Below the pieces are notes generated by a model. That model did no database searches and had not been told where the DNA came from. It worked only from the letters and a program-made list of their open reading frames with translations. This document shows positions 1-64,000 of a DNA stretch of 64,000 bases, one piece after another. The stretch is from the NCBI GenBank assembly GCA_016933535.1, contig JAFGAS010000072.1, positions 102,779-166,778 of the forward strand, written 5' to 3'. Position numbers and translations under genes: made by a program. Each line of letters opens with the position of its first letter. Within the stretch, counting starts at the first letter, position 1. This stretch comes from Candidatus Zymogenaceae bacterium (GTDB lineage Bacteria > Desulfobacterota > Zymogenia > Zymogenales > Zymogenaceae).

Positions 1-401
1 AATCCCACGGGGATCGGGTTTCTCACGACCCGCCAAAGCCCCCGGTCCCCCAGCCTTTCCGAGATGAGATCGGCCTGGCCGGTCGCCCGCTTGTCGGCCC
101 ACAGGATTGCCGGCCGCAAGGCCCTGCCCGCCTCTGAGATGAAGACGGCGCTGTGCATCTGGCCCGTCAGGCCCACCGCCGTTATCTCGCAGTCTTTACC
201 GGCGGCCCGCCTTACCGCCCCGGCCGCCGAGACGACGGCCCGCCACCAGGCATCCGGGTCCTGCTCGGCGGCCCCCGGCGTCGGGGCTTGGATATCGTAG
301 TCTTTTACGCAGGAGCCCAGGACAAGGCCCTTTTCCGAGACGAGAACCGCCTTCGTCGTGGAGGTACCGATGTCTATTCCGAGAAAGGCCTGGCGTGCCA
401 T
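1..401 (-). CDS. FGGY-family carbohydrate kinase (xylulokinase-like), N-terminal part only
   Basis: The gene runs off the left edge; about 133 N-terminal residues are visible. They begin MARQAFLGIDIGTSTTKAVL, the phosphate-binding loop of the actin-like sugar kinase fold, followed by QDPDAWW and GLTGQMHSAVF, as in xylulokinases. These kinases phosphorylate a sugar or polyol with ATP in the cytoplasm. It is the last visible gene of the leftward GRE operon, 125 bp beyond the UROD-like gene, and is a second FGGY kinase besides the one at 9132-10622. The start is the ATG at 401. Substrate cannot be assigned from the N-terminus. The family is secure; the exact function is open. Confidence 0.85.
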   Translation of the reverse strand, partial: MARQAFLGIDIGTSTTKAVLVSEKGLVLGSCVKDYDIQAPTPGAAEQDPDAWWRAVVSAAGAVRRAAGKDCEITAVGLTGQMHSAVFISEAGRALRPAILWADKRATGQADLISERLGDRGLWRVVRNPIPVG

Positions 402-526
402 TGCCTTACCACCCCGCACATTCGGATGAAAGACACCTGTCCGGTCTGCGGCCTACATTCTTTCCACGGAAGGCCTGTGCACCCGCCGGATCACCCCCGC
501 CCGGGGACTTGAAAACCGCCCCCACA

Positions 527-1636
527 TTACCGCAGCCCCCGCACCAGTTCAAGGAAAAAATTAAAATTGTCCAGCGACACTTCGGGCGGCACGTCATGGT
601 CAAACGAGGGGATATACCCCCCGTGCTTGAGCATAAAGGGAACCTTGTCCATGACCTCCTTTCTCATCTCGTCCTTGGTCTTGCCCTCGTAAAACTCCCG
701 TTTGTCGATACCGCCGATAATCACGAGAGCGGGATAGCGTTCGCGCACCTCGCGGATATCCATTCCCGCCTGCACCTCGAAGGGGAGCATCATGTTGACG
801 CCCGCCTCCATAAAGAGTGGGATGAGGAGCCACGCGTCCCCGTCGGTGTCCACGCCAAACCACCTGATGTCCGTCTCTGCCCGAACATGGTCTATCACGT
901 CCCGGTAATAAGGGCTCATGAATTCCCTGAAGGCCGCAGGCGAGATAAGGGGACCGTTCTTGTAGGCCATGTCCTCCCAGAAGTATATCCAGTCGCACCG
1001 GGTCCGATCGGCTATCTTCTTGATGAGGACCTTGTGCATGTGCGCCCACTGGCGGGCGATGGCGTGAAGCAGCTCCGGGTCCCTTCTTATGGCTATCGAA
1101 AGCCCCGTGAGCCCCAACAGGTTGCGATATGTCCCGAACAGGCCGCACAGGACGATCGAGGTGTAGTTGTCGGGCGTGTTCTCGGCCATCGATATCATGA
1201 TATCCAGGACGGTGGTGAACCGCTCCGGAGTCTCGGGGTCCAACCTCCATTTGAGCTCTTCGAAATCGGCCATCGTCTTGACCGGGCTGTCGAGGTACTG
1301 CGGGATGGTGGAGCGCCCGTCGGTGAAGGTTTTTGTCGTCTTTCCCCCGGGGTCAATCGAAATCGTAAAAGTATCGGTCTGTTCGATGACGGTGGATTCG
1401 AAGGTGGGCATGAAGCCGGGCTCGGTCACGGCGCTTGGGGCAATCGGCAGCCAGCACATGGGATCGTATCCGAAATAGGGCGGCGCGGAGAAGATCCCCT
1501 CCGTCACGGTCTCGGGCATCCCCTCGTTGTGCCACCGGGCGATCGTCTCGTTCCAGAAACCCATCCCTTCGCGCCGGACGGGGCGGTCAGTCTTTTCGAA
1601 ACTGCATGTCGCGTGAAAACGTTCTCGCACGTTCAT
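527..1636 (-). CDS. Uroporphyrinogen decarboxylase (URO-D) superfamily protein
   Basis: 369 aa. It resembles the URO-D/CIMS-like TIM-barrel group, which includes MtaA-type corrinoid methyltransferases as well as heme-pathway HemE. Supporting features are the N-terminal MNVRERFHATCSFEKTDRPV block, the central FGVDTDGDAW strand and the GGIDKREFYEG and PSFDHDVPPEV segments near the end. In catabolic operons such proteins are usually methyltransferases or unknown enzymes rather than heme enzymes, and no heme genes are nearby. It lies 51 bp downstream of the GRE activase and is probably cotranscribed. The ATG at 1636 has only a weak ribosome-binding site. Its role in a GRE/sugar operon is unknown; demethylation of an O-methyl sugar is one guess. 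Confidence 0.75.
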   Translation of the reverse strand: MNVRERFHATCSFEKTDRPVRREGMGFWNETIARWHNEGMPETVTEGIFSAPPYFGYDPMCWLPIAPSAVTEPGFMPTFESTVIEQTDTFTISIDPGGKTTKTFTDGRSTIPQYLDSPVKTMADFEELKWRLDPETPERFTTVLDIMISMAENTPDNYTSIVLCGLFGTYRNLLGLTGLSIAIRRDPELLHAIARQWAHMHKVLIKKIADRTRCDWIYFWEDMAYKNGPLISPAAFREFMSPYYRDVIDHVRAETDIRWFGVDTDGDAWLLIPLFMEAGVNMMLPFEVQAGMDIREVRERYPALVIIGGIDKREFYEGKTKDEMRKEVMDKVPFMLKHGGYIPSFDHDVPPEVSLDNFNFFLELVRGLR

Positions 1637-1687
1637 GGCGTCATCTTTTCCATCATAGGCAAAGCATGCCGTTACAAAATCAATATA

Positions 1688-2593
1688 TCAATGATTTATG
1701 ACCGCTTCAAAACCATTATCCCGTACAAGCCCGACAAAACCGTCGATCATGTCACCCGACAATTCCCCCATGTTTTGGTATTGAACGCCTCTTCCCAGCT
1801 TTTCGTATTTGCTTTTTGCCATGGAATTATAGGGCATCAGGTGCACGGGGCCCTCGTAGCGCGCCTCTTTCAAAAACCGGCATATTCCCTTCAGTGACGC
1901 CCCGTCGGCGTTGAAACCGGGGATCAACGGGATCCGGGGGATGATGCGCGGGGGGCCCGCCTTTCTAACGATGGAAACGAAGTTCTCGAGGATTACCCTG
2001 TTATCCACCCCGGTGAATCGCTTGTGCGTATCCGCATCGGCGTGCTTTATATCATAGAGAAAAAGGTCAATCGTATCGATAAGGGCCGGCATCAGTTCCT
2101 TCCCGAAATGGCCGCACGTCTCCAGCGCCGTGTGTATCTCGCTTTTTTTGAGAAGCCCCGCCGTTTCCAGGAGGAATTCCCTCTGCACCGTCGGCTCGCC
2201 CCCGGTGAGCGTAACGCCACCCGAAGACTCGGTGAAAAAAGGCCTGTCGGCGATTACTTTCTCTACAACGGCCTCGGCGCTCGTTTTATACCCGATCTTT
2301 TCGTGGGCGTCGGCCCGGCATACCTTTTCGCACAGACCGCACACGACGCATCGCCCCGTATCCCGCCGAACCCCGTCACCCTCAAGGACAAGGGCGTCGT
2401 GGGGACATGCCTCGACACAGCTCCCGCATCCGGCACACCGATCCGCCCGGTAGCCCATTTCGGGTTGGAGCCGCTGTGATTCCGGGTTGTGGCACCATAC
2501 GCAGGAGAGCGGACACCCCTTGAAAAACACGCACGTTCGTATCCCGGGCCCGTCGTAGATGGCATATGTCTGTATGTCAAAGACAATTCCCAT
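1688..2593 (-). CDS. Glycyl radical enzyme activase (radical SAM, ferredoxin-insert type)
   Basis: 301 aa. It installs the glycyl radical on its partner enzyme using S-adenosylmethionine and a 4Fe-4S cluster. The radical SAM CX3CX2C motif is in GCPLSCVWCHNPES near residues 29-42. Two inserted ferredoxin-like cysteine clusters follow (CAGCGSCVEACPHDA and CVVCGLCEKVC, about residues 53-95). The GGEPTVQ motif follows. This layout is typical of activases for dehydratase or decarboxylase type GREs, not of PFL activase. It starts 6 bp after the GRE-1 stop codon, so translational coupling is likely. It is the only activase in the window and may serve GRE-1, GRE-2 and possibly the GRE at 39 kb. Confidence 0.93.
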   Translation of the reverse strand: MGIVFDIQTYAIYDGPGIRTCVFFKGCPLSCVWCHNPESQRLQPEMGYRADRCAGCGSCVEACPHDALVLEGDGVRRDTGRCVVCGLCEKVCRADAHEKIGYKTSAEAVVEKVIADRPFFTESSGGVTLTGGEPTVQREFLLETAGLLKKSEIHTALETCGHFGKELMPALIDTIDLFLYDIKHADADTHKRFTGVDNRVILENFVSIVRKAGPPRIIPRIPLIPGFNADGASLKGICRFLKEARYEGPVHLMPYNSMAKSKYEKLGRGVQYQNMGELSGDMIDGFVGLVRDNGFEAVINH

Positions 2594-2599
2594 CGTCGG

Positions 2600-5179
2600 T
2601 CATCCGTTCTTAACGTGTTCGGAGCGGGAGATGATCTCGTCCTGTATTTCTTTGCCCAGGTCGACGAAATAGGCGCTGTATCCGCCGACCTTCACGATAA
2701 GGTCCCGATACTGCTCGGGCTGGCCCTGGGCGCATTTGAGCACCTCCGTCGATGCGACGGTCGGCTGGAGCTGCTGCCCCCCGAGCTTGAAGTAGGTGCG
2801 GATGAGCGATGAATATTTCTTGCGGGCCTCCTCGGTTTCCCCCACGGCCGACGGATGCAGCCTGACGTTTACCGCGCATCCCAGGACGTGCGTGAAATCC
2901 AGCGCCGCCACGGACGTGAGTACCCCGGTCAGTCCCCGGTTGTCGACATTGTAGGGATTGCAGCTGGCGGCATAGGGCCTGGCGGCCTTCCTGCCGTCTG
3001 GCGTTGCCAGGGAAACGCGGCCGTCGAACGTGTGGGACGTCATGCTGTTGACAAACGGCGCATACGGTCCGCCCTTGAATGTCTTGTAACGATAGGTGTC
3101 TTCAAAAAGCCTCGTGGTGAGCTCACGGGCCAGGCCGTCCGATTCCCGATTACCGTTTCCCCATTTGCCGTCCAGCGCCGTAATCATCCGGTGGATATCC
3201 TCATACCCGGCGAAATTATGGTCGACGGCGTCGATAAGCTGTCCGAATCCGAAGGCCTTTTTTTCGAAAACGAGTTTCTTGATGACGTACAGGGAATCGA
3301 CGACATTGGCAATGCTGTTCATAAACAGGATTCCCTCAAGGTCGTAGACCGCCCCCGCGCGCGTCACGTCCCGCTTGTTGTCCAGACACCCCCGCATGAA
3401 GATGGATATATAGGGAGCGGGCAGCATCTCGGCGTAGAGCCGATCCCTGATTTGGGATGCCCGGACGATAAGCCGTATCATGTTTTTCGCCTGCAGCACA
3501 TAGGCGTCCAGGAACTCGTTAAACGAGCCGAAGGCATCCGGATCGCCGGTCTTCAAACCCACGCCCCGGACGAATCCCACAAGGGTCTTTGCGTCGCCGT
3601 TCCTCAGCGTTATATCGAGCGTCCGGGCCATGAGGAGCGCAGAAAATCCGATCCCCCCGGTCTTGCCCGGTGCGCACATATCTACGCATCCCGTGATGGC
3701 GTAGTTATTGGCATCGGCCGGAGAGAATCCCCTCTTTTTCATCGCGGCGATGGATATGTCGTCGTTCATCAGGGAAATGCTCGATGTCCCGCTATAGTGG
3801 AGGTCGGCGACCGCAAGCATGAGGTCTTTCGGGCAATTTTGATGAATCCTCACCACGATGTTGAGCGCCGTCTTCGAGCGGTGCGCCGCCTCCATGATGA
3901 GATAGGTCAGCTCGTTGGTGGCATCGTCTCCCCGGGGCGTGACTCCCCCCAGTGTTACCGGCTCGGAGCCTTCGTACCGCTGGCCGAAGGTCCCCTGATA
4001 GTTGGAGTCGGGGCGCATGTTATGGGTCATGATCTTGAGGAGGAGCTCCTCGAGGAGTCGGCGCGCCTCGTCCCTCGTGATCCTGCCCTCGCGGATGTCC
4101 TTTTCGTAGTAGGGGTAGAAGTATTGGTCTAGGCGGCCGGGCGCGTGCACGTTGAAAGGAAGGGCCAACTCCACCGCGGTTTTGACCGTCCAGTAGGATT
4201 GTACCGCCTCCCTGAAGTTACCCGCGGGCATGAGCGGAACCGACGCGGTGTTTTGTGCCATGACCCGGAGGATATCCTTTCTCTCCGGATCGTTCTCGTG
4301 CTCATAGGCCTTTTGTACGTAGTCTTTAAGCCGCTCGCAAAACGTGACGACGCCGGAAAGTGCGGCCTCCTGGGACCGCAGGAAGCCAAGCTCCTCAGGC
4401 GTGTTACCGCCCTGCCCGATCTTTTTTCGCACATCCTGCCTGATGGCCAGGAGGCCCTTTTTCAACGGTGTCTCGTGATCGAGGATCAGGTGTCCCTGCC
4501 ACACCCCCATGGCGGCCCCGAGCGATATGACGATGTCCTTTCGGGAGGTCGTCGAAGGCAGCGATGCCGAGAAGCCCTCCATGTCGCCCGTGAATATCTT
4601 CCCCTCCGCCAGCCGCTTTTTCAGGATATCCACGACGGTCTTGCCCCGCCAGTAACCGAGGATATCTCCCAGCAGGATCCTTTTGTCCCGCCTTGATATC
4701 GTGCACGGGTTGACGCACCTTTTTGACATCGTGGTGGTGCCGATGGACGGCATCGCGGCACCTGCGGCCTTCGTCTCCCTGAGGCTCCTCAACAAGGACG
4801 AAAGTCCGGATTTCCTGATCATATAGGCGATGAACCTGAGATTATCCTTGAGGATATGGGAAATCATCGTCCTCTTTTTCAGCTCGACGGAAAATACGTC
4901 GTTGAAGAGCCCCCGCTCCACGTCGATGGGAATCCCGAGAAAGTGCTCGGTCCAGGCGCCGGCGATTCGATCATCGGGATCGATAAAGAAATCCATCTTT
5001 TCATAGACGTTTTTCATCGCCAGGGCGACGCGCTCCCCGTTAGAAAGGCCGCTTCGCTCGGTTTCCCGCCATGACTCGGTATAATACCGGGCCCGTTGGA
5101 TGGAGATGACCGCCACCTCGTCGAGGTAGCGGTGCCTGAGCCTCCCTATCCGTTCACCTGTTTCTGAATGGACGTCCAT
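2600..5179 (-). CDS. Glycyl radical enzyme GRE-1 (PFL-like family, probable dehydratase-type)
   Basis: 859 aa, full length for the family. The C-terminal radical loop is VKVGGYSAYF, with the radical glycine at about residue 833. The thiyl-radical cysteine is about residue 498 in TGCVDMC. Characterised diol dehydratase-like GREs normally have Cys-Val-Glu here with Glu as general base; this protein has Asp at that position, as does GRE-2. The N-terminal PFL domain (about 10-700) and the C-terminal glycyl domain are both complete. It lies between a GPH symporter (23 bp upstream) and its activase (6 bp downstream). The ATG at 5179 follows GGGGG 5 bp upstream. The substrate is unknown; a polyol or sugar alcohol fits the neighbours. 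It is not pyruvate formate-lyase, because the adjacent double cysteine of that enzyme is absent. Confidence 0.92.
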   Translation of the reverse strand: MDVHSETGERIGRLRHRYLDEVAVISIQRARYYTESWRETERSGLSNGERVALAMKNVYEKMDFFIDPDDRIAGAWTEHFLGIPIDVERGLFNDVFSVELKKRTMISHILKDNLRFIAYMIRKSGLSSLLRSLRETKAAGAAMPSIGTTTMSKRCVNPCTISRRDKRILLGDILGYWRGKTVVDILKKRLAEGKIFTGDMEGFSASLPSTTSRKDIVISLGAAMGVWQGHLILDHETPLKKGLLAIRQDVRKKIGQGGNTPEELGFLRSQEAALSGVVTFCERLKDYVQKAYEHENDPERKDILRVMAQNTASVPLMPAGNFREAVQSYWTVKTAVELALPFNVHAPGRLDQYFYPYYEKDIREGRITRDEARRLLEELLLKIMTHNMRPDSNYQGTFGQRYEGSEPVTLGGVTPRGDDATNELTYLIMEAAHRSKTALNIVVRIHQNCPKDLMLAVADLHYSGTSSISLMNDDISIAAMKKRGFSPADANNYAITGCVDMCAPGKTGGIGFSALLMARTLDITLRNGDAKTLVGFVRGVGLKTGDPDAFGSFNEFLDAYVLQAKNMIRLIVRASQIRDRLYAEMLPAPYISIFMRGCLDNKRDVTRAGAVYDLEGILFMNSIANVVDSLYVIKKLVFEKKAFGFGQLIDAVDHNFAGYEDIHRMITALDGKWGNGNRESDGLARELTTRLFEDTYRYKTFKGGPYAPFVNSMTSHTFDGRVSLATPDGRKAARPYAASCNPYNVDNRGLTGVLTSVAALDFTHVLGCAVNVRLHPSAVGETEEARKKYSSLIRTYFKLGGQQLQPTVASTEVLKCAQGQPEQYRDLIVKVGGYSAYFVDLGKEIQDEIISRSEHVKNG

Positions 5180-5202
5180 AATGTCCCCCGCCTGTGCGTT
5201 TC

Positions 5203-6597
5203 CTATTTTTTCGATTCTTCCCGCTGCCTGATTTCGTCCAGCATCCTGCCGTGCATCTCGGCGTCAATCGGGAACAGCGAGATAAGGACGATACCGATAA
5301 TAATGAACCCCACCGGGATCAGGGTCAACAGCAGCCTGATCCCCATGAGCGACTGTTCGGTCTGCTCGATATTTGCCGTGTAGCCGACGTGGCTCAACAC
5401 GAGTCCGACAATGAAGGCGGCCAGGGCGGCCGGAAATTTCTGGCAGAACATAAAGGCCCCGTAAATTAATCCCTCCCGGCGAAGCCCCGTCTTCCACTGG
5501 GAATATTCCACGGTGTCGGGCACCATGGACCAGGACGAAAGCCAGTTTGCCGCCATGCCCGCCGCACCGAGGAAAAAGAGAAAGAGCGTCAGGTATATGT
5601 TCTTTTCCCCGAAAAAGAATATGAGCACGAGCACCACGGCAAAGCTCCCTATCCCCAGGTTATACGCATATTTCTTGCTCTTTTTTGTTGCGAGCTTCAC
5701 GAACAGCGGCATGAAGGCGATAGCCGTGACAAACAGACACATGAACGCCACGGGTATCATCGCCTCGTTCTTGAGGTTATATTTGAAGTAGTAGTTAACC
5801 ACCGCCGCCGTGGTCAGAACTGCCGTGACGTGTGAGATGGTTCCCGCGGCCAGGATTAAAAACGGCTTGTTTGAGGTAATCACCCTGAGATTTTCCATGA
5901 AAGACAATACTTCTTCTTTCGGGTGCGCTACCCGTTCCTTGACCGTAAAGAACGTAATAAAAAGGACCACCATGATCAAGATACCGTAGACGATCCCGGT
6001 GTACCGAAATCCCAGAACCTGATCCCCGTTGCCGAGAAGGCCGACGAGCGGCAGTGTCGCCCCCGCGGCCACGAGCGTCCCAAAGATGGCAAAGGACATC
6101 CGGTATCCCGTCACGACCGACCGCTCCTTGGAATCCAGCGTCATGTCCGCGGTCAATGCCCCGTAGGGAACATTGACAATCGTAATCGCCGTGCAAAAGA
6201 GAACGAACGTGACCAGGCCGTAGATGACCTTTAGATTTTCGGAGCCCAGAGACGGTGAATAGAAGACCAGCATAAAGGTAACCCCAAGGGGAATTGCGCC
6301 CAGGAGGATATACGGACGCTTGCTTCCCCATCGGGATTTCGTATGATCGCATATATATCCCATCATGGGGTCGCTGACCGCGTCCCAGATCTTCGAATAG
6401 AACATGATCATGCCCGCCACCCCCGCGGCAATCCCGAACACATCGGTAAAGAAGAAAATAAGATAGAGAGCCGTTGCCTGATAGGCGATGTTAAACGAAA
6501 GGTCTCCGACCCCGTATCCGAGCTTCATTCGTGTCGACAGTCGATCATCGGCTGGGTTCTTCGCGGCCTCAGTGGTTGCCGGGCGATGTTCCTTCAT
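5203..6597 (-). CDS. GPH-family sugar:cation symporter, copy 1 (MelB-like MFS)
   Basis: 464 aa with about 12 hydrophobic segments. The YGVGDLSFNIAYQ start, the DVFGIAAGVAGMIMFYSKIWDAVSDPMMGYICDHT region with its acidic residues, and KSRWGSKRPYILLGAIPLG are hallmarks of glycoside-pentoside-hexuronide symporters of the MelB group. It imports a sugar or sugar alcohol with a cation at the inner membrane. The paralogue at 6912-8306 is nearly identical in stretches of tens of residues, so the pair is a tandem duplication. The ATG is preceded by AAGGAGATACCC. It lies directly upstream of GRE-1. Confidence 0.9.
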   Translation of the reverse strand: MKEHRPATTEAAKNPADDRLSTRMKLGYGVGDLSFNIAYQATALYLIFFFTDVFGIAAGVAGMIMFYSKIWDAVSDPMMGYICDHTKSRWGSKRPYILLGAIPLGVTFMLVFYSPSLGSENLKVIYGLVTFVLFCTAITIVNVPYGALTADMTLDSKERSVVTGYRMSFAIFGTLVAAGATLPLVGLLGNGDQVLGFRYTGIVYGILIMVVLFITFFTVKERVAHPKEEVLSFMENLRVITSNKPFLILAAGTISHVTAVLTTAAVVNYYFKYNLKNEAMIPVAFMCLFVTAIAFMPLFVKLATKKSKKYAYNLGIGSFAVVLVLIFFFGEKNIYLTLFLFFLGAAGMAANWLSSWSMVPDTVEYSQWKTGLRREGLIYGAFMFCQKFPAALAAFIVGLVLSHVGYTANIEQTEQSLMGIRLLLTLIPVGFIIIGIVLISLFPIDAEMHGRMLDEIRQREESKK

Positions 6598-6825
6598 GGG
6601 TATCTCCTTATTCAGTCTCTACTGGAAAATTCGTCGCTATACTCCAACAATATCTCTTTCCGGCTCTACGACTTGTTAGAACTCCTCTCGTACGGCTTCA
6701 GCAAACCCCTGCTGTTGCCGCAGGGAGCGTATCACGTTCCTTCATGATAGTCACGGAGAATGCGGCAACCGAGCCGTTCGGAGAACGTGATAACGACGTC
6801 CAGTGCCGTTTCCCGGGGCACCTCG
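6598..6825 (-). repeat. deoC: Duplicated segment: MFS leader plus decayed deoC 3' end
   Basis: The 159 bp upstream of symporter copy 1 (6598-6756) aligns base by base with the 160 bp upstream of copy 2 (8307-8466), which runs into the 3' end of deoC. Read on the minus strand in the deoC frame, 6780-6720 gives GSVAAFSVTIMKERD against GVGAASAVSIMQECD in intact DeoC. This is therefore a broken C-terminal deoC remnant left by a tandem duplication, not an ordinary spacer. The left part still serves as leader of symporter copy 1 and carries its ribosome-binding site. Confidence 0.8.
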
Positions 6826-6887
6826 TGGTCGCGGTAGTGATGCCTGAGCCTGGCTATCCGCTCACTCGTATCTTGATGGGTGTCCAT
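6732..6887 (-). pseudogene. Hybrid remnant: GRE-1 N-terminus fused to deoC tail
   Basis: A 51-codon frame starts MDTHQDTSERIARLRHHYRD, clearly homologous to the first 20 residues of GRE-1 (MDVHSETGERIGRLRHRYLD). It then continues into sequence related to the 3' end of deoC, first in frame and then shifted, and stops at 6732. The 24 bp between this start and symporter copy 2 also align with the GRE-1/symporter copy 1 spacer. It marks the junction of a tandem duplication of the block GRE 5' end - symporter - deoC 3' end. No function is expected for the short peptide. Confidence 0.75.
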
Positions 6888-6911
6888 ACTATTGCTCGCT
6901 TTCGTATCGTG

Positions 6912-8306
6912 CTATTTTTTCGCGTTTTCCCGCTTTTCGATCTCTTCGAGTATTTTCTGATGCGTTTGTTTATTTATCGGGAACATCGAGATAAAAACAA
7001 TGCCGATAATAATGAAGCCCACCGGGATAAGAGTCAACAGCAGCCTGATCCCCATGAGGGACTGTTCGGTCTGCTCGATATTTGCCGTGTAGCCGACACG
7101 GTTCAACACGATTCCGACAATGAATGCGGCCAGGGCGGCGGGAAATTTCTGGCAGAAGAAAAAGGCGCCGTAAATAACCCCCTCGCGGCGAAGCCCCGTT
7201 TTCCACTGGGAGTATTCAACGGTATCGGGCACCATGGACCACGACGAGAGCCAGTTTGTCGCCATGCCCGCCGCACCGAGAAAGAATAAAAAGAGCGTCA
7301 GATATATATTCTTCTCCCCGAAAAAGAAAAGAAGCACGAGCACCACGGCAAAGCTCCCTATCCCCAGGTTATACGCGTATTTCTTGCTCTTCTTTGTCGA
7401 GATCTTGACAAACAGCGGCATGAAGGCGATTGCCGTGACAAACAGGCACAGGAACGCCAGCGGTATCATCGCCTCGTTCTTGAGGTTATATTTGAAGTAG
7501 TAATTGACCACCGCCGCCGTGGTCATAACCGCCGTGAGGTGAAAGACGGTTCCCGCGGCAAGGATCAAGAACGGCCTATTTGAGAATATCACCTTGAGGT
7601 TATCAAGAAACCTCGGGTCTTCCTTCTTGGAATGCGATACCCGTTCCCTGACCGAAAAAAACGTGATAATGAGGACGCTTATAATTACCAAGCCGTATAT
7701 GATTCCCATGTACCGAAACCCCAGGACCTGATCCCCTTTCCCCAGGAGATCCACAACCGGGCGTGTCGCGGCGGCGGCAATAAGCACCCCGATGATGCCG
7801 AAGGTGCTCTTATACCCGATGACGACCGCCCGCTCGTTCGAATCGAGGGTGAGATTGGCCATCAATGCCCCGTAGGGAACATTGACAATCGTGATGGCCG
7901 TGCAAAACAGGACGAATGTGACCAGGCCATAGATAATCTTTAGATTCTCGGAGGCAAGTGACGGAGAATAGAAAAGCAGCATAAAGGTTATTCCGAGAGG
8001 GATTGTCCCCAATAGTATATACGGTCGCTTGCTCCCCCATCGGGATTTCGTATGGTCGCATATATATCCCATCATGGGGTCGCTGACCGCGTCCCAGATC
8101 TTCGAATAGAACATGATCATGCCCGCCACCCCTGCGGCAATCCCGAACACATCCGTAAAAAAGAATATAAGATAGAGGGCCGTCGTCTGGTAGGCGATGT
8201 TAAACGAAAGATCTCCGACCCCGTAGCCGAGCTTCGTGGGTACCGTCAATCGGTTTTCAAGGGGGGCTGCCGCTACACCAATAGTCGCCGTCGATTCATT
8301 GTCCAT
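6912..8306 (-). CDS. GPH-family sugar:cation symporter, copy 2 (MelB-like MFS)
   Basis: 464 aa, the same length as copy 1. It has the same YGVGDLSFNIAYQ, DVFGIAAGVAG and SRWGSKRPYILLG motifs and about 12 membrane spans. Differences cluster in the central loop (about residues 195-245), where substrate preference or regulation may differ. It lies 101 bp downstream of deoC, and its ATG is preceded by GAGGAGATACCC. Retention of two full-length, diverged copies suggests both are used, perhaps for different sugars or sugar alcohols. Confidence 0.9.
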   Translation of the reverse strand: MDNESTATIGVAAAPLENRLTVPTKLGYGVGDLSFNIAYQTTALYLIFFFTDVFGIAAGVAGMIMFYSKIWDAVSDPMMGYICDHTKSRWGSKRPYILLGTIPLGITFMLLFYSPSLASENLKIIYGLVTFVLFCTAITIVNVPYGALMANLTLDSNERAVVIGYKSTFGIIGVLIAAAATRPVVDLLGKGDQVLGFRYMGIIYGLVIISVLIITFFSVRERVSHSKKEDPRFLDNLKVIFSNRPFLILAAGTVFHLTAVMTTAAVVNYYFKYNLKNEAMIPLAFLCLFVTAIAFMPLFVKISTKKSKKYAYNLGIGSFAVVLVLLFFFGEKNIYLTLFLFFLGAAGMATNWLSSWSMVPDTVEYSQWKTGLRREGVIYGAFFFCQKFPAALAAFIVGIVLNRVGYTANIEQTEQSLMGIRLLLTLIPVGFIIIGIVFISMFPINKQTHQKILEEIEKRENAKK

Positions 8307-8407
8307 GGGTATCTCCTCATACGGTTTGTCCCGTAAAATTGACCGTCATTCGTAAACAATAGCTTTCTCCCGCTCTACGGTCTGGATAGAGTCCCTCCTA
8401 TTCAGCT

Positions 8408-9109
8408 TCACCGAACCTCCATTCCTGTCTCCGGGGGCGCATCACATTCCTGCATAATGCTCACGGCGGACGCGGCGCCCACGCCGAACCTCCGGGCGCC
8501 GAGCTTGTATAACTCCAGAAGCCCGGCAAGGCTGCGTACCCCGCCGGAGGCCTTGATCTTGACCTCATCGCCCACGATCGATTTCAGGAGGGCGATATTT
8601 TCCGGGGTCGCCCCGGTCGGGGTATGGCCGGTGGCCGTCTTGACGAAATCGGCCCCGCCCTGTATAACACACTGGCAGCCGCGCTTGATGTCGTCATCGG
8701 AAAGCCAGTGCACTTCGAGTATCACCTTCAGGACTCTGTCCCCCGCGATGTCTTTCAGGGCCTTGATTTCGTCGGTTACGTATCCCAGGCGCCGGCTCAG
8801 CAGGGCACTGACATTTATCACCATGTCCAATTCCCTAGCCCCGTCGGCAAGGGCACGCCGCGCCTCGAGCGTCTTTACTTCGGTCCTGTTGTTGCCGAAC
8901 GGAAATCCGATCCCCGTGCCGATCAATATGTCCTCGTCGCCCGAAAGCAGCTCGTTGAGCTCTGCCACGAAATAGGGCAGGACGTGTGCGCCTATATAGC
9001 GATACTCCTTTACCGATTGGGCGAATCGTTCGAGCTCGGCCCGGTCCACCTCCGGCCTCACGATGCTCGAATCGATCATTCGCGCGATGTCATGGCGATT
9101 AAATTCCAT
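8408..9109 (-). CDS. deoC: Deoxyribose-phosphate aldolase (DERA)
   Basis: 233 aa. It splits 2-deoxyribose-5-phosphate into acetaldehyde and glyceraldehyde-3-phosphate through a lysine Schiff base. DFVKTATGHTPTGAT contains the Schiff-base lysine, and KIKASGGVRS carries the second active-site lysine. The start chosen is the ATG at 9109 (MEFNRHDIARMID), because AGGAGACGGCA lies just upstream; a start at 9145 would overlap the kinase gene and add 12 residues. It sits between an FGGY kinase and a sugar symporter in a GRE operon, so it probably cleaves a catabolic deoxy-sugar phosphate rather than salvaging nucleosides. The 3' end was also copied into the duplication scar at 6.7 kb. Confidence 0.92.
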   Translation of the reverse strand: MEFNRHDIARMIDSSIVRPEVDRAELERFAQSVKEYRYIGAHVLPYFVAELNELLSGDEDILIGTGIGFPFGNNRTEVKTLEARRALADGARELDMVINVSALLSRRLGYVTDEIKALKDIAGDRVLKVILEVHWLSDDDIKRGCQCVIQGGADFVKTATGHTPTGATPENIALLKSIVGDEVKIKASGGVRSLAGLLELYKLGARRFGVGAASAVSIMQECDAPPETGMEVR

Positions 9110-9131
9110 TGCCGTCTCCTCTCCCGGGACA

Positions 9132-10622
9132 TTACTGGTCCTCATAAAATCCCACCATCTTTTCGTATATCCTGTTAAATCGCTTTTGTATCTGCCGATA
9201 GGCCGCGGCCCTTTCGTCGTTCGGGGTGACCGTGACGGCCTTGCCGCCGCCTTTCGGCGCGCCCACCGCCTCGTTCATGTCGTCGATCAGCCCCGTCGCG
9301 TAGGCGCCCAGGATTCCGGCGCCCCTGACGGTCGACTCGGGCTCCTCGGAGATCAGAAGCGGCAGGTTCAGCACGTCGGCCTTTATCTGTGTCAGCAGCC
9401 TGTTTCTCGCGCCTCCCCCCGCACAGACCACCCGCTCGATTTCGATGCCCAGGCCCCTGAGCGTCTCGACGTTCATTCCGACCGACAGCGCCACGCCTTC
9501 CATGACGGCCCGGGCCACGTGCGGGGCGTCGTGCTCCGGGCCAATCCCGAAGAACGCCCCCCGGGCGCGCACGTTCTCTTTTCTCCGTTCGCCAAACAGA
9601 TAGGGATAAAAGGTAAGGCCCCGGCTGCCCGCATCCACCGATTCGGCCATGGCGATCATCTGTTCGTAGGTCACCGGGCCGCCGGCGACGGACCCCAGCA
9701 GGTCCCGGCACCACTTCATGGCGATCCCGCCCGAGTCCAGCATGAAGAAGGAGGCCCAGCCCCCGGCAACGTGCCGCAGGTTTTGTACGAACGGGTCGAT
9801 GACGGGCCGGTCGCGGTGGACAACAAACAGCGTGCTCGTGCCGGTAATATCGACGGCGCTGCCGTGCCCGATCATCCCGAAACCCACGAGAGAAACCAGG
9901 AAATCCCCTCCGCCGCAGACGACCGGGGTCCCGGCACGAAGTCCCGTCTTTTCGGCGGCGGTATCCGTAAGATAGCCGATGATCTCGTGCGAGGGGAAAA
10001 CGGGGGCGAACTTATCGAGGTCAAGGCCCAGCAGCGTGGCCGTTTCGGCCGAGTATCGGTCTCCTGCGGCATCCCAGAGGTACGTGCCGGATGCCTCGCT
10101 CGGATCGGTGGCGGCCACGCCCGTAAGGCGAAAATTGATGAAATCCTTCGGCACCAGAAACCACCTGCTGTTCCTGTAGACGCCGGGCTGGTTCTCCTTG
10201 ATCCACATGACCTTGATGGCGACCCACCCCGGGGTCGGCGGGTTCGCGGTGACGGCCGCCAGCCCGTTCACGTCAAGGCGCGCGCGTATCCGGTCGCACT
10301 GTTGTTCGCACCGTTTGTCGCACCACAGCTGGGTCCACTCGGTGACGACCCCTCCCCTTTCGTCCAGGCCGACGGGGCCGTGCATCTGCCCGCAGGAAAC
10401 GATGCCGGCCACGGCCGCCGGCGAAATCCCGGTCCTTACCAGCACGTCCCGCACCGCTGCCGCCGCCGACTCCCACCATTGATCGGGTCTCTGCTGCGCC
10501 CACCCGGGGTGCGGACTGTCCACGTCGTGCATAGACTGGGATATCCCTTTGATTTGACCGTCCCCGGTGACAAGGGCGGCCCGTATGCTCTGGGTCCCTA
10601 AATCGATGGCAAGGATGTACAT
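9132..10622 (-). CDS. FGGY-family carbohydrate kinase (xylulokinase-like)
   Basis: 496 aa, the usual length for FGGY kinases. The start MYILAIDLGTQSIRAALV is the phosphate loop, GIVSCGQMHGPVGLDE and LWCDKRC follow as in xylulokinases, and the C-terminal VCAGGGARNRLLTQIKADVL segment is the adenosine-binding motif. It phosphorylates a sugar, polyol or deoxy-sugar with ATP. It sits between the iron alcohol dehydrogenase (29 bp) and deoC (22 bp to the chosen start), so its product may feed DERA. The ribosome-binding site is weak. Confidence 0.9.
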   Translation of the reverse strand: MYILAIDLGTQSIRAALVTGDGQIKGISQSMHDVDSPHPGWAQQRPDQWWESAAAAVRDVLVRTGISPAAVAGIVSCGQMHGPVGLDERGGVVTEWTQLWCDKRCEQQCDRIRARLDVNGLAAVTANPPTPGWVAIKVMWIKENQPGVYRNSRWFLVPKDFINFRLTGVAATDPSEASGTYLWDAAGDRYSAETATLLGLDLDKFAPVFPSHEIIGYLTDTAAEKTGLRAGTPVVCGGGDFLVSLVGFGMIGHGSAVDITGTSTLFVVHRDRPVIDPFVQNLRHVAGGWASFFMLDSGGIAMKWCRDLLGSVAGGPVTYEQMIAMAESVDAGSRGLTFYPYLFGERRKENVRARGAFFGIGPEHDAPHVARAVMEGVALSVGMNVETLRGLGIEIERVVCAGGGARNRLLTQIKADVLNLPLLISEEPESTVRGAGILGAYATGLIDDMNEAVGAPKGGGKAVTVTPNDERAAAYRQIQKRFNRIYEKMVGFYEDQ

Positions 10623-10651
10623 GACACAGGTACCGCCGTAAGATATCTCGT

Positions 10652-11863
10652 CTACAACCGCTCCCGAAGGATCTGCTCGATTCCTTCCCGGGAGATCGGC
10701 ACCGGGTGGTTCTTGTTTTCCGACAGGGACGCGAGCCTTTCAATATCCCGGCCCTTCATCCCGTACGTGCCGAGGCGGGGGATATCCAAAAGCTCCGTCC
10801 ATCTATAGATAGTCTCTATGAGAAGGCGGGAATATTCGTCCGTGTCGCTTTCCCGAACACTCTCTTGCCCGGCGAGCAGGGCCCCGGCCCGTGCGAATCT
10901 CCACCGAACCTTCGACCTTTCTTCGTCGGCGCCCGGGACGCCTTCCTTGAGAGCCTCGAGGGTCTTTTTCATCGCGGGCCCCATGATATTGGCGCACGCG
11001 GCCCCGTGGGGAATGTCAAACGACCCGCCGATAACCGATGCAATCCCGTGAACCAGGCCCAGGCCCGCGTTGGCCAGGGTTATCCCCGAAACCACCGCCC
11101 CATAGGCCATTGACGTCCGCGCGGAAAGGTTCCGGGGAGATTTTGTCGACACGGCTATCAGGCTCTTGCCCACGGCCCGTATTCCGCTTAACACCAGGGC
11201 ATCGGTCATCGGGTTTGCCTTCGTGGAAAAATACGATTCGAGCAGCTGGGTAAGGGCGTCCATCCCGCAGGCGGCCGTTACCTCCGCGGGACACGACAGC
11301 GTCAGCTCCGGATCGATGAGGGCCACGTTCGGGACAAAATTATCGTGCCTGATTGACTTCTTGAACCCATCGGCGCCGATCCGGCTCAATACCGCGTTCT
11401 TCGTCGCCTCGCTGCCCGTTCCCGACGTGGTCGGGACCGCGATAAGGGGAACCTTGGTCCCGTCATGCATGCGCGTGCCCACACCTTCGAGAAACTCGGT
11501 GACCGACAGCCCGTCCGTTTTCCCCACGACGAGCATGGCCGATACGGCCTTTCCGAAATCCATGACGCTGCCGCCCCCAACGGCGACGACGGCGTCTATC
11601 TTTTCGTTCTTGAATTCGGCCACCGCCGAGTCAACGAGATCCGGGGACGGTTCTCCGGCCACCGACAGGACGGCGTACCCGACCCCGCCGGCATGAAGGG
11701 CCGCCGTTATTTCGTCAAGCTTCCCGGCACGTTTAAGAGAACCGCCGCCGGTGATCAGAAGGACCGAATCGCCGAACCGGGCCGAGAGCTCGCCGATCTT
11801 TGCGATCGATCCCGCTCCAAAAACGATGTGGGGTATTGACGCGAACGTGAAGGGTAAAATCAT
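10652..11863 (-). CDS. Iron-containing (group III) alcohol dehydrogenase
   Basis: 403 aa. It is an NAD(P)-dependent aldehyde/alcohol oxidoreductase. The GGGSVMDFGKA loop (about residues 97-106) binds the nucleotide and AVPTTSGTGSEAT is the family signature. Metal ligands are Asp about 202 in GMDAL and the histidines about 272 (GLVHG) and 286 (DIPHGAAC). The usual first histidine (DALTH) is replaced by Gln 206 (DALTQ), which I recall from a subgroup of this family. The ATG is preceded by CGGAGAATC. In this operon it could reduce acetaldehyde released by DERA or an aldehyde made by a GRE, recycling NADH. Confidence 0.9.
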   Translation of the reverse strand: MILPFTFASIPHIVFGAGSIAKIGELSARFGDSVLLITGGGSLKRAGKLDEITAALHAGGVGYAVLSVAGEPSPDLVDSAVAEFKNEKIDAVVAVGGGSVMDFGKAVSAMLVVGKTDGLSVTEFLEGVGTRMHDGTKVPLIAVPTTSGTGSEATKNAVLSRIGADGFKKSIRHDNFVPNVALIDPELTLSCPAEVTAACGMDALTQLLESYFSTKANPMTDALVLSGIRAVGKSLIAVSTKSPRNLSARTSMAYGAVVSGITLANAGLGLVHGIASVIGGSFDIPHGAACANIMGPAMKKTLEALKEGVPGADEERSKVRWRFARAGALLAGQESVRESDTDEYSRLLIETIYRWTELLDIPRLGTYGMKGRDIERLASLSENKNHPVPISREGIEQILRERL

Positions 11864-11975
11864 GATTCTCCGAAAAGGTTTTAAAACCCGTATGTATCCG
11901 ATAAAGTGCCGCCGCCCATCCGTTGGTAGACAAGCGAGGCTTCCCCGTGAAGACGGCCGTTCTTTTTAGAGCGCC

Positions 11976-14555
11976 CTACAAGAAACGATGTTCGGATCGT
12001 GAAATGACCTCATCCTGTATCTCGTGTCCGAGATCCACAAAGTAGGCACTGTATCCGCCGACCTTGACAATCACGTTCTGATACCGATCGGGGTCTTTTT
12101 GGGCCGCCCTGAGTACTTCGGTCGAGACCACCGTGGGCTGGAGCTGTTCACCTCCCATACTGAAATAGGTCTTTATCAACGAGATCCACTTCTTGCGCGT
12201 TTGGACACTCTCGCCGATCGCGGAGGGGTGCATCCGGATATTAACCGCCGTGCCAAGGACATTCGTAAAATCGATAGCGCTTACGGAACGTAAAACGCCG
12301 GTCGGGCCGTTCTTGTCGACATTGTAGGGATTGCAGCTTGCCGCAAAGGGTTTGGCCGCTTTCCTGCCGTCGGGGGTTGCGATGCAGACGCGGCCGTCAT
12401 AGGTGTGGGACGTCATGGAGTTCACGAAGGGCGCGACGAATCCGCCCTTGTATGTCTTGTGTTTTGATGTCTCGTCGAATATCCGTTTCGTCACCCGGTG
12501 GGCGATTTCATCGGTCCCGGGAGACCCGTTGCCCCACTTCCCGTCCACACCCAGAATCATAGTATATATGTCCTCATAGCCGACATAGTTGTGGTCGATC
12601 GCCTCCAGCAGTCTCTTGAATGTGAACTTTTTTTGTTCAAAGATCAGTTTCTTGATGACGAAGAGGGAATCAACGACATTTGCTATGCTGCTCATAAAGA
12701 GTATCCCCTCGAGGTCATAGACGCCTCCGCCCCTCGTAATATCCATATTCTTTTTGAGCGGCCCCTGGACAAACGCTGATATATGCGGGGAGGGGAGGTG
12801 CTCGGCATAGACGCGATCCCTGATGTACGCCGCGTCCGCGATCTGCTTTATCTGGAACCCCACCTGGGTCACAAAGGCATCCTCGATCTCCTCGTAAGAT
12901 TTGAAGGAATCCGGATCGCCGGTTTTCAGCCCCGCGCCCTTTATCGTACCGACGAGCGTTCTGGCATCGCCGTTTCTCAGCGTCATGTCAAAGATCCTGC
13001 AAAGCAGTACCGCCGAGAAAGCAATACTCCCGGTCTTTGCCGGTATACAGAGATCCACACAGCTTGCCATAGCATACCCGACCGCATCCGATTTGGGATA
13101 TCCCCGCTTCTCCATTGCCTCGATCGAGACCGCATCATTGAGCACCGATACATTGGATGTGCCGTGATACTGCATGTCGGCCACTTTCAGGTAGAGCTCC
13201 TCCGGGGAATCATCGTGAAAACGAACGGCGAAATTGAGGCACGTCTTGGATCGCTCGGCCGCGTCGAGCATCACGTAGGTAAGCTCGTTTGTGGCGTCCC
13301 TGCCGTCCTCGTCAAGCCCGCCGAGTGTGACCGGCTCCGAGCCTTCGTAACGGGCCGCGAAATACCCGTTGAAATTGGAATACGGCCGCATGTTATGGCT
13401 CATGACCTTTAGGAAGAGTTCCTCGAGGAGCTCGCACGCCCCTTCCCTCGTGATCCTGCCGTCATCGATATCCTTTTTATAGTATGGATAGAAGATCTGA
13501 TCCAGACGGCCCGGCGTATGGACATTGAACGGGAGGGCAAGCTCGAGCGCCGCCTTTTCCGTCCAGTACGATTGCACCGCCTCAGAGAACGTCTCTGCGG
13601 GATACAGCGGGACTTTCCTGCAGTTTTCCAGCATTCTCGAGAGGATATCTTTTTTTATCGGGTCGTTTTCCGTTTTCTCCTCTTCCTCCAGCTTTTTGAC
13701 GAGACGTTGCGCAAAGATAATTACCCCGTCCAACGCGATGTCGATAGACCTCAGAAAATCACGATCCTCTACGGACAGAGCGTCACCGTTGATGAGCTTC
13801 TCAGTCACTTCCTCTCTCATCTTCAATAACCCTTTTCTGAGGACCTTATCATGATCGGGGATGACATGCCCCTGCCAGTTCCCTACGGCCGCGCCGGTTG
13901 AGATGACTGTCTCGTTTTTTGAGTTTGTAGAGGGGAGACAGGCAAAGAAGCTTTGAATATCTCCCCTGTAGATGTCCGATTTCTCAAGCCCCTCCTTGAA
14001 ATGATCAATGACGGTCCTGCCCTTCCAGTATGGAAGGAGCTCTTTCTTGAGTATCTTCTTGTCACGTCGACGAATCGTATAGGGATTGATATCCCGTTTA
14101 TGAATCGGTTTTAGCCCGATGCTCGGCATCGCCGCCCCAACCTCTTTCATCTTTTTCATGTTTCTATAGAAATCGAGGATGCCGTGGTGCTTCAGTACAT
14201 ATACAATAAACTTGATATTCCCCTTGATGAGGCAGGTCAGCATGGACAACCTGTCCAGCTCGATCTCCATGACGTCATTGAAGAGGCCCCGCTCAAGGTC
14301 AAGCGGTATACCAACGTAATTTTCCGTCCACGTGCCGGCAATACGGTCGTCGGGGTCTATCCAGAAGTTCATCTTCTCATAGACGTTTTTCATCGCCAGG
14401 GCCACCCGCACCCCGAGGGAAAGGCCGTCACCTTCGGTCTCCCTCCATTTTTCGGTGTAATAGTCCGCCCGCTCGATGGAAATGACGGAAAGATCACGAA
14501 GATATCGGCTGCGGATCCTCTTTATACGGTCGCTCGCGAGGTCTCTAATCTCCAT
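11976..14555 (-). CDS. Glycyl radical enzyme GRE-2, first gene of the operon
   Basis: 859 aa from the ATG at 14555, exactly the length of GRE-1, its clear paralogue. An upstream in-frame ATG at 14612 would add 19 residues, but the GGAGGAAGTGCC site lies directly before 14555. The thiyl cysteine is about residue 499 in ASCVDLC; the glycyl loop VKVGGYSAYF has the radical glycine at about 834. Like GRE-1 it has Asp rather than Glu two residues after the cysteine. It has no activase of its own and probably uses the one at 1688-2593. It is divergent from the TetR-type regulator and is likely controlled by it. Probable role: radical dehydration of a polyol-like substrate; unproven. Confidence 0.92.
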   Translation of the reverse strand: MEIRDLASDRIKRIRSRYLRDLSVISIERADYYTEKWRETEGDGLSLGVRVALAMKNVYEKMNFWIDPDDRIAGTWTENYVGIPLDLERGLFNDVMEIELDRLSMLTCLIKGNIKFIVYVLKHHGILDFYRNMKKMKEVGAAMPSIGLKPIHKRDINPYTIRRRDKKILKKELLPYWKGRTVIDHFKEGLEKSDIYRGDIQSFFACLPSTNSKNETVISTGAAVGNWQGHVIPDHDKVLRKGLLKMREEVTEKLINGDALSVEDRDFLRSIDIALDGVIIFAQRLVKKLEEEEKTENDPIKKDILSRMLENCRKVPLYPAETFSEAVQSYWTEKAALELALPFNVHTPGRLDQIFYPYYKKDIDDGRITREGACELLEELFLKVMSHNMRPYSNFNGYFAARYEGSEPVTLGGLDEDGRDATNELTYVMLDAAERSKTCLNFAVRFHDDSPEELYLKVADMQYHGTSNVSVLNDAVSIEAMEKRGYPKSDAVGYAMASCVDLCIPAKTGSIAFSAVLLCRIFDMTLRNGDARTLVGTIKGAGLKTGDPDSFKSYEEIEDAFVTQVGFQIKQIADAAYIRDRVYAEHLPSPHISAFVQGPLKKNMDITRGGGVYDLEGILFMSSIANVVDSLFVIKKLIFEQKKFTFKRLLEAIDHNYVGYEDIYTMILGVDGKWGNGSPGTDEIAHRVTKRIFDETSKHKTYKGGFVAPFVNSMTSHTYDGRVCIATPDGRKAAKPFAASCNPYNVDKNGPTGVLRSVSAIDFTNVLGTAVNIRMHPSAIGESVQTRKKWISLIKTYFSMGGEQLQPTVVSTEVLRAAQKDPDRYQNVIVKVGGYSAYFVDLGHEIQDEVISRSEHRFL

Positions 14556-14656
14556 GGCACTTCCTCCATCACGATGAAATACATTCAAATGAACCGAACC
14601 TATTTCAGGCAAAAATGTCTTTTACAAAAAATAGGAAATATGGTACAGTATTTATT

Positions 14657-14673
14657 ATTGAATCCAATTCAAT
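14657..14673. promoter_or_regulatory. Perfect 17-bp palindrome, candidate TetR-family operator
   Basis: ATTGAAT-CCA-ATTCAAT has perfect 7-bp arms and lies in the 232-bp AT-rich gap between the divergent GRE-2 and tetR-like genes. A plausible leftward promoter overlaps it (TTGAAT, 16 bp, TACTGT). Palindromes of this size between divergent genes are typical operators of TetR-family repressors. Assignment to the neighbour regulator is inference. Confidence 0.5.
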
Positions 14674-14787
14674 TATATAGAAAAAAGGCAACTAGTCAAA
14701 TATTTTTTTCAGAGATACGCTTTTTGGAGGTCCCTTCGGTCGATTTTCCGGTAAGACTTCTAAAAAGAGAAAGAGGATGGTCTTTTG

Positions 14788-15426
14788 ATGAAGCGGCGAG
14801 CCAGGACACTCGAAGATAAGCAGAAAAAAAGCGAGAAGATTCTCCAGGCGGCAAAGGAACTCTTTTTTGACAAGGGATACTATGAAACCACCATCGAAAT
14901 GATTACCGAAAAGGCCAATGTTAGCATCGGTACATTTTATGTCTACTATAAGAACAAGATCGAAATCTACAAGGCACTGCAAAACGAAGGGGTGGACATC
15001 CTCCTGGACATGATCCAACAGGTGGTATCCCGGCCGGGGATAACCGCCCATGAAAAGGTTATCGAGCTTGCCCGAACGTACATGAGATATTATAAAGAGT
15101 ACCGGGAGTATTTTGACATCATGGCGATACTGAGCGCCACGCCCCGGGAGCTCAAAGAGACCGACTCCCCACTGAGTAAGATAATCGACGGCAAGGCATA
15201 TGACGTATTAAGGAAGATCCAGGGAGTCCTTCAGGAGGGTATTGAAAGCGGGGTGTTTGTTGAATTGGATACGTGGAAGGTGACCAACGTATTGTGGGGT
15301 ATCATGGACGGCCTTATCCTGCTGGAGGAAAGGAATAACATCAAGAACGTGATCGGCCTTGACCTGGAGGATCTGGCCGCCCAGGCCCTCGAAATCTCCT
15401 TTTCTGGGATACTGAAAAGGAATTGA
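14788..15426 (+). CDS. TetR/AcrR-family transcriptional regulator
   Basis: 212 aa. The N-terminal helix-turn-helix region reads ILQAAKELFFDKGYYETT, then ITEKANVSIGTFYVYYKNK (about residues 18-60), a standard TetR DNA-binding domain. The C-terminal all-helical part would bind an unknown effector. An in-frame TTG lies one codon upstream, but the ATG at 14788 with AGAGG about 11 bp before is the better start. It is divergent from GRE-2 with the palindrome at 14657-14673 between, so it probably represses the GRE operon and itself. Confidence 0.9.
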   Translation: MKRRARTLEDKQKKSEKILQAAKELFFDKGYYETTIEMITEKANVSIGTFYVYYKNKIEIYKALQNEGVDILLDMIQQVVSRPGITAHEKVIELARTYMRYYKEYREYFDIMAILSATPRELKETDSPLSKIIDGKAYDVLRKIQGVLQEGIESGVFVELDTWKVTNVLWGIMDGLILLEERNNIKNVIGLDLEDLAAQALEISFSGILKRN

Positions 15427-15677
15427 CGCGCCGTACGGCCGCGGTGATATCATAGAGTCTCCTCCGATAGCACAGCGTCAGTCGGATGCTTCGGATGAGC
15501 GGGTCCGTTCGTGTTGTCTCGGAGATTACGGTGATTGAATAACGGCGCGGGCGCGAGAGACTGCTGTCAGGCATTACGGTGTGGCCTATGTTAACACGGT
15601 AGCTGCGGCCCCCGCCGGGAGGCCTATGAGGAAAGGCGGATTTTCCGTCTTGTGTTCCGATTTATAATTCTTATCTA

Positions 15678-17441
15678 TCATCTGCCCTGGACCAGCTCCC
15701 TTTTCACCAATTGCCTGTTGTATGTGTCAAAAACGTCCTTTCTGCGGATAATGCCGATAATCCGATAAGAGTCTTTTGATTCGACAACCGGCATCTCTTC
15801 TATATCCAGCTGCGAGAATTTTACCATGACGTCGCCCAGGTTCTCGTCCGGATACGTGCTGATAACGTCGATGATGGCGACGTCTTTTGCTATTATGAGG
15901 CCCTTGAGGTAGTCCTCGTCCTTGAAGAACCTCCTGATGTCATTGAGCGAGACTATTCCGCGGATATTCCCTTTCTTGTCCACAACCGGGAAGTTGAAAG
16001 AGGTGCTGTCGCTCATGAGGGTCAACAGCTGAGAAAAGGACGCAGTCTCGGAAACGGGAATATAATCGGTTCTCATCACGTCCCTGACGAGCAGCGATCG
16101 AAGCACGTTTTGTTCCCTACCCATGAAAATATTGATGCCCTGACGCGACAGCTTCATGGTGTATATGGAATCTTTCTGAAGTATCCGCGCGACAAGCGTG
16201 CTCATGATGCAGGCGATCATCAGGGGCGGTATGATGCTGAAGGAATGCGTCATCTCGAAGATGATGATAATCGCGGTGAGGGGGCCGTGGGTTGTCCCGG
16301 CCACCAGGGCGCCCATCCCCACGACCGCGTAAGCCCCGATGGGTGCGGTCATTTCCGGGAAGAAATACCCGAAGACATACCCGAGCGCCCCTCCGGTGGT
16401 CGCCCCGATCACCAGCGATGGAGAAAATATTCCCCCCGAACCTCCCGACCCGAGCGACAGCGAAGTCGCCGCTATCTTGACGAAGATAAGGGCAAGGAGG
16501 AGAAAGAGGGTGAAATGCGCGCCGGATAAAAGCGAGGAGACCGTTTCGTATCCGACACCCGAGACTTCCGGATAGACCAGGACCAGAAGGCCGATTCCGA
16601 GCCCCCCGAGCGCGGGCTTCAGGTACGGGGGCATGGCCAGCTCGTCGAAATAGTCCTCGACCTTGTAGAGGAGATTCGTATAGGTGACGGCGATAACGGC
16701 GCAGACCGCGCCCAGGAAGAAATAGTTGATCAGCTCGAAGGCACTTTTCAGCTCGTAGGCCGGGACGATAAATGAGGGCATGTCCCCGACGAGCCAGTGC
16801 GAGATTGACGTGGCGATGACCGAGGAGAAGACGATCGGTGTAAAATGTTCGACGGCAAACTCGCCCATGATAATTTCGACAGCAAAGATAACGCCCGCGA
16901 TCGGGGCGTTGAAGGTGGCGGCGATGCCCCCCGCGGCCCCGCAGGCCACAAACGTGCGTATTCTTTGTCGCGAGACGCGAAACACCTGACCGACGTTGCT
17001 GCCGATGGACGAGCCGATCATCACGATGGGCCCCTCCTGTCCCACCGATCCGCCGGACCCGATGCATATGGCCGACCCCACGGCCTTGAGGATAAAGGTC
17101 CAGGGCGGCAGGCGCCCCCCTTTGGTCGCCACAGACTCTATCACCTCGGGGACGCCGTGTCCCTTGATGTTCGGGAAAAAATAGATAATCGGCCCGAGCA
17201 AGAGACCCCCGAGGACCGGAACGCCGAGCTTATAGTACCAGGGAATCTCGATGATTCTGGCCAGATAGTCCTGGTAGGGACCGTAGAACAGGTGTTGAAA
17301 GAAATAGGTAAGATAGCGGAAACCCGCCGCCCCGAGGCCGCAGAAGATACCAATAACGATTGCCATGGTAATGACAAAGGTATGCGGCGTCTGTTCGAAG
17401 AGCCTTACCCAGTGGAGTATTTTATCTCGGAGATATCGCAT
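15678..17441 (-). CDS. ClC-family chloride channel/antiporter with C-terminal CBS pair
   Basis: 587 aa. It moves chloride across the inner membrane. The ion-path motifs are KGHGVPEV (the GSGIP site, with His replacing Ser), GSGGSVGQEGP with the gating glutamate at about residue 136, and GSGGSGGIFSPSL. About ten hydrophobic segments precede two CBS domains (about residues 455-585: LLVRDVMRTDYIPV and VVDKKGNIRGIVSL), which usually sense nucleotides or ionic strength. It lies downstream of the trehalose and mechanosensitive genes on the same strand, 249 bp away, consistent with osmotic or pH adaptation. It is transcribed convergently with the tetR-like gene. Confidence 0.93.
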   Translation of the reverse strand: MRYLRDKILHWVRLFEQTPHTFVITMAIVIGIFCGLGAAGFRYLTYFFQHLFYGPYQDYLARIIEIPWYYKLGVPVLGGLLLGPIIYFFPNIKGHGVPEVIESVATKGGRLPPWTFILKAVGSAICIGSGGSVGQEGPIVMIGSSIGSNVGQVFRVSRQRIRTFVACGAAGGIAATFNAPIAGVIFAVEIIMGEFAVEHFTPIVFSSVIATSISHWLVGDMPSFIVPAYELKSAFELINYFFLGAVCAVIAVTYTNLLYKVEDYFDELAMPPYLKPALGGLGIGLLVLVYPEVSGVGYETVSSLLSGAHFTLFLLLALIFVKIAATSLSLGSGGSGGIFSPSLVIGATTGGALGYVFGYFFPEMTAPIGAYAVVGMGALVAGTTHGPLTAIIIIFEMTHSFSIIPPLMIACIMSTLVARILQKDSIYTMKLSRQGINIFMGREQNVLRSLLVRDVMRTDYIPVSETASFSQLLTLMSDSTSFNFPVVDKKGNIRGIVSLNDIRRFFKDEDYLKGLIIAKDVAIIDVISTYPDENLGDVMVKFSQLDIEEMPVVESKDSYRIIGIIRRKDVFDTYNRQLVKRELVQGR

Positions 17442-17690
17442 TACATAGGGGTATAGAATAGACCGGTTTATTTAACCACGTCCCGCCCGCCGCGTAAAGA
17501 AAAGAATTGGGGATAAAGTCAATTATCCGGCTTTTTGTATGGAGGTGACACGAGCACGGCCGGCCGCCCCGCCCCGACCGCCGGGTGCGCCGTCCGAGGA
17601 CTGCACCTTACGGGACGATCGCCGTTATCTCACCCCTTTTTAAGCGCTATTGCGGAAAGTGGCCGGCGGTTCGGGACACTCTCATCCTTT

Positions 17691-19910
17691 TTACTTTACG
17701 CCGTATTTTACCAAACCTGAGTTTCCGGATTCAAACGCCGTCAGGAGCAGCAACACGTCCTGGCTGCGCTCAACGTTGTACTTGGCCAGAGACGGCCGCA
17801 ACCCGACCTTTATCGAGCAGCCGTGCTCGGGCAATATCGAAAATACGTCTTCATCGGTCACGTCGTCGCCGATGGCCAGGATAAAATCCCAGTTCTCCCG
17901 CGCGGTCCAGTGACGGGCCGCCCGCCCCTTATTGATGCCCTGATTCTTTATCTCTACCACCTTGTTTCCTTCCATAACCTGGAGGGCGAGATTCGAAGTG
18001 AGATGCGTCGTTTCGTCCACGAATTCCCGGACCCGCCGCTGGGCAAGCTCAGGCTCAACGGTACGGTAATGCAGGACGAGCGAAAAATCCTTTTCCTCGA
18101 TGAATGAGCCGGGGGTTCGGTCCACGTAATACTCCAGGATGGGCCACAGGTCTTTCTTCCACGTGTTAGAAAGGGGCTCGATCATTTTCCAGGAACCGGC
18201 ATCCCGTGCTTTGAGCCATACGCCGTGTTCGGCGACCATACCGATATCAAGGTCCGAAAACCACGCCTTGAGCGTCTCCTTATCCCGGCCGCTGATGATG
18301 ACAACCTCGTTTCTCTTATCGGCGGCAAGTTTTCTCAGTACATCCAGCGTGGCAGGAGAAGGCACGGCTTTCTCCGGCTTATCGGCAAACGGGACGAGGG
18401 TGCCGTCGTAATCCAGTAGGAAGAGACGCCGGGAACTGTCGGCATATTTTGTCAGGAGTTTCTTCTTTACCCGGTCGTTGACCTCTTTCATCGCCATGGT
18501 CTTTTGCAGCTCTTTGACCTTATCGATCTGAAGAAAGAAATCGGCGGCCCATTTCGTGATGTTATAGTGAGAAATTCTATTTTGCATCGAGCTGAAACGC
18601 TTTATTTTTTCTTCGTCGGTCATTTCAAGGGCAATCTTTAGTTTATCGGCGATCTCCTCGGAATTATTGGGATTGACGATAAGCGCCTCTCCGAGCTCCG
18701 CGGCCGCACCGGCCATCTCGCTTAAGATCAGCACGCCCTTCTTATCCTGTTTGGCAGCGACGTATTCCTTGGCCACGAGGTTCATCCCATCCCTCAGCGG
18801 TGTGACGAGGCCGACGTCCGAGATTTGATAGAGCGCCGTGAGGCGAGAAAACGGAATCGATCGATACAGGTACCATACCGGGACCCAGCCGATTGTCCCG
18901 AACTGGCCGTTGATCTTGCCCACTAAGGTATCGATTTGGCTCTTGAGTATTTTATAGTGGTCCACGTGCTCGCGGGACGGAACGGTGATCTGGATGAAGA
19001 TTACCTTCTCCCGGTATTCGGGATACTTTTTAAGAAAGATCTCAATGGCCTCAAGTCTCTTCAGGAGACCTTTGGAATAGTCGAGACGATCGACGGCCAG
19101 TATCACGCTTCTCTCTTTTACCTTTTTCCTGAGGCTCTTGATCTCCTTTTTTGCCTCTTCTGTCTCCCCCGAGGTGGAGAATTTCTCGTAGTCGATCCCG
19201 ATGGGAAAGATATCGACCTTTACGATTCGGTCGTCGACAATGGCCTGTCCCATGTTGAATTCAAGGCCGAGCAGCCGGTGACAGCTTTGCATAAAATGCA
19301 CGGCATACTCATATGTATGAAACCCGATGAGGTCGCAGCCCAGCATCCCTTCCAGGAGCTCTTTCCTCCACGGGAGCAGTCGGAACAGCTCAAAGGACGG
19401 AAACGGGATATGCAGGAAGAACCCGATCGATGTTTCCGGCAGGTCTTCCCTGAGCATCTGGGGCAGTAACATCAAATGGTAGTCGTGGACCCATATCATG
19501 TCGCCCGGTTGCGCCACCTGTTTGACCGCGGTGCAGAAATCCGCGTTGACCTTTACGTAATTCTTCCACAGTCTCTCATCATATACGGTATTCAACGGAA
19601 AGTAGTGAAACAGCGGCCAGAGGGTCTTGTTTGAAAATCCGTAATAGAATTTATCGATGGCCTTCTTGGACAGAAATACCGGGTGGCTTTGATAGCGTTC
19701 CATGAGAGTTTGCGTAATCTCGTCCCGTTCAGCCTTGGTTATTTTCTCGGACGAAACGCCGGGCCACCCGATCCAAAGAGAAGAATAATCCCGATAAAAC
19801 GAACCGACGGCCGTTGCCAGGCCGCCGACGCTTTCCTTATATGCCAGGCCTCCCCTGCCCTTTTCGACGTTCACCGGGAGTCTGTTGGATACGATAATGA
19901 GTCTTTTCAC
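17691..19910 (-). CDS. Bifunctional trehalose-6-phosphate synthase/phosphatase (OtsA-OtsB fusion)
   Basis: 739 aa. Residues 1 to about 465 are a GT20 synthase (IIVSNRLPVNV, WVHDYHLMLLP, FFLHIPFP, AVDRLDYSKGL, PLRDGMNLVAKEYVA) that makes trehalose-6-phosphate from a nucleotide-glucose and glucose-6-phosphate. Residues about 490-739 are a HAD phosphatase with the nucleophile Asp about 500 in FLLDYDGTLVPF and a later GDDVTDEDVF motif. Both catalytic sets look intact. The start is GTG at 19910 with AGGAGG 5 bp upstream. It follows the TreT-type synthase by 30 bp, so two independent trehalose routes share a transcript. Confidence 0.94.
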   Translation of the reverse strand: MKRLIIVSNRLPVNVEKGRGGLAYKESVGGLATAVGSFYRDYSSLWIGWPGVSSEKITKAERDEITQTLMERYQSHPVFLSKKAIDKFYYGFSNKTLWPLFHYFPLNTVYDERLWKNYVKVNADFCTAVKQVAQPGDMIWVHDYHLMLLPQMLREDLPETSIGFFLHIPFPSFELFRLLPWRKELLEGMLGCDLIGFHTYEYAVHFMQSCHRLLGLEFNMGQAIVDDRIVKVDIFPIGIDYEKFSTSGETEEAKKEIKSLRKKVKERSVILAVDRLDYSKGLLKRLEAIEIFLKKYPEYREKVIFIQITVPSREHVDHYKILKSQIDTLVGKINGQFGTIGWVPVWYLYRSIPFSRLTALYQISDVGLVTPLRDGMNLVAKEYVAAKQDKKGVLILSEMAGAAAELGEALIVNPNNSEEIADKLKIALEMTDEEKIKRFSSMQNRISHYNITKWAADFFLQIDKVKELQKTMAMKEVNDRVKKKLLTKYADSSRRLFLLDYDGTLVPFADKPEKAVPSPATLDVLRKLAADKRNEVVIISGRDKETLKAWFSDLDIGMVAEHGVWLKARDAGSWKMIEPLSNTWKKDLWPILEYYVDRTPGSFIEEKDFSLVLHYRTVEPELAQRRVREFVDETTHLTSNLALQVMEGNKVVEIKNQGINKGRAARHWTARENWDFILAIGDDVTDEDVFSILPEHGCSIKVGLRPSLAKYNVERSQDVLLLLTAFESGNSGLVKYGVK

Positions 19911-19940
19911 ACATGCCTCCTCTTAATCGGCGAGGCGCTC

Positions 19941-21269
19941 CTACCCGAGATAATGTTCAAATATATCGAACCAGTCCAGGATCAGGCGCGTAATCAGGAA
20001 GTTTTTTTTCACATGTTCCTTTCCGTTCTTTCCCAGTTCACTTTTCAGCTGGCTGTCACCGAGGATTTTCAGGACGCTTTCGGAAAACCCGACGACATCG
20101 TACGGGTCGTGCAGGAAACCGGTAACACCGTCCTTGACCTGATAGGGTATCCCCCCGACGTTGGATGCCACGACCGGGGTCTGTTTGTAAAGGGCCTCCG
20201 ACACCACCAGTCCGAACCCCTCCCGAAGGGACTTCTGGATGACTACATCGGCGGCCCGCTGGAGTGAGTTCACGAGGATGTCGTTGTCGACAACGATGAT
20301 CTTGATGTCATCCTTGAAGACATTTTTCTCCCGCTCCTTGAGAACACTGTCGTACATCTTTTGCCCCTCGGGATCGTCTGTGGCCATAGAGCCCAGCAGC
20401 ACCAGCTGGCAGTCCCTCTGTTTCCTGACCAGGTTGAAGATCTTCATGACTCCCTTGGGGTCCTTGAATTTATCGAAGCGCGAGACCTGAGCCACGATCG
20501 GCTTGTCCCGGTAGATCCCGAACCTCGAGAGATACCTGTTTACCGTGTTTTCCGGAATGGACCTGTTTTTCAGGGAGAGCGGGTCTATGGCCGGAAAGAT
20601 GACGCTCTGAGCAATGGGAATGTCATCCTTTTTATAGCTCTCCTGCGAGACGACCATGTGGTCGTACTTTCTGATGAAATCCCCGAGGTATTCCCAGACG
20701 AGCGGATTGGGCTGGGATATATCAATATGAAACCGGAAGACCCACGGCTGCTCTTTTTTATAGAAGTCGATCATCGGCAGCGGCTGCGGGTCGTGTACGA
20801 TCACCATATCGTGGTAGAGGTGGGTGAATTTTGCGAATCGCTTGTTCGTTTCATAATAGAGATCCCTCTTCAGGTCGGAGAAGTTGATTTTCTCTCCCTG
20901 GAGGGCATTGTGAAATTTTTTAGTTACGGTGAAAAAATCCGGCGACCCGTGCAGGATCCGCCAACCCACGTCAATCCCCAGGTCATCGAAAAGCGGCACC
21001 ATGCTGTTGAGCATCTCCGCCACGCCTCCGCCCTGATAGGTCGAGCTGATGCAGACAATATGTTTATCCCTGAATTTTTCGGACCGCTCGATCAGTTGAT
21101 CGATGGTATGCTTATCGACTGCTTTCCTGTATTTGTTTACCGCTTCGTACATAGATTCTGACACCTCTTTGGAATAGAATTCAGGATAATTGACGTTGGC
21201 GGGGCGGGGCGAACTCGTCGCCCCGCCCGTCTTCATTTTTAAATGACGCACGCGTCGGCTCCGATTCAT
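19941..21269 (-). CDS. treT: Trehalose glycosyltransferring synthase (TreT-type GT4)
   Basis: 442 aa. TreT joins NDP-glucose and glucose to give trehalose, reversibly. The STYQGGGVAEMLNSMVPLFDDLG block followed by GSPDFFTVTKKFHNALQG is characteristic of this clade. Later GT4 motifs include VAQVSRFDKFKDPKGV for the nucleotide-sugar site and QKSLREGFGLVVSEALY with the conserved acidic residues. The ATG at 21269 lies 7 bp after the previous stop codon; the first 15 or so basic residues may be extra if translation begins at a later methionine. It is cotranscribed with the OtsAB fusion and mechanosensitive channels. Confidence 0.88.
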   Translation of the reverse strand: MNRSRRVRHLKMKTGGATSSPRPANVNYPEFYSKEVSESMYEAVNKYRKAVDKHTIDQLIERSEKFRDKHIVCISSTYQGGGVAEMLNSMVPLFDDLGIDVGWRILHGSPDFFTVTKKFHNALQGEKINFSDLKRDLYYETNKRFAKFTHLYHDMVIVHDPQPLPMIDFYKKEQPWVFRFHIDISQPNPLVWEYLGDFIRKYDHMVVSQESYKKDDIPIAQSVIFPAIDPLSLKNRSIPENTVNRYLSRFGIYRDKPIVAQVSRFDKFKDPKGVMKIFNLVRKQRDCQLVLLGSMATDDPEGQKMYDSVLKEREKNVFKDDIKIIVVDNDILVNSLQRAADVVIQKSLREGFGLVVSEALYKQTPVVASNVGGIPYQVKDGVTGFLHDPYDVVGFSESVLKILGDSQLKSELGKNGKEHVKKNFLITRLILDWFDIFEHYLG

Positions 21270-21276
21270 AACGGCC

Positions 21277-22800
21277 CTATTTCTTTTTCCCGGCCGTTTT
21301 CTCGTCGGACTTGATTGAATACGTCCACTCGTCGATTTTTCGGGACGCGAATTCCTTTCCTCCGATCCCGAATGCGATGGCCGCGGCCACCGCCACCGAG
21401 CCGAGCAGCAGCCCGAACGCGATGGTGATTATCTCCGTGGCCAGCCCCATCTCGCTGAGCGCCATAGCGCCGGCAAGAAGGATGATGGCGACTCGGGCAA
21501 CCGTGGCCAGGAGCCCCGCCTGAGACCTGCCGGTAGAAGTGATCGCCCGGCTCGCGAGCCCGGCAAGATAGTAGCCGACGGCAAAGATGATCAGGCCGAG
21601 CACCACGTGGCCGATCAGGACGATAAAGACCGACAGGAGCTGCCCCAGGGTATTGAAGCCGAGGAGGTTCAAGGCTTCAATCGAGGCAAGGAGCATGATG
21701 GCCACCAGGATGATCGTCCCGACGATCGACGAGGGCGACCGTTTTTCGCCCACCAGCTTTTCGGACACGCCGATCTTCACCAGCATGTGGTCCAGACCCA
21801 CGCCGGCAAGGAGGTTGCTGATAAGCTCTGTCAACCACCGGCCGATGAGGTACGCCACCGCCAACAGCAACACCGCCGCAAAGATCGAGGGAACGGCCGC
21901 AAGGATAATCGACAGCATATTGCTGGCGGGCTGGGTGATCATCATGAGGTTGAGGGCGTTGAGCGCCGCGATGAAAACCGGAATCAGGATCAGGATGTAG
22001 ACCAACAGGCCCAGGACCGAGGAGAGTTTCTGCTTTCCGAGAACCGGCGCAAACCCGATCCGTTCCGAGAACGTGTCCACACCGACGGCGGCCAGAAGGC
22101 TGGCCACGACCCGCTGGATGATCCGGGCAAAGAACCACCCGATCAGGACAATCAGGACCGCCACGAAGATGTTCGGAAGGAAGCCGAGGATCTTATCGAT
22201 CATGCCGCGTACCGGGTCCAGGAGTCCCGACAGCTTCAGCACCCCGAGCACCGCCGGCAGGAACAGCAGAATGATCAACCAGTAAGCGGCCGACGCAATA
22301 GACTGGGTAACCGGTACCTTTGCCCCCTTCTTTTCGGAAAGGTCGCCCAACCGCTCGTCGAGTTTGGCGAGCGTGAGGGCCCTGACAAGAAGAAACCTGA
22401 CCGCCACCGCCAGGATCCACGCCAACAGGAGTATCAGGGCCGCGGCAATAAGGCTGGGCAGATATTCGAAGACGAGGACGAGAAAGCTGTTGAGGGGATT
22501 GGTGATGATGGTGAGGCCGAGGGCCTGGAAGAAGGCCACCAGTACGAAGATCATGATAAGCCAGAAGAAGAGCCGGCCCGTCCATTTTTCGATGTTGATC
22601 GCCTTGACGTCCGGGCCCCCGAGTCCTGCCAGCTTCTTGGACAGGTCCGTCTTGGCAAGGACTCGACGAATCAGGGACGAGACGATCAGGGCAAGGATCC
22701 ACCCCAGCACCAGGATGACGACCGCCCCCGCGAGGCTGGGGAGATAGGACCCCATTAGTTGTCCGAGATTGGTCATGATATTCTCAAACAAGAGTTCCAT
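21277..22800 (-). CDS. Multi-helix membrane protein with repeated conserved TM-helix units (mechanosensitive-type)
   Basis: 507 aa, very hydrophobic, with about 11-12 membrane spans in repeated pairs. The unit (P.L..A..IL..GW..A....R...) recurs at about residues 20-45, 113-140, 209-235, 306-330 and 380-400. This pattern matches the conserved TM-helix family found in small-conductance mechanosensitive channel relatives without the MscS beta domain. The polar C-terminus FGIGGKEFASRKIDEW is also typical. It lies 28 bp downstream of a true MscS gene and 7 bp upstream of treT, supporting an osmotic role. Its conductance is unknown. Confidence 0.82.
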   Translation of the reverse strand: MELLFENIMTNLGQLMGSYLPSLAGAVVILVLGWILALIVSSLIRRVLAKTDLSKKLAGLGGPDVKAINIEKWTGRLFFWLIMIFVLVAFFQALGLTIITNPLNSFLVLVFEYLPSLIAAALILLLAWILAVAVRFLLVRALTLAKLDERLGDLSEKKGAKVPVTQSIASAAYWLIILLFLPAVLGVLKLSGLLDPVRGMIDKILGFLPNIFVAVLIVLIGWFFARIIQRVVASLLAAVGVDTFSERIGFAPVLGKQKLSSVLGLLVYILILIPVFIAALNALNLMMITQPASNMLSIILAAVPSIFAAVLLLAVAYLIGRWLTELISNLLAGVGLDHMLVKIGVSEKLVGEKRSPSSIVGTIILVAIMLLASIEALNLLGFNTLGQLLSVFIVLIGHVVLGLIIFAVGYYLAGLASRAITSTGRSQAGLLATVARVAIILLAGAMALSEMGLATEIITIAFGLLLGSVAVAAAIAFGIGGKEFASRKIDEWTYSIKSDEKTAGKKK

Positions 22801-22828
22801 ACTGTCCTCCTATAGTTAACCTATATAT

Positions 22829-23905
22829 TTACCGTTTCGCCGCAATCCGCTCATCGTTATCCGTCTCTTCTTGGCGGACATAGAGCGTTCTGACCGGAAA
22901 CGGGATCTCTATACCCTCTTTCTTGTATCGGTTGTGGAGCTTCTTTATAAATTCGTGTTTTATGAGATACCGGTTGACGTATTCCCTGGCCCTCAGGATG
23001 ACCGTGAAATCGATGCTGAAATCGCCGAAGGTGTGGTACCGGATAAACGGCTCGAAAGCGGGGATTGCCCCGTCGACCTCTCCCATGACGGCCCGCGCCA
23101 CTTCTTTTGTAACCTGCTCGACCCTCGCAAGGTCGCTATCGTATGAAACGCCGACCTGAATCAATACCGACATCTCCTCTTCGGGCCGGTGGAAGTTTGT
23201 GACGATGCTCGAGGCGAGTTTCGAGTTGGGAACGATGATCATATTGTTGGCCAACGCGCAAATCGTCGTATTCCTCCAGTTGATATCGGCTATGTATCCC
23301 TCTTCTCCCGACGAGAGTTTTATATAGTCGCCGGGCCTGACCTTTTCCGAGGCAATAAGGTGAATGCCGGAAAACAGGTTTGACAGGGTATCCTGAAGAG
23401 CCAGGGCCGCCGCCAGGCCGCCGACCCCCAGGGCGGTAAGGATCGGCGCCACCGAAACACCGAGATATTGCAGGATCACCAGGATACCCAACAGGTAGAT
23501 TATAATCAGGGTAATTGTTGTGAATAACGTTGTCGATTGAAGAGCACCTTTTATATTTTTCAGATAACCGGTCACGAAGCCCGAGACGATTCGCGCCGTC
23601 ACTGTCGTGACCGAGAAGATAAGAGCGACCGATATCGCCTTTCCGACGACGTCGACAGTATTATCGCCCACTGGGGCGTTTGAAAGGGCTAAGTAGCTCC
23701 CACCCGCGACAAACCAAAGCAAGACCATCCCGCGAAGAGAATTGACGATAACATCGTCGAAATTCCATCGAGTACGGGAAGCTATCTTTCCAACCTTTAC
23801 CAGAACGATCTTTTCGACAATCAGCCCCGCAATGATTCCGAACAGAACGAATAGTACAGGGATGAACCAGGATGACACCGCGATAGAATCGAACATTTCT
23901 TTCAT
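22829..23905 (-). CDS. MscS-family mechanosensitive channel
   Basis: 358 aa. About four membrane spans lead into the pore-lining helix and MscS beta domain, ALGVGGLAAALALQDTLSNLFSG then IHLIASEKVRPGDYIKLSSGEEGYI, the classical signature (about residues 165-215). A cytoplasmic alpha-beta domain follows. It opens under membrane tension on osmotic downshock. The start is the ATG at 23905, preceded by GGGAG; an upstream TTG at 23923 is less likely. It is the first gene of the leftward osmotic-stress run (MscS, TM-helix protein, TreT, OtsAB, possibly ClC). Confidence 0.92.
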   Translation of the reverse strand: MKEMFDSIAVSSWFIPVLFVLFGIIAGLIVEKIVLVKVGKIASRTRWNFDDVIVNSLRGMVLLWFVAGGSYLALSNAPVGDNTVDVVGKAISVALIFSVTTVTARIVSGFVTGYLKNIKGALQSTTLFTTITLIIIYLLGILVILQYLGVSVAPILTALGVGGLAAALALQDTLSNLFSGIHLIASEKVRPGDYIKLSSGEEGYIADINWRNTTICALANNMIIVPNSKLASSIVTNFHRPEEEMSVLIQVGVSYDSDLARVEQVTKEVARAVMGEVDGAIPAFEPFIRYHTFGDFSIDFTVILRAREYVNRYLIKHEFIKKLHNRYKKEGIEIPFPVRTLYVRQEETDNDERIAAKR

Positions 23906-24741
23906 AACAACAACTCCCGTCAATATGTTTTTCCGTTTGCGCTTGATTGCCCGAGGAGATAAAGAAAATATCTACAGAATGGGATGCCGTTCGATTACTT
24001 GAGAGGAAAGATATCTACAAAATGACTTGTCCGCATCAACTATTAAAGATATACGCCATTCTTTCCTCTATCACCCGAAACCGCCGATATAAATCTAGGG
24101 AAAGAGGATTACTTCTACTCAGATCAGCCTGGAATAATGAGAGCTGGAATAATGAGAGGAATATCGGCGGAGCGATCCCTGAAACGATTCTTTTTAGGCA
24201 TTTTAACACAGAACATGCAAAAAGTATAGCCAAATATGCCGTCAGAGAGCGCCATCGTTTTACCCGATGGTATATTTCGGGCGGCGACCGATGTCTGCAG
24301 CGGCGGATCGGCCGGGAGGCCGTCCCGGCCCCGCGGATTCCGGGTGGCGTTGAGGGATCGGACGTCGGAAGGTTGCCAGGATTATGGGGATGGATGACAG
24401 AAATGGGGATCGGTGCGTATATGAGAGAAAACGCTCCTCGCTTCCCACGTATACGGCCCGTCCGGCACGATTAGACGGGCCGCAGCTAATGGAGACGGCA
24501 CCGCGCGTCCCTGCCATCCCGTAATATTGTCCGGGATTTATTCATTCCTCGGCTGTTTCAACAACGCCGCGCACCCTTCCGGCGGCAATAGCAGAAAGGG
24601 CCCGGGAAAATACCCGGCCCCCTCTCTTATCATGGCTGTAGCAGGCGAGCCCGGTGCCGACCCAATCCGCTCCCGTCGACGGCCGATGGCGTTATCGGGC
24701 ACTATCGATCACCAATGTCCTGCCTCACGTCATCGGGTCTA
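23906..24741. other. Intergenic region without a supported gene
   Basis: 836 bp between the mscS start and the stop of the GPH symporter gene. The open frames here lack family resemblance and ribosome-binding sites. Visible features are a 15-bp direct repeat in tandem (CTGGAATAATGAGAG, about 24129-24157) and the hairpin at 24598-24620. The left part must hold the promoter of the osmotic-stress genes, but I could not fix a convincing -35/-10 pair. Confidence 0.6.
24598..24620 (-). terminator. Probable transcription terminator of the symporter operon
   Basis: On the minus strand GGGCCGGG-TATTT-CCCGGGCCC forms a GC-rich hairpin with one bulge, followed by CTTTCT. It lies about 120 bp beyond the stop of the GPH symporter gene. 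The T-run is short, so efficiency is uncertain. Confidence 0.45.
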
Positions 24742-26109
24742 TTATGACGCAGCCGAACCTTCCCTCCCCTTTTGCAGCTTGTCGACGATATCCCGATGCA
24801 TCTTCTCGCTGATCGGGTAAAAGCTGATGACGATGATACCGGCTACGATCAGCACGATCGGTGCGAAAATCATCAGCACCCTGATGCCTTCCAGCACTTC
24901 CGGGCTCTGGATTTTATTTGCCTCAAACCCGATTATCCCCAGGCCCTGCCCGGCAATGAAACCCGCGAGTGCCGAGGCAAGCTTCTGGCCGAAGAAAGAC
25001 GTCCCGTAGAGGATCCCTTCGCGCCTGAGACCGGTCTTGAGCTCGCCGTACTCGACGGTGTCCGGCACCATCGCCCAGGGGCTCAGGAAGCTGGTCGATA
25101 TCCCGATGCCGCCCAGACAAAACGCGACGATGATGAGCACCGGGTTAAAATCCCTGATAAAATAGACGATAACCAGCGCCACGGCCAAAAGCCCCATCCC
25201 CATATTGAACGCCGCCTTCTTGCTCAGTTTGTTTGATACCGCCACCCACAGCGGCAGGGCCAGCGCCGCGGGTACGAAGATACACAGGAATGCCACCGTC
25301 GCGAAGGCCTCCCGGCCCATGTTGTACTTGAAGTAATAGTTGACCATGGCGGCCAGTATCCCCAGGGCGGCCAGGTGCAGGATCGTTCCGAGTGAGACGA
25401 TCAAAAACGGCCCGTTGCCGAAGATGGTCTTCATAATATCAGTCAGTTTGTAGTGTTCGGTGTCCCTTTCCTCGACCACTTCTCTGACAGAGAAGAAGGT
25501 CACGTAGGTGACCGCCACCGCCACCACCCCGAAGATTGCCGCGGTCATCCTGAACCCGATCACCTGGTTCGGGAACAGGGCTACCAACGGCTTCATGGAT
25601 CCCGCGACAACCAACGCCCCCATCAGCGCGAAAAAGGTCCGAACCCCCGAGAGCCTCGACCGCTCGTGGGAATCCTGCGTCATGCTGGCGGCCAGCGCCC
25701 CGTAAGGGACATTGACGACGGCGTAAAAGGTGCAGAACAGGAGAAACAAGATCATCCCGTAGTAGGGCTTGAACGCCGGCGGCATCGGTGGTGACGCGAA
25801 CAAGAGAAAGAAAAAGACGCCCAGCGGTATCGCGCCGAACAAGAGGTAGGGCCGTTTTTTCCCCCACCGGGTTCGGGTCCGGTCCGAACAATACCCGACG
25901 ACGGGATCGCAGACGGCGTCCCACGCCTTGGCGACCAGAAAGATCGTACCGGCGATCGGGGCGGCTATCCCGAATACGTCGGTAAAGTAGAAGATGAGGA
26001 ATATGAGGGTGGACTGAAACACCAGATTGGCGCCGAAATCGCCCACACCGAAACCGAGTCTCGTCCTCAGCGAAAGGCGACCGTTTTTTGATACTTCGTT
26101 CTTTTTCAT
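24742..26109 (-). CDS. GPH-family sugar:cation symporter, third paralogue
   Basis: 455 aa, about 12 membrane spans. It shares FGVGDFGANLVFQ, DVFGIAAPIAGT, CSDRTRTRWGKKRPYLLFGAIPLGV and MVPDTVEYGELKTGLRREG with the two symporters at 5-8 kb but is clearly more distant. It would import a glycoside, uronate or related compound. It is the last gene of the leftward catabolic operon that starts at 32.3 kb, separated from the epimerase by 147 bp. The ATG is preceded by AGAGGAAGTCCT. The substrate is probably shared with the Gfo/Idh and SDR enzymes upstream. Confidence 0.9.
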   Translation of the reverse strand: MKKNEVSKNGRLSLRTRLGFGVGDFGANLVFQSTLIFLIFYFTDVFGIAAPIAGTIFLVAKAWDAVCDPVVGYCSDRTRTRWGKKRPYLLFGAIPLGVFFFLLFASPPMPPAFKPYYGMILFLLFCTFYAVVNVPYGALAASMTQDSHERSRLSGVRTFFALMGALVVAGSMKPLVALFPNQVIGFRMTAAIFGVVAVAVTYVTFFSVREVVEERDTEHYKLTDIMKTIFGNGPFLIVSLGTILHLAALGILAAMVNYYFKYNMGREAFATVAFLCIFVPAALALPLWVAVSNKLSKKAAFNMGMGLLAVALVIVYFIRDFNPVLIIVAFCLGGIGISTSFLSPWAMVPDTVEYGELKTGLRREGILYGTSFFGQKLASALAGFIAGQGLGIIGFEANKIQSPEVLEGIRVLMIFAPIVLIVAGIIVISFYPISEKMHRDIVDKLQKGREGSAAS

Positions 26110-26256
26110 AGGACTTCCTCTTGTAACTGGGTTATCCCGTCGTTCAGCCGGTATCGGCGCCGTATCCTTGACTCAACCCCGCCCTACCCAAACCGCTTAC
26201 ATCCTAACCGCCGGCCTGCGCGCCGTGCGTCCGTCGCCGCCGGTCGCCCGCCATTT

Positions 26257-27231
26257 CTAGTCTATGGCATCGGCCCTGATACGCCCGTCGGCCAGCGCCT
26301 CCTTGAAGAGGGCGATGGTCTGGCGCACCCCGTCGGCCAGCGGGGTCACCCTGAGCCCGCCGAGCAGGGCCACCAGCGGGGCATTGTCGATCTCTTCGGG
26401 AAACGGCAGCGGAACCTCGTCATAGGTGATTGTGTCCCGGGCGGAAGGCTGTGCATTGACAATCTCCCTGATAACGTCTTGTATGCCGACGGTCTGGCCG
26501 CCGAGATTAAAGGCCCCGGCCCCCTTGGTCTCCGCGCGCGCCGCACCGATAAAGGCCCGGGCCGTATCATCGACGTACTGGAACCCGAAGCGCCCCCCAT
26601 AGGTGATATGATACGGCAGGCCCGCCGCCGCCGCGAGCATCGCCTTTGTGGGGGTGGAAGTCATCCCTTGGTCCCGGCCCGGGCCGTAGACGACGTAGGG
26701 CCGTATGCCCACGCTCGATATGCCGTCCTCCCGCCAGTAGACCCCGGCGGTGCCCTCGTTTGCCTGCTTATAGACGCCGTAGTGCGACCGCGGGCTCAGC
26801 GGGGCGTCATGCACCAGGGGGCCGTCGGGGTAGTGGTCCCGGGGGCCGTAGACCGCCGTGCTGCTGGCGTAGACGACATGTTTGATGCCCGCCTGCTTTG
26901 CAGCCTCGAAAACGTTTACCGTTCCCTGCACGTTTACCGCGGCGCCCAGTGGCGGGTTGGCCCTGCAAAACGGCAGCTGCATAGCGGCAAGGTGGATGAC
27001 ATGGGTGATGGAATGCTCGGCAAGGGCGCGACCGATAACATCGATGTCGGTAATATCGCCCGCGACAAACGTGACCCGGCAGATTTCATCTTCATCCATG
27101 ATGAGCCGGGGGCGGTGAAGGTCTACCCCCCGAACCAGGATGCAGGTAAAGACCCCTTCCCGGACTAGGTTTCGCACCGTCCATGCGCCGATGCACCCGG
27201 TTGCGCCGGTGACAAGAAATCGCTCTTCCAT
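26257..27231 (-). CDS. NAD-dependent epimerase/dehydratase (extended SDR)
   Basis: 324 aa. The Rossmann motif GATGCIGAWTVRNL lies at the N-terminus, the catalytic YGVYK (YxxxK) near residue 155 after VYASSTAVYGP, and the extended-SDR VYGPGRDQG segment follows. Such enzymes oxidise, epimerise or dehydrate sugars, usually nucleotide-linked, with NAD(H). In this catabolic operon, without nucleotide-sugar genes, it may act on a free sugar acid as uronate dehydrogenases do; that is inference. It starts 12 bp after the FadR-type regulator gene, and AAGGAAACC lies upstream of the ATG. Confidence 0.85.
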   Translation of the reverse strand: MEERFLVTGATGCIGAWTVRNLVREGVFTCILVRGVDLHRPRLIMDEDEICRVTFVAGDITDIDVIGRALAEHSITHVIHLAAMQLPFCRANPPLGAAVNVQGTVNVFEAAKQAGIKHVVYASSTAVYGPRDHYPDGPLVHDAPLSPRSHYGVYKQANEGTAGVYWREDGISSVGIRPYVVYGPGRDQGMTSTPTKAMLAAAAGLPYHITYGGRFGFQYVDDTARAFIGAARAETKGAGAFNLGGQTVGIQDVIREIVNAQPSARDTITYDEVPLPFPEEIDNAPLVALLGGLRVTPLADGVRQTIALFKEALADGRIRADAID

Positions 27232-27243
27232 ATATGGTTTCCT

Positions 27244-27972
27244 TTACTCGTCTTTCATCTGTTGAATTTGTTTCATCCGCTGCTCGACGTGCGAGAGGTG
27301 CTCGAGCATGGCCTGCCGTGCCGCCGCGGGGTCGCGCGATTTGAGCGCCTGTACGATGGCATGGTGATCCTTTACGGTCTGCCGCCGGACGTCGATATGC
27401 TCGGCGGTGCGCCGGCGGCTCAGGATGCCGAGCTTGCTGATCGAGCGCATGAAGAGGGCCAGGATCTTGTTGCCCGTGGCGTCTAAAATCCTCCCGTGGA
27501 GGTCCAGGTCGATCTCCAGAAAGGCCTCGGGATCGTCCAGCGCCTTCTCGGCCCGCTCCAGGCAGGCCTCCAGATCGCCGATTTCTTCGTCCCTGATGTT
27601 CGTCGCCGCCATCTCCGCGACCCCGACCTCGAGGATCTTGCGGGCCTCGAAGAGCTCGATATAGGTCGAATCGTTGAGCGTGAAGATAATGTCCAGGTGC
27701 TCCACCAAGCGCTCCGGCTCCAGCGACGTGATGAACGTCCCCGAGCCCTGGCGGTTGTCAATGATGTTCATGATCTGCAGCGCCCTGAGCGCCTCGCGCA
27801 GCGACGGCCGCGAGACGTTCATCATGGCGGCCAGCTCCCGCTCGGGGGGCAGCCGGTCTCCCGGGCGCAGCTGCTTTTCCTTGATCAGGTTCAGCAGTGA
27901 GTGCGCGATCTTCTCGGACAGGACGTCTCGCTTGAGCGACTCGTACGGGATATCGGCGACTTTTTTGCTCAT
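27244..27972 (-). CDS. FadR/GntR-family transcriptional regulator (FCD domain)
   Basis: 242 aa. The winged helix occupies about residues 10-75: KQLRPGDRLPPERELAAMM, then VSRPSLREALRAL and DNRQGSGTFI, typical of the FadR subfamily. The C-terminal all-helical FCD domain (about 95-225) carries metal-ligand style Asp/His residues (EIDLDLHGRIL, TVKDHHAIVQAL). The start ATG at 27972 overlaps the SDR stop codon (ATGA), so the genes are coupled. It is embedded in the operon it probably controls; a FadR-like palindrome lies at the operon promoter (32616-32630). The effector is likely a carboxylate such as a sugar acid. Confidence 0.92.
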   Translation of the reverse strand: MSKKVADIPYESLKRDVLSEKIAHSLLNLIKEKQLRPGDRLPPERELAAMMNVSRPSLREALRALQIMNIIDNRQGSGTFITSLEPERLVEHLDIIFTLNDSTYIELFEARKILEVGVAEMAATNIRDEEIGDLEACLERAEKALDDPEAFLEIDLDLHGRILDATGNKILALFMRSISKLGILSRRRTAEHIDVRRQTVKDHHAIVQALKSRDPAAARQAMLEHLSHVEQRMKQIQQMKDE

Positions 27973-28742
27973 TTGGCTACCCATCCGCAGTCCACCAGGA
28001 GGTCCGTGCCGGTTATGAACGACGCCGTGTCGCCGGACAAAAAGAAGATCGACTCGGCGATCTCCGACGGGTCGGCCCAGCGCTTGAAGGCCTGCTCTGC
28101 CTCCCTGATCTTCTTGACCTCGTCGAAGGGTTTGCCGGTCTTCTCGGATTCGATCTTTATGTCGCTCCTGAGCATTGGCGTATCCACGGAGCCGGGGCTC
28201 ACCGAGTTGACGCGGATGTTCCAGGGGGCCAGCTCCCAGGCCAGCGCCCGCGTGATCGCGATGACGGCCCCCTTCGTCGCGCCGTAGACCGAATGGTCGA
28301 TCTGCCCCACGTGGCCCGAGACCGACCCCATGTTCACGATCGCCCCGCCGTTTTGCTTCTTCATGATGGGGATTGTGTGCTTGCACATCAGGAAGATCCC
28401 GCCTAAATTCACGTCCACCACCCGGCGGTACTCCTCCCACTTAATCTCGTCCAGCGGCCGAACGATCACGATCCCCGCGTTGTTGTTGAGCACGTCGATA
28501 CGCCCGTGTTTCTTCACGGTGGCCTCCACCGCCTTTACTACGTCGGACTCCACGGCAACGTCACCGATCATAAAATCGCACGTGCCGCCGCCGTCCTGTA
28601 TCTCCCGGGCGACATCGGCGCCCCGGTCAACGACGTCCAGCATTACGACGGCGTATCCCCGTTTGGCGAACATGCGGGCGGACGCCTCGCCGATACCGTT
28701 TGCGGCCCCCGTAATCAGGGCCACCTTTTTTGTCTCAGTCAT
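27969..28742 (-). CDS. Short-chain dehydrogenase/reductase (classical SDR)
   Basis: 257 aa from the ATG at 28742, with AGGAGC upstream; a longer frame to 28796 is less likely. It has TGAANGIGEASA (cofactor loop), NNAG at about residue 88, the catalytic Ser in GSVSG, and YGATK as YxxxK. The C-terminal FITGTDLLVDCG is typical. It oxidises or reduces a secondary alcohol with NAD(P). It begins 1 bp after the BKACE stop codon and overlaps the FadR start by 4 bp. It may make the 3-keto acid that the upstream enzyme cleaves. Confidence 0.92.
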   Translation of the reverse strand: MTETKKVALITGAANGIGEASARMFAKRGYAVVMLDVVDRGADVAREIQDGGGTCDFMIGDVAVESDVVKAVEATVKKHGRIDVLNNNAGIVIVRPLDEIKWEEYRRVVDVNLGGIFLMCKHTIPIMKKQNGGAIVNMGSVSGHVGQIDHSVYGATKGAVIAITRALAWELAPWNIRVNSVSPGSVDTPMLRSDIKIESEKTGKPFDEVKKIREAEQAFKRWADPSEIAESIFFLSGDTASFITGTDLLVDCGWVAK

Positions 28743-28743
28743 A

Positions 28744-29535
28744 TTATCTGCTCCTGTCAAGTCCAAGCATGCGCCGCGCCTCGGCGACAGTCGCAACGGG
28801 CCTTCCGAGAGACCGGGAGATCGACGCGATCTCCTGGACGAGTTCGTAGGTCGCGGCCTGCCTTCCCGATTTTAGGAAGGCGTAGTCCTCGGTGCCGACC
28901 CGCACGTGGTCCCCCTCGAGGATTGCGGCAACCAATATCTTTATCTGGTCGGCGTGCATGATGCTCACGGTCACGGCGCAACCCGGCGGCATCAGCCGCC
29001 GCCGGTACAGGTATTCCTCGATAGTCGGCGGAGACCAGGTCCCCCCCGGCCATCCGAAGAAGAGTGTCGTGATGTAGGGCGGGGTCAACAGCTTTTTGCC
29101 GATGAGGTAGTTCAGGTTCCATATCGAACCCGAATGCCATATCTCGAATTCCGGCTTGACGCCGTACTCGTTGCAGAGCCGCGCGTACTCCTGAAGCTCC
29201 TCCTTGGAGTGGAGCTTCATGCAGTCCAGCTCCACGAAGGCCTCATCGTGGTGGCTCAGGATGATGGACATCATGTCCGCCTTTTCCTTAAAGACGTCCA
29301 TGCGCTGTTCGATCTCCAGGCTGGACATCCCGCATTGGACGATGATGTCGCTGCCCGCGCGCACGGCCCGGATGACCTCCACCCACTGCCCCTCCGCGTG
29401 GGTATGCAGCACGGCGGCGCCGCGTTCGCAGCACAGCACCGCTTCCGCAGCGATTTCCTCGGGCGTCTTGGGAAAGGGCACGTCCGGCTTCAACCAGCAG
29501 GTGTTGGGCGTGGCGACGATAATAAGCGGATCCAT
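28744..29535 (-). CDS. Beta-keto acid cleavage enzyme family protein (BKACE, formerly DUF849)
   Basis: 263 aa, close to the family's usual 270-300. BKACE enzymes condense a beta-keto acid with acetyl-CoA and split it to acetoacetate plus a new acyl-CoA, using a zinc ion. The metal motif HxH is in AAVLHTHAEG, and the C-terminal HVRVGTEDYAF matches the conserved RxGxED segment. ATPNTCW at the start is a variant of the usual N-terminal motif. It has a GAGGAGATACCC ribosome-binding site and follows the fusion gene by 36 bp. Its presence implies a beta-keto acid intermediate. Confidence 0.85.
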   Translation of the reverse strand: MDPLIIVATPNTCWLKPDVPFPKTPEEIAAEAVLCCERGAAVLHTHAEGQWVEVIRAVRAGSDIIVQCGMSSLEIEQRMDVFKEKADMMSIILSHHDEAFVELDCMKLHSKEELQEYARLCNEYGVKPEFEIWHSGSIWNLNYLIGKKLLTPPYITTLFFGWPGGTWSPPTIEEYLYRRRLMPPGCAVTVSIMHADQIKILVAAILEGDHVRVGTEDYAFLKSGRQAATYELVQEIASISRSLGRPVATVAEARRMLGLDRSR

Positions 29536-29571
29536 TGGGTATCTCCTCTCTCTATTTAAGCGGTCATTTTA

Positions 29572-32343
29572 TCACACGCTGAGTATTCGCTTGTCAAGGG
29601 TAGTGATTTTCCGGCATCCGTCGGCGGTGACCACGTAGCAGTCCTCCACGCCGATCAGTGTGTTCTCGAAGGGCTCCCAGGCCTCTATCTCAAAGACCAT
29701 GTTCTCTTCGAAGGGACGGTCCTGCACCAACAGCGGCCCGAACAGATGCTGTTCCTCGCATTCCAGGCCGATGCTGTGCCCGATCGCAAACGTCATCCCC
29801 TCCTGTCTCTTGGACAGGTAAAAGGCGGAGGCCTCGGTGTTGAGCTCTTTGATATTGACGCCCGGCTTTACGCGCTGTTCGTAATATTCCTGCAGCATTA
29901 TAAGCCGGTCGATGCTCTCGGCGGCCTTTTTGGGGACGGGACCCAGGACAACGTGTCGATTCACGTCGGCGACGTATCCCTGATAGACTGCGCCGAAATC
30001 GAAGCGGGCGATATCACCCTTTTTCAGGACCGTCCCGATGCCCGGGGCCTCGGGGTCGGAATCACCGATGGAGAGCGTCAAATGGTCCCACACCTCGGCC
30101 CCTCCTTCGATAATGGTTTTTCGCGCCAGCTGGAGGAAATCGTTGTCGGTCATCCCCTCCTTGGCGGCCTTGATGCACGCGGTGATGGCCTTTTCCGTGA
30201 TCTGCGTGGCGATCTCGATCCGGCGTATCTCCTCCTCGGTCTTGATCAGGCGCATATCCAGCAGGACGTCGTCGGCGGTCACGATCTCGGGCGCGGCCTT
30301 CTGCCGCGACAGGTGGTCGATGATATACTTCGGCGCCAGGGACTCCATGCCGATCCGTTTACCCTCCATACCCCATTTCTTGATCTTGGCCGATATGGCG
30401 CGGCAGGTCTCCTTTTGCCCGATCGTCCCCCGGTGGTCGGCAATCCAGGAGAAGCGGTCCACGCTCTGGAAGAGAGCCCAGTTGAACAGGGAGCAGTCGC
30501 CGTCCCGGTTGACCATCGCGACGTTGGGATACTGGTTTGCCAGCGCAAAGAGGATCGGGTTGGGACTGGCGTGCAGCGTCGGCATCCCGCTCGTATAGAA
30601 GACGTTGACGGGGCTGGTCACGATCAGGACGTCCAGGTCCCGGTCTTCCATGATCCGCTTGATCCGTTCGCGGTTAAAACCGATCGGTTTCATACGCTTC
30701 ACCTCGGGAAGTTGTTTATTGATGGGGATGTTATCGGCAAGCGCCTCGAGGATAGCTTTCGTACCCGTTGATTTCACAACCGCCGAAAGGTCGTCGCGGC
30801 TGGCGGCCCTTCCCGTTTCGGCCGAGAGGTAACCCATCAACACCGCCGCGATGGCGCTCTTGGCCTGTTCGGGGGTGAACTCGGGCTCTTTGTCCTCGAG
30901 GATGCACTGCGCGAAATATTCGTCCTCGTTGCGCGCCGAGATGTTGTAGTAGATGGGGAACGGGGCGTGCTCGATTTCGGGCTCGAACCACTGGTTCTTG
31001 TTCTCCCCCATGGCGTCATGGCTCGAAAAGATGCGCACCGGCCTGTCCCACATGTGGTTTTCGAGGATCGTCCCCTTGGTCCCATAGACCTCCAGGCTGT
31101 TAAAGGGCGGCGTCATCTGGGTAAAGCTGACGACGACCTCGCCGACGGCGCCCCGGGAAAACCGGAGCATCGACAGGGCGTTGTCCTCGGCCTTCTCGGG
31201 CAGGCTTGTCGCCTGCTTGGCAAGTAGCGCCGTGACCGATTCGACCTCGTCTTCGAGCACCCACTGGAGCGTCGCGAACTTGTGCGCCCCCATGTCCATG
31301 AACGACCCGCCACCGGCCTTGAGGGGATCTCCCTTCCAGAAGTCGGGCGTGGTCATGCCCTCGATCTCGTTTACCCCCTCAAACGCCCTGACCAGCAGCA
31401 CGTCGCCGATCAGCCCCTGCTCGATGGCGTCGTGGACATACTGGTGGGCGGGCAGGAACCGGTGGTTTTCCGCGATCATGAGCTTTACCCCGGCCTTTTT
31501 CGCGGCCTGTATCATCCGGTCGCAGTCCTCGATCGTCGTGGCCATGGGCTTTTCGCACAGGATGTGTTTTTTTGCCGCGGCAACCCGGGCGACGAGGTCG
31601 GCATGAAAGATGTGCGGCACCATGATGAGGACGGCCTCAATGTCGCCGGCCAGGAACTCGTCCAGGTCGCCATAGGCCTCCATCGGGTTTACCTTGTAGC
31701 GCTTGGCGACCTTCTCGGCCAGCTTCTGGTTCCTGTCGTAGACGGCCGTAAACTTCAGGTACGGGGAGTCGGCGCACGCCGCGCTGTGGAACCCCCAGGC
31801 GCTGCCCGCGCCGATCACGCCGAACTTGACGTACCTGCCCCCCGGGACCCCCTCGCGGCGGACCCGGGGCGCGGACTTTGTGCCGGCATACGGCGAATCG
31901 GCCGGGGTGATATCCAGCTCCGAGAACACCAGCTCGACGAGGGCGCCGAATTTTATTGCATCGGGCAGGTTCCCGTCGATCTTGAATTGGCCGTTCATGT
32001 AGGCGGCCGTGGCGTCGGCCTGGCCGGTAAATATACCCGCGGCAAGGGACGCCTCCATCTCCAGCGTGATATCCGGCGCCTGAACGTCTCCCTGCCCCAT
32101 CTCGAACGTCTGATTTGAGATCGTCAGATAGACGTTGCCGTAGCCCTCGAGCCTGAACTGGAACGTACGGTTGAACCCGTCGACCTCGTCCCCGGTCTCG
32201 TCCAGATCATTGGCGACCTGGACAAAGAGAGTGAAGTAATCCTGGAGGTCTTTTTGGCCGAAGGTACCGGCCTCGAGCTTCTCCACGACCCGCTGCCTCA
32301 ACGACTCATCGACTTTCTGCGTGCTGTCAACTACCCATCCCAT
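29572..32343 (-). CDS. Three-domain protein: SCP2 - Gfo/Idh/MocA dehydrogenase - M24 peptidase fold
   Basis: 923 aa in one open frame. Residues about 45-145 are an SCP2 sterol-carrier domain (FRLEGYGNVYLTI, YMNGQFKIDGNLPDAIKF). Residues about 171-540 are a Gfo/Idh/MocA oxidoreductase (VKFGVIGAG, CEKPMATT with the catalytic Lys about 265, GGGSFMDMGAHK). Residues about 551-923 are an M24 creatinase/aminopeptidase fold with all metal ligands visible: Asp in RFDFGA and VADVNR, His in GHSIGL, Glu in VFEIE and GVEDC. Methionine 551 (position 30693) has GAGGTG 6 bp upstream and could start a separate M24 protein. The codons there read ATGA in a shifted frame, so two overlapping genes joined by an indel cannot be excluded. 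It is the first gene of the operon, with GGGAGG before its ATG. Confidence 0.85.
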   Translation of the reverse strand: MGWVVDSTQKVDESLRQRVVEKLEAGTFGQKDLQDYFTLFVQVANDLDETGDEVDGFNRTFQFRLEGYGNVYLTISNQTFEMGQGDVQAPDITLEMEASLAAGIFTGQADATAAYMNGQFKIDGNLPDAIKFGALVELVFSELDITPADSPYAGTKSAPRVRREGVPGGRYVKFGVIGAGSAWGFHSAACADSPYLKFTAVYDRNQKLAEKVAKRYKVNPMEAYGDLDEFLAGDIEAVLIMVPHIFHADLVARVAAAKKHILCEKPMATTIEDCDRMIQAAKKAGVKLMIAENHRFLPAHQYVHDAIEQGLIGDVLLVRAFEGVNEIEGMTTPDFWKGDPLKAGGGSFMDMGAHKFATLQWVLEDEVESVTALLAKQATSLPEKAEDNALSMLRFSRGAVGEVVVSFTQMTPPFNSLEVYGTKGTILENHMWDRPVRIFSSHDAMGENKNQWFEPEIEHAPFPIYYNISARNEDEYFAQCILEDKEPEFTPEQAKSAIAAVLMGYLSAETGRAASRDDLSAVVKSTGTKAILEALADNIPINKQLPEVKRMKPIGFNRERIKRIMEDRDLDVLIVTSPVNVFYTSGMPTLHASPNPILFALANQYPNVAMVNRDGDCSLFNWALFQSVDRFSWIADHRGTIGQKETCRAISAKIKKWGMEGKRIGMESLAPKYIIDHLSRQKAAPEIVTADDVLLDMRLIKTEEEIRRIEIATQITEKAITACIKAAKEGMTDNDFLQLARKTIIEGGAEVWDHLTLSIGDSDPEAPGIGTVLKKGDIARFDFGAVYQGYVADVNRHVVLGPVPKKAAESIDRLIMLQEYYEQRVKPGVNIKELNTEASAFYLSKRQEGMTFAIGHSIGLECEEQHLFGPLLVQDRPFEENMVFEIEAWEPFENTLIGVEDCYVVTADGCRKITTLDKRILSV

Positions 32344-32615
32344 GGTTTCTTATACCTCCCTGCCTGTATACGGAACGTTGGATAGTAAAAAAAGCATGTC
32401 ATCTCTCACACGGATGTCATCTCCCCGGGGTGGGATATCTCATGGTCAGATACGCTTGCTCGATGGTGCAAGAAACCATACCGGGGCAGCGTCATATCCC
32501 TTTTTTCCGCGGGCGTCACGGCCCAAAACCCAGCACAACTCGTGGACCGGAATCCTACGGGCGTCATGCAGACCTCTTTCCGGTCTATAACGACAACCGA
32601 ACATGGATTTGGCTA

Positions 32616-32655
32616 ATTGGTAATACCAATATACTGGTTACGGGTACCTTGTCAA
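32616..32655 (-). promoter_or_regulatory. Promoter with overlapping FadR-type operator
   Basis: On the minus strand TTGACA (32655-32650), a 16-bp spacer and TATATT (32633-32628) form a near-consensus sigma-70 promoter. A perfect palindrome ATTGGT-AAT-ACCAAT (32616-32630) overlaps the -10 box. The GGT...ACC core resembles FadR-subfamily GntR operators. It lies about 270 bp upstream of the fusion gene, and the FadR-type regulator is in the same operon, so negative autoregulation is likely. Confidence 0.65.
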
Positions 32656-32905
32656 GAGAAAAAACGACGGACCGGTGAAAATATACCGTGGCCGCCGGGA
32701 GGGCCGACGGTTCGCGGGGCTTGGGTCTCTGCAAACCCGGGATACCGGAAGGTCGACGGAGCCGCCGAATAGTATGGGAGCACGACCGAGATGGGATGAG
32801 CGGTGGGTATTGCGGATCGGAGAGGGCAACGGGAATTACCCCGCACCGTTTACGGCGGCCTGCTTCGGCCTTATAAGGCCGGCCCGCCGGGAGGTCTCAT
32901 CGACT

Positions 32906-33060
32906 CCCGGTGGCAATCGAAGCTGCGGTTCTCGAAAGAGAAGTGGGCCGCTCTTGACGATAATCTATTGACCTCATTGAATCTTCATTTCCCCGCACGA
33001 TCGTGGAAGGTTTCAGGATGGCCTGCAATTCCCGCGGATTTATAACATGTCCTGTAGCAC
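32906..33060. repeat. Degenerate tRNA-Arg attachment scar, copy 0 (oldest)
   Basis: CCCGGTGGCAATCGAAGCTGCG aligns with the tRNA 3' half at 56.9 kb (CCCGGCAGGAATTGAACCTGCG). Then CTCTTGACGATAATCTATTG is the same as at 56.9 kb apart from the first base. GATGGCC and AATTCCC lie 10 bp apart (33017, 33027), and TATAACAT and TGTAGCAC 12 bp apart (33041, 33053), as in the other copies. It is the most mutated copy and lies just left of the CHAT gene. Confidence 0.7.
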
Positions 33061-33091
33061 TTATCCGCGTTCGGGGCGCACGGGCCGCGCC

Positions 33092-35887
33092 CTACTCCCA
33101 ATGCCCGACCATCTCAAAGGCAGCCCAGTAAAAGGGGCTTTCGAAGCCCTTCTGGGTTTTCAGCCAAAGCTGGGCCCGGCGCAGCGCCTCGGGTTTGGTC
33201 ACGCCCTGCTTAAGGTTCCTGTAAAAATCGGCCATCAAGGCACCCGTCGAATCGTCGGCCACCTCCCACAGGGTTACCAGGAGCGACGGCGTCCCCGCAT
33301 AGATGAATCCGCGGGACAGCCCGATCAACTCGTCCCCATTGAGGACCTTGGACAGCCCCGTCTCACAGGCCGACAGCACCACCAGCGACGATCTGCCCAG
33401 GTCCAGCCCGAAAAGCTCCCAGACCGAGAGCATCCCGTCGTTGCTCTTGTCGGACGCCAGGTAAAGGCTCGAGAGAAGCGGATCATCTTCCCTGAACTTT
33501 CCGTGGCAGGCCAGGTGTATGACGGCGTATTCCTTGAACCTGTCTTTCCCGGTAGTCTCCTTCGCCCGATCCTGAAAGTAAGCATCCACGTTCCCCATGA
33601 TCTCGCCGATCGTTTCAACCTCACGCTCGGCAAACGGCAGCGGGTTATAGGCGGTCGTCGGGTTGCCAAAGGCGATGATACGGCCGGTCGGCTTTTTTTT
33701 CTTTTTAGTAACGAATCCGAGACTGCTGGCGCTCGGATCGACGATCAGCGTATGCGTATCGATCAGGTATTCCTTGCCGTTATAAAGGGCCGAAAAAGGA
33801 AGGTAGTGCAGCGTCCGGTGGGGGATGATGATCAGAGTCTTTTCCCCGGCGGACGTGAGGGCCGGGGTAATCAGGATGTCGTAAAGTGCTTGCGACTTTA
33901 TTAAGAAATCGTCCGTGTCCTTTTTCACGAGGGAATTGACGATGGCCTGCCGGAACTCGGTGATCTTCTTGCCCAGCTCGTCCCGATTCATCTTTACGGT
34001 AAAGACCGCCAAATCGTCTTTCGATAGGGAAAAAATGTAAACCATCTCTTCCGTGAGATAATACTCTATGACCCGCACGCCGGGGATCAACAACGATTGC
34101 ACCTCCCCGGATGTCAGGGGTTTCACGGAGACGAGAGAACCGAGCTCGGGATATCGTTTCTGTATCTCTTCGGTGAGGGCAACGTAGTTATCCTGGGCCT
34201 CTTTTATTTCCCGCGTCGTCTTTTCCCCCGTCGAGACGAGGGTAGTGAGATCGGAAAAGACGTTGCCCTTGTGGCCGAGCCTCTTAATCTCGTTTCTCAG
34301 CCGCTCTTCCCCGGCCACCAAACCCTGCGCATCCTTTTCCCTCACGATAAGGGTCCTGGTGCCGAGCAGGTCCAACAGGCTCCGCGACCTGCCGCGCTCC
34401 ATATACTCGAAAGCCTCCTGAGTCCGCCCCAATCCAACCAAGAGCTCAACGATCTCGTCATAGGCAAACGAGGCGCCCCCGAAGAAGGCCGATCTCAGGC
34501 TCTCCGCGTTGATATCGGCCCTGATCTTCTCGGCGACGTCAATGGCCGTCTTATAATACTCGACGGCATTTTCTGATTCACCGAGCGCCTTATGTGCGAA
34601 GCCGAGGTAGCCGGCGGCATACCCTATTTCCAGGTAGTTTCCCGTTTCGCGGTTTCTGGCGAGCGACCTCTCAAAAAAGGCGATCGCCTCTTTATACTGC
34701 CCCTTGCCGACGTAGAGCATCCCGAGATAGAGCGGGTCGATGATCTCCTGGAGCTTTGCCTTCTCGACGATGAACAGGACCTGGGCCGAGTAGCGTTTCG
34801 CCTGCTTAAAATCTTTCTTAGAGAAATAGACGAGAGCGAGGGCGGCGCGGGAGAAACCTTCACCGACGGGATTGTTAATCTCATGGAAAATATCGAGGGC
34901 ATCGGTGAGGTGGCGGATGGCTTCGTCCTCGTCACCGAGGGTACAGGCCGCCAGGGAAAACAGCACCATTGCTTCGTTGAGCCGGTCGCCAGTCTTGCGG
35001 TAATAGTCAAGCACCTGGTTCTTATAGGTGATGCCGCTTTTCACGTCGCCCGCCGTAATAAATGCGGTCCCCAGCCTATCGAGACACTTGACTTTTTCCT
35101 GGTCCGTAACGGCCGTTTTTTCCGCCTCACGGTAGACGTCGATTGCCTTTTCATATCGGGGAACCTTGAGATACCCGTCCCCCAAAAGGATCATAGCCGT
35201 GACCGTGCCCGGGGCATCACCGGTCTCCCGGTAATACCCGATCGCCTTTTCGGCCTGGATTATGGTGGAGTCCGGCAGATCCATACGGTGATAGAGTAAC
35301 GCCGCATCGTAGGAAAGCCGGGCCTTGAAATGCCTATCGGCCGACGCCTCGGCCATGGTGACGATATCCTGAATGCAGGAGAGGGCCTTTCCCCGGTCTC
35401 CCATCCTCAGATAGGTCTCGGCCATATCGATCCGGACGACCGACTCTCCTCTCGTGTTGCCTGTCTCCTTTTTGAGAGCCAACGCCTCCCCCAAGAAAGA
35501 AAGCGCTTCATCATATTGGCCCATTTTGAAATGTATCAGACCTATCATATGCAGGGTGTCTCCCAGGTCCGTCCAACCCTCGATTTGTCGAAAGACGTCG
35601 GCCGCCTCGGTATGATACAAGAGCGCGTCATTGAGCCGATCCATCTTTTCACACGTACGGCCCAGATCGGAAAGCGTGATCCCCTCTCCCCGTCTCAGCC
35701 CGATCTCCCGGTAGATTTCCAGCGCCTTTTCGTAGGCCTCGAAGGCCGCCTTGAACGTGCCGGTTCCATAGAGCTCAAATCCTTTCTTTGCATACGCATC
35801 GGCTTGTTCCCGTGTCCCCGCGGCGGCAGTGGTAAGAAGAAGGAACGAAACCGCAATCACCGCAAAAGGGATAATGGTCTTTTTCAT
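33092..35887 (-). CDS. Secreted TPR-CHAT protein (caspase-like protease domain)
   Basis: 931 aa from the ATG at 35887 (MKKTIIPFAVIAVSFLLLTT, a Sec signal peptide; AGAAAGG upstream; a start at 35914 would add 9 residues). Residues about 30-480 hold roughly 11 tetratricopeptide repeats. The C-terminus (about 620-931) is a CHAT domain with the catalytic His about 796 in HLACHG and Cys about 841 in LSACETG, as in HetF and separase-like peptidases. TPRs usually bind partner proteins and CHAT cleaves them. Its signal peptide places it outside the cytoplasm, unlike the CHAT effectors of known defence systems. It is alone between two attachment scars, with no gasdermin-like or effector partner beside it. 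Confidence 0.9.
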   Translation of the reverse strand: MKKTIIPFAVIAVSFLLLTTAAAGTREQADAYAKKGFELYGTGTFKAAFEAYEKALEIYREIGLRRGEGITLSDLGRTCEKMDRLNDALLYHTEAADVFRQIEGWTDLGDTLHMIGLIHFKMGQYDEALSFLGEALALKKETGNTRGESVVRIDMAETYLRMGDRGKALSCIQDIVTMAEASADRHFKARLSYDAALLYHRMDLPDSTIIQAEKAIGYYRETGDAPGTVTAMILLGDGYLKVPRYEKAIDVYREAEKTAVTDQEKVKCLDRLGTAFITAGDVKSGITYKNQVLDYYRKTGDRLNEAMVLFSLAACTLGDEDEAIRHLTDALDIFHEINNPVGEGFSRAALALVYFSKKDFKQAKRYSAQVLFIVEKAKLQEIIDPLYLGMLYVGKGQYKEAIAFFERSLARNRETGNYLEIGYAAGYLGFAHKALGESENAVEYYKTAIDVAEKIRADINAESLRSAFFGGASFAYDEIVELLVGLGRTQEAFEYMERGRSRSLLDLLGTRTLIVREKDAQGLVAGEERLRNEIKRLGHKGNVFSDLTTLVSTGEKTTREIKEAQDNYVALTEEIQKRYPELGSLVSVKPLTSGEVQSLLIPGVRVIEYYLTEEMVYIFSLSKDDLAVFTVKMNRDELGKKITEFRQAIVNSLVKKDTDDFLIKSQALYDILITPALTSAGEKTLIIIPHRTLHYLPFSALYNGKEYLIDTHTLIVDPSASSLGFVTKKKKKPTGRIIAFGNPTTAYNPLPFAEREVETIGEIMGNVDAYFQDRAKETTGKDRFKEYAVIHLACHGKFREDDPLLSSLYLASDKSNDGMLSVWELFGLDLGRSSLVVLSACETGLSKVLNGDELIGLSRGFIYAGTPSLLVTLWEVADDSTGALMADFYRNLKQGVTKPEALRRAQLWLKTQKGFESPFYWAAFEMVGHWE

Positions 35888-36115
35888 AATAATGCCTTTC
35901 TGATAGGTATTCATCCTCTGGACTAATACTAAAAGGGCTCTCTTGAGCAGACGTGAGGAATTTTCAGCGGAGTATTCGGAAAAAAGTTTGCGTTGGATTG
36001 TGGATGTGCCTCATTATAGCTAAGAATGGCTGTAATTTCAAAAACTTTTTGAGTTTTTTTATACGTACGGAGGTTATTCAAACGGATTGGCGGTCGTGTA
36101 TGGTATTAAAATCAT

Positions 36116-36265
36116 TGGCGCGCCCGGCAGGAATCGAACCTGCGACGCATTGATCGGAAGCAGCTTACCCTTGAGGGTGATGTACGGACATTACTATATT
36201 TTCGGTTATCTGGATGTCCCCGCAGCGCCCCACAATGCCCTGAAATGCCCCTGTTTCTGTAACAC
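36116..36265. repeat. tRNA-Arg attachment scar, copy 1
   Basis: On the minus strand the T arm and acceptor 3' strand of a tRNA are perfect (36146-36116, ending GCGCGCCA). The anticodon arm has diverged and no 5' half follows. Rightward come four 10-bp-phased repeats at 36214, 36224, 36234 and 36244 (consensus RATGCCC) and TGTAACAC at 36258. The same architecture recurs at 32.9, 46.3, 56.7, 56.9 and 63.6 kb. Confidence 0.75.
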
Positions 36266-36421
36266 TTTTTTATAGCGCGTTCGCGGAAAAGCACTACTCC
36301 ATTAATCAATACGCAGCATTAACAGCCGGCATTTTACCGGCGGCGCTTACTATTTTACATGGACTCGGAAAGGACGACGAGGCAACGCTCATAGTAAAAA
36401 TAACGAACCGGATTAATTCCC

Positions 36422-36486
36422 TTGACATCCTATTGTCATTATTTTATGTTCAGTGATACCATATTATGTTCGATAATGTTGAACAT
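36422..36486 (+). promoter_or_regulatory. Promoter and candidate IclR operator
   Basis: TTGACA (36422-36427), 17 bp, TATGTT (36445-36450) precede the iclR-like gene. TTATGTTC is repeated 21 bp apart (36443, 36464), and ATGTTC-9 bp-GAACAT forms an inverted repeat at 36466-36486. Direct and inverted sites on one face of the helix downstream of the promoter fit autorepression by the IclR-family protein. Confidence 0.55.
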
Positions 36487-36512
36487 GCAACATGCCATGA
36501 AAGAGTTCGCTC

Positions 36513-37307
36513 ATGAGCGTTCAATCCATTCGTAAAGCCATCGATATCCTCTCACTCTTTTCAATCACGAGGCCTCACTTGGGTATTACCGAGATCAGCA
36601 AGAGCATCGGTATGCCAAAGGCGACGGCCCACGGCATTGTGAAGACCCTCGTAGAGCAGGGATTCCTGATACAGGACGCGGAAAACAACAAATACAGTCT
36701 TGGCCTCAGGATCTACGAGTTGGGGATGATCCTTTCGGGGACCCTTAAGATAAATCTTGTCGGCCTGGGGCCGGCTCGTCGTCTCGCTCAGAATCGTTCC
36801 ACGATGGTTCGACTGGGGCTCTGGGATCGTGAGAGCGTATTTGTCACGATGAATCGCTTTCCCTCCTCCGATGTAACCCAGACCCAGTTTTTGGGACCGC
36901 GGATTCCCGCTCATTGTACCGCCCTTGGAAAGTCGATACTTGCGTTCCTCCCGAAGGAACAAATACGGGATTATCTCAAACACGCCGAGTTATCTGCCTA
37001 TACGCCTCGGACTATTGTCAGTAAGAAGGCCTTGCTCGATGAGCTGGAAGATATCGTCAGGATAGGCTACGCGACGGACAACCAGGAATATGTCTCGGGA
37101 CATTGCTGTATCGGTGCCCCCATCTATGATCGAATGGGAAACCCGATTGCCGCCGTCAGCCTTTCGGTACAACCCCCGGACCTTATCCGGAAACTCCCTT
37201 CTTCCCTCGTGGACGATCTGATAGAAATCTCCATCGAAATCTCCATGTCCATGGGGTATGTGCCCGGGACGGCTTCACGCGGTATAACGAGAAAGGCGGC
37301 GCCATGA
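36513..37307 (+). CDS. IclR-family transcriptional regulator
   Basis: 264 aa. The N-terminal winged helix reads SIRKAIDILSLFS, LGITEISKSIGMPKATAHGIVKTL and NNKYSLGLRIYELG (about residues 4-72). The C-terminal effector domain has CTALGKSILAFLP and the YVSGHCCIGAPIYD segment, both canonical. These proteins usually control catabolism of aromatic, sugar-acid or alcohol substrates. It is the first gene of the block between scars at 36.1 and 46.3 kb and reads toward the dehydrogenase/GRE/transketolase genes, its likely targets. Confidence 0.93.
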   Translation: MSVQSIRKAIDILSLFSITRPHLGITEISKSIGMPKATAHGIVKTLVEQGFLIQDAENNKYSLGLRIYELGMILSGTLKINLVGLGPARRLAQNRSTMVRLGLWDRESVFVTMNRFPSSDVTQTQFLGPRIPAHCTALGKSILAFLPKEQIRDYLKHAELSAYTPRTIVSKKALLDELEDIVRIGYATDNQEYVSGHCCIGAPIYDRMGNPIAAVSLSVQPPDLIRKLPSSLVDDLIEISIEISMSMGYVPGTASRGITRKAAP

Positions 37308-37447
37308 TGTCTGTCCTACGGATTGGATTGCCCCCTCTCGTCAAGTAATACTGGTACGCTATAAAGGAGACACACAACACAAACCCTTCAACCAGGTATA
37401 CTAATAGCGGTTCTCTTCAGGTTTGATTAAGCTGTTGGCTTTCCGCT

Positions 37448-37512
37448 CGTAGAGAGGCGAGAGTCACGGTGAGATGCTATGGCGCGATTCCAAACTAAAA
37501 ACGCTCTCTACG
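37448..37512. promoter_or_regulatory. Inverted repeat in the leader of the zinc alcohol dehydrogenase
   Basis: CGTAGAGAG (37448-37456) and CTCTCTACG (37504-37512) are perfect 9-bp arms 47 bp apart, just before the dehydrogenase start. They could form an RNA stem in the leader or bind a dimeric regulator. Function is not established. Confidence 0.3.
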
Positions 37513-37544
37513 AAACAATATAAAACACCTTCACGAGGTCCAAC

Positions 37545-38744
37545 ATGAAATCGATCTATTTTGACGTAAGTGTGCCGAAAATCCTAGCAACAAAGGCCCT
37601 TGCCCCCGCGTTGCCCTTCATCTATTACACGCCGCTCTCACCGGTTGGCTTTTCCGACATCCCCGAGCAGGAACTCCCCGGCAAGAACTGGGTGCGGGTA
37701 AAATCTCTGGCGACAGGGATTTGCGGGGCCGACATCGCGATGTTCTTCGTCAAAGCAAGTCCCGGGATATCGATCGCGGCGCTCCCCGGCGTCCCCCGGG
37801 CCTTTATGGGCCACGAGGTGGTGGGAACGGTAATTGAAAAGGGACCGGGCGTTACGGCTCTTGCCATAGGCGACCGGGTAATCCTGGAACGCTACCTCCC
37901 GTGCTGTTCTACCAAGGAGATCGCACCCCCCTGCGGGCCGTGCAAGGAGGGGAACTACACCCTCTGCGAAAACTTTTCGGAGGGGACGCTGCCTCCCAAC
38001 CTCGGTGCCGGCTTCTCGGAGCGATTCCTTGCCCACAAGACCCAGCTGGTCAAGGTACCCAAGGATATCACCGACGATCAGGCGGTGCTGGTGGAACCGA
38101 CGGCCGTTTCCCTCCACGCGGTGCTCAGCCGGCTGCCGAAAAGGGGCGAAAAGGTCCTTGTCATCGGGGCCGGGACCATCGGCCTGGGGGTCATTCAGAT
38201 AGCCAAGGCGCTGGGTAAGGACTTTACCCTCTATGCCCTCGAGAAGATCCCCTTCAAGAAGGAACTGGCAAAAAAATACGGTGCCGATCACGTGCTGGAA
38301 GGAGACCCCTACCGGGCCGTGGCAGAAGCCACGGGCGCAAAACTCTACCGCGGACCCCTTGGCAACAACACGACGCTGGGAGGGTTTGACCTGATCTACG
38401 ACTGCGTGGGCTACTCGGCTACCATCCACGACTCGCTCAGATGGCTCAAGGCAAAGGGCGAGTATATCATGATTGGAAACCAGCTCTCCCCGGTATCCTT
38501 TGACCAGACCCCCGTCTGGCAGCAGGAACTGACGATAAAGGGGATCAACGCCCACGGTTCCGAGACCTACCAGGGTAAAAAGACGAGCTCCTTTGCCCTG
38601 GCCATGGACCTTATCGGAAAAAAGAAGATCAGCGTCGACGGCCTCATCACCCATCGATTCCCCTTTGCGGACTACAAACAAGCCTTCAAACTCGCCAAGG
38701 AGAAATCGAGCGACGTAATAAAGGTCATGTTGAAGATATCGTAG
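37545..38744 (+). CDS. Zinc-dependent alcohol dehydrogenase (MDR superfamily)
   Basis: 399 aa. Catalytic zinc ligands are Cys in GICGADIA and His-Glu in FMGHEVVG. A structural-zinc-like loop follows (CCSTKEIAPPCGPCKEGNYTLC). The NAD loop is VLVIGAGTIGLGVIQIAKALG. These enzymes oxidise alcohols or polyols to ketones or aldehydes. A 34-residue N-terminal extension before the core is longer than usual. It precedes the SCP2-GRE gene by about 300 bp, and a second MDR dehydrogenase follows that GRE, so sequential oxidation around the GRE step is plausible. The substrate is unknown. Confidence 0.9.
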   Translation: MKSIYFDVSVPKILATKALAPALPFIYYTPLSPVGFSDIPEQELPGKNWVRVKSLATGICGADIAMFFVKASPGISIAALPGVPRAFMGHEVVGTVIEKGPGVTALAIGDRVILERYLPCCSTKEIAPPCGPCKEGNYTLCENFSEGTLPPNLGAGFSERFLAHKTQLVKVPKDITDDQAVLVEPTAVSLHAVLSRLPKRGEKVLVIGAGTIGLGVIQIAKALGKDFTLYALEKIPFKKELAKKYGADHVLEGDPYRAVAEATGAKLYRGPLGNNTTLGGFDLIYDCVGYSATIHDSLRWLKAKGEYIMIGNQLSPVSFDQTPVWQQELTIKGINAHGSETYQGKKTSSFALAMDLIGKKKISVDGLITHRFPFADYKQAFKLAKEKSSDVIKVMLKIS

Positions 38745-38786
38745 ACAAGGCGTCCGTCGGGTAAATGCTAACACCCAAGAAAGGAC

Positions 38787-38903
38787 ATGCCTGAAAAGAC
38801 GCAAAAGGACAATAACGGAGAAAAAGAGCCGGATGTAGGTTTAGGGTTCGGCATTTTTTGCCTCGTTTCCAAGGACTATAGAGGATACTCCTTGCGTCAA
38901 TAG
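38787..38903 (+). CDS. Possible small ORF (38 aa)
   Basis: A 38-codon frame (MPEKTQKDNNGEKE..., ending GYSLRQ) fills part of the 304-bp gap between the dehydrogenase and GRE-3. AAAGGA lies before its ATG but at only about 1 bp, too close for a good ribosome-binding site. I recognise no family. The hydrophilic start and hydrophobic middle are unremarkable. Confidence 0.2.
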   Translation: MPEKTQKDNNGEKEPDVGLGFGIFCLVSKDYRGYSLRQ

Positions 38904-38942
38904 CATGTATGGCGCTCAGCCGGGATACCGCCCGGCACGTTT

Positions 38943-38962
38943 CATCTGTTTCACGACAGATG
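38943..38962. promoter_or_regulatory. Inverted repeat upstream of GRE-3
   Basis: CATCTGT-TTCACG-ACAGATG has perfect 7-bp arms and lies 87 bp before the GRE-3 start. It could be an operator or a leader hairpin. It does not match the IclR-type sites at 36.4 kb. Confidence 0.35.
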
Positions 38963-39048
38963 GATTGGTACGAATAGATAACAGATAGAGCTGAGATAAG
39001 ACACTATCTATACGGCTTTTCCGTTCACTGTGACCGGGAGGAATCAAC

Positions 39049-42042
39049 ATGAACAGGAAGACATTCACTAATTCTATTGTACGCCTTCTATTTCTCCTCA
39101 TTGCGTTCCTTTTCAATTACATCCCGCCGATAAGAAAGCACATGCGATCGACCCAAGGCTGGATTAATTTTTCCGTCGGTTTCAGGACCGAGAACGATAG
39201 CGTAAATCAGGCGATCACCTTTAAGGATGGAAAGGTCTCGGTTACGAAGAAAATCCCGCGTAATATCGACGTAACGCTGATCTTCATTGATGACAAGACG
39301 CTCCTTGAGATGCTGAGAATAACGCCCAATGAGGTGATTAATCTCCTCCTGAAAAACAAGATGAGAACGGACGGCAACCTGACCTGTTTGAATCCCTTTA
39401 ATTATTATATCTCGCTGTTGTTCGGGAAAAAGCACAAGAAGATGCTCGGCAAACAGATACGAGCAGAACTCGCGGAAAATCGGCGGATCTCTCAAGAGGC
39501 TGATCCGGGCTGTCTCAACGAACTGGCCCGAAGGAAAAGGACTAAGATCAAGGGAGAACGAGTTGATAAGGGGGTATTGTATCTTGAAGACCCCTACCTG
39601 TCCGAGTATGAAATCGATGATTTTCCTCGTCTCGGAGAGTTTTTACGCCTCCACTTCAACACGAAGCCGGAGGTATGCCCCGAAAGGCCAAAGCTGTTGA
39701 CCGATTTCTTTGTAAAGAACGGTTTCACCCTGTCTCAAAACGGCGATAATGGAAAAAACGAGCTCCGCCAGGCACAGGCGTTCAAATACCTGATGGAGAA
39801 CAAGAAACCGATCATCGGAAAGAACGACCTTGTTGCCGGTACTTCGACGACAAAAGAAATCGGCGTAATCCTCTACCAAGACGCTCACGCGGCATTGTTA
39901 TGGGGAGAATTGAAATCGGCGCCCGATAGGCGGTTGAATCCCTATACGATCTCGGATGAAACGGTCAAGATACTCCATTCTCATGTCCTTCCCTACTGGA
40001 TGGATAAGAACTTTCGCGAATGGGTAAGAACAAAATATGGTAATCCTCTCAGCCAGCAATTGGACGAGCGTTTTGCGGTCTACTTTCTCTTTAAGGTGGC
40101 CGCCCTCTCTCACACGATCTTGGATTTCCCAAAACTCCTCAGGATAGGAATAAAGGGACTTATCAGGGAGATCAATGACGAGCTAAAGAACGACGCCACG
40201 GCGTCCCGGCAGAAAAAGGACACGCTGGGCGCTATGGAAATATGTCTTGCGGGGGTCGCGAGTTATGCAAAAAACTTGTCGAAACAGGCGGCGCAGCAAG
40301 CCGAAGAAGAAAGCGACCCAACAAGAAAGGCGGAACTCCGGCGGCTTTCAGAAATATGCAACCATGTCCCCGAAAATCCAACCCGTACGCTTGATGAGGC
40401 GATTAACGCAATATGGATCGGTTGGGTAGCACTCCATATGGAAAACACGAACGCGGGGCTTTCCCTCGGCAGGATGGATCAATGGCTCCAGCCCTATTTT
40501 GAAGCGGACATTAAGAAGCTGAAAACCAAAAAAGAGCAAACGGAATATATTGAGAGAGCTATTGAGCTTGTCGGCTGCTTCTACATGCGCTGCACCGATC
40601 ATCTCCCGTTGGTGCCGGATATCGGCAATTACCTTTTCGGGGGCAGTTCATCTGACCAGGCAATAACACTGGGAGGAATGACTCCCGACGGGAAAGACGC
40701 CGTGTGCGACATGACGTATATCTTTCTTAAAGTAACGGAACTACTGGGCATCCGGGACCCCAACGTGAACGCTCGCTTTACGCCGGGGCTCAACAGCGAT
40801 GCGTATCTCAAGCGGTTATGCGAGGTTAACCTGATCACCACCGCAACTCCCTCGATGCACAACGATCACGCGGTAATGAAGTCTTTGGAAGAGCTCAATT
40901 ATAGGCCCGAAGACCTCAGGGACTGGGCTGCAACCGGGTGCGTGGAACCGACGATCTCGGGAAAGCACATGGGGCACACCAACTGCATGATGATGAACAT
41001 GGTGGCGGCGCTGGAAATGGCGCTGAATAATGGGCGCCACCCCCTCATGAGATGGGACGTGGGTCCAAAAACCGGCATGATATATGATAATGGGACCAAC
41101 GGAGCCAACGGAGATTTCAAGACATTCGACGCCTTTTTCGATGCTTTCAAGACACAACTCAAATTTCTCATAGATCGGTCAGTTGAGTATAACAACATGC
41201 TCGGGGAGGCCCACAGCGTCATCCGTCCCACGCCGCTGTTGTCATCGCTCATCAGTGGGTGTATTACCGGCGGGAAAGACGCGACGAAGGGAGGCGCAAA
41301 ATATAATTCGTCCGGTTCGGCCTGTATCGGCTTGGCGGACGTGACTGATTCGTTGATGGTCATCAAGAAACTGGTGTATGACGAAAAGAAAATCACTTTT
41401 ACTAAGCTCAAAGAGGCCATTGACGGCAACTTTGAGGATAATCCCTCTCTGCACGCTACGGTGACCAAGAAAGTAAAGCTCTTTGGAAGCGGGAGCCGGG
41501 AGGCGGTGGCGATTGCAAACAACGTTACGAAATTTACCCATGATATATACTTTGCCCATAGGAATTTCAGGGGCGGTAGATACACAGCGGGGTTCTGGTC
41601 GATGGCAAACCATGTCGCATTTGGGACGCTGGCCGGGGCACTGCCATCCGGAAGACATGCGGGAAAAGCCTTCACCCCCGGCCTTACCCCTTCGCCCAAC
41701 GCGAGCAACAATATCCTTGACAATATCCGGGACGTCGCTCAGCTCGATCCGAAAAAGATGAATAACAACATCGCCTTTAATGTAAAGATAGTCCCCGCGA
41801 TGACCCATAGTCACGAGAAGACCGTTGACATCATGCATTCACTGGTAAAGACCTATTTTGAGCTCGGCGGAATGCAGATGCAGCTCAATGTAGTGACCTC
41901 GGACATGCTCAAAGATGCAATGTATCATCCTGAGGACTACCAGAATCTCCTGGTTCGGATCTCCGGATACAATGCCTATTTTGTAACGCTCAATAAAGAT
42001 ATGCAGCAAGAACTTATCGAGCGCGCGGAGTATGGAATATAG
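39049..42042 (+). CDS. SCP2-domain/glycyl radical enzyme fusion (GRE-3)
   Basis: 997 aa, about 140 longer than GRE-1 and GRE-2. The N-terminus has a hydrophobic stretch (about 11-26, RLLFLLIAFLFNYIPP) and an SCP2-like domain (about 40-126: AITFKDGKVSV, IDVTLIFIDDKTLLEML, KMRTDGNLTCL). The PFL domain begins near 170 (LEDPYLSEYEIDDFPRL). The thiyl cysteine is about 631 in TGCVEPT with the general-base-type Glu about 633 retained; the glycyl loop is RISGYNAYF with Gly about 973. GGGAGG precedes the ATG. No activase lies in this block; the nearest is at 1.7-2.6 kb. SCP2 suggests a lipophilic substrate or membrane association, but the reaction is unknown. Confidence 0.9.
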   Translation: MNRKTFTNSIVRLLFLLIAFLFNYIPPIRKHMRSTQGWINFSVGFRTENDSVNQAITFKDGKVSVTKKIPRNIDVTLIFIDDKTLLEMLRITPNEVINLLLKNKMRTDGNLTCLNPFNYYISLLFGKKHKKMLGKQIRAELAENRRISQEADPGCLNELARRKRTKIKGERVDKGVLYLEDPYLSEYEIDDFPRLGEFLRLHFNTKPEVCPERPKLLTDFFVKNGFTLSQNGDNGKNELRQAQAFKYLMENKKPIIGKNDLVAGTSTTKEIGVILYQDAHAALLWGELKSAPDRRLNPYTISDETVKILHSHVLPYWMDKNFREWVRTKYGNPLSQQLDERFAVYFLFKVAALSHTILDFPKLLRIGIKGLIREINDELKNDATASRQKKDTLGAMEICLAGVASYAKNLSKQAAQQAEEESDPTRKAELRRLSEICNHVPENPTRTLDEAINAIWIGWVALHMENTNAGLSLGRMDQWLQPYFEADIKKLKTKKEQTEYIERAIELVGCFYMRCTDHLPLVPDIGNYLFGGSSSDQAITLGGMTPDGKDAVCDMTYIFLKVTELLGIRDPNVNARFTPGLNSDAYLKRLCEVNLITTATPSMHNDHAVMKSLEELNYRPEDLRDWAATGCVEPTISGKHMGHTNCMMMNMVAALEMALNNGRHPLMRWDVGPKTGMIYDNGTNGANGDFKTFDAFFDAFKTQLKFLIDRSVEYNNMLGEAHSVIRPTPLLSSLISGCITGGKDATKGGAKYNSSGSACIGLADVTDSLMVIKKLVYDEKKITFTKLKEAIDGNFEDNPSLHATVTKKVKLFGSGSREAVAIANNVTKFTHDIYFAHRNFRGGRYTAGFWSMANHVAFGTLAGALPSGRHAGKAFTPGLTPSPNASNNILDNIRDVAQLDPKKMNNNIAFNVKIVPAMTHSHEKTVDIMHSLVKTYFELGGMQMQLNVVTSDMLKDAMYHPEDYQNLLVRISGYNAYFVTLNKDMQQELIERAEYGI

Positions 42043-42192
42043 GACAGACCGGTAATGGAACTCGCTCGTCATCAAACCATAACAAATCAAAGAGACATGC
42101 CGCATTGGTTAAATCGGTCTCTCTGTCACGCTGACGAAATCCAGTTGATATTGATCAGTCCTGATAACAAATAATCTATCATGGAGGCTTGC

Positions 42193-43206
42193 ATGAAGGC
42201 ATTGATGCTCAAGGGTATAGGCGACCTGGCGCTCATGGACGTCCCCGTGGCGACGGTCGGGCCGCGGGACGTGAAAATCAGGGTGGCCGAGTGCGGGCTC
42301 TGCGGCACGGATCACTCGGTCTACGCGGGGACGCTCGTGCTGCCGGGCGACTTTCCTTTATACATGGGCCACGAGCTCTCGGGAATCGTGGAAGAGGTTG
42401 GCCCCGACGTGAAGGATATCGCTGTGGGCCAGCTGGTCGTCACCAACCCGGTCCGCTACTGCGGCGACTGCTACCGCTGCCGCAACGGCCAGCAGCACTA
42501 CTGCGAGCGGCTCTTTGAGCTCTGGAGACCCAACGGGGGCTTTTCCGAGTTCGTCGTGGCCGACCGCCAGCAGGTCTTCGCCGTACCCGATGGGATAAAG
42601 CCGGACGTTGCGGCGTTCGCCGAGCCCGTGTCGGTCTGTATCCACTGCATCGACATGGCCGATATCAAACCCGGTATGTCGGTGGCCATCGCGGGGGCGG
42701 GCCCCATCGGCCTGATCCTCATGCAGCTTGCCCGGCTCTCGGGGGCCTCTCTGATCTTCGTGACGGAGCCGGTGGCCTCAAAGAGGAAGCTCGCCCAAAA
42801 GCTCGGCGCCGACGTGGTCGTTGATCCGACGACAGAAGACGTGATCGCCAAGGCTTTTGAGGCGACGGGGTACAAGGGATTTGACGTAGTGATCGAGGCC
42901 TCCGGAAACGCCGCGGCGGCAAACCAGGCGCTGGGGATCACCGGGATGAAGTCGACGCTCTTTTTCTTCGCGGTCTATCCCGCGGACTTCACGATTCCCA
43001 TCTCGCCGTTTATCATGTACACAAAGGAGATGACGATCAAGGCGGTCTTCTTCTCCCCCTACACATTCCCGCGGGCGATGAACATGCTCCCGAAGCTTGA
43101 TCTCGTTTCCCTGATCTCCCACCGTTTTATATTGGCCGACGCCCATAAGGCGTTTGCCGCCCACGAGACAGGCCAAGCGGTGAAAATAATGGTCAACTGC
43201 ACCTGA
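42193..43206 (+). CDS. Zinc-dependent alcohol/polyol dehydrogenase (MDR superfamily)
   Basis: 337 aa from the ATG at 42193 (MKALMLKGIG). An in-frame ATG at 42181 lies within the ribosome-binding site itself, since GGAGG at 42183-42187 is spaced correctly only for 42193. Catalytic zinc ligands are Cys in GLCGTDHSVY and His-Glu in MGHELSG. The structural zinc cysteines are in YCGDCYRCRNGQQHYC, and the NAD loop is AIAGAGPIGLILMQLA. It resembles sorbitol/threonine dehydrogenase-type enzymes. It follows GRE-3 by 150 bp and precedes the transketolase pair by 123 bp. Confidence 0.9.
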   Translation: MKALMLKGIGDLALMDVPVATVGPRDVKIRVAECGLCGTDHSVYAGTLVLPGDFPLYMGHELSGIVEEVGPDVKDIAVGQLVVTNPVRYCGDCYRCRNGQQHYCERLFELWRPNGGFSEFVVADRQQVFAVPDGIKPDVAAFAEPVSVCIHCIDMADIKPGMSVAIAGAGPIGLILMQLARLSGASLIFVTEPVASKRKLAQKLGADVVVDPTTEDVIAKAFEATGYKGFDVVIEASGNAAAANQALGITGMKSTLFFFAVYPADFTIPISPFIMYTKEMTIKAVFFSPYTFPRAMNMLPKLDLVSLISHRFILADAHKAFAAHETGQAVKIMVNCT

Positions 43207-43329
43207 AGGATGAGCCAATGAAACGACTGAAGAACAAGACCGCCAACACGGTGAGAGAGATTATCACGGTAAGGCGGGGCTCGACAGGCTGATTCTCCCT
43301 GGCGCTCAGATAAAAAGGAGGACTTCGGT

Positions 43330-44196
43330 ATGCACAAGAAAGACTCTAAGTCGAGAGATCAACTCCTGGACTACCTCGACGACAAGGCCGAGTGGCTCAG
43401 GAGGGAGATAATACGGCTATCGTCCATCGCCGGGGGGGCGCACCTCGGGGGCGGGCTCTCTATGGCCGACGTCATCGTGGCGGTCTACTATTACGCCATG
43501 AATCTGAAGCAGGGCGATCCGACATGGGCCGATCGTGACCGCTTCATCCTCTCAAAGGGGCACGGCGCCGTCGCCTACTGCCCGGTGCTGGCCGACCAGG
43601 GCTTTTTCTCACCCGACTGGCTCAACACCTTCAATAACCTGGACAGCCCCTTTGGAATGCACCCGGATATGAAGAAGATCCCCGGCTGCGACATGAGCAC
43701 GGGATCTCTGGGACACGGCCTGTCGGTGGCGGTCGGGATGGCACTTACCGCCCGGCTTGACAAGAAGAGCTGGCGGGTCTTTGTTTTAATGGGGGACGGC
43801 GAGATCAACGAAGGGATGGTCTGGGAGGCGGCACCGGCGGCGTCCCACTTCAAGCTGGGCAACATCGTGGCGATTATCGACAGGAATACGTTGTCTCTGG
43901 ACGGCCCCACCGAGGAGATCATGGCCATCGAGCCGATCGCCAAACGATGGGAGGCCTTCGGGTGGCGCGTTTTTGATATCGACGGACACGACATGGGAGC
44001 CCTCGTGGACACGCTGGACAAGCTCCCGCCGTCGTCCGATCCCACGCCTACCCTTATCGTTGCCCGAACGGTGAAGGGAAAGGGCGTCGATTTCATGGAG
44101 AACAACCCCATCTGGCACTACGCGGGGCTGGACAAGGCCAAATCGGCCGAAGCGCTTACCTGCATCGGGAACTGCCGCCCGAAAAGGAGGACATGA
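43330..44196 (+). CDS. Transketolase, N-terminal (thiamine pyrophosphate-binding) subunit
   Basis: 288 aa. It carries the TPP-binding half of a split transketolase: GAHLGGGLSMADVIVAVYY, DRFILSKGHGAVAYCPVL, GSLGHGLSVAVGMAL and the MGDGEINEGMVWEAA motif with the metal-binding GDG. Transketolases transfer two-carbon ketol units between sugar phosphates. The ATG has AAAAAGGAGG upstream. The C-terminal subunit gene begins 1 bp after its stop, so the two are coupled. In this block it could process a ketose phosphate or a two-carbon product from the dehydrogenase/GRE steps. Confidence 0.93.
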   Translation: MHKKDSKSRDQLLDYLDDKAEWLRREIIRLSSIAGGAHLGGGLSMADVIVAVYYYAMNLKQGDPTWADRDRFILSKGHGAVAYCPVLADQGFFSPDWLNTFNNLDSPFGMHPDMKKIPGCDMSTGSLGHGLSVAVGMALTARLDKKSWRVFVLMGDGEINEGMVWEAAPAASHFKLGNIVAIIDRNTLSLDGPTEEIMAIEPIAKRWEAFGWRVFDIDGHDMGALVDTLDKLPPSSDPTPTLIVARTVKGKGVDFMENNPIWHYAGLDKAKSAEALTCIGNCRPKRRT

Positions 44197-44197
44197 A

Positions 44198-45193
44198 ATG
44201 GCCGATGACGTACAAAAATCGATCGTTCTGGATTTCACCTATACGACCGACACCTATGACCAGTTTACCCAGGCCGAAATCTACGGCAAGGCGATCACGA
44301 AGATGGCCGAGGACAATAAAGACATCGTTGTCCTCACCTCAGACATGACCCGCTCCAACAAGACCGGGGATTTCAAGAAAACTTTCCCTGAGCGCTTCTT
44401 CAACTTCGGCATCGCCGAGGCCAACATGTTTGCGGCCTCGGCCGGGATGGCCGTCTGCGGCAAGATCCCGTTCGTCACGACGTTTGCGGTCTTCGCGTCC
44501 CTGCGTTGCGCCGAGATGATCAGGACGGACATCGCCTACCCGAACCTTCCGGTCAGGATCATCGCCACCCACGCGGGGCTTTCCCAGGGTAACGGCGGCA
44601 CAACACATCACTCCACCGAAGACATCGCGATCCTTAGGTCGATGGCCAACATGACCGTCATCGTTCCGGCCGACTCGATCGAGACGGGGAAGGCCGTAAT
44701 GGCCACAGCCACGCTGCCCGGCCCCGTCTATATCCGTATCGGGAGGGCGCTGGAGCCGATGGCGTACCCTGACGATAATTACGACTACCAAATCGGCAAG
44801 GCTGTTATCATGCGGGACTACGGCAAGGACGCGGCGGTCATTGCGTGCGGCGTGGCGGTAAAGGCTGCCTGCGATGCGGCAGACGAGCTCAAAGAGAAGG
44901 GGGTCAAGATCAGGGTCGTCAATATGCACACGATCAAGCCGCTGGATATCGACGCGCTCATGAAAGCCGCACGGGATACCGGAAAGATCGTTACCGCCGA
45001 GGAGCACAGCATCGTCGGCGGGCTTGCCGGCGCAGTTTCGGAGGCGCTCACGGAAGCGGGGGTGGCCGTGAAATTCAAGAGGCTGGGAGTGCCGGATATC
45101 TTTTCGGCCATCGGATACCCGGATGAGCTTTATGCCCGCTACAAGATCAATAAGAACGGGATCGCCGAGACGGTCAAGGATATCGTATCGTAG
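44198..45193 (+). CDS. Transketolase, C-terminal (pyrimidine-binding) subunit
   Basis: 331 aa. It contains the pyrimidine-binding domain (DIVVLTSDMTRSN, RFFNFGIAEANMFAASAGMA, with the cofactor-contacting Glu) and the C-terminal transketolase domain (YDYQIGKAVIMRDYGKDAAVIACG, EEHSIVGGLAGAVSEAL). It completes the active site formed with the preceding subunit. It is the last gene of the rightward operon and is followed within 11 bp by a strong terminator. The split form is common in prokaryotes, often in secondary sugar pathways. Confidence 0.93.
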   Translation: MADDVQKSIVLDFTYTTDTYDQFTQAEIYGKAITKMAEDNKDIVVLTSDMTRSNKTGDFKKTFPERFFNFGIAEANMFAASAGMAVCGKIPFVTTFAVFASLRCAEMIRTDIAYPNLPVRIIATHAGLSQGNGGTTHHSTEDIAILRSMANMTVIVPADSIETGKAVMATATLPGPVYIRIGRALEPMAYPDDNYDYQIGKAVIMRDYGKDAAVIACGVAVKAACDAADELKEKGVKIRVVNMHTIKPLDIDALMKAARDTGKIVTAEEHSIVGGLAGAVSEALTEAGVAVKFKRLGVPDIFSAIGYPDELYARYKINKNGIAETVKDIVS

Positions 45194-45203
45194 TATGGCC
45201 CTT

Positions 45204-45247
45204 AAAAAAACCGCCCCATTCCTTTTCGGCTTGGGGCGGTTTTTTTA
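45204..45247. terminator. Rho-independent terminator, probably bidirectional
   Basis: ACCGCCCCA (45210-45218) and TGGGGCGGT (45232-45240) are perfect arms around a 13-nt loop. A7 lies on the left and T7 on the right. It ends the transketolase operon and can also serve the convergent V4R gene. Confidence 0.92.
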
Positions 45248-45356
45248 TTATCATAATTCAGCATCCGCACACCGTCATGGCGCGGTTTCTTCTATTTCAA
45301 CTATTCGTCATTTGATCCTTCCAATAGTGTCGGAGGCCTTCGGTTTTCCCTGTACC

Positions 45357-45974
45357 TTACTGACCTGCCTTCCTCACGCGGTGGGTGCAATGGGGTGCTC
45401 CCATGGCCATGCACGCCTCCTCCTGCACAGTCCACCCTCCCTCTCCCGTTGCCCAGGCGATAACCCCCGTAACGAAGCCCGAGGTGACATGGCAGACGGG
45501 CGTCTTGCTCTTCATGCCAAAGGAGTGCGTATTTTCGTCGATGTGATAGAGCAACTCCTGTCCGTCGACTTGGACCCACGCCTTGCTGTCGGTCTCAGCC
45601 GCCACCACCCCGGCCGCCAGTTCAAGCGCCGTCTTGGCGGTATCAAACCCGCTCATCCCCGAAAAGATATTCCGCGCAGCCGCGACCGTATCAGGATTTT
45701 CCTCGAGCCCCCATTTGGCCTGCATCTTTCCTACCTGAAAGAGGATTGCCGCGGCGCCGTTATCGCCGAAGATATCGGCCACGCCCCCGTCCACGGCGGC
45801 AACCTCCGAGGCGAGGCTCCGGTTTTTCTCGTGGTCGTTGGGCGGGAGATTGTCCCGATACTTCGCGAGCTTCGTGTAGTTGAGCACCGTGTTGAGACCG
45901 TTTTCCCCGATTATTTCCCGGATCCCAAGGAGCACCACCCGAAACGTCATGTTGCTGATGAAGCGATCTTCCAT
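45357..45974 (-). CDS. V4R-domain (4-vinyl reductase-like) protein
   Basis: 205 aa from the ATG at 45974, with GGGGGTG upstream; a GTG 10 codons earlier is possible. The C-terminal half (about 115-205) matches the V4R small-molecule-binding fold: WVQVDGQELLYHI, CHVTSGFVTGVIAWA, and the conserved cysteines in VQEEACMAMGAPHCTHRV that may bind metal. The N-terminal half is helical and found in related stand-alone V4R proteins. V4R domains bind hydrophobic or tetrapyrrole-like ligands. It is convergent to the transketolase operon. A ligand-sensing role for the GRE-3 pathway is possible but not shown. Confidence 0.78.
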   Translation of the reverse strand: MEDRFISNMTFRVVLLGIREIIGENGLNTVLNYTKLAKYRDNLPPNDHEKNRSLASEVAAVDGGVADIFGDNGAAAILFQVGKMQAKWGLEENPDTVAAARNIFSGMSGFDTAKTALELAAGVVAAETDSKAWVQVDGQELLYHIDENTHSFGMKSKTPVCHVTSGFVTGVIAWATGEGGWTVQEEACMAMGAPHCTHRVRKAGQ

Positions 45975-46307
45975 AATACGCACCCCCAAAGTAACAACAC
46001 CCACGCAGGCACATCGATCTATCAGGCGTGGGTATATATATGATGTTTGAAGATTATATCACAAAAATTATTCATATCAATAAGAAAAAGGGCCTGTCGA
46101 CGGACCCAATAATTCACCGCTGGAAGCCTCCATGGATTCCTCCTTTGCATATTCTACCGTTTATTATGGGTAGAGCTTCGTCCTTTTCGTGAAGAAGAGG
46201 GCAAGGAGCCGTTCTAATGGTGCAGGCATATTGAAGCCGCTACTGAACTATATAGGGAAAGAGTGCTGAATAAAGACGGATCAGTGTGTCCTCATATGGA
46301 ATACAAT

Positions 46308-46442
46308 TTTGGCGCGGCCGGCGCCTATCTATACTCGCGGCCCACGGATGAGAAGCAGGCCATTGCTGACGATACTGTACTGTCATCATTGTATTTTCAA
46401 TGCCCCACGATTCCCCGGTCCTTGTAACACTTTTTGTAACAT
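46308..46442. repeat. Degenerate tRNA-Arg attachment scar, copy 2
   Basis: TTGGCGCGGCCGGCGCC then CGCGGCCCACGGATGAGAAG is a mutated version of the tRNA 3' half. CATCATTGTATTTTCAAT is shared with copy 3 at 56.9 kb. AATGCCCC and GATTCCCC are 10 bp apart (46399, 46409); TGTAACAC and TGTAACAT are 12 bp apart (46423, 46435). The left boundary of the block carrying the ABC transporter. Confidence 0.75.
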
Positions 46443-46575
46443 ATTATTCTATACCGATACGCAAGTATTTGTATATGAATAGCATTCCTTATACGCCCAA
46501 GACTTACGCAGATCGCTTCCTCCGTCCCGCGGTCCGGTGCGCATATCTCCTAACGAACCATCTGGGTGTAATGTA

Positions 46576-46653
46576 TTGACAGATCGGGGCCTCTATACGT
46601 ATAATTCACCCTTCCGGTATACTCATGTGAGCATCGTGCCGGATCAGATCCGG
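46576..46653 (+). promoter_or_regulatory. Consensus promoter followed by a 15-bp palindrome
   Basis: TTGACA (46576-46581), 18 bp, TATAAT (46600-46605) are exact consensus boxes about 175 bp before the AIM24-like gene. Downstream lies CCGGATC-A-GATCCGG (46639-46653), a perfect palindrome that could be a repressor site or a leader hairpin. The long leader is otherwise without visible structure. Confidence 0.6.
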
Positions 46654-46781
46654 AGGGTCGCGCGACTGACGAAATCCTGCCTGTTTCGTGACGATAGATG
46701 ATATGAGACCGTAACATAGTCTTCACTATGTAACCAAGACAGATCCTTTTTGACCAACGTATTACATCGAAAGGAGTATCC

Positions 46782-47462
46782 ATGCAGACCGAGATTCTCT
46801 ACCGTCCTTCCTTTTCCCTTGCTGTTGTCAAACTCGACTCGAATGAAATGATCAGGACCGAAGCGGGGGCTATGGTGAGCATGTCGCCCGATCTCGTAAT
46901 CGAAACCCAGGCGCGGGGGGGTGTACTCAAGTCACTTGCCCGCTCGGTGCTTGGGGGCGAAAGCTTCTTCATTAACACCTACACCGCCCCGTCGGGGGGT
47001 GGCGAGATTACGCTTGCCCCAACGCTGCCCGGAGACATCATCACAACCAACCTCAGCAACGCCGGCCTCCTCGTCCAATCGGGTTCGTACCTGGCCTCCT
47101 CCGATGGAATTACCGTCGATACCAAGTGGGGCGGGGCCAAGACCTTTTTTGGGGGTGAGGGGCTCTTCATGCTCAGGATAAGCGGTTCGGGAACACTTAT
47201 ACTTTCAAGCTACGGCGCAATACACACCATGACGCTTGCGCAGGGCCAGAAGTACGTCGTCGATACGACACACCTGGTGGCCTTCGACGAGGGGATAGGG
47301 TATCAGGTAAAGGCCGTCGGCGGGCTCAAGAGCACGCTCTTTTCCGGCGAGGGGCTCGTAGTGGAATTGACCGGTCCGGGGACGGTGGCGCTCCAAACCA
47401 GAAGCGAGAGGGCTTTCCTCTCGTGGCTTATCCCGAAGCTCCCCAGGCCGTCAAGCTCGTAG
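46782..47462 (+). CDS. AIM24-family protein (TIGR00266-like)
   Basis: 226 aa. The pattern SLAVVKLDSNEMIRTEAGAMVSMS, then GGGEITLAPTLPGDI and a second beta-rich half (GEGLFMLRISGSGTLILSSYG, VDTTHLVAFDEGIGYQVK) is that of the bacterial relatives of mitochondrial AIM24, a double beta-roll fold of unknown biochemical role. It has no signal peptide or membrane helix. CGAAAGGAG lies 7 bp before the ATG. It is the first gene of its block and seems independent of the ABC transporter that begins 167 bp downstream. Confidence 0.85.
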   Translation: MQTEILYRPSFSLAVVKLDSNEMIRTEAGAMVSMSPDLVIETQARGGVLKSLARSVLGGESFFINTYTAPSGGGEITLAPTLPGDIITTNLSNAGLLVQSGSYLASSDGITVDTKWGGAKTFFGGEGLFMLRISGSGTLILSSYGAIHTMTLAQGQKYVVDTTHLVAFDEGIGYQVKAVGGLKSTLFSGEGLVVELTGPGTVALQTRSERAFLSWLIPKLPRPSSS

Positions 47463-47628
47463 ACACACACGCCGGGATACAGGTCGCCTCGTTTACCTGG
47501 TCTTGTGCATTTATTCATATAGTCTGCTATAGATGGCCGGATCGGGGGGTTGCTCGACACATCGTCCTGTCTTCCGATTTCTGTTGCGCTACGGTCTGAA
47601 GGCGTGTTTTCGCCCCACAGGAGTTATA

Positions 47629-48672
47629 ATGAGTTTTAACATGGCAATGCATACGAGGAAAACGATTTCGTGCGCCGCGATACTGATTATGGTGCCTTTA
47701 TTGCTTCTTGTTTCCTGTACGACGGATAAGAAGGATGAGGTGATCATATACACCGCCGTCGACCGTGAATACGCCGAGCCGATCTTTAATGAATTTCAGG
47801 AAAACACCGGAATCATAGTGAAGGCGGTCTATGACGTAGAGGCATCCAAGACAACGGGACTGGTGATGAGGCTTGTAGCAGAAAAGGACCGCCCGAGGGC
47901 GGACGTCTTCTGGAACAATGAATTCTCACAGACGATTCTTCTTAAGGAAAACGGCGTTTTGACTCCCTACTCCTCGCCAAACTCCGGCGATATCCCCGCG
48001 CCGTTTAAGGACCCCGAGGGGTATTGGACCTGCTTTGGTGGGAGGGCGCGTATTTTTATCGTCAATACCGACCTTGTCAAGAAAGAGGATTTCCCCCATT
48101 CGATCTATGATCTCCTCGATCCGAAATGGCCTGCAGATCGGATCGGCATGGCAAATCCGCTTTTCGGCACGACCAAGACCCATGCGGCCGCGCTCTATGG
48201 GCTCTGGGGTGCTGACGAGGCAAAAAAGTTCTTCGGCGATATACGGGAACGCGGAGTTCGTATTATAGACGGCAATGCCCTCGTGCGGGACCTCGTGGCC
48301 CGGGGTGAGCTCATGATGGGCCTCACCGATACCGACGACGCCTGCGTCGCCGTAGACCGGGGAGACCCGGTTGCCGTGGTCTTCCCCGATCAGGAGACCT
48401 TCGGCACACTTATCGTCCCTAACAGCGTCGCCCTGATACGGGGCGGCCCGAATCCGCAGAACGGAGAAAAACTCATCGATTACCTCGTTATGGCCGAAAC
48501 CGAAGACGCCCTGGTTGGGGCCGGATTCTTCCAGACCACGGTGCGTGAGTCCGGCGTCGGACCCGATTGTATCCCGATGACCGATATAAAGGGGATGGAC
48601 ATCCCGTATGCCGAAATAGTCGAGAACCTCTCGCCGGCCAAAGACGACCTGGGCGAGATCTTCCTACAGTAG
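47629..48672 (+). CDS. ABC transporter substrate-binding lipoprotein (ferric iron type)
   Basis: 347 aa from the ATG at 47629, with CAGGAG upstream. A hydrophobic signal ends in a lipobox (LLLLVSC, Cys about 28), so it is a lipoprotein. The mature part is a periplasmic binding fold of the FbpA/IdiA group (EVIIYTAVDREYAEPIFNEFQENTGI, RADVFWNNEFSQTILL, ARIFIVNTDLV). Related proteins bind Fe3+, thiamine or phosphonates; the VFWNNE and late Tyr/Asp pattern favours a metal, but this is not decisive. It forms an operon with the permease (12 bp) and ATPase. Confidence 0.88.
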   Translation: MSFNMAMHTRKTISCAAILIMVPLLLLVSCTTDKKDEVIIYTAVDREYAEPIFNEFQENTGIIVKAVYDVEASKTTGLVMRLVAEKDRPRADVFWNNEFSQTILLKENGVLTPYSSPNSGDIPAPFKDPEGYWTCFGGRARIFIVNTDLVKKEDFPHSIYDLLDPKWPADRIGMANPLFGTTKTHAAALYGLWGADEAKKFFGDIRERGVRIIDGNALVRDLVARGELMMGLTDTDDACVAVDRGDPVAVVFPDQETFGTLIVPNSVALIRGGPNPQNGEKLIDYLVMAETEDALVGAGFFQTTVRESGVGPDCIPMTDIKGMDIPYAEIVENLSPAKDDLGEIFLQ

Positions 48673-48684
48673 GACGGGAGCATA

Positions 48685-50280
48685 ATGCCTTTGCACTCAC
48701 AAGCCGATGCACGGTTTTCCTCCGGCAGATTGTTGGCCTTCATCGGCCTGGTTTCCTTTTTTCTTTTCGTCTTTGGTCCGCTTATCTTCCTCATTCCCCC
48801 CGTGGTACGGGAAATAGCGGGCAGCGGCCCTGATACCCTGTTATTGATGCTCCCAACCGGCAGGCGGCTGTCGCTCTTGCTTTCGAGCCTTTTATACGCG
48901 GCGGGGGTCTCGGTATGCGGGACCGTTATCGGGGTTCTCTGTGCGTCTTTCTTTTTTAGCCGGGACCGACGGTGGACGCGGATATTACCGATCCTGATTC
49001 TGGCCGTTCTGCCGATCCCTCCGACCATCCACGCCCTGGCCTGGATGGCGGCATGGGCAGATGTCTCCGGGTGGCTGACCTCCCACGGGTTCTTCTTCCC
49101 TCCCCTGCGAGGGTGGTTCGGCGCCGTATGGGTACAAACGATGTCCCTTCTCCCCTTCTCATTCGGCATCTGTCTGATCGCCCTCAGGAATCTGGACCCG
49201 GCGCTCATCGAGGCCGCCCGCATGATGGGAGACGATCTGAAGACCCTCTTAAAAGTGGCGCTTCCCTTGATCTTTCCGGCCCTGATTTCCGCCGCGGTCT
49301 TCCTGTTCGTTATGACCCTCTCCGATTACGCGGTACCTTCCCTCTTTTCGGTGAGCGTCTATCCGCTTGAGGTATTCTCCGATTTTTCGGCCGAGAATAG
49401 TCCCGCGAGGGCCTTTCTCCTCTCGGTGCCGCTCCTGGTCATAACCGCCGCGGTCGTGTTGTCGGCTCAATCCACGATGAGGGACGTGGCGGCCGAGACT
49501 CCGAAGGGGGCATTGGGCAGGAGCCTTCGCCTCGAGCTTGGGCCGTGTACCAACGGTCTTACCGTTCTTTGCCTGGTCCTTGCCGTTCTCTGTTTCGTCG
49601 TGCCGACGTTTGCGCTCTGGTTGGACGTCGGATCGGTCTCAGACCTCGCTGCCGCCGTCGGGTCCGCGAAGAGCGCGATATATACCACCCTGTTCTGCGC
49701 CCTGTTTTCGACATTGATAGCGCTGGTCCCTTCCTTCTGGTGGGCCGACGGTATGCGCGGGATCGGTCGGAGGGGAAGGATACTGTGGGTTATGGCCCTC
49801 GTGGTGCCGGCAATTCCGGGCTCGCTGTTCGGTATCGGGCTGGTATACATGGGCAATATGCCCGTCTTTGCGCCCCTTAACGATACGCTCGTATTTCCGA
49901 TACTGGTGTCGGTGGCTCGGTTCTCTCCGTGGGCGGCCATCCTCCTGTTTTGCTTCGGACAGCGGATTGACCCGATCCTTTTCGATGCCGCCGCGGTGCA
50001 CGAGACGGGTCCGGTAGTCGGATTCTTAAAGGTGAGGCTTCCGTTAATGCTCCCGGGAATCCTTGCCGCAGGAATCCTGGTGGGGGTGCTGGCGGCAGGC
50101 GAGCTTTCGGGGACGCTTCTCGTCTTGCCTCCCGGTGTCGATACCATGATCCCGCGGATATTTACCTATCTCCATTACGGCGCCACGCCGCAAACGGCGG
50201 CGCTGTCGCTTGTGATGAGCTGGGGATTTTTGGTTCTCTTTAGCGTAGTTTTGTGGCTTCTAAGCAAGAACAAGGCATAG
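48685..50280 (+). CDS. ABC transporter permease, two fused domains (ferric iron type)
   Basis: 531 aa, with about 12 membrane spans in two homologous halves. Each half has the EAA loop: IEAARMMGDDLKTLLKVALPLIFPAL (about 172-197) and FDAAAVHETGPVVGFLKVRLPLMLPGIL (about 433-460), the second lacking the usual Glu. This FbpB/ThiP layout is typical of iron and thiamine importers. GGGAG precedes the ATG. It lies between the binding lipoprotein and the ATPase with gaps of about 13 bp. Confidence 0.9.
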   Translation: MPLHSQADARFSSGRLLAFIGLVSFFLFVFGPLIFLIPPVVREIAGSGPDTLLLMLPTGRRLSLLLSSLLYAAGVSVCGTVIGVLCASFFFSRDRRWTRILPILILAVLPIPPTIHALAWMAAWADVSGWLTSHGFFFPPLRGWFGAVWVQTMSLLPFSFGICLIALRNLDPALIEAARMMGDDLKTLLKVALPLIFPALISAAVFLFVMTLSDYAVPSLFSVSVYPLEVFSDFSAENSPARAFLLSVPLLVITAAVVLSAQSTMRDVAAETPKGALGRSLRLELGPCTNGLTVLCLVLAVLCFVVPTFALWLDVGSVSDLAAAVGSAKSAIYTTLFCALFSTLIALVPSFWWADGMRGIGRRGRILWVMALVVPAIPGSLFGIGLVYMGNMPVFAPLNDTLVFPILVSVARFSPWAAILLFCFGQRIDPILFDAAAVHETGPVVGFLKVRLPLMLPGILAAGILVGVLAAGELSGTLLVLPPGVDTMIPRIFTYLHYGATPQTAALSLVMSWGFLVLFSVVLWLLSKNKA

Positions 50281-50293
50281 TCCAAAGGAAAAA

Positions 50294-50971
50294 ATGATTT
50301 CTGTCAGTAACATCACCAAACGCTTTGGGGCCGTGACCGTCCTTGACAACGTCTCGTTTGCGGTAGGGGACTGTGGCTCATGCGTAATCAGCGGTGCATC
50401 GGGAAGCGGCAAGACCACGCTGCTGCGTCTGATAGCGGGTCTGGACCTCCCCGACGAGGGTGAAATATCCCTCGGGGGCCTACCGGTCAGCACACCCGGC
50501 GGGGCAGTCGCCCCACATCTGCGTCACATCGGTTTCGTTTTCCAGTCGCCGGCACTCTGGCCGCACATGACGGTGGCCGAGCACGTGTCCTTCGGCCTGA
50601 CGGGTCTCAACAAACGGGAGACCGGCCGGCGCGTAAGGCGGGTGCTGGCGGACGCCGATCTCACGCACCTTGCCGGACGATATCCTTCGAGGCTTTCCGG
50701 GGGGGAAAAGCGGCGCGTTGCCCTTGCCCGGGCCGTCGCCGCGCGGCCGCGCCACCTCCTTATGGACGAGCCGCTGGCAAACCTCGACCCCGAGCTCAAA
50801 GAGCGGCTCCTCCGTTTTATCCTGAAGACGCACAGACAGACCGGTGCCTGCCTCGTCTACGTAACCCACGATGAGGCGGAAGCGCAGGCGGTGGCCCAAC
50901 AGCATCTTGTCCTGCGGGCGGGACGCGTCGTGCACGCCGTCCCTCCGGTCGAGCCAAACCATGAATCATAA
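50294..50971 (+). CDS. ABC transporter ATP-binding protein
   Basis: 225 aa. Walker A is GASGSGKTT (about residues 34-42), the Q loop is in FVFQSPALWPHM, the signature is LSGGEKRRVALARA, Walker B is HLLMDEPLANLD and the switch His is in VTHDE. It is shorter than FbpC-type ATPases (about 350 aa) because the C-terminal regulatory domain is absent. It energises the adjacent importer. Its last 11 bp overlap the start of the propeller gene. Confidence 0.93.
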   Translation: MISVSNITKRFGAVTVLDNVSFAVGDCGSCVISGASGSGKTTLLRLIAGLDLPDEGEISLGGLPVSTPGGAVAPHLRHIGFVFQSPALWPHMTVAEHVSFGLTGLNKRETGRRVRRVLADADLTHLAGRYPSRLSGGEKRRVALARAVAARPRHLLMDEPLANLDPELKERLLRFILKTHRQTGACLVYVTHDEAEAQAVAQQHLVLRAGRVVHAVPPVEPNHES

Positions 50972-52007
50972 ACGCAAGGGACTCACAAGACGCATTATTG
51001 TCGGCGTCGTTTTTCTCGGAGTGATTGCCGCGGCGGTCTGGGCCGATCGGGTCATTTACCGTCTACTCATCGAGCCGCCCCCACCGCCGGGCTGGACCGT
51101 CATCCGTCCGCCCATAAACGTCATGACCCTGGAGATACAGGGCGATACCGTGTGGGCGGGGGGGATGGACGGCGTCTGTGCCATCGATATAAAGACAAGG
51201 ACGCTCACACGCACGATCGAGTCGGAGCCCCCGTTGAGCTACGTGAAGGACATCCTGGCCGATGACACCGGCAGCGTATGGATCGCGCACTTCGACGGGC
51301 TGTCGCGTTGGGACGGGGAAAGGCTCGTGACCTACACTACCAAAGACGGCCTGCCGGACAACCGTGTCAACGCCCTCCTTATCGATCGACAAGGATCGCT
51401 GTGGGTGGGAACCTGGGGGGGTGTCGCGATTATTCGGGACCGGGATTTTTCCCGTATCGAGACAATCACCACGGCTCAGGGACTCATCAATAACATGGTC
51501 AACGTGATGCTCGAAGATTCCCGGGGCGGGATGTGGTTCGGCTCACACGCCGCCCCGGCCGGCGGGATCAGCCTTTATCGGGACGGACGGTGGCACTATT
51601 TCACGGTGAGGGAGGGACTTGCCCATAACGACATCACCTCCTTTCTTCAACAGACCCCGGATAAAATCTGGGTCGGGACCGGTTACTTCGAGCGGGGGGG
51701 TGCGGTGCTGTTTGCCCCGGAAGCGGAAGCATGGCGCATCGATCGCGTTCTGACGAAAAAGGACGGATTGGCCGGGTGGCGGGTTCGGACGATATTTTTG
51801 GACTCGGCCGGGGACCTCTGGTTCGGTTCGGAAACCGACGGGGTAGCGCGGCTCCGCGACGGGGACTTTTCAATCCTCTCAAAAAGGGACGGATTTCCCC
51901 ATCAGGAGATCACGAGCATCATCGAGGATGAGGATAAAAACCTCTGGTTCGGCACGCTGGGCGGGGTGACGGTCATCGAACGGGCCGCGCTGTCACCGGC
52001 CAGGTAA
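50961..52007 (+). CDS. Membrane-anchored beta-propeller protein (two-component-regulator propeller repeats)
   Basis: 348 aa from the ATG at 50961, which overlaps the ATPase gene by 11 bp. One N-terminal membrane helix (RRIIVGVVFLGVIAAAVW) anchors it with the rest outside. At least six propeller repeats follow, of the type D..G.LWVGT.GG....RD.DF....T...GL..N.V (for example GSLWVGTWGGVAIIRD and GDLWFGSETDGVARLRD). Such repeats form the sensor part of hybrid histidine kinases, but here there is no kinase domain. Coupling to the ABC importer suggests an accessory or sensing role at the membrane, which is inference. Confidence 0.85.
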   Translation: MNHKRKGLTRRIIVGVVFLGVIAAAVWADRVIYRLLIEPPPPPGWTVIRPPINVMTLEIQGDTVWAGGMDGVCAIDIKTRTLTRTIESEPPLSYVKDILADDTGSVWIAHFDGLSRWDGERLVTYTTKDGLPDNRVNALLIDRQGSLWVGTWGGVAIIRDRDFSRIETITTAQGLINNMVNVMLEDSRGGMWFGSHAAPAGGISLYRDGRWHYFTVREGLAHNDITSFLQQTPDKIWVGTGYFERGGAVLFAPEAEAWRIDRVLTKKDGLAGWRVRTIFLDSAGDLWFGSETDGVARLRDGDFSILSKRDGFPHQEITSIIEDEDKNLWFGTLGGVTVIERAALSPAR

Positions 52008-52032
52008 TCAACCATCGTCCAGTACCTAAAGC

Positions 52033-52062
52033 TTGACTTCTTTTCTATAATAATGCTAAAAT
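52033..52062 (+). promoter_or_regulatory. Probable promoter of the zinc-ribbon protein operon
   Basis: TTGACT, 18 bp, TAAAAT in the 89-bp gap after the propeller gene, with AAGGAG before the next ATG. It would begin a separate unit covering 52097-56228. Confidence 0.45.
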
Positions 52063-52096
52063 CCCGTACGCTCGTATCAAGGAGTATACACACCGT

Positions 52097-54139
52097 ATGG
52101 ATCGAGACACCGCCCGCGAAAAATATATCGCTCTCCTACAGAAACACACATCCGGTCAACTGATCCGCGAGACCTTTCTCGCCGAGATCGAGAGACTCCG
52201 ATATCAAGATGAGGGGCAAAATTGGTGGCAGGTAACCGAAGACGGGACCTGCCTGAAATGGGACGGACACGCGTGGCAGGCGACCGGCGAGCGTATTGAC
52301 GCCCCGTCGGCGGCCCCGGAGGCCGATACCGGTTCCCCGCCGGCAACAGGGGCAAAGAAGGAATCGAAGGCGGGCCGGTATTTCAAGCACATCCTGATGC
52401 GCGTCCCCTTTGTTATCCTCTCCTTTTTCGTCACCTGGGCGATTCACACCTACCTCTTGGCGGGGCCCAACGGGGGGTTCGGTCAGGGAGGCGCTGGTAA
52501 CTGGGTCTTTTCCAACTGGAGGAATTTCCTCTCCTCAACGCTCCTTTGGGGCCTGCTCTCCGGCTTCGTCTGGATGATCGTCTTTACCTACTTCAAGCTC
52601 GGAAAAGAAAAGTTCATACCAACCCTCACCCGGGCCCCGGCCATGATGATCGAGCGCATTCAGCAGGCGGGAAACCCGGGGATCGGGGCGATCATCATCG
52701 GCACGGGGCTTGCGCTCTTCTTTACCCCGTTTAAGATCATTACCGGGAACGTCGGCTTTGCCGCCGCCCTCTTTTTGGCCATATTCGGCCTCTCATCCTT
52801 CGGCTGGGCAATCGCCCGGTTCATCGCCCGGGCCTGGCTCTGGGTCCTGCGGACCTTCGCTAAAAAGTCTGAGAAACAATACGGGATTAACCTGGCCGCA
52901 GCCCACATGATCATGGTGGGCCTCATCCCGGGATTCGTTATCTCACTGGTCCTGCGGGGGGCCTTTGGGTTTATTACGGGAATCGTCCTCATAGTCCTGG
53001 GTATCTACCTCTTCTTTGACCTCAAGGCGCCGACGTTTTCCGGCAAATCGGGCTTGTTTATCTTCGGCCTTGCCACGCTTGCCGCCCAAGTGATCATGAT
53101 GACTTATTTCCCGGATTGGGCCCTGGCCGATAACGGAGGTGCCTCCGAAGCGGGAGGATGGGGTGCGTGGTGGGGAAGCCAGGGCTTTACGCGGGTGCTG
53201 CTCTACGGGGTTCCGCCATCTATCGCGGCGGCCCTCGGGGCGCTGTTCCCGACGCTCACTCCCGAAAAGCTCGTGACCATCCCCCCGGAGGCATCAGTAC
53301 CCGTCAGGCCGGACACCGAGCTGATCGATTCGCTGAAATTCAACGATATCGCCACCGAATCATTTACCCTTCCCACCACGTTCATCTCGGACACGCCTCG
53401 GTGGGATGCGTTTTCCGACATGGACGGCGAGGTCTCACTTAAGTCGGATTTCTTTCCGTTTTCAACGACCGTATCCGAGTTCTCGCCGAAGGTATTCCTG
53501 CTCAATACGCTGACCAAGGGCCTGTGGCTGGCCGGATTTGCATGCGACACCGCGATGAGCGCGCTGTCCAACGTCACGGGACCCTGCGGCCAGGCGCTCA
53601 ATTTCTCTTATATCGGCGCCAAGAACGTCGCCGGCGAGATGAGCGACGCGCAGGCCAAGTTCGTCCGGGGCCAAACGGAATATAAGTCACTCTCTGATGC
53701 CTATAAGGACGCGGCGGTAAACGGGGTGATGAAGGGCGCGATAGAATCGGCCGCGGAGATCGGCGGGGGATTGATCGGCAAGGAGCTTGGCTTCAATAAA
53801 TACGCCAGCGGTATTTACGATCTTCTGCATAAAAACAAGATCCTGACCAAGGGGACAACCTCGGGCCTCCTGCGTAAACTGGCCGGATTCCAGAAGGACA
53901 CGTTCCAGTATTTCACCAAGTATACCAGGATGGACCTGCGGCACGGCGTCGACCTCCTCGGGGATCTCAAAAAAGTAGTAAGCTCGATTCCCGGCGAAAC
54001 CCTCGTGCAGGCCGGAGGGGAAGTGTCCAAGCTCGCCACGGACCCGTTTATCGACGCCGTCGTGGGAACACCTAACGCACCCCAGGGTGGCACCGCGCCG
54101 CAAATGTATGCGAAGCCGAAGTTCGTCTTCAGGCGATAA
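52097..54139 (+). CDS. Multi-pass membrane protein of unknown function
   Basis: 680 aa. The N-terminal 65 residues are a soluble module (YIALLQKHTSGQLIRETFLAEIERLRYQDEGQNWWQV...DGTCLKWDGHAW) seen in front of other bacterial membrane or zinc-ribbon proteins. An acidic Ala/Pro linker and about 8-9 hydrophobic segments follow (residues about 97-390). The last 270 residues are polar, with Ala/Gly-rich helices (AAEIGGGLIGKELGFNKYA). I recognise no enzymatic motif. It heads a three-gene group with two zinc-ribbon proteins (64 and 26 bp spacers), so they probably work together. Confidence 0.7.
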   Translation: MDRDTAREKYIALLQKHTSGQLIRETFLAEIERLRYQDEGQNWWQVTEDGTCLKWDGHAWQATGERIDAPSAAPEADTGSPPATGAKKESKAGRYFKHILMRVPFVILSFFVTWAIHTYLLAGPNGGFGQGGAGNWVFSNWRNFLSSTLLWGLLSGFVWMIVFTYFKLGKEKFIPTLTRAPAMMIERIQQAGNPGIGAIIIGTGLALFFTPFKIITGNVGFAAALFLAIFGLSSFGWAIARFIARAWLWVLRTFAKKSEKQYGINLAAAHMIMVGLIPGFVISLVLRGAFGFITGIVLIVLGIYLFFDLKAPTFSGKSGLFIFGLATLAAQVIMMTYFPDWALADNGGASEAGGWGAWWGSQGFTRVLLYGVPPSIAAALGALFPTLTPEKLVTIPPEASVPVRPDTELIDSLKFNDIATESFTLPTTFISDTPRWDAFSDMDGEVSLKSDFFPFSTTVSEFSPKVFLLNTLTKGLWLAGFACDTAMSALSNVTGPCGQALNFSYIGAKNVAGEMSDAQAKFVRGQTEYKSLSDAYKDAAVNGVMKGAIESAAEIGGGLIGKELGFNKYASGIYDLLHKNKILTKGTTSGLLRKLAGFQKDTFQYFTKYTRMDLRHGVDLLGDLKKVVSSIPGETLVQAGGEVSKLATDPFIDAVVGTPNAPQGGTAPQMYAKPKFVFRR

Positions 54140-54202
54140 TGGCGGCGTTGGAGCCGGGATCGATAATTCGCGATTTTAGCACATCATCTTAATGGGTTAG
54201 AC

Positions 54203-55381
54203 ATGGCCGATAAAATAGACCTGAGGCTTTCGAAAGACCAATTTCAGTACATAGGATCACTGTTGGACGGCGAAAAGATAAGCCTGTCGCCCTTCCTCCC
54301 CCCCGATGACAAGGCCCCCGTGTCCGAGGAAGGCCGAAAGGCCCTCGCGGACACAGGCGTGGTTACGGCCGGCGAGAAAATCGGCGCGAAATACAAGCAG
54401 ACGTTTTCGCTGCTGGCCGGGCCAACCGCGTTTACGTGGGTCATATACGGGGGTATCGGCCCCTATAATTCTTTCGTCATCTTCTTCCGCGACAAGAAAT
54501 CGGTCTGCCTGTTCGAGAGCGGGGATTCGTTCAGGATACAGGACCCGGCCCCGGCGGCCGAGCTCCTCATCATGCTCAACCAATATACGGGGACAAGCTT
54601 CTTTTCCGCCTCAACTGCCGCCGAGCAATTGTCCTTTGATGAGGCTGCGGTCCTCTTTGCCGTAATCGACCTCAGGAGAAGGCAGCTGTTGGCCGACATC
54701 CTGAAGGGCGCCCCGGGCGATCCGTCCCCGATGCCGCTCGACGTCATTGCCGAGTGGCTTTCCTTCGGCAAGCAGAACCGCCACTGGCTGGTGACCCGGC
54801 TCAGAGAATACCTCGTGCCGGCCGCCGTACCCTCCCGCGACGCGGTCGCCAAGGCGCTCTCGGCGCTTACCAAGAAACGCCTCGTAACCGAAAAGGACGG
54901 CAAATATATACCGTCAGAGGCGATGGAGATCGTATCAAACCGTTTCATGATCCTTGGCAATAACCTGACCATCTATTCCGGACGCGTAGGCGGGGATAAT
55001 GAGGTAACCCATTTGAAGATTGAGGTCACCGGCGCCAACCAATCCGACCTCATGCTGTGGGAGATAACCGATACGGACACGGTCAGTGTCTCGTTCCCCA
55101 GCCCGCTGGCCCTCACCTACATGCTTTCGCCTTTCCTGGACAGCCCCGATTTCATAAAGGACATCCAGGGCAAACCGCTCGCGGCGGCTGTAGAAACGGA
55201 CGAGGTGCCCTGTAAGAACTGCAAGATGCCGATTGCGCCCGATTCGAAGTTCTGTAAACACTGCGGCCGTGTAGTCGGCACGGACAATAAGAAACCCGAA
55301 GAGCGCACGTGCGCCGGGTGCGGGAGGAAGCTGCCTGCCGACGCGAAATTCTGCGACGGCTGCGGTAAGACGGCCGAATAA
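54203..55381 (+). CDS. Uncharacterised protein with C-terminal double zinc ribbon
   Basis: 392 aa. The first 330 residues have no recognised domain; they include AFTWVIYGGIGPYNSFVIFFRDK and a winged-helix-like stretch near 185-240 (AVAKALSALTKKRLVTEKDGKYIPS). The C-terminus has two CxxC-x10-CxxC ribbons (CKNCKMPIAPDSKFCKHC and CAGCGRKLPADAKFCDGC). No membrane helix is clear. It lies between the multi-pass protein and another zinc-ribbon protein. Function unknown. Confidence 0.7.
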   Translation: MADKIDLRLSKDQFQYIGSLLDGEKISLSPFLPPDDKAPVSEEGRKALADTGVVTAGEKIGAKYKQTFSLLAGPTAFTWVIYGGIGPYNSFVIFFRDKKSVCLFESGDSFRIQDPAPAAELLIMLNQYTGTSFFSASTAAEQLSFDEAAVLFAVIDLRRRQLLADILKGAPGDPSPMPLDVIAEWLSFGKQNRHWLVTRLREYLVPAAVPSRDAVAKALSALTKKRLVTEKDGKYIPSEAMEIVSNRFMILGNNLTIYSGRVGGDNEVTHLKIEVTGANQSDLMLWEITDTDTVSVSFPSPLALTYMLSPFLDSPDFIKDIQGKPLAAAVETDEVPCKNCKMPIAPDSKFCKHCGRVVGTDNKKPEERTCAGCGRKLPADAKFCDGCGKTAE

Positions 55382-55406
55382 CCATTACGAACTCTTGAGG
55401 TAGACG

Positions 55407-56228
55407 ATGCTCTGTCCGAAATGCGGCGAGAATAATCTTGACGACGCCCGCTTCTGCAAAAATTGCGGAACCCCCCTTGAAAAAACGGCTCCCACACCTC
55501 CGCCGCCCCCCGCGCCGACGCGTTCTCCCCTGGAGGGCCTCGGATCTCCGTCGGAAACGATGCCGACGCCGCAGACCTCGTTTACCGCCTCGACGCCAAA
55601 GACGCCGAAAACAAAGGCCGAGCCGGCAGCGGCCGCACCGCCTCCGCCGCCGCCAACAACGTCCCCGGCCGAAACCACGACCAAAACACCGCCTCCTCCA
55701 CCAACAACGGCCCCAACCGAGACAAAGACCGCCGATCCGCCGCCGCCATCGGTCGAGGTGACAGCTGACGTTACGCCGCCCCCTCCCCAGACGGCACCGC
55801 CTGTCGAGTCAGCGACTGTCTATTCGCCGCCACCCCCACCGCCGACCGTCGGTCAGGCGCCCGCTCCGGAAAAGAAATCGCAGAAAAAGCCGTTACTCGT
55901 GTGCCTGTCCATTGTCGGAATCGTCTTTCTGCTCTTCATGCTGCTCGTCATCGCCGCCATGTGTATGGGTAATACACATACGAGTCGTCTTTCCGGCCCC
56001 GGCGATTCGTACACCTTCACGGTGGACGTATCCGAGCCCGTCCAGGTCACATTCGAGGTGCCGGAGGACGTGCAGTTCAACGTCAACATCACCGGTCCCC
56101 AGGGCGATTTCGTCGGAGAATGGACCATAAATCCCTTCAATAATGTTTTCACGCTCAAGAGAAACGGCACCTACACGTTTCTCGTCTATTCGGTCAGCGG
56201 CTCGGGATGGTGGAAGGCAAAATGGTAG
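55407..56228 (+). CDS. Zinc-ribbon, proline-rich, single-span membrane protein
   Basis: 273 aa in four parts: an N-terminal zinc ribbon (CPKCGENNLDDARFCKNC, residues 3-20); a low-complexity Pro/Thr/Ala linker of about 125 residues rich in poly-proline; one membrane helix (LLVCLSIVGIVFLLFMLLVIAAM, about 163-185); and an outer beta-rich domain of about 80 residues with an SFTFTVDVSEPVQVTF-like pattern. GAGG lies upstream of the ATG. The linker could span a cell wall or act as a flexible tether. It is the last gene of the three-gene group; function unknown. Confidence 0.75.
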   Translation: MLCPKCGENNLDDARFCKNCGTPLEKTAPTPPPPPAPTRSPLEGLGSPSETMPTPQTSFTASTPKTPKTKAEPAAAAPPPPPPTTSPAETTTKTPPPPPTTAPTETKTADPPPPSVEVTADVTPPPPQTAPPVESATVYSPPPPPPTVGQAPAPEKKSQKKPLLVCLSIVGIVFLLFMLLVIAAMCMGNTHTSRLSGPGDSYTFTVDVSEPVQVTFEVPEDVQFNVNITGPQGDFVGEWTINPFNNVFTLKRNGTYTFLVYSVSGSGWWKAKW

Positions 56229-56689
56229 CGGGGGTAAAACGAAGGCGCTGAACAACCGCTCGGTATTATCGACCGATGGATCCCGCGATCCGAAATTACC
56301 TGAGGCTCTGCCGCAAATACATCAAAGAGACATCCGAGGAGGCCCGTATATGCTGTTCGGCAGCCTTTTCCGAGACCCAAACCGCCGTTAAGCTCCTTAT
56401 CTTCCCGGCCCTCACTACTTCCCGTCGAATTCCGCTTTCGCTACGGCCATCTATCTTCAACCGTAACCGAAGCTTTCCCTTCAACTCCTCCAAGAGATAT
56501 TCGGTCCCGTGCATTGGAAACGTTCATTGTCTCTTATACCTCATGATTTGAAGGCTGTTTTAGCTTTGTAAGGTTATTAATGCCGTTGAGGAATTGAACG
56601 GCACGGCAACGTATGAGGACGTGTCGCTCGACGTCAATGCCAAGGAACTTATTGCAGCTCACCATTGAACTGAATTCAACTTCTTTTCA
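56229..56689. other. Intergenic region at the end of the zinc-ribbon block
   Basis: No complete gene is visible. Around 56569-56669 a short frame reads AVEELNGTATYEDVSLDVNAK and ends in a stop; it looks like a scrap of a real protein, possibly the first strands of an ABC ATPase, but is too short to assign. The rest shows nothing I can support. Confidence 0.4.
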
Positions 56690-56837
56690 CATGACCAACG
56701 GACTACAGTTAAATAGGTCATGACGTACATTGAGGACACTGTACGTCCCTACAATTCCCTCAAATTCCCTGGAATTCCCTTCAATTCTTCTGTATGTCAT
56801 TTGCTCTAAAGATGTTACATAACACTTTCTGTAACAC
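56690..56837. repeat. Degenerate attachment scar, copy 3a
   Basis: GACCAACGGACTACAG and TAGGTCATGAC weakly match the tRNA-derived core of copy 3b. The phased part is clear: AATTCC repeats four times exactly 10 bp apart (56753, 56763, 56773 and AATTCT at 56783), then CATAACAC and TGTAACAC 12 bp apart (56818, 56830). It lies only 46 bp left of copy 3b, so it may be the residue of an element lost almost entirely. Confidence 0.65.
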
Positions 56838-56883
56838 TAAAGATAAGGAGTCGAGGTGTTCCCCAACTCCTTAGAGTATTTTG

Positions 56884-57043
56884 TCGCGCCCGGCAGGAAT
56901 TGAACCTGCGACCCACGGATTAGAAGTAGGTCATTCTTGACGATAATCTATTGACATCATTGTATTTTCAATTCCTTACGGTGGCCTGGAATACCCCAGA
57001 ATGCCCTGCAATACCCCAAATTTTGTAACACTTTTTGTAACAC
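56884..57043. repeat. tRNA-Arg attachment scar, copy 3b
   Basis: On the minus strand TTCTAATCCGTGGGTCGCAGG and the following T arm and acceptor strand form the 3' half of a tRNA with anticodon TCT (Arg). The 5' half is missing. Repeats AATACCC/AATGCCC lie at 56990, 57000 and 57010, exactly one helical turn apart; TGTAACAC lies at 57024 and 57036. It is the left boundary of the AT-richer lipocalin block. Confidence 0.8.
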
Positions 57044-57154
57044 TTTCGCGACCGCTTACTCTTACCTTTATTTATAAAAATATATCTCAAAAGTCGTTTT
57101 TGTCTAACAACACCGACTTTCTTTGATCGACTTGTTTGAGACCACTATCTTTGA

Positions 57155-57562
57155 TTAGATTAGCCATCTTGAAATCGCATAGCTCAGGAGCGCAGTAAGC
57201 GTGCAAAGACACATGCCCCAGACTATATCGGCTACGACGACGACCAATGGCCAGTTCTTAATTGTGGCCAGATTCGACAAATCATAGGTCGCATAGGTAA
57301 AGAACCCAAACAGGGCGCCCAGGACAGCGGCCTGTACCCATGAATTACTATTCACCGCCGGCCGAACGGCAAAGATGAGGATGCCCACAATAAATATCAA
57401 GTAGAACGTGATGGCCGCTGCCCAGTTGATGCTGGGACTGAGGATAAACCCAAGTTTTTTTCGGTAGAATCCCTTGGCGATAACACCCAGCCACAACATA
57501 TCAATCGCGAAAAATACCGGTACCGTCAATGCGTAAAGCTTAAGGTAAAATGTAATACTCAT
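57155..57562 (-). CDS. DUF2177 membrane protein
   Basis: 135 aa, four membrane spans. LYALTVPVFFAIDMLWLGVIAKGFY and GFFTYATYDLSNLATIKNWP are the family's conserved blocks. Function is unknown; members often lie with DUF1295, lipocalin and DUF2878 genes, as here. GAGGGGG precedes the ATG. It is the last gene of the leftward block (d), 54 bp after the DUF1295 gene. AT-rich codon use differs from the genes left of 56 kb. Confidence 0.85.
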   Translation of the reverse strand: MSITFYLKLYALTVPVFFAIDMLWLGVIAKGFYRKKLGFILSPSINWAAAITFYLIFIVGILIFAVRPAVNSNSWVQAAVLGALFGFFTYATYDLSNLATIKNWPLVVVVADIVWGMCLCTLTALLSYAISRWLI

Positions 57563-57616
57563 AGCAACCCCCTCTCTTATCGTTCTTCTTGGTTACGGTA
57601 TGCCGTTTGAAGTCTA

Positions 57617-58393
57617 TTATTTCCCAGAGAACCATGGAATCAAGACACTTGTCCGTCGTTTATATTCTTCAAAACCAGGGGTCTTCGCCATAAGTCGCTC
57701 AGTCATTGGAATCCCTGAGACGAAAACAATCATAAGTGTAATAGCTAGCGGGCCGACGAAACCGATCCACCCAGAGGGGACCGACAGCGCGATGATGAAT
57801 ATGCCCCACCACATTGTGATCTCCCCGAAATAGTTCGGGTGTCTCGTATAGCGCCAGAGTCCCCGATCCATGATGGTTCCCCGATTCTTTGGATTTGCCA
57901 GGAATTGGTCAAGCTGATAATCTCCCACGGACTCGAAGATGAACCCTGTTATCCAGATAAGAAGACCACACGCGTCCAGTATATTCAGGTTCCCGCCGCT
58001 CGTGCTGTTGATGATGAGAACGGGGCTGATGTTGACTAAAAGGATCGCCCCCTGGAGCAGGAAGACCTGGAGGTAGCTTCTCAGGATAAATAAACGGCCC
58101 CACTCTTCCCGCCATTTTCGATAACGCGGATCCTCCCCTCTGCCCCGGTTCCGACGAAAGATCCTTATCGATAGTCTGCTTCCCCAGATCAGGATGAGGA
58201 TGCAGGCAAGGAGCTGCCGCGGATAAAAATCACCGACAATCCACAGGGTTGACCAGGCAACGATGACAAACCCGAGCCCCCATGCGATATCGGCAATGCT
58301 GTTATCCTTGCGAATCAGAGCAATGATGAAGAGTCCCGTCATGTAGCCGAAGATGATGATCGCCGCGATCAAGAACGTATTTACTAGTTCCAT
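57617..58393 (-). CDS. DUF1295 / steroid 5-alpha-reductase-like membrane protein
   Basis: 258 aa, about six membrane spans. The C-terminal RGLWRYTRHPNYFGEITMWWG is the conserved motif shared with isoprenylcysteine methyltransferases and sterol reductases, which bind NADPH or SAM near that loop. Related bacterial proteins are thought to reduce double bonds in lipids or steroids; the substrate here is unknown. GGGGAGG precedes the ATG. It lies between the DUF2177 and acyltransferase genes. Confidence 0.88.
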   Translation of the reverse strand: MELVNTFLIAAIIIFGYMTGLFIIALIRKDNSIADIAWGLGFVIVAWSTLWIVGDFYPRQLLACILILIWGSRLSIRIFRRNRGRGEDPRYRKWREEWGRLFILRSYLQVFLLQGAILLVNISPVLIINSTSGGNLNILDACGLLIWITGFIFESVGDYQLDQFLANPKNRGTIMDRGLWRYTRHPNYFGEITMWWGIFIIALSVPSGWIGFVGPLAITLMIVFVSGIPMTERLMAKTPGFEEYKRRTSVLIPWFSGK

Positions 58394-58480
58394 TGAAACA
58401 CCTCCCCTTCCTTGTTTCCAACAAAGGCTTATTTCACAGGCGTAAGAACTCTTTCTCGTTGATACGATAAACGACCGAAT

Positions 58481-59254
58481 TTACCCGCGAGACAGGTTTT
58501 TCTCGAATCCCGACTTTATTATGTCCCTTATTCGTTTTACCGTGTCATCGATCCCGTCCCGGTCCTTGTGAGAAACTGACACCGGCCGATGGATTTTCAT
58601 AATGGCGCGACCGGGGAACAGCTTGAGGGTTCCGGGCGGAAGGATGGATCTCGTTCCCGAAATGGATACCGGGAGGATCGGCATACCCAGGTCCGTCGCC
58701 AGGATAAAAGCTCCCTTCTTGAAAAGACCGATTTCCCCCGTCTTGCTCCTCGTCCCCTCGGGTAAAATGACAACGGATGTCCCCTCCACAAGCTTTTTCT
58801 TGGCCGCCTCCAGGGAAGCGTAGGCGGCCTTTGGGCTGCTCCGATCTATGTATATGTTTCCGCCCATCTTTCCGGCAAATCCGAATACCGGGACTTTTCG
58901 TAGTTCCTTTTTCATTACCCATTTGATGTCAATGCCAAGCCAGCCGTAGAGAACAAAGATATCATATGAGCTTTGATGATTTGAGACAACAACGTATGAC
59001 TGTCCCTTCTTGATGTTCTGTCTGCCCAGGACGGTTACGCGCATCGGCGTAATATAGCTGTTAAATCGGGCCCACCAGACACCCGTCGTACGATGGGCGA
59101 CCTTGTCACCACAGAGGATTACGACGATGACGCCGAGAAAGACGAAAAAAGTAGTGGAGAGTACCAGAAAAGGGACGACGATCAACCACACGTAGATTTG
59201 ATATGTCCAGAAAACGATTAGATTTTCGCGGCGAAAGAATCTTTCTGAAACCAT
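58481..59254 (-). CDS. 1-acyl-sn-glycerol-3-phosphate acyltransferase (PlsC family)
   Basis: 257 aa. It transfers an acyl chain to lysophosphatidic acid in phospholipid synthesis. The catalytic NHQSSYD (HX4D), the GGNIYIDRSS block and the VVILPEGTRSKTG glycerol-phosphate site are all intact. One or two N-terminal membrane helices (about 14-50) anchor it. The ribosome-binding site is weak. In this accessory block it may be a second copy acting on a special lipid. Neighbouring DUF1295 supports a lipid theme. Confidence 0.9.
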   Translation of the reverse strand: MVSERFFRRENLIVFWTYQIYVWLIVVPFLVLSTTFFVFLGVIVVILCGDKVAHRTTGVWWARFNSYITPMRVTVLGRQNIKKGQSYVVVSNHQSSYDIFVLYGWLGIDIKWVMKKELRKVPVFGFAGKMGGNIYIDRSSPKAAYASLEAAKKKLVEGTSVVILPEGTRSKTGEIGLFKKGAFILATDLGMPILPVSISGTRSILPPGTLKLFPGRAIMKIHRPVSVSHKDRDGIDDTVKRIRDIIKSGFEKNLSRG

Positions 59255-59369
59255 TATATCAAACTCAACTAATAAATATTTCTATTTCCCATGGATACTT
59301 ACTAAAAGTCAATTGCCGAGTAGTAGCTGTTATTCAACGGAATAGGGCCATCATTCACTATATTGCATG

Positions 59370-60329
59370 TCACCGCCGGGGGCAGGGCGGTTGCAAAGCT
59401 GCAGCCCCCAGCGGGCGGGGATTGAGATAGGTTTGCTCTTTCAGATATGGCTGATCGTACTTCCTGACATAGTGATTCAGGAGAGTAACCGGGACAATCA
59501 GCGGGATGAACCCCCTACGGTATTCATCAATGACCTCCACGAGTTCCTGTTTCTCGTCAGTGGCGAGGTTCTTCTTGAAGTAGCCCATCACGTGGTGTAA
59601 GACGTTGGTGTGTTTAGCCGTCGAGGGCTTGAGCGCCATTGCCCCCATCAGGAGCTTCTCATATTGTCCGATGAGTTCACTTTTTGATAGTTCTGCCGAG
59701 TGCGCCACAAGGTATCCCATCTGCTTAAGATGCTTTGGGCTGTGCGCCATGAGAAGGAGTTTGTTCCTGGCGTGAAAATCAACGAGACTCCCGATCAGTT
59801 TCTTGTCTTCCACGATTTCACTATAACGCCGGTAAGTGTAGATACGGTCAATGAAGTCCTCCCGCAGAATCGGGTCGTAAAGCCGGCCGTCCTCTTCGGC
59901 GGGCGTCAGGGGAAAGTGCTCCATGAAGATACGGGCGAAAACACCAACACCCGATTTGCGAGGCACCCCGTCGTGGTCATATACCTTAACACGCTCCATC
60001 CCACTTGATGGAGAGTCGCTTTTAAAAATAAACCCGCAGAGGTTCTCTTTCTCGAGCTCGCGCACCCGGTTTCTGGCCCAGGTTTCCATGCGGTCCGTAT
60101 GGTCGACGCCAGTATTGCTCGTCACCAGGCGTGGTTTTTTTGGGTCACCCGTCAGTCGTAATGCTTCTCGCGGAATACCAAAACCGCATTCCACCTCCGG
60201 GCATACGGGCACGTACTTTACATACTTGCCCAAGGTATCCCGCAGGAAGCGGTCAAGCGAATGCCCGCCGTTATAGCGGACATTCTCACCGAGAAGACAG
60301 GTGCTTATGCCGATGCGGATCTGCTGCAT
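59370..60329 (-). CDS. DUF523-DUF1722 fusion protein (YbgA-like)
   Basis: 319 aa. The N-terminal DUF523 part (about 1-150) has ISTCLLGENVRYNGGH, VCPEVECGFGIPRE and the conserved Lys/Ser segment FKSDSPSSG with possible metal-binding cysteines. The C-terminal DUF1722 part (about 170-300) has LVDFHARNKLLLMAHSPKH and LNHYVRKYDQPYLKEQTYLNP. The two-domain form is widespread and often lies near photolyase and lipocalin genes. Its activity is unknown to me. The start at 60329 has a weak ribosome-binding site. Confidence 0.88.
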   Translation of the reverse strand: MQQIRIGISTCLLGENVRYNGGHSLDRFLRDTLGKYVKYVPVCPEVECGFGIPREALRLTGDPKKPRLVTSNTGVDHTDRMETWARNRVRELEKENLCGFIFKSDSPSSGMERVKVYDHDGVPRKSGVGVFARIFMEHFPLTPAEEDGRLYDPILREDFIDRIYTYRRYSEIVEDKKLIGSLVDFHARNKLLLMAHSPKHLKQMGYLVAHSAELSKSELIGQYEKLLMGAMALKPSTAKHTNVLHHVMGYFKKNLATDEKQELVEVIDEYRRGFIPLIVPVTLLNHYVRKYDQPYLKEQTYLNPRPLGAAALQPPCPRR

Positions 60330-60348
60330 GTTTTATACTTAAATACCT

Positions 60349-60732
60349 TCAGCTTCTCACGCCAATCAACGGGAGAACCTTGTCCAGGTGAAAAAAGATG
60401 AGATATTTGGGACCCGTCCTGTATTTCCCCTCCACTTCAGGGTTTTTCTTTCTGCGAATTTGTTCAATTAGCGGGCTGTCCTTCTCTTCACGTATCTTGG
60501 TAAGGTATAATCGCCGGCCTTCATTCCGGTTCGCCTCTTTAAAGAGATAAACCGCATGGGGGTTTGATTGGAGATTTGCATGGGTCAATTTCTCGGCAGC
60601 GATAAAGGCAACCGTTTCATCATCAAGAAAATGCGGTCTACCGTAGATAGCGGCATCGACACTTCCGTCGGCATCCGCAGTGGCAAGGACCCCGACTCCT
60701 TCTGTCTCCTCGAAATAATTACTTAGCTTCAT
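60349..60732 (-). CDS. Pyridoxamine 5'-phosphate oxidase-like (split-barrel FMN-binding) protein
   Basis: 127 aa. The VLATADADGSVDAAIYGRPHFLDDETVAFIA block and LQSNPHAVYLFKE are typical of small split-barrel flavoproteins that bind FMN or F420. It probably reduces a small molecule; it is not the vitamin B6 enzyme itself, which is longer. AGAGGAGAAGCGCCC precedes the ATG. It lies 19 bp upstream of the DUF523-DUF1722 gene and is likely cotranscribed. Confidence 0.85.
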   Translation of the reverse strand: MKLSNYFEETEGVGVLATADADGSVDAAIYGRPHFLDDETVAFIAAEKLTHANLQSNPHAVYLFKEANRNEGRRLYLTKIREEKDSPLIEQIRRKKNPEVEGKYRTGPKYLIFFHLDKVLPLIGVRS

Positions 60733-60840
60733 GGGCGCTTCTCCTCTATTTTAGCATATATTTTTTCGATAAGAAGCTTTTTTCTCACGGGTTTCGAAAA
60801 GATCATGAAATGTAAGCACAACAATCATGTGATTGTGAAC

Positions 60841-61005
60841 TGCCCCCGAGAACTGTACCAGTGTTTAAGTTAGTCCATAGGCATAAGTTTCTCTTTGAGC
60901 TCCTGAAGACCGAGGATGTATTGTTTCAGGAGCCGGTGGCTTGTAGCCAAGATGACTGTGCGACCTGATCGTGTTGTACTCCCGCCGCCTCTCTGTCAAG
61001 GCATC
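60841..61005 (-). mobile_element. IS3-family remnant A: transposase C-terminus and right end
   Basis: On the minus strand the frame reads RRREYNTIRSHSHLGYKPPAPE and continues to a TAA at 60865-60867, the C-terminus of an IS3-group OrfB (DDE transposase; normally REYNTIRPHSSLGYRPP). It is followed by ACACTGGTACAGTTCTCGGGGGCA, the probable terminal inverted repeat. The rest of the element is missing. Two further remnants lie at 61.3 and 63.3 kb in the same orientation. Confidence 0.85.
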
Positions 61006-61039
61006 AGAGCCCTATGTCCGCGTGCGGGGGTCTCACCTG

Positions 61040-61240
61040 CTATTTCAATAACCTCCATATGAATCCAACCAGGAATATGATCGCCCCGGAACCGGAAACG
61101 ATTACTCCAATCCAAAGGAAGTCAAGAACGAAAACGAATATGCTAATGAAACACAAAAGGCTACCGATTTCCATCAGTACGGTGCTGGTTTTGTGCGGCA
61201 GCTTTTTTACTGCATTTGGTTGTTTACTTCGTTTAGCCAT
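61040..61240 (-). CDS. Small two-span membrane protein
   Basis: 66 aa from the ATG at 61240; the frame extends to a TTG 24 codons upstream, inside IS-derived sequence. After a basic start (MAKRSKQPNAVKKLP) it has two hydrophobic helices (about 21-40 and 42-62) and ends WRLLK. I recognise no family. It lies between two IS remnants, so it may be a passenger or a chance frame, but the topology is coherent. Confidence 0.4.
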   Translation of the reverse strand: MAKRSKQPNAVKKLPHKTSTVLMEIGSLLCFISIFVFVLDFLWIGVIVSGSGAIIFLVGFIWRLLK

Positions 61241-61297
61241 AGACTGAAACCCATAAAGAGGATGGAAAGATATCTTGTGTTGACGCCTAACGTACTG

Positions 61298-61352
61298 TCC
61301 TGCCCCCGTCAACGATACCAGTGTTTAAGCTAGTGCATAGGCATGCGTTTCT
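61298..61352 (-). mobile_element. IS3-family remnant B: right end only
   Basis: CCTGCCCCCGTCAACGATACCAGTGTTTAAGC matches the end sequences of remnants A and C with few changes. Only about 20 bp of degenerate coding sequence remains, including a shifted stop. Same orientation as A and C. Confidence 0.7.
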
Positions 61353-61414
61353 TTTGAGACCCAGAGGAACGGGGAATATGGTCTCTTGTGTAGAACCATA
61401 CCTGGCTTGCCTGG

Positions 61415-61942
61415 TCATGAATTATCTCCCCTGCTTTGAAGTCGCACAGCCAGCCAGACCAGAATCGGACTCATAATCCCCCAGCCCACTGCCAGGATAG
61501 CGATCCCGAGGACATCCGGCACTGACAGAGTAGCCCCCAACAGGGCACCGCTATAGTAAGCACAGCTCCCTCCGACGGCACCGAAAACAGCCGCGATTAA
61601 GTAGCGTCCCTTGAGCCATGCCAGTGAGACATTGATGGTAGCTGCAAAATTGAGCCAGAGAGATATCATCCAGGGCTGACTGAACGGCTCGGGCAAAATA
61701 TGTCCGCGCGGAGTGACTATTCCAGCGGCCGACAGCGCCGTATCGAAGCAGAAGCCGAGGGTTCCGGCCGCAAACAACAAAATCAGCTCACCGCGGCGGT
61801 TATCTATGAGCACTAAATGAAGCGCAAGCGTTAGCGCCACCGCCAGCGGCCCATACCAATCGTTCCCCCTTGCAGCCCCCAGCACAGCTATGAACCAAGA
61901 CGCCTGAAAGAGAACAATGTTGATGAGCTTCCTTCCCATCAT
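61415..61942 (-). CDS. DUF2878 membrane protein
   Basis: 175 aa, with about five to six membrane spans. LINIVLFQASWFIAVLGAARG, GTLGFCFDTALSAAGIVTP and PWMISLWLNFAATINVSLAWL are conserved in DUF2878. The role is unknown; members travel with lipocalin, DUF1295 and DUF523 genes. Two adjacent ATGs (61942, 61939) are possible starts after CGGGGC, the second better spaced. It lies 18 bp downstream of the lipocalin gene and is probably cotranscribed. Confidence 0.83.
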   Translation of the reverse strand: MMGRKLINIVLFQASWFIAVLGAARGNDWYGPLAVALTLALHLVLIDNRRGELILLFAAGTLGFCFDTALSAAGIVTPRGHILPEPFSQPWMISLWLNFAATINVSLAWLKGRYLIAAVFGAVGGSCAYYSGALLGATLSVPDVLGIAILAVGWGIMSPILVWLAVRLQSRGDNS

Positions 61943-61959
61943 GCCCCGAGTCTTAAAGA

Positions 61960-62496
61960 TTAAGGCCAATCTTGGGGAACCTTGATCAGTTTCGATGTGT
62001 CATATCCCTGTGCTTTAATCATATCCACGATACGAGAATAGTCCGCTTCGGGAATTTCAGGCTTTCGGGCCATAATCCATACGTAGTCCCGTTTGTTGCG
62101 AGCCACAACGGTCAGAGTATAGTCGTCAGTCAAATAGGTTATCAGATATTCGGCCTTGAGCGGCCAAATAAAACGCATTCCCCATGTAGAGTTGGTAGTT
62201 GTATTGACAATGAAGCCGCGTGGTTTATAGGTCTTGAGCGGGCCGTCGAAAGCCCCCTTCCGGAAGGTGAATGTTGTGGCGATTGTGCCGTCTGCATCAA
62301 GCCGATATGATTCGACTGCATTGTATGCTCCGATCTCAAGAGAGGTCGGGATGCAGGCGATAACGTACCAGTCCCCCATGAAGCGCTGGATATTAACATA
62401 GTCGACTGTTTTAAGGGGCGGGTGAGTTGCGCCGCACGCGGACAGAGACATTGTCAGCCCCAACATAGCCGTGAGAACAACAAAAATCTTACACAT
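61960..62496 (-). CDS. Lipocalin family lipoprotein (Blc-like), copy 1
   Basis: 178 aa. The signal peptide ends in a lipobox (MSLSAC, Cys about 21), so it is a lipoprotein. The mature barrel has the lipocalin N-terminal motif MGDWYVIACIP and the Blc-type segments FRKGAFDGP, YLITYLTDDYTLTVVARNKRDYVWIMARKP. Blc proteins bind lysophospholipids or fatty acids in the outer membrane. GAGGAG precedes the ATG. A second, more typical copy lies 182 bp upstream. Confidence 0.92.
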   Translation of the reverse strand: MCKIFVVLTAMLGLTMSLSACGATHPPLKTVDYVNIQRFMGDWYVIACIPTSLEIGAYNAVESYRLDADGTIATTFTFRKGAFDGPLKTYKPRGFIVNTTTNSTWGMRFIWPLKAEYLITYLTDDYTLTVVARNKRDYVWIMARKPEIPEADYSRIVDMIKAQGYDTSKLIKVPQDWP

Positions 62497-62678
62497 TTCT
62501 TAGTTCTCCTCGTGACTTTGTTTGCTACTTAAACGCCGCACCTTACTCAAAAATTCGTATTTAGCGGCTCATTTACCCCTCCTTCGTCTATCCTTATACT
62601 TCTCTCCCAATCATTTTGTTTCAGCTTGTTTTTCTTACTTTTCCAATCAATTCAACAGTTCAATTCATAATAAAGGAT

Positions 62679-63194
62679 TTATTCATCGTGCTGTACGTAG
62701 ATTAGTTCGTCTGTATCGAATCCCCGCGAGGCGGCTTTATCAACCAGACGTTTCTTTAAATCATCGGTGAGTCGTGGGCTTCGTGCCAAAAGCCATAGAT
62801 AAGACTTATTTGGGCCGCATACCAGCGCATAAGAATAATTCTCACGATCCAGATCAAAGACAACATATGATCCATAAAATGGGCCGAAAAAAGAAACTTT
62901 CAGAAAGCCCTGATCTTTACGATCAACGAAATACCCCTTGCCTTCAACCTCTTTCCACTTGTTTTCTTTTTCAGAATAACCTCGATTCACAACCCGTAAA
63001 CCGCCATCGGACCGTAGGCTATACTCAGCACTAACCGACTTGAGCCCCCGTTCAAAGGAATGATCAAGCCGAGCTATTTCGTACCACTTTCCCAGATACC
63101 GCTCGATATTGAAATTATCAACAGGTGTTGTATTTTCCGGCACATTGATGCAACCTGCTAATAATAAAGCAAAGATGGTAAGCATTTTTTTCAT
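62679..63194 (-). CDS. blc: Lipocalin family lipoprotein (Blc-like), copy 2
   Basis: 171 aa from the ATG at 63194 (MKKMLTIFALLLAGC, lipobox Cys about 15; GAAAGGA upstream). A start at 63215 lacks a ribosome-binding site. The motif LGKWYEIARLDHSFERGL is classic Blc, then FFGPFYGSYVVFDLDRENYSYALVCGPNKSYLWLLAR. It binds lipids at the outer membrane, probably for membrane repair or storage under stress. It is only distantly similar to copy 1, so an old duplication or separate acquisition is likely. Confidence 0.93.
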   Translation of the reverse strand: MKKMLTIFALLLAGCINVPENTTPVDNFNIERYLGKWYEIARLDHSFERGLKSVSAEYSLRSDGGLRVVNRGYSEKENKWKEVEGKGYFVDRKDQGFLKVSFFGPFYGSYVVFDLDRENYSYALVCGPNKSYLWLLARSPRLTDDLKKRLVDKAASRGFDTDELIYVQHDE

Positions 63195-63276
63195 TTTAGA
63201 TTTGTCCTTTCTCATTACAATCAGGTAAATATGCCTTAATATACCTGAAAAAGTCGGGTTTAAAAGAAGGAAGTAT

Positions 63277-63453
63277 TGACCTGCCCCCGAGAACTGTACC
63301 AGTGTTTAAGTTAGTCCATAAGTATAAGTTTCTCTTTGAGCTCCTGAAGACCGGGGAAGTATAGTTTCAGGAGTCGGGGGATTGTAACCGAGAGAACTGC
63401 GCGGCCTGATCGTGTTATACTCCCTCCGCCACTTCTCTGTCAGAACTTTCACT
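63277..63453 (-). mobile_element. IS3-family remnant C: transposase C-terminus and right end
   Basis: The minus strand reads VKVLTEKWRREYNTIRPRSSL and GYNPPTPET, ending at a TAA at 63306-63308, followed by ACACTGGTACAGTTCTCGGGGGCAGGTCA. It is the longest of the three remnants and lacks the catalytic DDE part. It lies 136 bp left of attachment scar copy 4. Confidence 0.87.
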
Positions 63454-63588
63454 TATACCAGTGTATCAAAGCTTTTATGATTAAGCAAATCGCTTTTCAG
63501 GAATTGCCTTGCCCTCCTTCCCGAGGCCATTCTACCAATAATCCTAACTCTTAACATGGACTCGTTTTTGGGGGGCAGGTCATCATTT

Positions 63589-63782
63589 TGGCGCGCCCGG
63601 CAGGAATCGAACCTGCGACCCACGGATTAGAAGTCCGATATTTTAGGTATGGTAGAGCTGGGTAATTATTGATCTTTTCCAATCATATCAAATAGTTAGG
63701 TGAAATTTACCTATACCGGATTATACCGAAATATACCGGTATATACCGGTTTTTTCAAAAAAAAGTGACACAAAAGTGACAC
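63589..63782. repeat. tRNA-Arg(TCT) attachment scar, copy 4 (best preserved)
   Basis: The minus strand carries GGACTTCTAATCCGTGGG, then the T arm and acceptor strand to GCGCGCCA: the 3' half of a tRNA-Arg with anticodon TCT, without a 5' half. To the right TATACCG recurs exactly every 10 bp (63712, 63722, 63732, 63742), and GTGACAC lies at 63765 and 63776. The layout equals the other copies but with different repeat words, suggesting a related integrase of other specificity. Confidence 0.82.
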
Positions 63783-63858
63783 CAAAATAAAGGGAAGATA
63801 GCCCTTCGGTTTCATACTGACCTCACGCATAGTTATTCTGTACGGGTTCGTGATTCCT

Positions 63859-64000
63859 TTAGTGGCACTCCTTGAACGGGTCGCCGCACTGGGCGTCCGG
63901 GGCGAGCCAGCCCTCCTGCTTTTCGTACTTTACCTTCAGCCACGCGCCCCGGGCCGCCAGGATCGTCACCCCGGTATCGCCGGGGACCTCCGCGACGGCC
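63859..64000 (-). CDS. SH3-domain protein, C-terminal end only
   Basis: The last 46 codons of a gene that enters from the right edge, ending at TAA 63859-63861. The visible part, GDTGVTILAARGAWLKVKYE followed by GWLAPDAQCGDPFKEC, matches a bacterial SH3-like repeat (the pattern V.VL..RG.W.KV....GW). Such domains are usually periplasmic and bind peptidoglycan or peptides. GC-rich codon use resembles the genes left of 56 kb. The rest of the protein and its role are outside the window. Confidence 0.75.
   Translation of the reverse strand, partial: AVAEVPGDTGVTILAARGAWLKVKYEKQEGWLAPDAQCGDPFKECH

What the first reader, a model, noticed from the sequence alone, without database searches (positions are those of the whole stretch)
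32906..63782. Stack of tRNA-Arg attachment scars separating five gene blocks
The same composite (tRNA-Arg 3' half on the minus strand, about 60 bp, phased repeats, paired TGTAACAC-type repeats) occurs near 32.9, 36.1, 46.3, 56.7/56.9 and 63.6 kb, always in one orientation. The blocks between are functionally unrelated: CHAT protein; GRE/transketolase set; ABC/zinc-ribbon set; lipid/lipocalin set. Integration into a tRNA 3' end leaves a 3' fragment at the far side, so each scar would be the left end of an element that entered a tRNA-Arg to the right of the window. New arrivals would push older ones left. Decay is strongest at 32.9 kb and least at 63.6 kb, as this model predicts. No integrase survives in the window.
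Basis: partly seen in the sequence, partly recalled or inferred. Interest (0 to 1): 0.85.

Follow-up and report, generated by a model that had tools for sequence, protein, structure and literature searches.

The report
Islands stacked at one tRNA gene
A stretch of an uncultured bacterium's genome holds five copies of the 3' half of one tRNA gene with unrelated gene sets between them, each copy likely left by a separate mobile island that inserted at that tRNA gene, so that metabolic gene sets would have piled up side by side.

Summary
In detail: five one-way copies of the tRNA-Arg(TCT) 3' half lie at 32.9, 36.1, 46.3, 56.9 and 63.6 kb; 56.7 kb is an element's right end, not a scar. The contig ends at base 64000. 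The one intact tRNA-Arg(TCT) I found is on contig C49; contig C60 holds three more scars, one decayed. Contig order is not shown. The scar composite is an attachment-site arm: tRNA fragment, spacer, 10-bp phased repeats, paired 11-12-bp repeats, in two sequence types, A (TGTAACAC) and B (GTGACAC). The same arms lie beside tyrosine integrases elsewhere: type A at tRNA-Ala in this genome, type B at tRNA-Arg(ACG) in a sister. Two of three same-family genomes have an integrase beside their own tRNA-Arg(TCT). Serial site-specific accretion is therefore well supported. Decay is only roughly graded and arrival order is unproven. Integrase relics do survive: two elements with different cargo share a right end that runs into the same C-terminal integrase stump, so they may have moved on a borrowed integrase. 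Closest known cases are cis-mobilizable element tandems and the Dehalococcoides ssrA islands. New member of a known kind, with unusually well-resolved attachment-site anatomy.

The parts
32906..33062 (-). Scar J1: decayed tRNA-Arg(TCT) 3' half plus decayed type A arm
   Evidence: 70% to the J4 composite; tRNA part 32/48; phasing not above shuffles
33092..35914 (-). Block 1: TPR/CHAT-domain protein, 940 aa
   Evidence: Pfam CHAT 8.6e-66
36115..36285 (-). Scar J2: tRNA-Arg 3' half plus partly decayed type A arm
   Evidence: tRNA part 40/46; 72% to J4; lag 10, 0/100 shuffles
36513..45193 (+). Block 2 cargo: IclR regulator, two zinc alcohol dehydrogenases, glycyl-radical enzyme, split transketolase
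   Evidence: Pfam
46307..46441 (-). Scar J3: decayed tRNA-Arg 3' half plus type A arm with two TGTAACA repeats
   Evidence: tRNA part 35/47
46782..56228 (+). Block 3 cargo: AIM24, solute-binding protein, permease and ATPase, beta-propeller, zinc-ribbon proteins
   Evidence: Pfam
56543..56650 (-). C-terminal stump of a tyrosine integrase, related to the C48:7804-8454 ORF
   Evidence: tblastn 56% over 36 aa, E 2.6e-5; also E 1.7e-4
56693..56880 (+). Right end of the block 3 element: 10-bp phased repeats (56746-56787), TGTAACAC-type repeats (about 56810-56838), hairpin (about 56845-56872), then the tRNA 3' end
   Evidence: Same segment ends the C60 J7-J8 element, 160/188 identical in its main part; TRF; only these two copies in four genomes
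56881..57046 (-). Scar J4: tRNA-Arg 3' half plus intact type A arm
   Evidence: 44/46; TRF pair at 57021-57046; 88% to the C48 arm at tRNA-Ala
57155..63215 (-). Block 4 cargo: DUF2177, DUF1295, acyltransferase, thiouracil desulfurase/DUF1722, PNPOx-like, DUF2878, two lipocalins
   Evidence: Pfam; DUF1295 and DUF2177 85% and 86% identical in G002
63277..63582 (.). IS-like remnant with TGACCTGCCCCC at one end and its inverse at the other, occupying the right end of block 4
   Evidence: Related repeats at window 60836 and 61292 and on C10; IS identity not tested
63585..63786 (-). Scar J5: perfect tRNA-Arg 3' half plus intact type B arm (four 10-bp units, two AAAAGTGACAC)
   Evidence: 46/46; TRF; 90% to J8 on C60

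Best explanation
The region is likely a pile of at least five genomic islands that inserted one after another into the 3' half of the tRNA-Arg(TCT) gene by tyrosine-integrase site-specific recombination, each predicted to have restored the tRNA and to have left the displaced 3' fragment at its left end. Shown: the tRNA fragments, the type A and type B arms beside them, the same arms beside integrases at other tRNA genes in this genome and its sisters, and no integrase domain found on the stack contigs. Inferred: crossover at the anticodon region (where the tRNA match stops), integrase binding to the paired 11-12-bp repeats, a directionality factor binding the 10-bp phased repeats, and accretion with newer islands nearer the intact tRNA. 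With no integrase of their own, the islands would now move only with one supplied by another element.
For: Fragments and arms in the window. Same type A arm beside a tRNA-Ala(GGC) fragment on C48, whose intact tRNA-Ala has a 376-aa-or-longer integrase ORF followed by a TGTAACAC pair. Type B arms at the 3' end of integrases beside tRNA-Arg(ACG) in G002 and tRNA-Arg(TCT) in G001. G002: integrase, about 10 kb, then a tRNA-Arg(TCT) scar and a truncated type B integrase. tRNA match stops at nt 31 (type A) or 28 (type B) at tRNA-Arg(TCT), and at nt 31 for tRNA-Ala. Phased 10-bp repeats in left ends of four arm families. One cargo pair more alike between genera than six neighbouring proteins at the tRNA-Pro locus.
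Against: Contig ends at base 64000 and links to the intact tRNA on C49 are not shown. Decay not monotonic; J6 is decayed beside perfect scars. Of five elements, only block 3 shows a matched type A right end in the window. Block 2 dehydrogenases are 71% identical to adjacent G001 genes with no scar found in the 19 kb fetched, which is ordinary divergence. No relative with an empty site was found.
Confidence: 0.85

Rival explanations
1. A special case of the accretion model: some islands (J3-J4 and J7-J8) had already lost their integrase before they inserted, and were moved in trans by an integrase that reads the same type A arms, such as the one on C48.
For: Both have type A arms at both ends, different cargo, and the same right-end segment running into an integrase stump that begins at the same residue (155, 154; alignment). 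J7 and J8 tRNA copies are perfect (46/46), so the J7-J8 insertion looks young while its integrase is only a stump. A type A integrase ORF is present in the same genome.
Against: The stump parts themselves are only 64/128 identical, so they may have been cut separately or come from different integrases. The C48 integrase's own target is tRNA-Ala, not tRNA-Arg. The stump is of another integrase type than the type A one.
Confidence: 0.25
2. The islands accreted elsewhere and arrived as one composite block, moved in a single step.
For: Composite transfer of tandems is described for other elements (PMC5704250, passages).
Against: Scars differ widely in decay, 32/48 to 46/46, and block GC runs from 0.483 to 0.575, so the blocks do not look of one age or origin; neither excludes it.
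Confidence: 0.08
3. The copies are local duplications of a tRNA pseudogene and its flank, not integration scars.
For: Type A composites resemble one another.
Against: The same arms occur at tRNA-Ala, tRNA-Pro and other tRNA genes beside integrases, each with that tRNA's own fragment, and there are two unrelated arm types at the same tRNA fragment.
Confidence: 0.03
4. An integron-like cassette array.
For: Several gene sets delimited by similar sites.
Against: The sites are tRNA fragments with arm repeats; blocks are multi-gene operons of 3-10 kb; only four PF00589 genes were found in the genome, none on C69, C60 or C49. attC structure was not tested.
Confidence: 0.02

Closest known systems
Cis-mobilizable elements (CIMEs) and tandem accretion (PMC5704250, passages read)
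   Same: Elements with att sites but no integration or transfer genes, lying in tandem at a target gene, explained by decay plus insertion of a new element at the attR that holds the target's end.
   Different: Here at least eight fragments of one tRNA in the assembly, two arm types in the same stack, metabolic cargo, and no ICE or IME ancestor shown.
Dehalococcoides ssrA genomic islands (PMC3146451, passages and section 10 read)
   Same: Many tandem islands bounded by repeats of one RNA gene's 3' end; 15 islands without integration modules; metabolic cargo.
   Different: Those use a serine recombinase and tmRNA; here tyrosine-integrase type arms and tRNA-Arg(TCT).
Additive flexible island fGI-2 of Methylophilaceae (PMC10872708, passages read)
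   Same: Repeats of a tRNA's 3' end marking an island of variable, partly metabolic content.
   Different: 20-nt tRNA-Lys repeats there; 46-49 nt here, with phased and arm repeats resolved.
Attachment site of ICEMlSymR7A with RdfS (PMC11963761, passages read)
   Same: Several integrase arm-type sites in attP plus a directionality factor that binds one subunit per 10 bp.
   Different: RdfS sites showed no consensus; here the 10-bp units repeat clearly. Binding here is inference only.

Membership tests
Cis-mobilizable element (CIME) tandem | Related att sequences at both ends of an element | tested here: met
   Met for J3-J4 and for J7-J8 on C60 (type A left, type A right end). Not seen for blocks 1, 2 and 4, whose right ends show no clear arms.
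Cis-mobilizable element (CIME) tandem | No integration or transfer genes inside | tested here: met
   No PF00589 match on C69, C60 or C49; no integrase, relaxase or secretion family among 24 window ORFs scanned.
Cis-mobilizable element (CIME) tandem | Derived by loss from an ICE or IME | tested here: inconclusive
   Integrase stumps at two right ends; no conjugation or mobilisation ancestor identified.
Cis-mobilizable element (CIME) tandem | Can be mobilised together with a neighbouring element | not testable with these tools
   Needs an excision or transfer experiment.
Integrative and mobilizable or conjugative element (IME/ICE) | Encodes its own integrase | tested here: not met
   None in the stack, only relics.
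Tycheposon | tRNA-targeting element with tyrosine recombinase and cargo (as in PMC10872708 passages; otherwise recalled) | tested here: not met
   tRNA site and cargo present, recombinase absent from the stack.
Phage satellite (such as PICI) | Integrase plus packaging or replication genes | tested here: not met
   Not among 24 window ORFs. The G002 element at tRNA-Arg(TCT) does have a terminase ATPase domain, CHC2 zinc finger and integrase.
Integron cassette array | attC sites and IntI | not tested
   IntI would appear as PF00589; none on the stack contigs. attC not searched.

The most novel reading that the evidence does not exclude
The stack is the landing ground of a lineage of integrase-less metabolic islands that keep a full attachment code (10-bp phased directionality sites and paired arm sites at both ends, with a fossil integrase stump) and move in trans on integrases of co-resident elements, so that one tRNA-Arg gene works as an open docking port for metabolic operons.
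Probability: 0.25. Interest if true: 0.65.

Novelty: new member of a known kind. Interest (0 to 1): 0.48.

Why it matters
In one locus it shows how a little-studied bacterial lineage would gain metabolic gene sets: repeated docking at one tRNA gene, with two attachment codes in the same stack. Arms, phased repeats and an intact candidate integrase for type A are all in hand, so movement of integrase-less islands on a borrowed integrase becomes a simple two-plasmid test.

Tried and rejected
Local duplication, integron cassettes and one-step arrival were considered and rated low (see rivals). Viral origin: three arm patterns gave no exact match in viral contigs, the type B integrase no confirmed relative, and the type A alignment two relatives at 22-27%. 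The one scan of genome contigs with four type A-related integrases found four distant relatives, 27-30% identical. Protein search with the C48 integrase: 145 proteins, 120 listed; the close ones are mostly short environmental contigs. Empty-site test: proteins on the 5' side of C49's tRNA had only weak matches near tRNA-Arg(TCT) in G001 and G002, so synteny could not be used. Contig joining by end overlap failed. Decay as a clock: rank correlation of scar identity with position is 0.9 for five scars (worked by hand), weak for n = 5, and J6 breaks it if C60 lies to the right. Rfam over 32-64 kb at E up to 1 gave two sub-threshold matches, tRNA at J5 and ohsC. The phasing test used single-base shuffles and took the best window and lag; many of the 16 ends are homologous and stand for about four independent families. 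PHROGs places the integrases in broad families 1 and 216 only.

Papers: PMC5704250, PMC10872708 and PMC11963761, passages only; PMC3146451, passages and section 10; the rest seen only in search listings. I make no claim that this stack is unpublished.
Full report
What is there. The window is bases 102779-166778 of contig C69 (166,778 bases) of a 2.94-Mb, 86-contig assembly, 89% complete. An integrase of a sister genome is recorded as from a Deltaproteobacteria bacterium. The contig ends at window base 64000. Five fragments of the tRNA-Arg(TCT) 3' half occur in one orientation: J1 32906, J2 36116, J3 46310, J4 56882, J5 63589. Contig C60 (15 kb, read in reverse) has J6 (decayed), J7 and J8, and C49 has an intact gene. 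That is eight fragments and one intact gene found in the assembly.

Anatomy of a scar. Beside each well-preserved fragment, on the element side, stand a spacer, 10-bp phased repeats and a pair of 11-12-bp repeats. Type A (J1-J4, J7) has GACGATAA...TGACATCATTGTATTTTCAAT, units like CCCTGGAATG, and TTTTGTAACACT twice. Type B (J5, J6, J8) has AGGTATGGTAGAGCTGGG, units like TATACCGGAA, and AAAAGTGACAC twice; J8 keeps only one such repeat, and J1, J2 and J6 are partly eroded. J6 and J7 are 259 bp apart, so the element between them is little more than joined ends. The tRNA match stops at the anticodon region: nt 31-76 for type A (J4, J7) and 28-76 for type B (J5, J8) at tRNA-Arg(TCT), 31-76 at tRNA-Ala(GGC) on C48, 31-78 at tRNA-Pro(TGG) in G002 and G003, 30-78 at tRNA-Arg(ACG) in G002.

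The arms belong to integrase elements. In this genome a tRNA-Ala(GGC) fragment with type A arms (C48:1487-1653) pairs with an intact tRNA-Ala at C48:47573-47648, beside which lies an integrase ORF followed by a TGTAACAC pair and a hairpin. That 46-kb interval also holds restriction-modification, HerA-like, dynamin-like and enolase genes and may be more than one element. C85 has an integrase about 50% identical next to tRNA-Pro(GGG), with a repeat pair of its own, and a Pro fragment 7.4 kb away. A search of 148 genomes, this one included, found matches to the arms in 5: this genome, its three same-family relatives (in G001 a 25-nt match only) and one distant genome (32 nt). Integrases close to the C48 one (E <= 1e-40) were found in 3 of 148: this genome, G002 and G003. 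Type B arms overlap or follow the end of an integrase at tRNA-Arg(ACG) in G002 and at tRNA-Arg(TCT) in G001, where the contig cuts the gene. G002's tRNA-Arg(TCT) carries an element of about 10 kb with integrase, CHC2 zinc finger, AAA protein, terminase ATPase domain and SocA-like antitoxin, then a tRNA-Arg(TCT) scar and a truncated type B integrase: a small stack in the same tRNA.

Phasing. Lag 10 was the best of lags 8-14 in 12 of 16 left ends; of these 12, 10 beat all 100 shuffles, one was reached by 1/100 and one by 10/100. Of the other four, J4's best lag was 12 (its arm pair, 0/100), and J1, J3 and J6 did not exceed shuffles. Copies differ by exactly one 10-bp unit among type A left ends and between the two right ends. 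A factor binding one subunit per 10 bp is known for RdfS (PMC11963761). Small HTH_17 readings stand beside the type B integrase of G002:C90 (26.9 bits, just under the cut-off of 27) and about 0.5 kb from a type A-like integrase in G003 whose frame has one stop (28.6 bits). None was found beside the C48 integrase. That such proteins bind the 10-bp units is inference.

Right ends and relics. Element J3-J4 ends at 56693-56880 with phased repeats, arms and a hairpin; element J7-J8 on C60 ends with the same segment (160/188 identical in its main part), and both run into an integrase C-terminal stump beginning at the same residue, beyond which the cargo differs. This right end was found only in these two places in four genomes. 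The stump resembles a third integrase type (217-aa reading, C48:7804-8454), a relic of which also sits beside tRNA-Ala in G001. The stump parts are only 64/128 identical, so a shared loss before insertion is plausible but not proven. Block 4's right end is occupied by an IS-like remnant.

Cargo movement. DUF1295 and DUF2177 of block 4 are 85% and 86% identical to G002 genes about 3 kb from a type B tRNA-Arg(ACG) scar, against 57-75% for six flanking protein pieces at the shared tRNA-Pro(GGG) locus. The rest of block 4 had no such close match. Against a general rule, the block 2 dehydrogenases are 71% identical to adjacent G001 genes with no scar found in 19 kb around them, and the C60 J7-J8 CoA ligase has a 70%-identical DNA match in G002 with no clear scar found in the 15 kb fetched. 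GC by block is 0.548, 0.539, 0.575 and 0.483, against 0.582 to the left.

Verdict. Serial site-specific accretion at tRNA-Arg(TCT) is well supported; arrival order and physical linkage to the intact gene are not shown. It is a known kind, closest to cis-mobilizable tandems and the Dehalococcoides ssrA islands (PMC5704250, PMC3146451). What is fresh is an attachment-site layout shared by four arm families and the hint of borrowed integrases.

Noticed in passing
window 60836-60998, 61292-61385, 63277-63442; C10:35265-35430 and 38284-38463: Dispersed repeat of about 160 bp with TGACCTGCCCCC at its edge, probably remnants of an insertion sequence; further copies on C57 and in G002 and G003.
   Followed up: partly
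L024 (C15) and L090 (G001:C18): Near-identical starts of what looks like the same oxidoreductase gene lie beside tRNA-Arg(TCG) in this genome and beside tRNA-Ala(GGC) plus an integrase relic in G001: possible shared cargo at different tRNAs.
   Followed up: no
L065:18923 to L066:9329 (G002:C86): Element of about 10 kb at tRNA-Arg(TCT) with integrase, terminase ATPase domain, CHC2 zinc finger and SocA-like antitoxin, like a phage satellite.
   Followed up: partly
C48:1487-47648 (L034-L036): Interval between a tRNA-Ala fragment and the intact tRNA-Ala with type I restriction-modification, HerA-like, dynamin-like, kinase/VWA/PP2C and an enolase gene.
   Followed up: partly
window 5203-6597 and 6912-8306: Two tandem 464-aa ORFs on the minus strand, DNA 90% identical over at least 300 bp.
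   Followed up: no
window 45172-45247: Weak ohsC-like RNA match (32.8 bits, gathering 50) over an imperfect palindrome, 80% over 45 bp.
   Followed up: no
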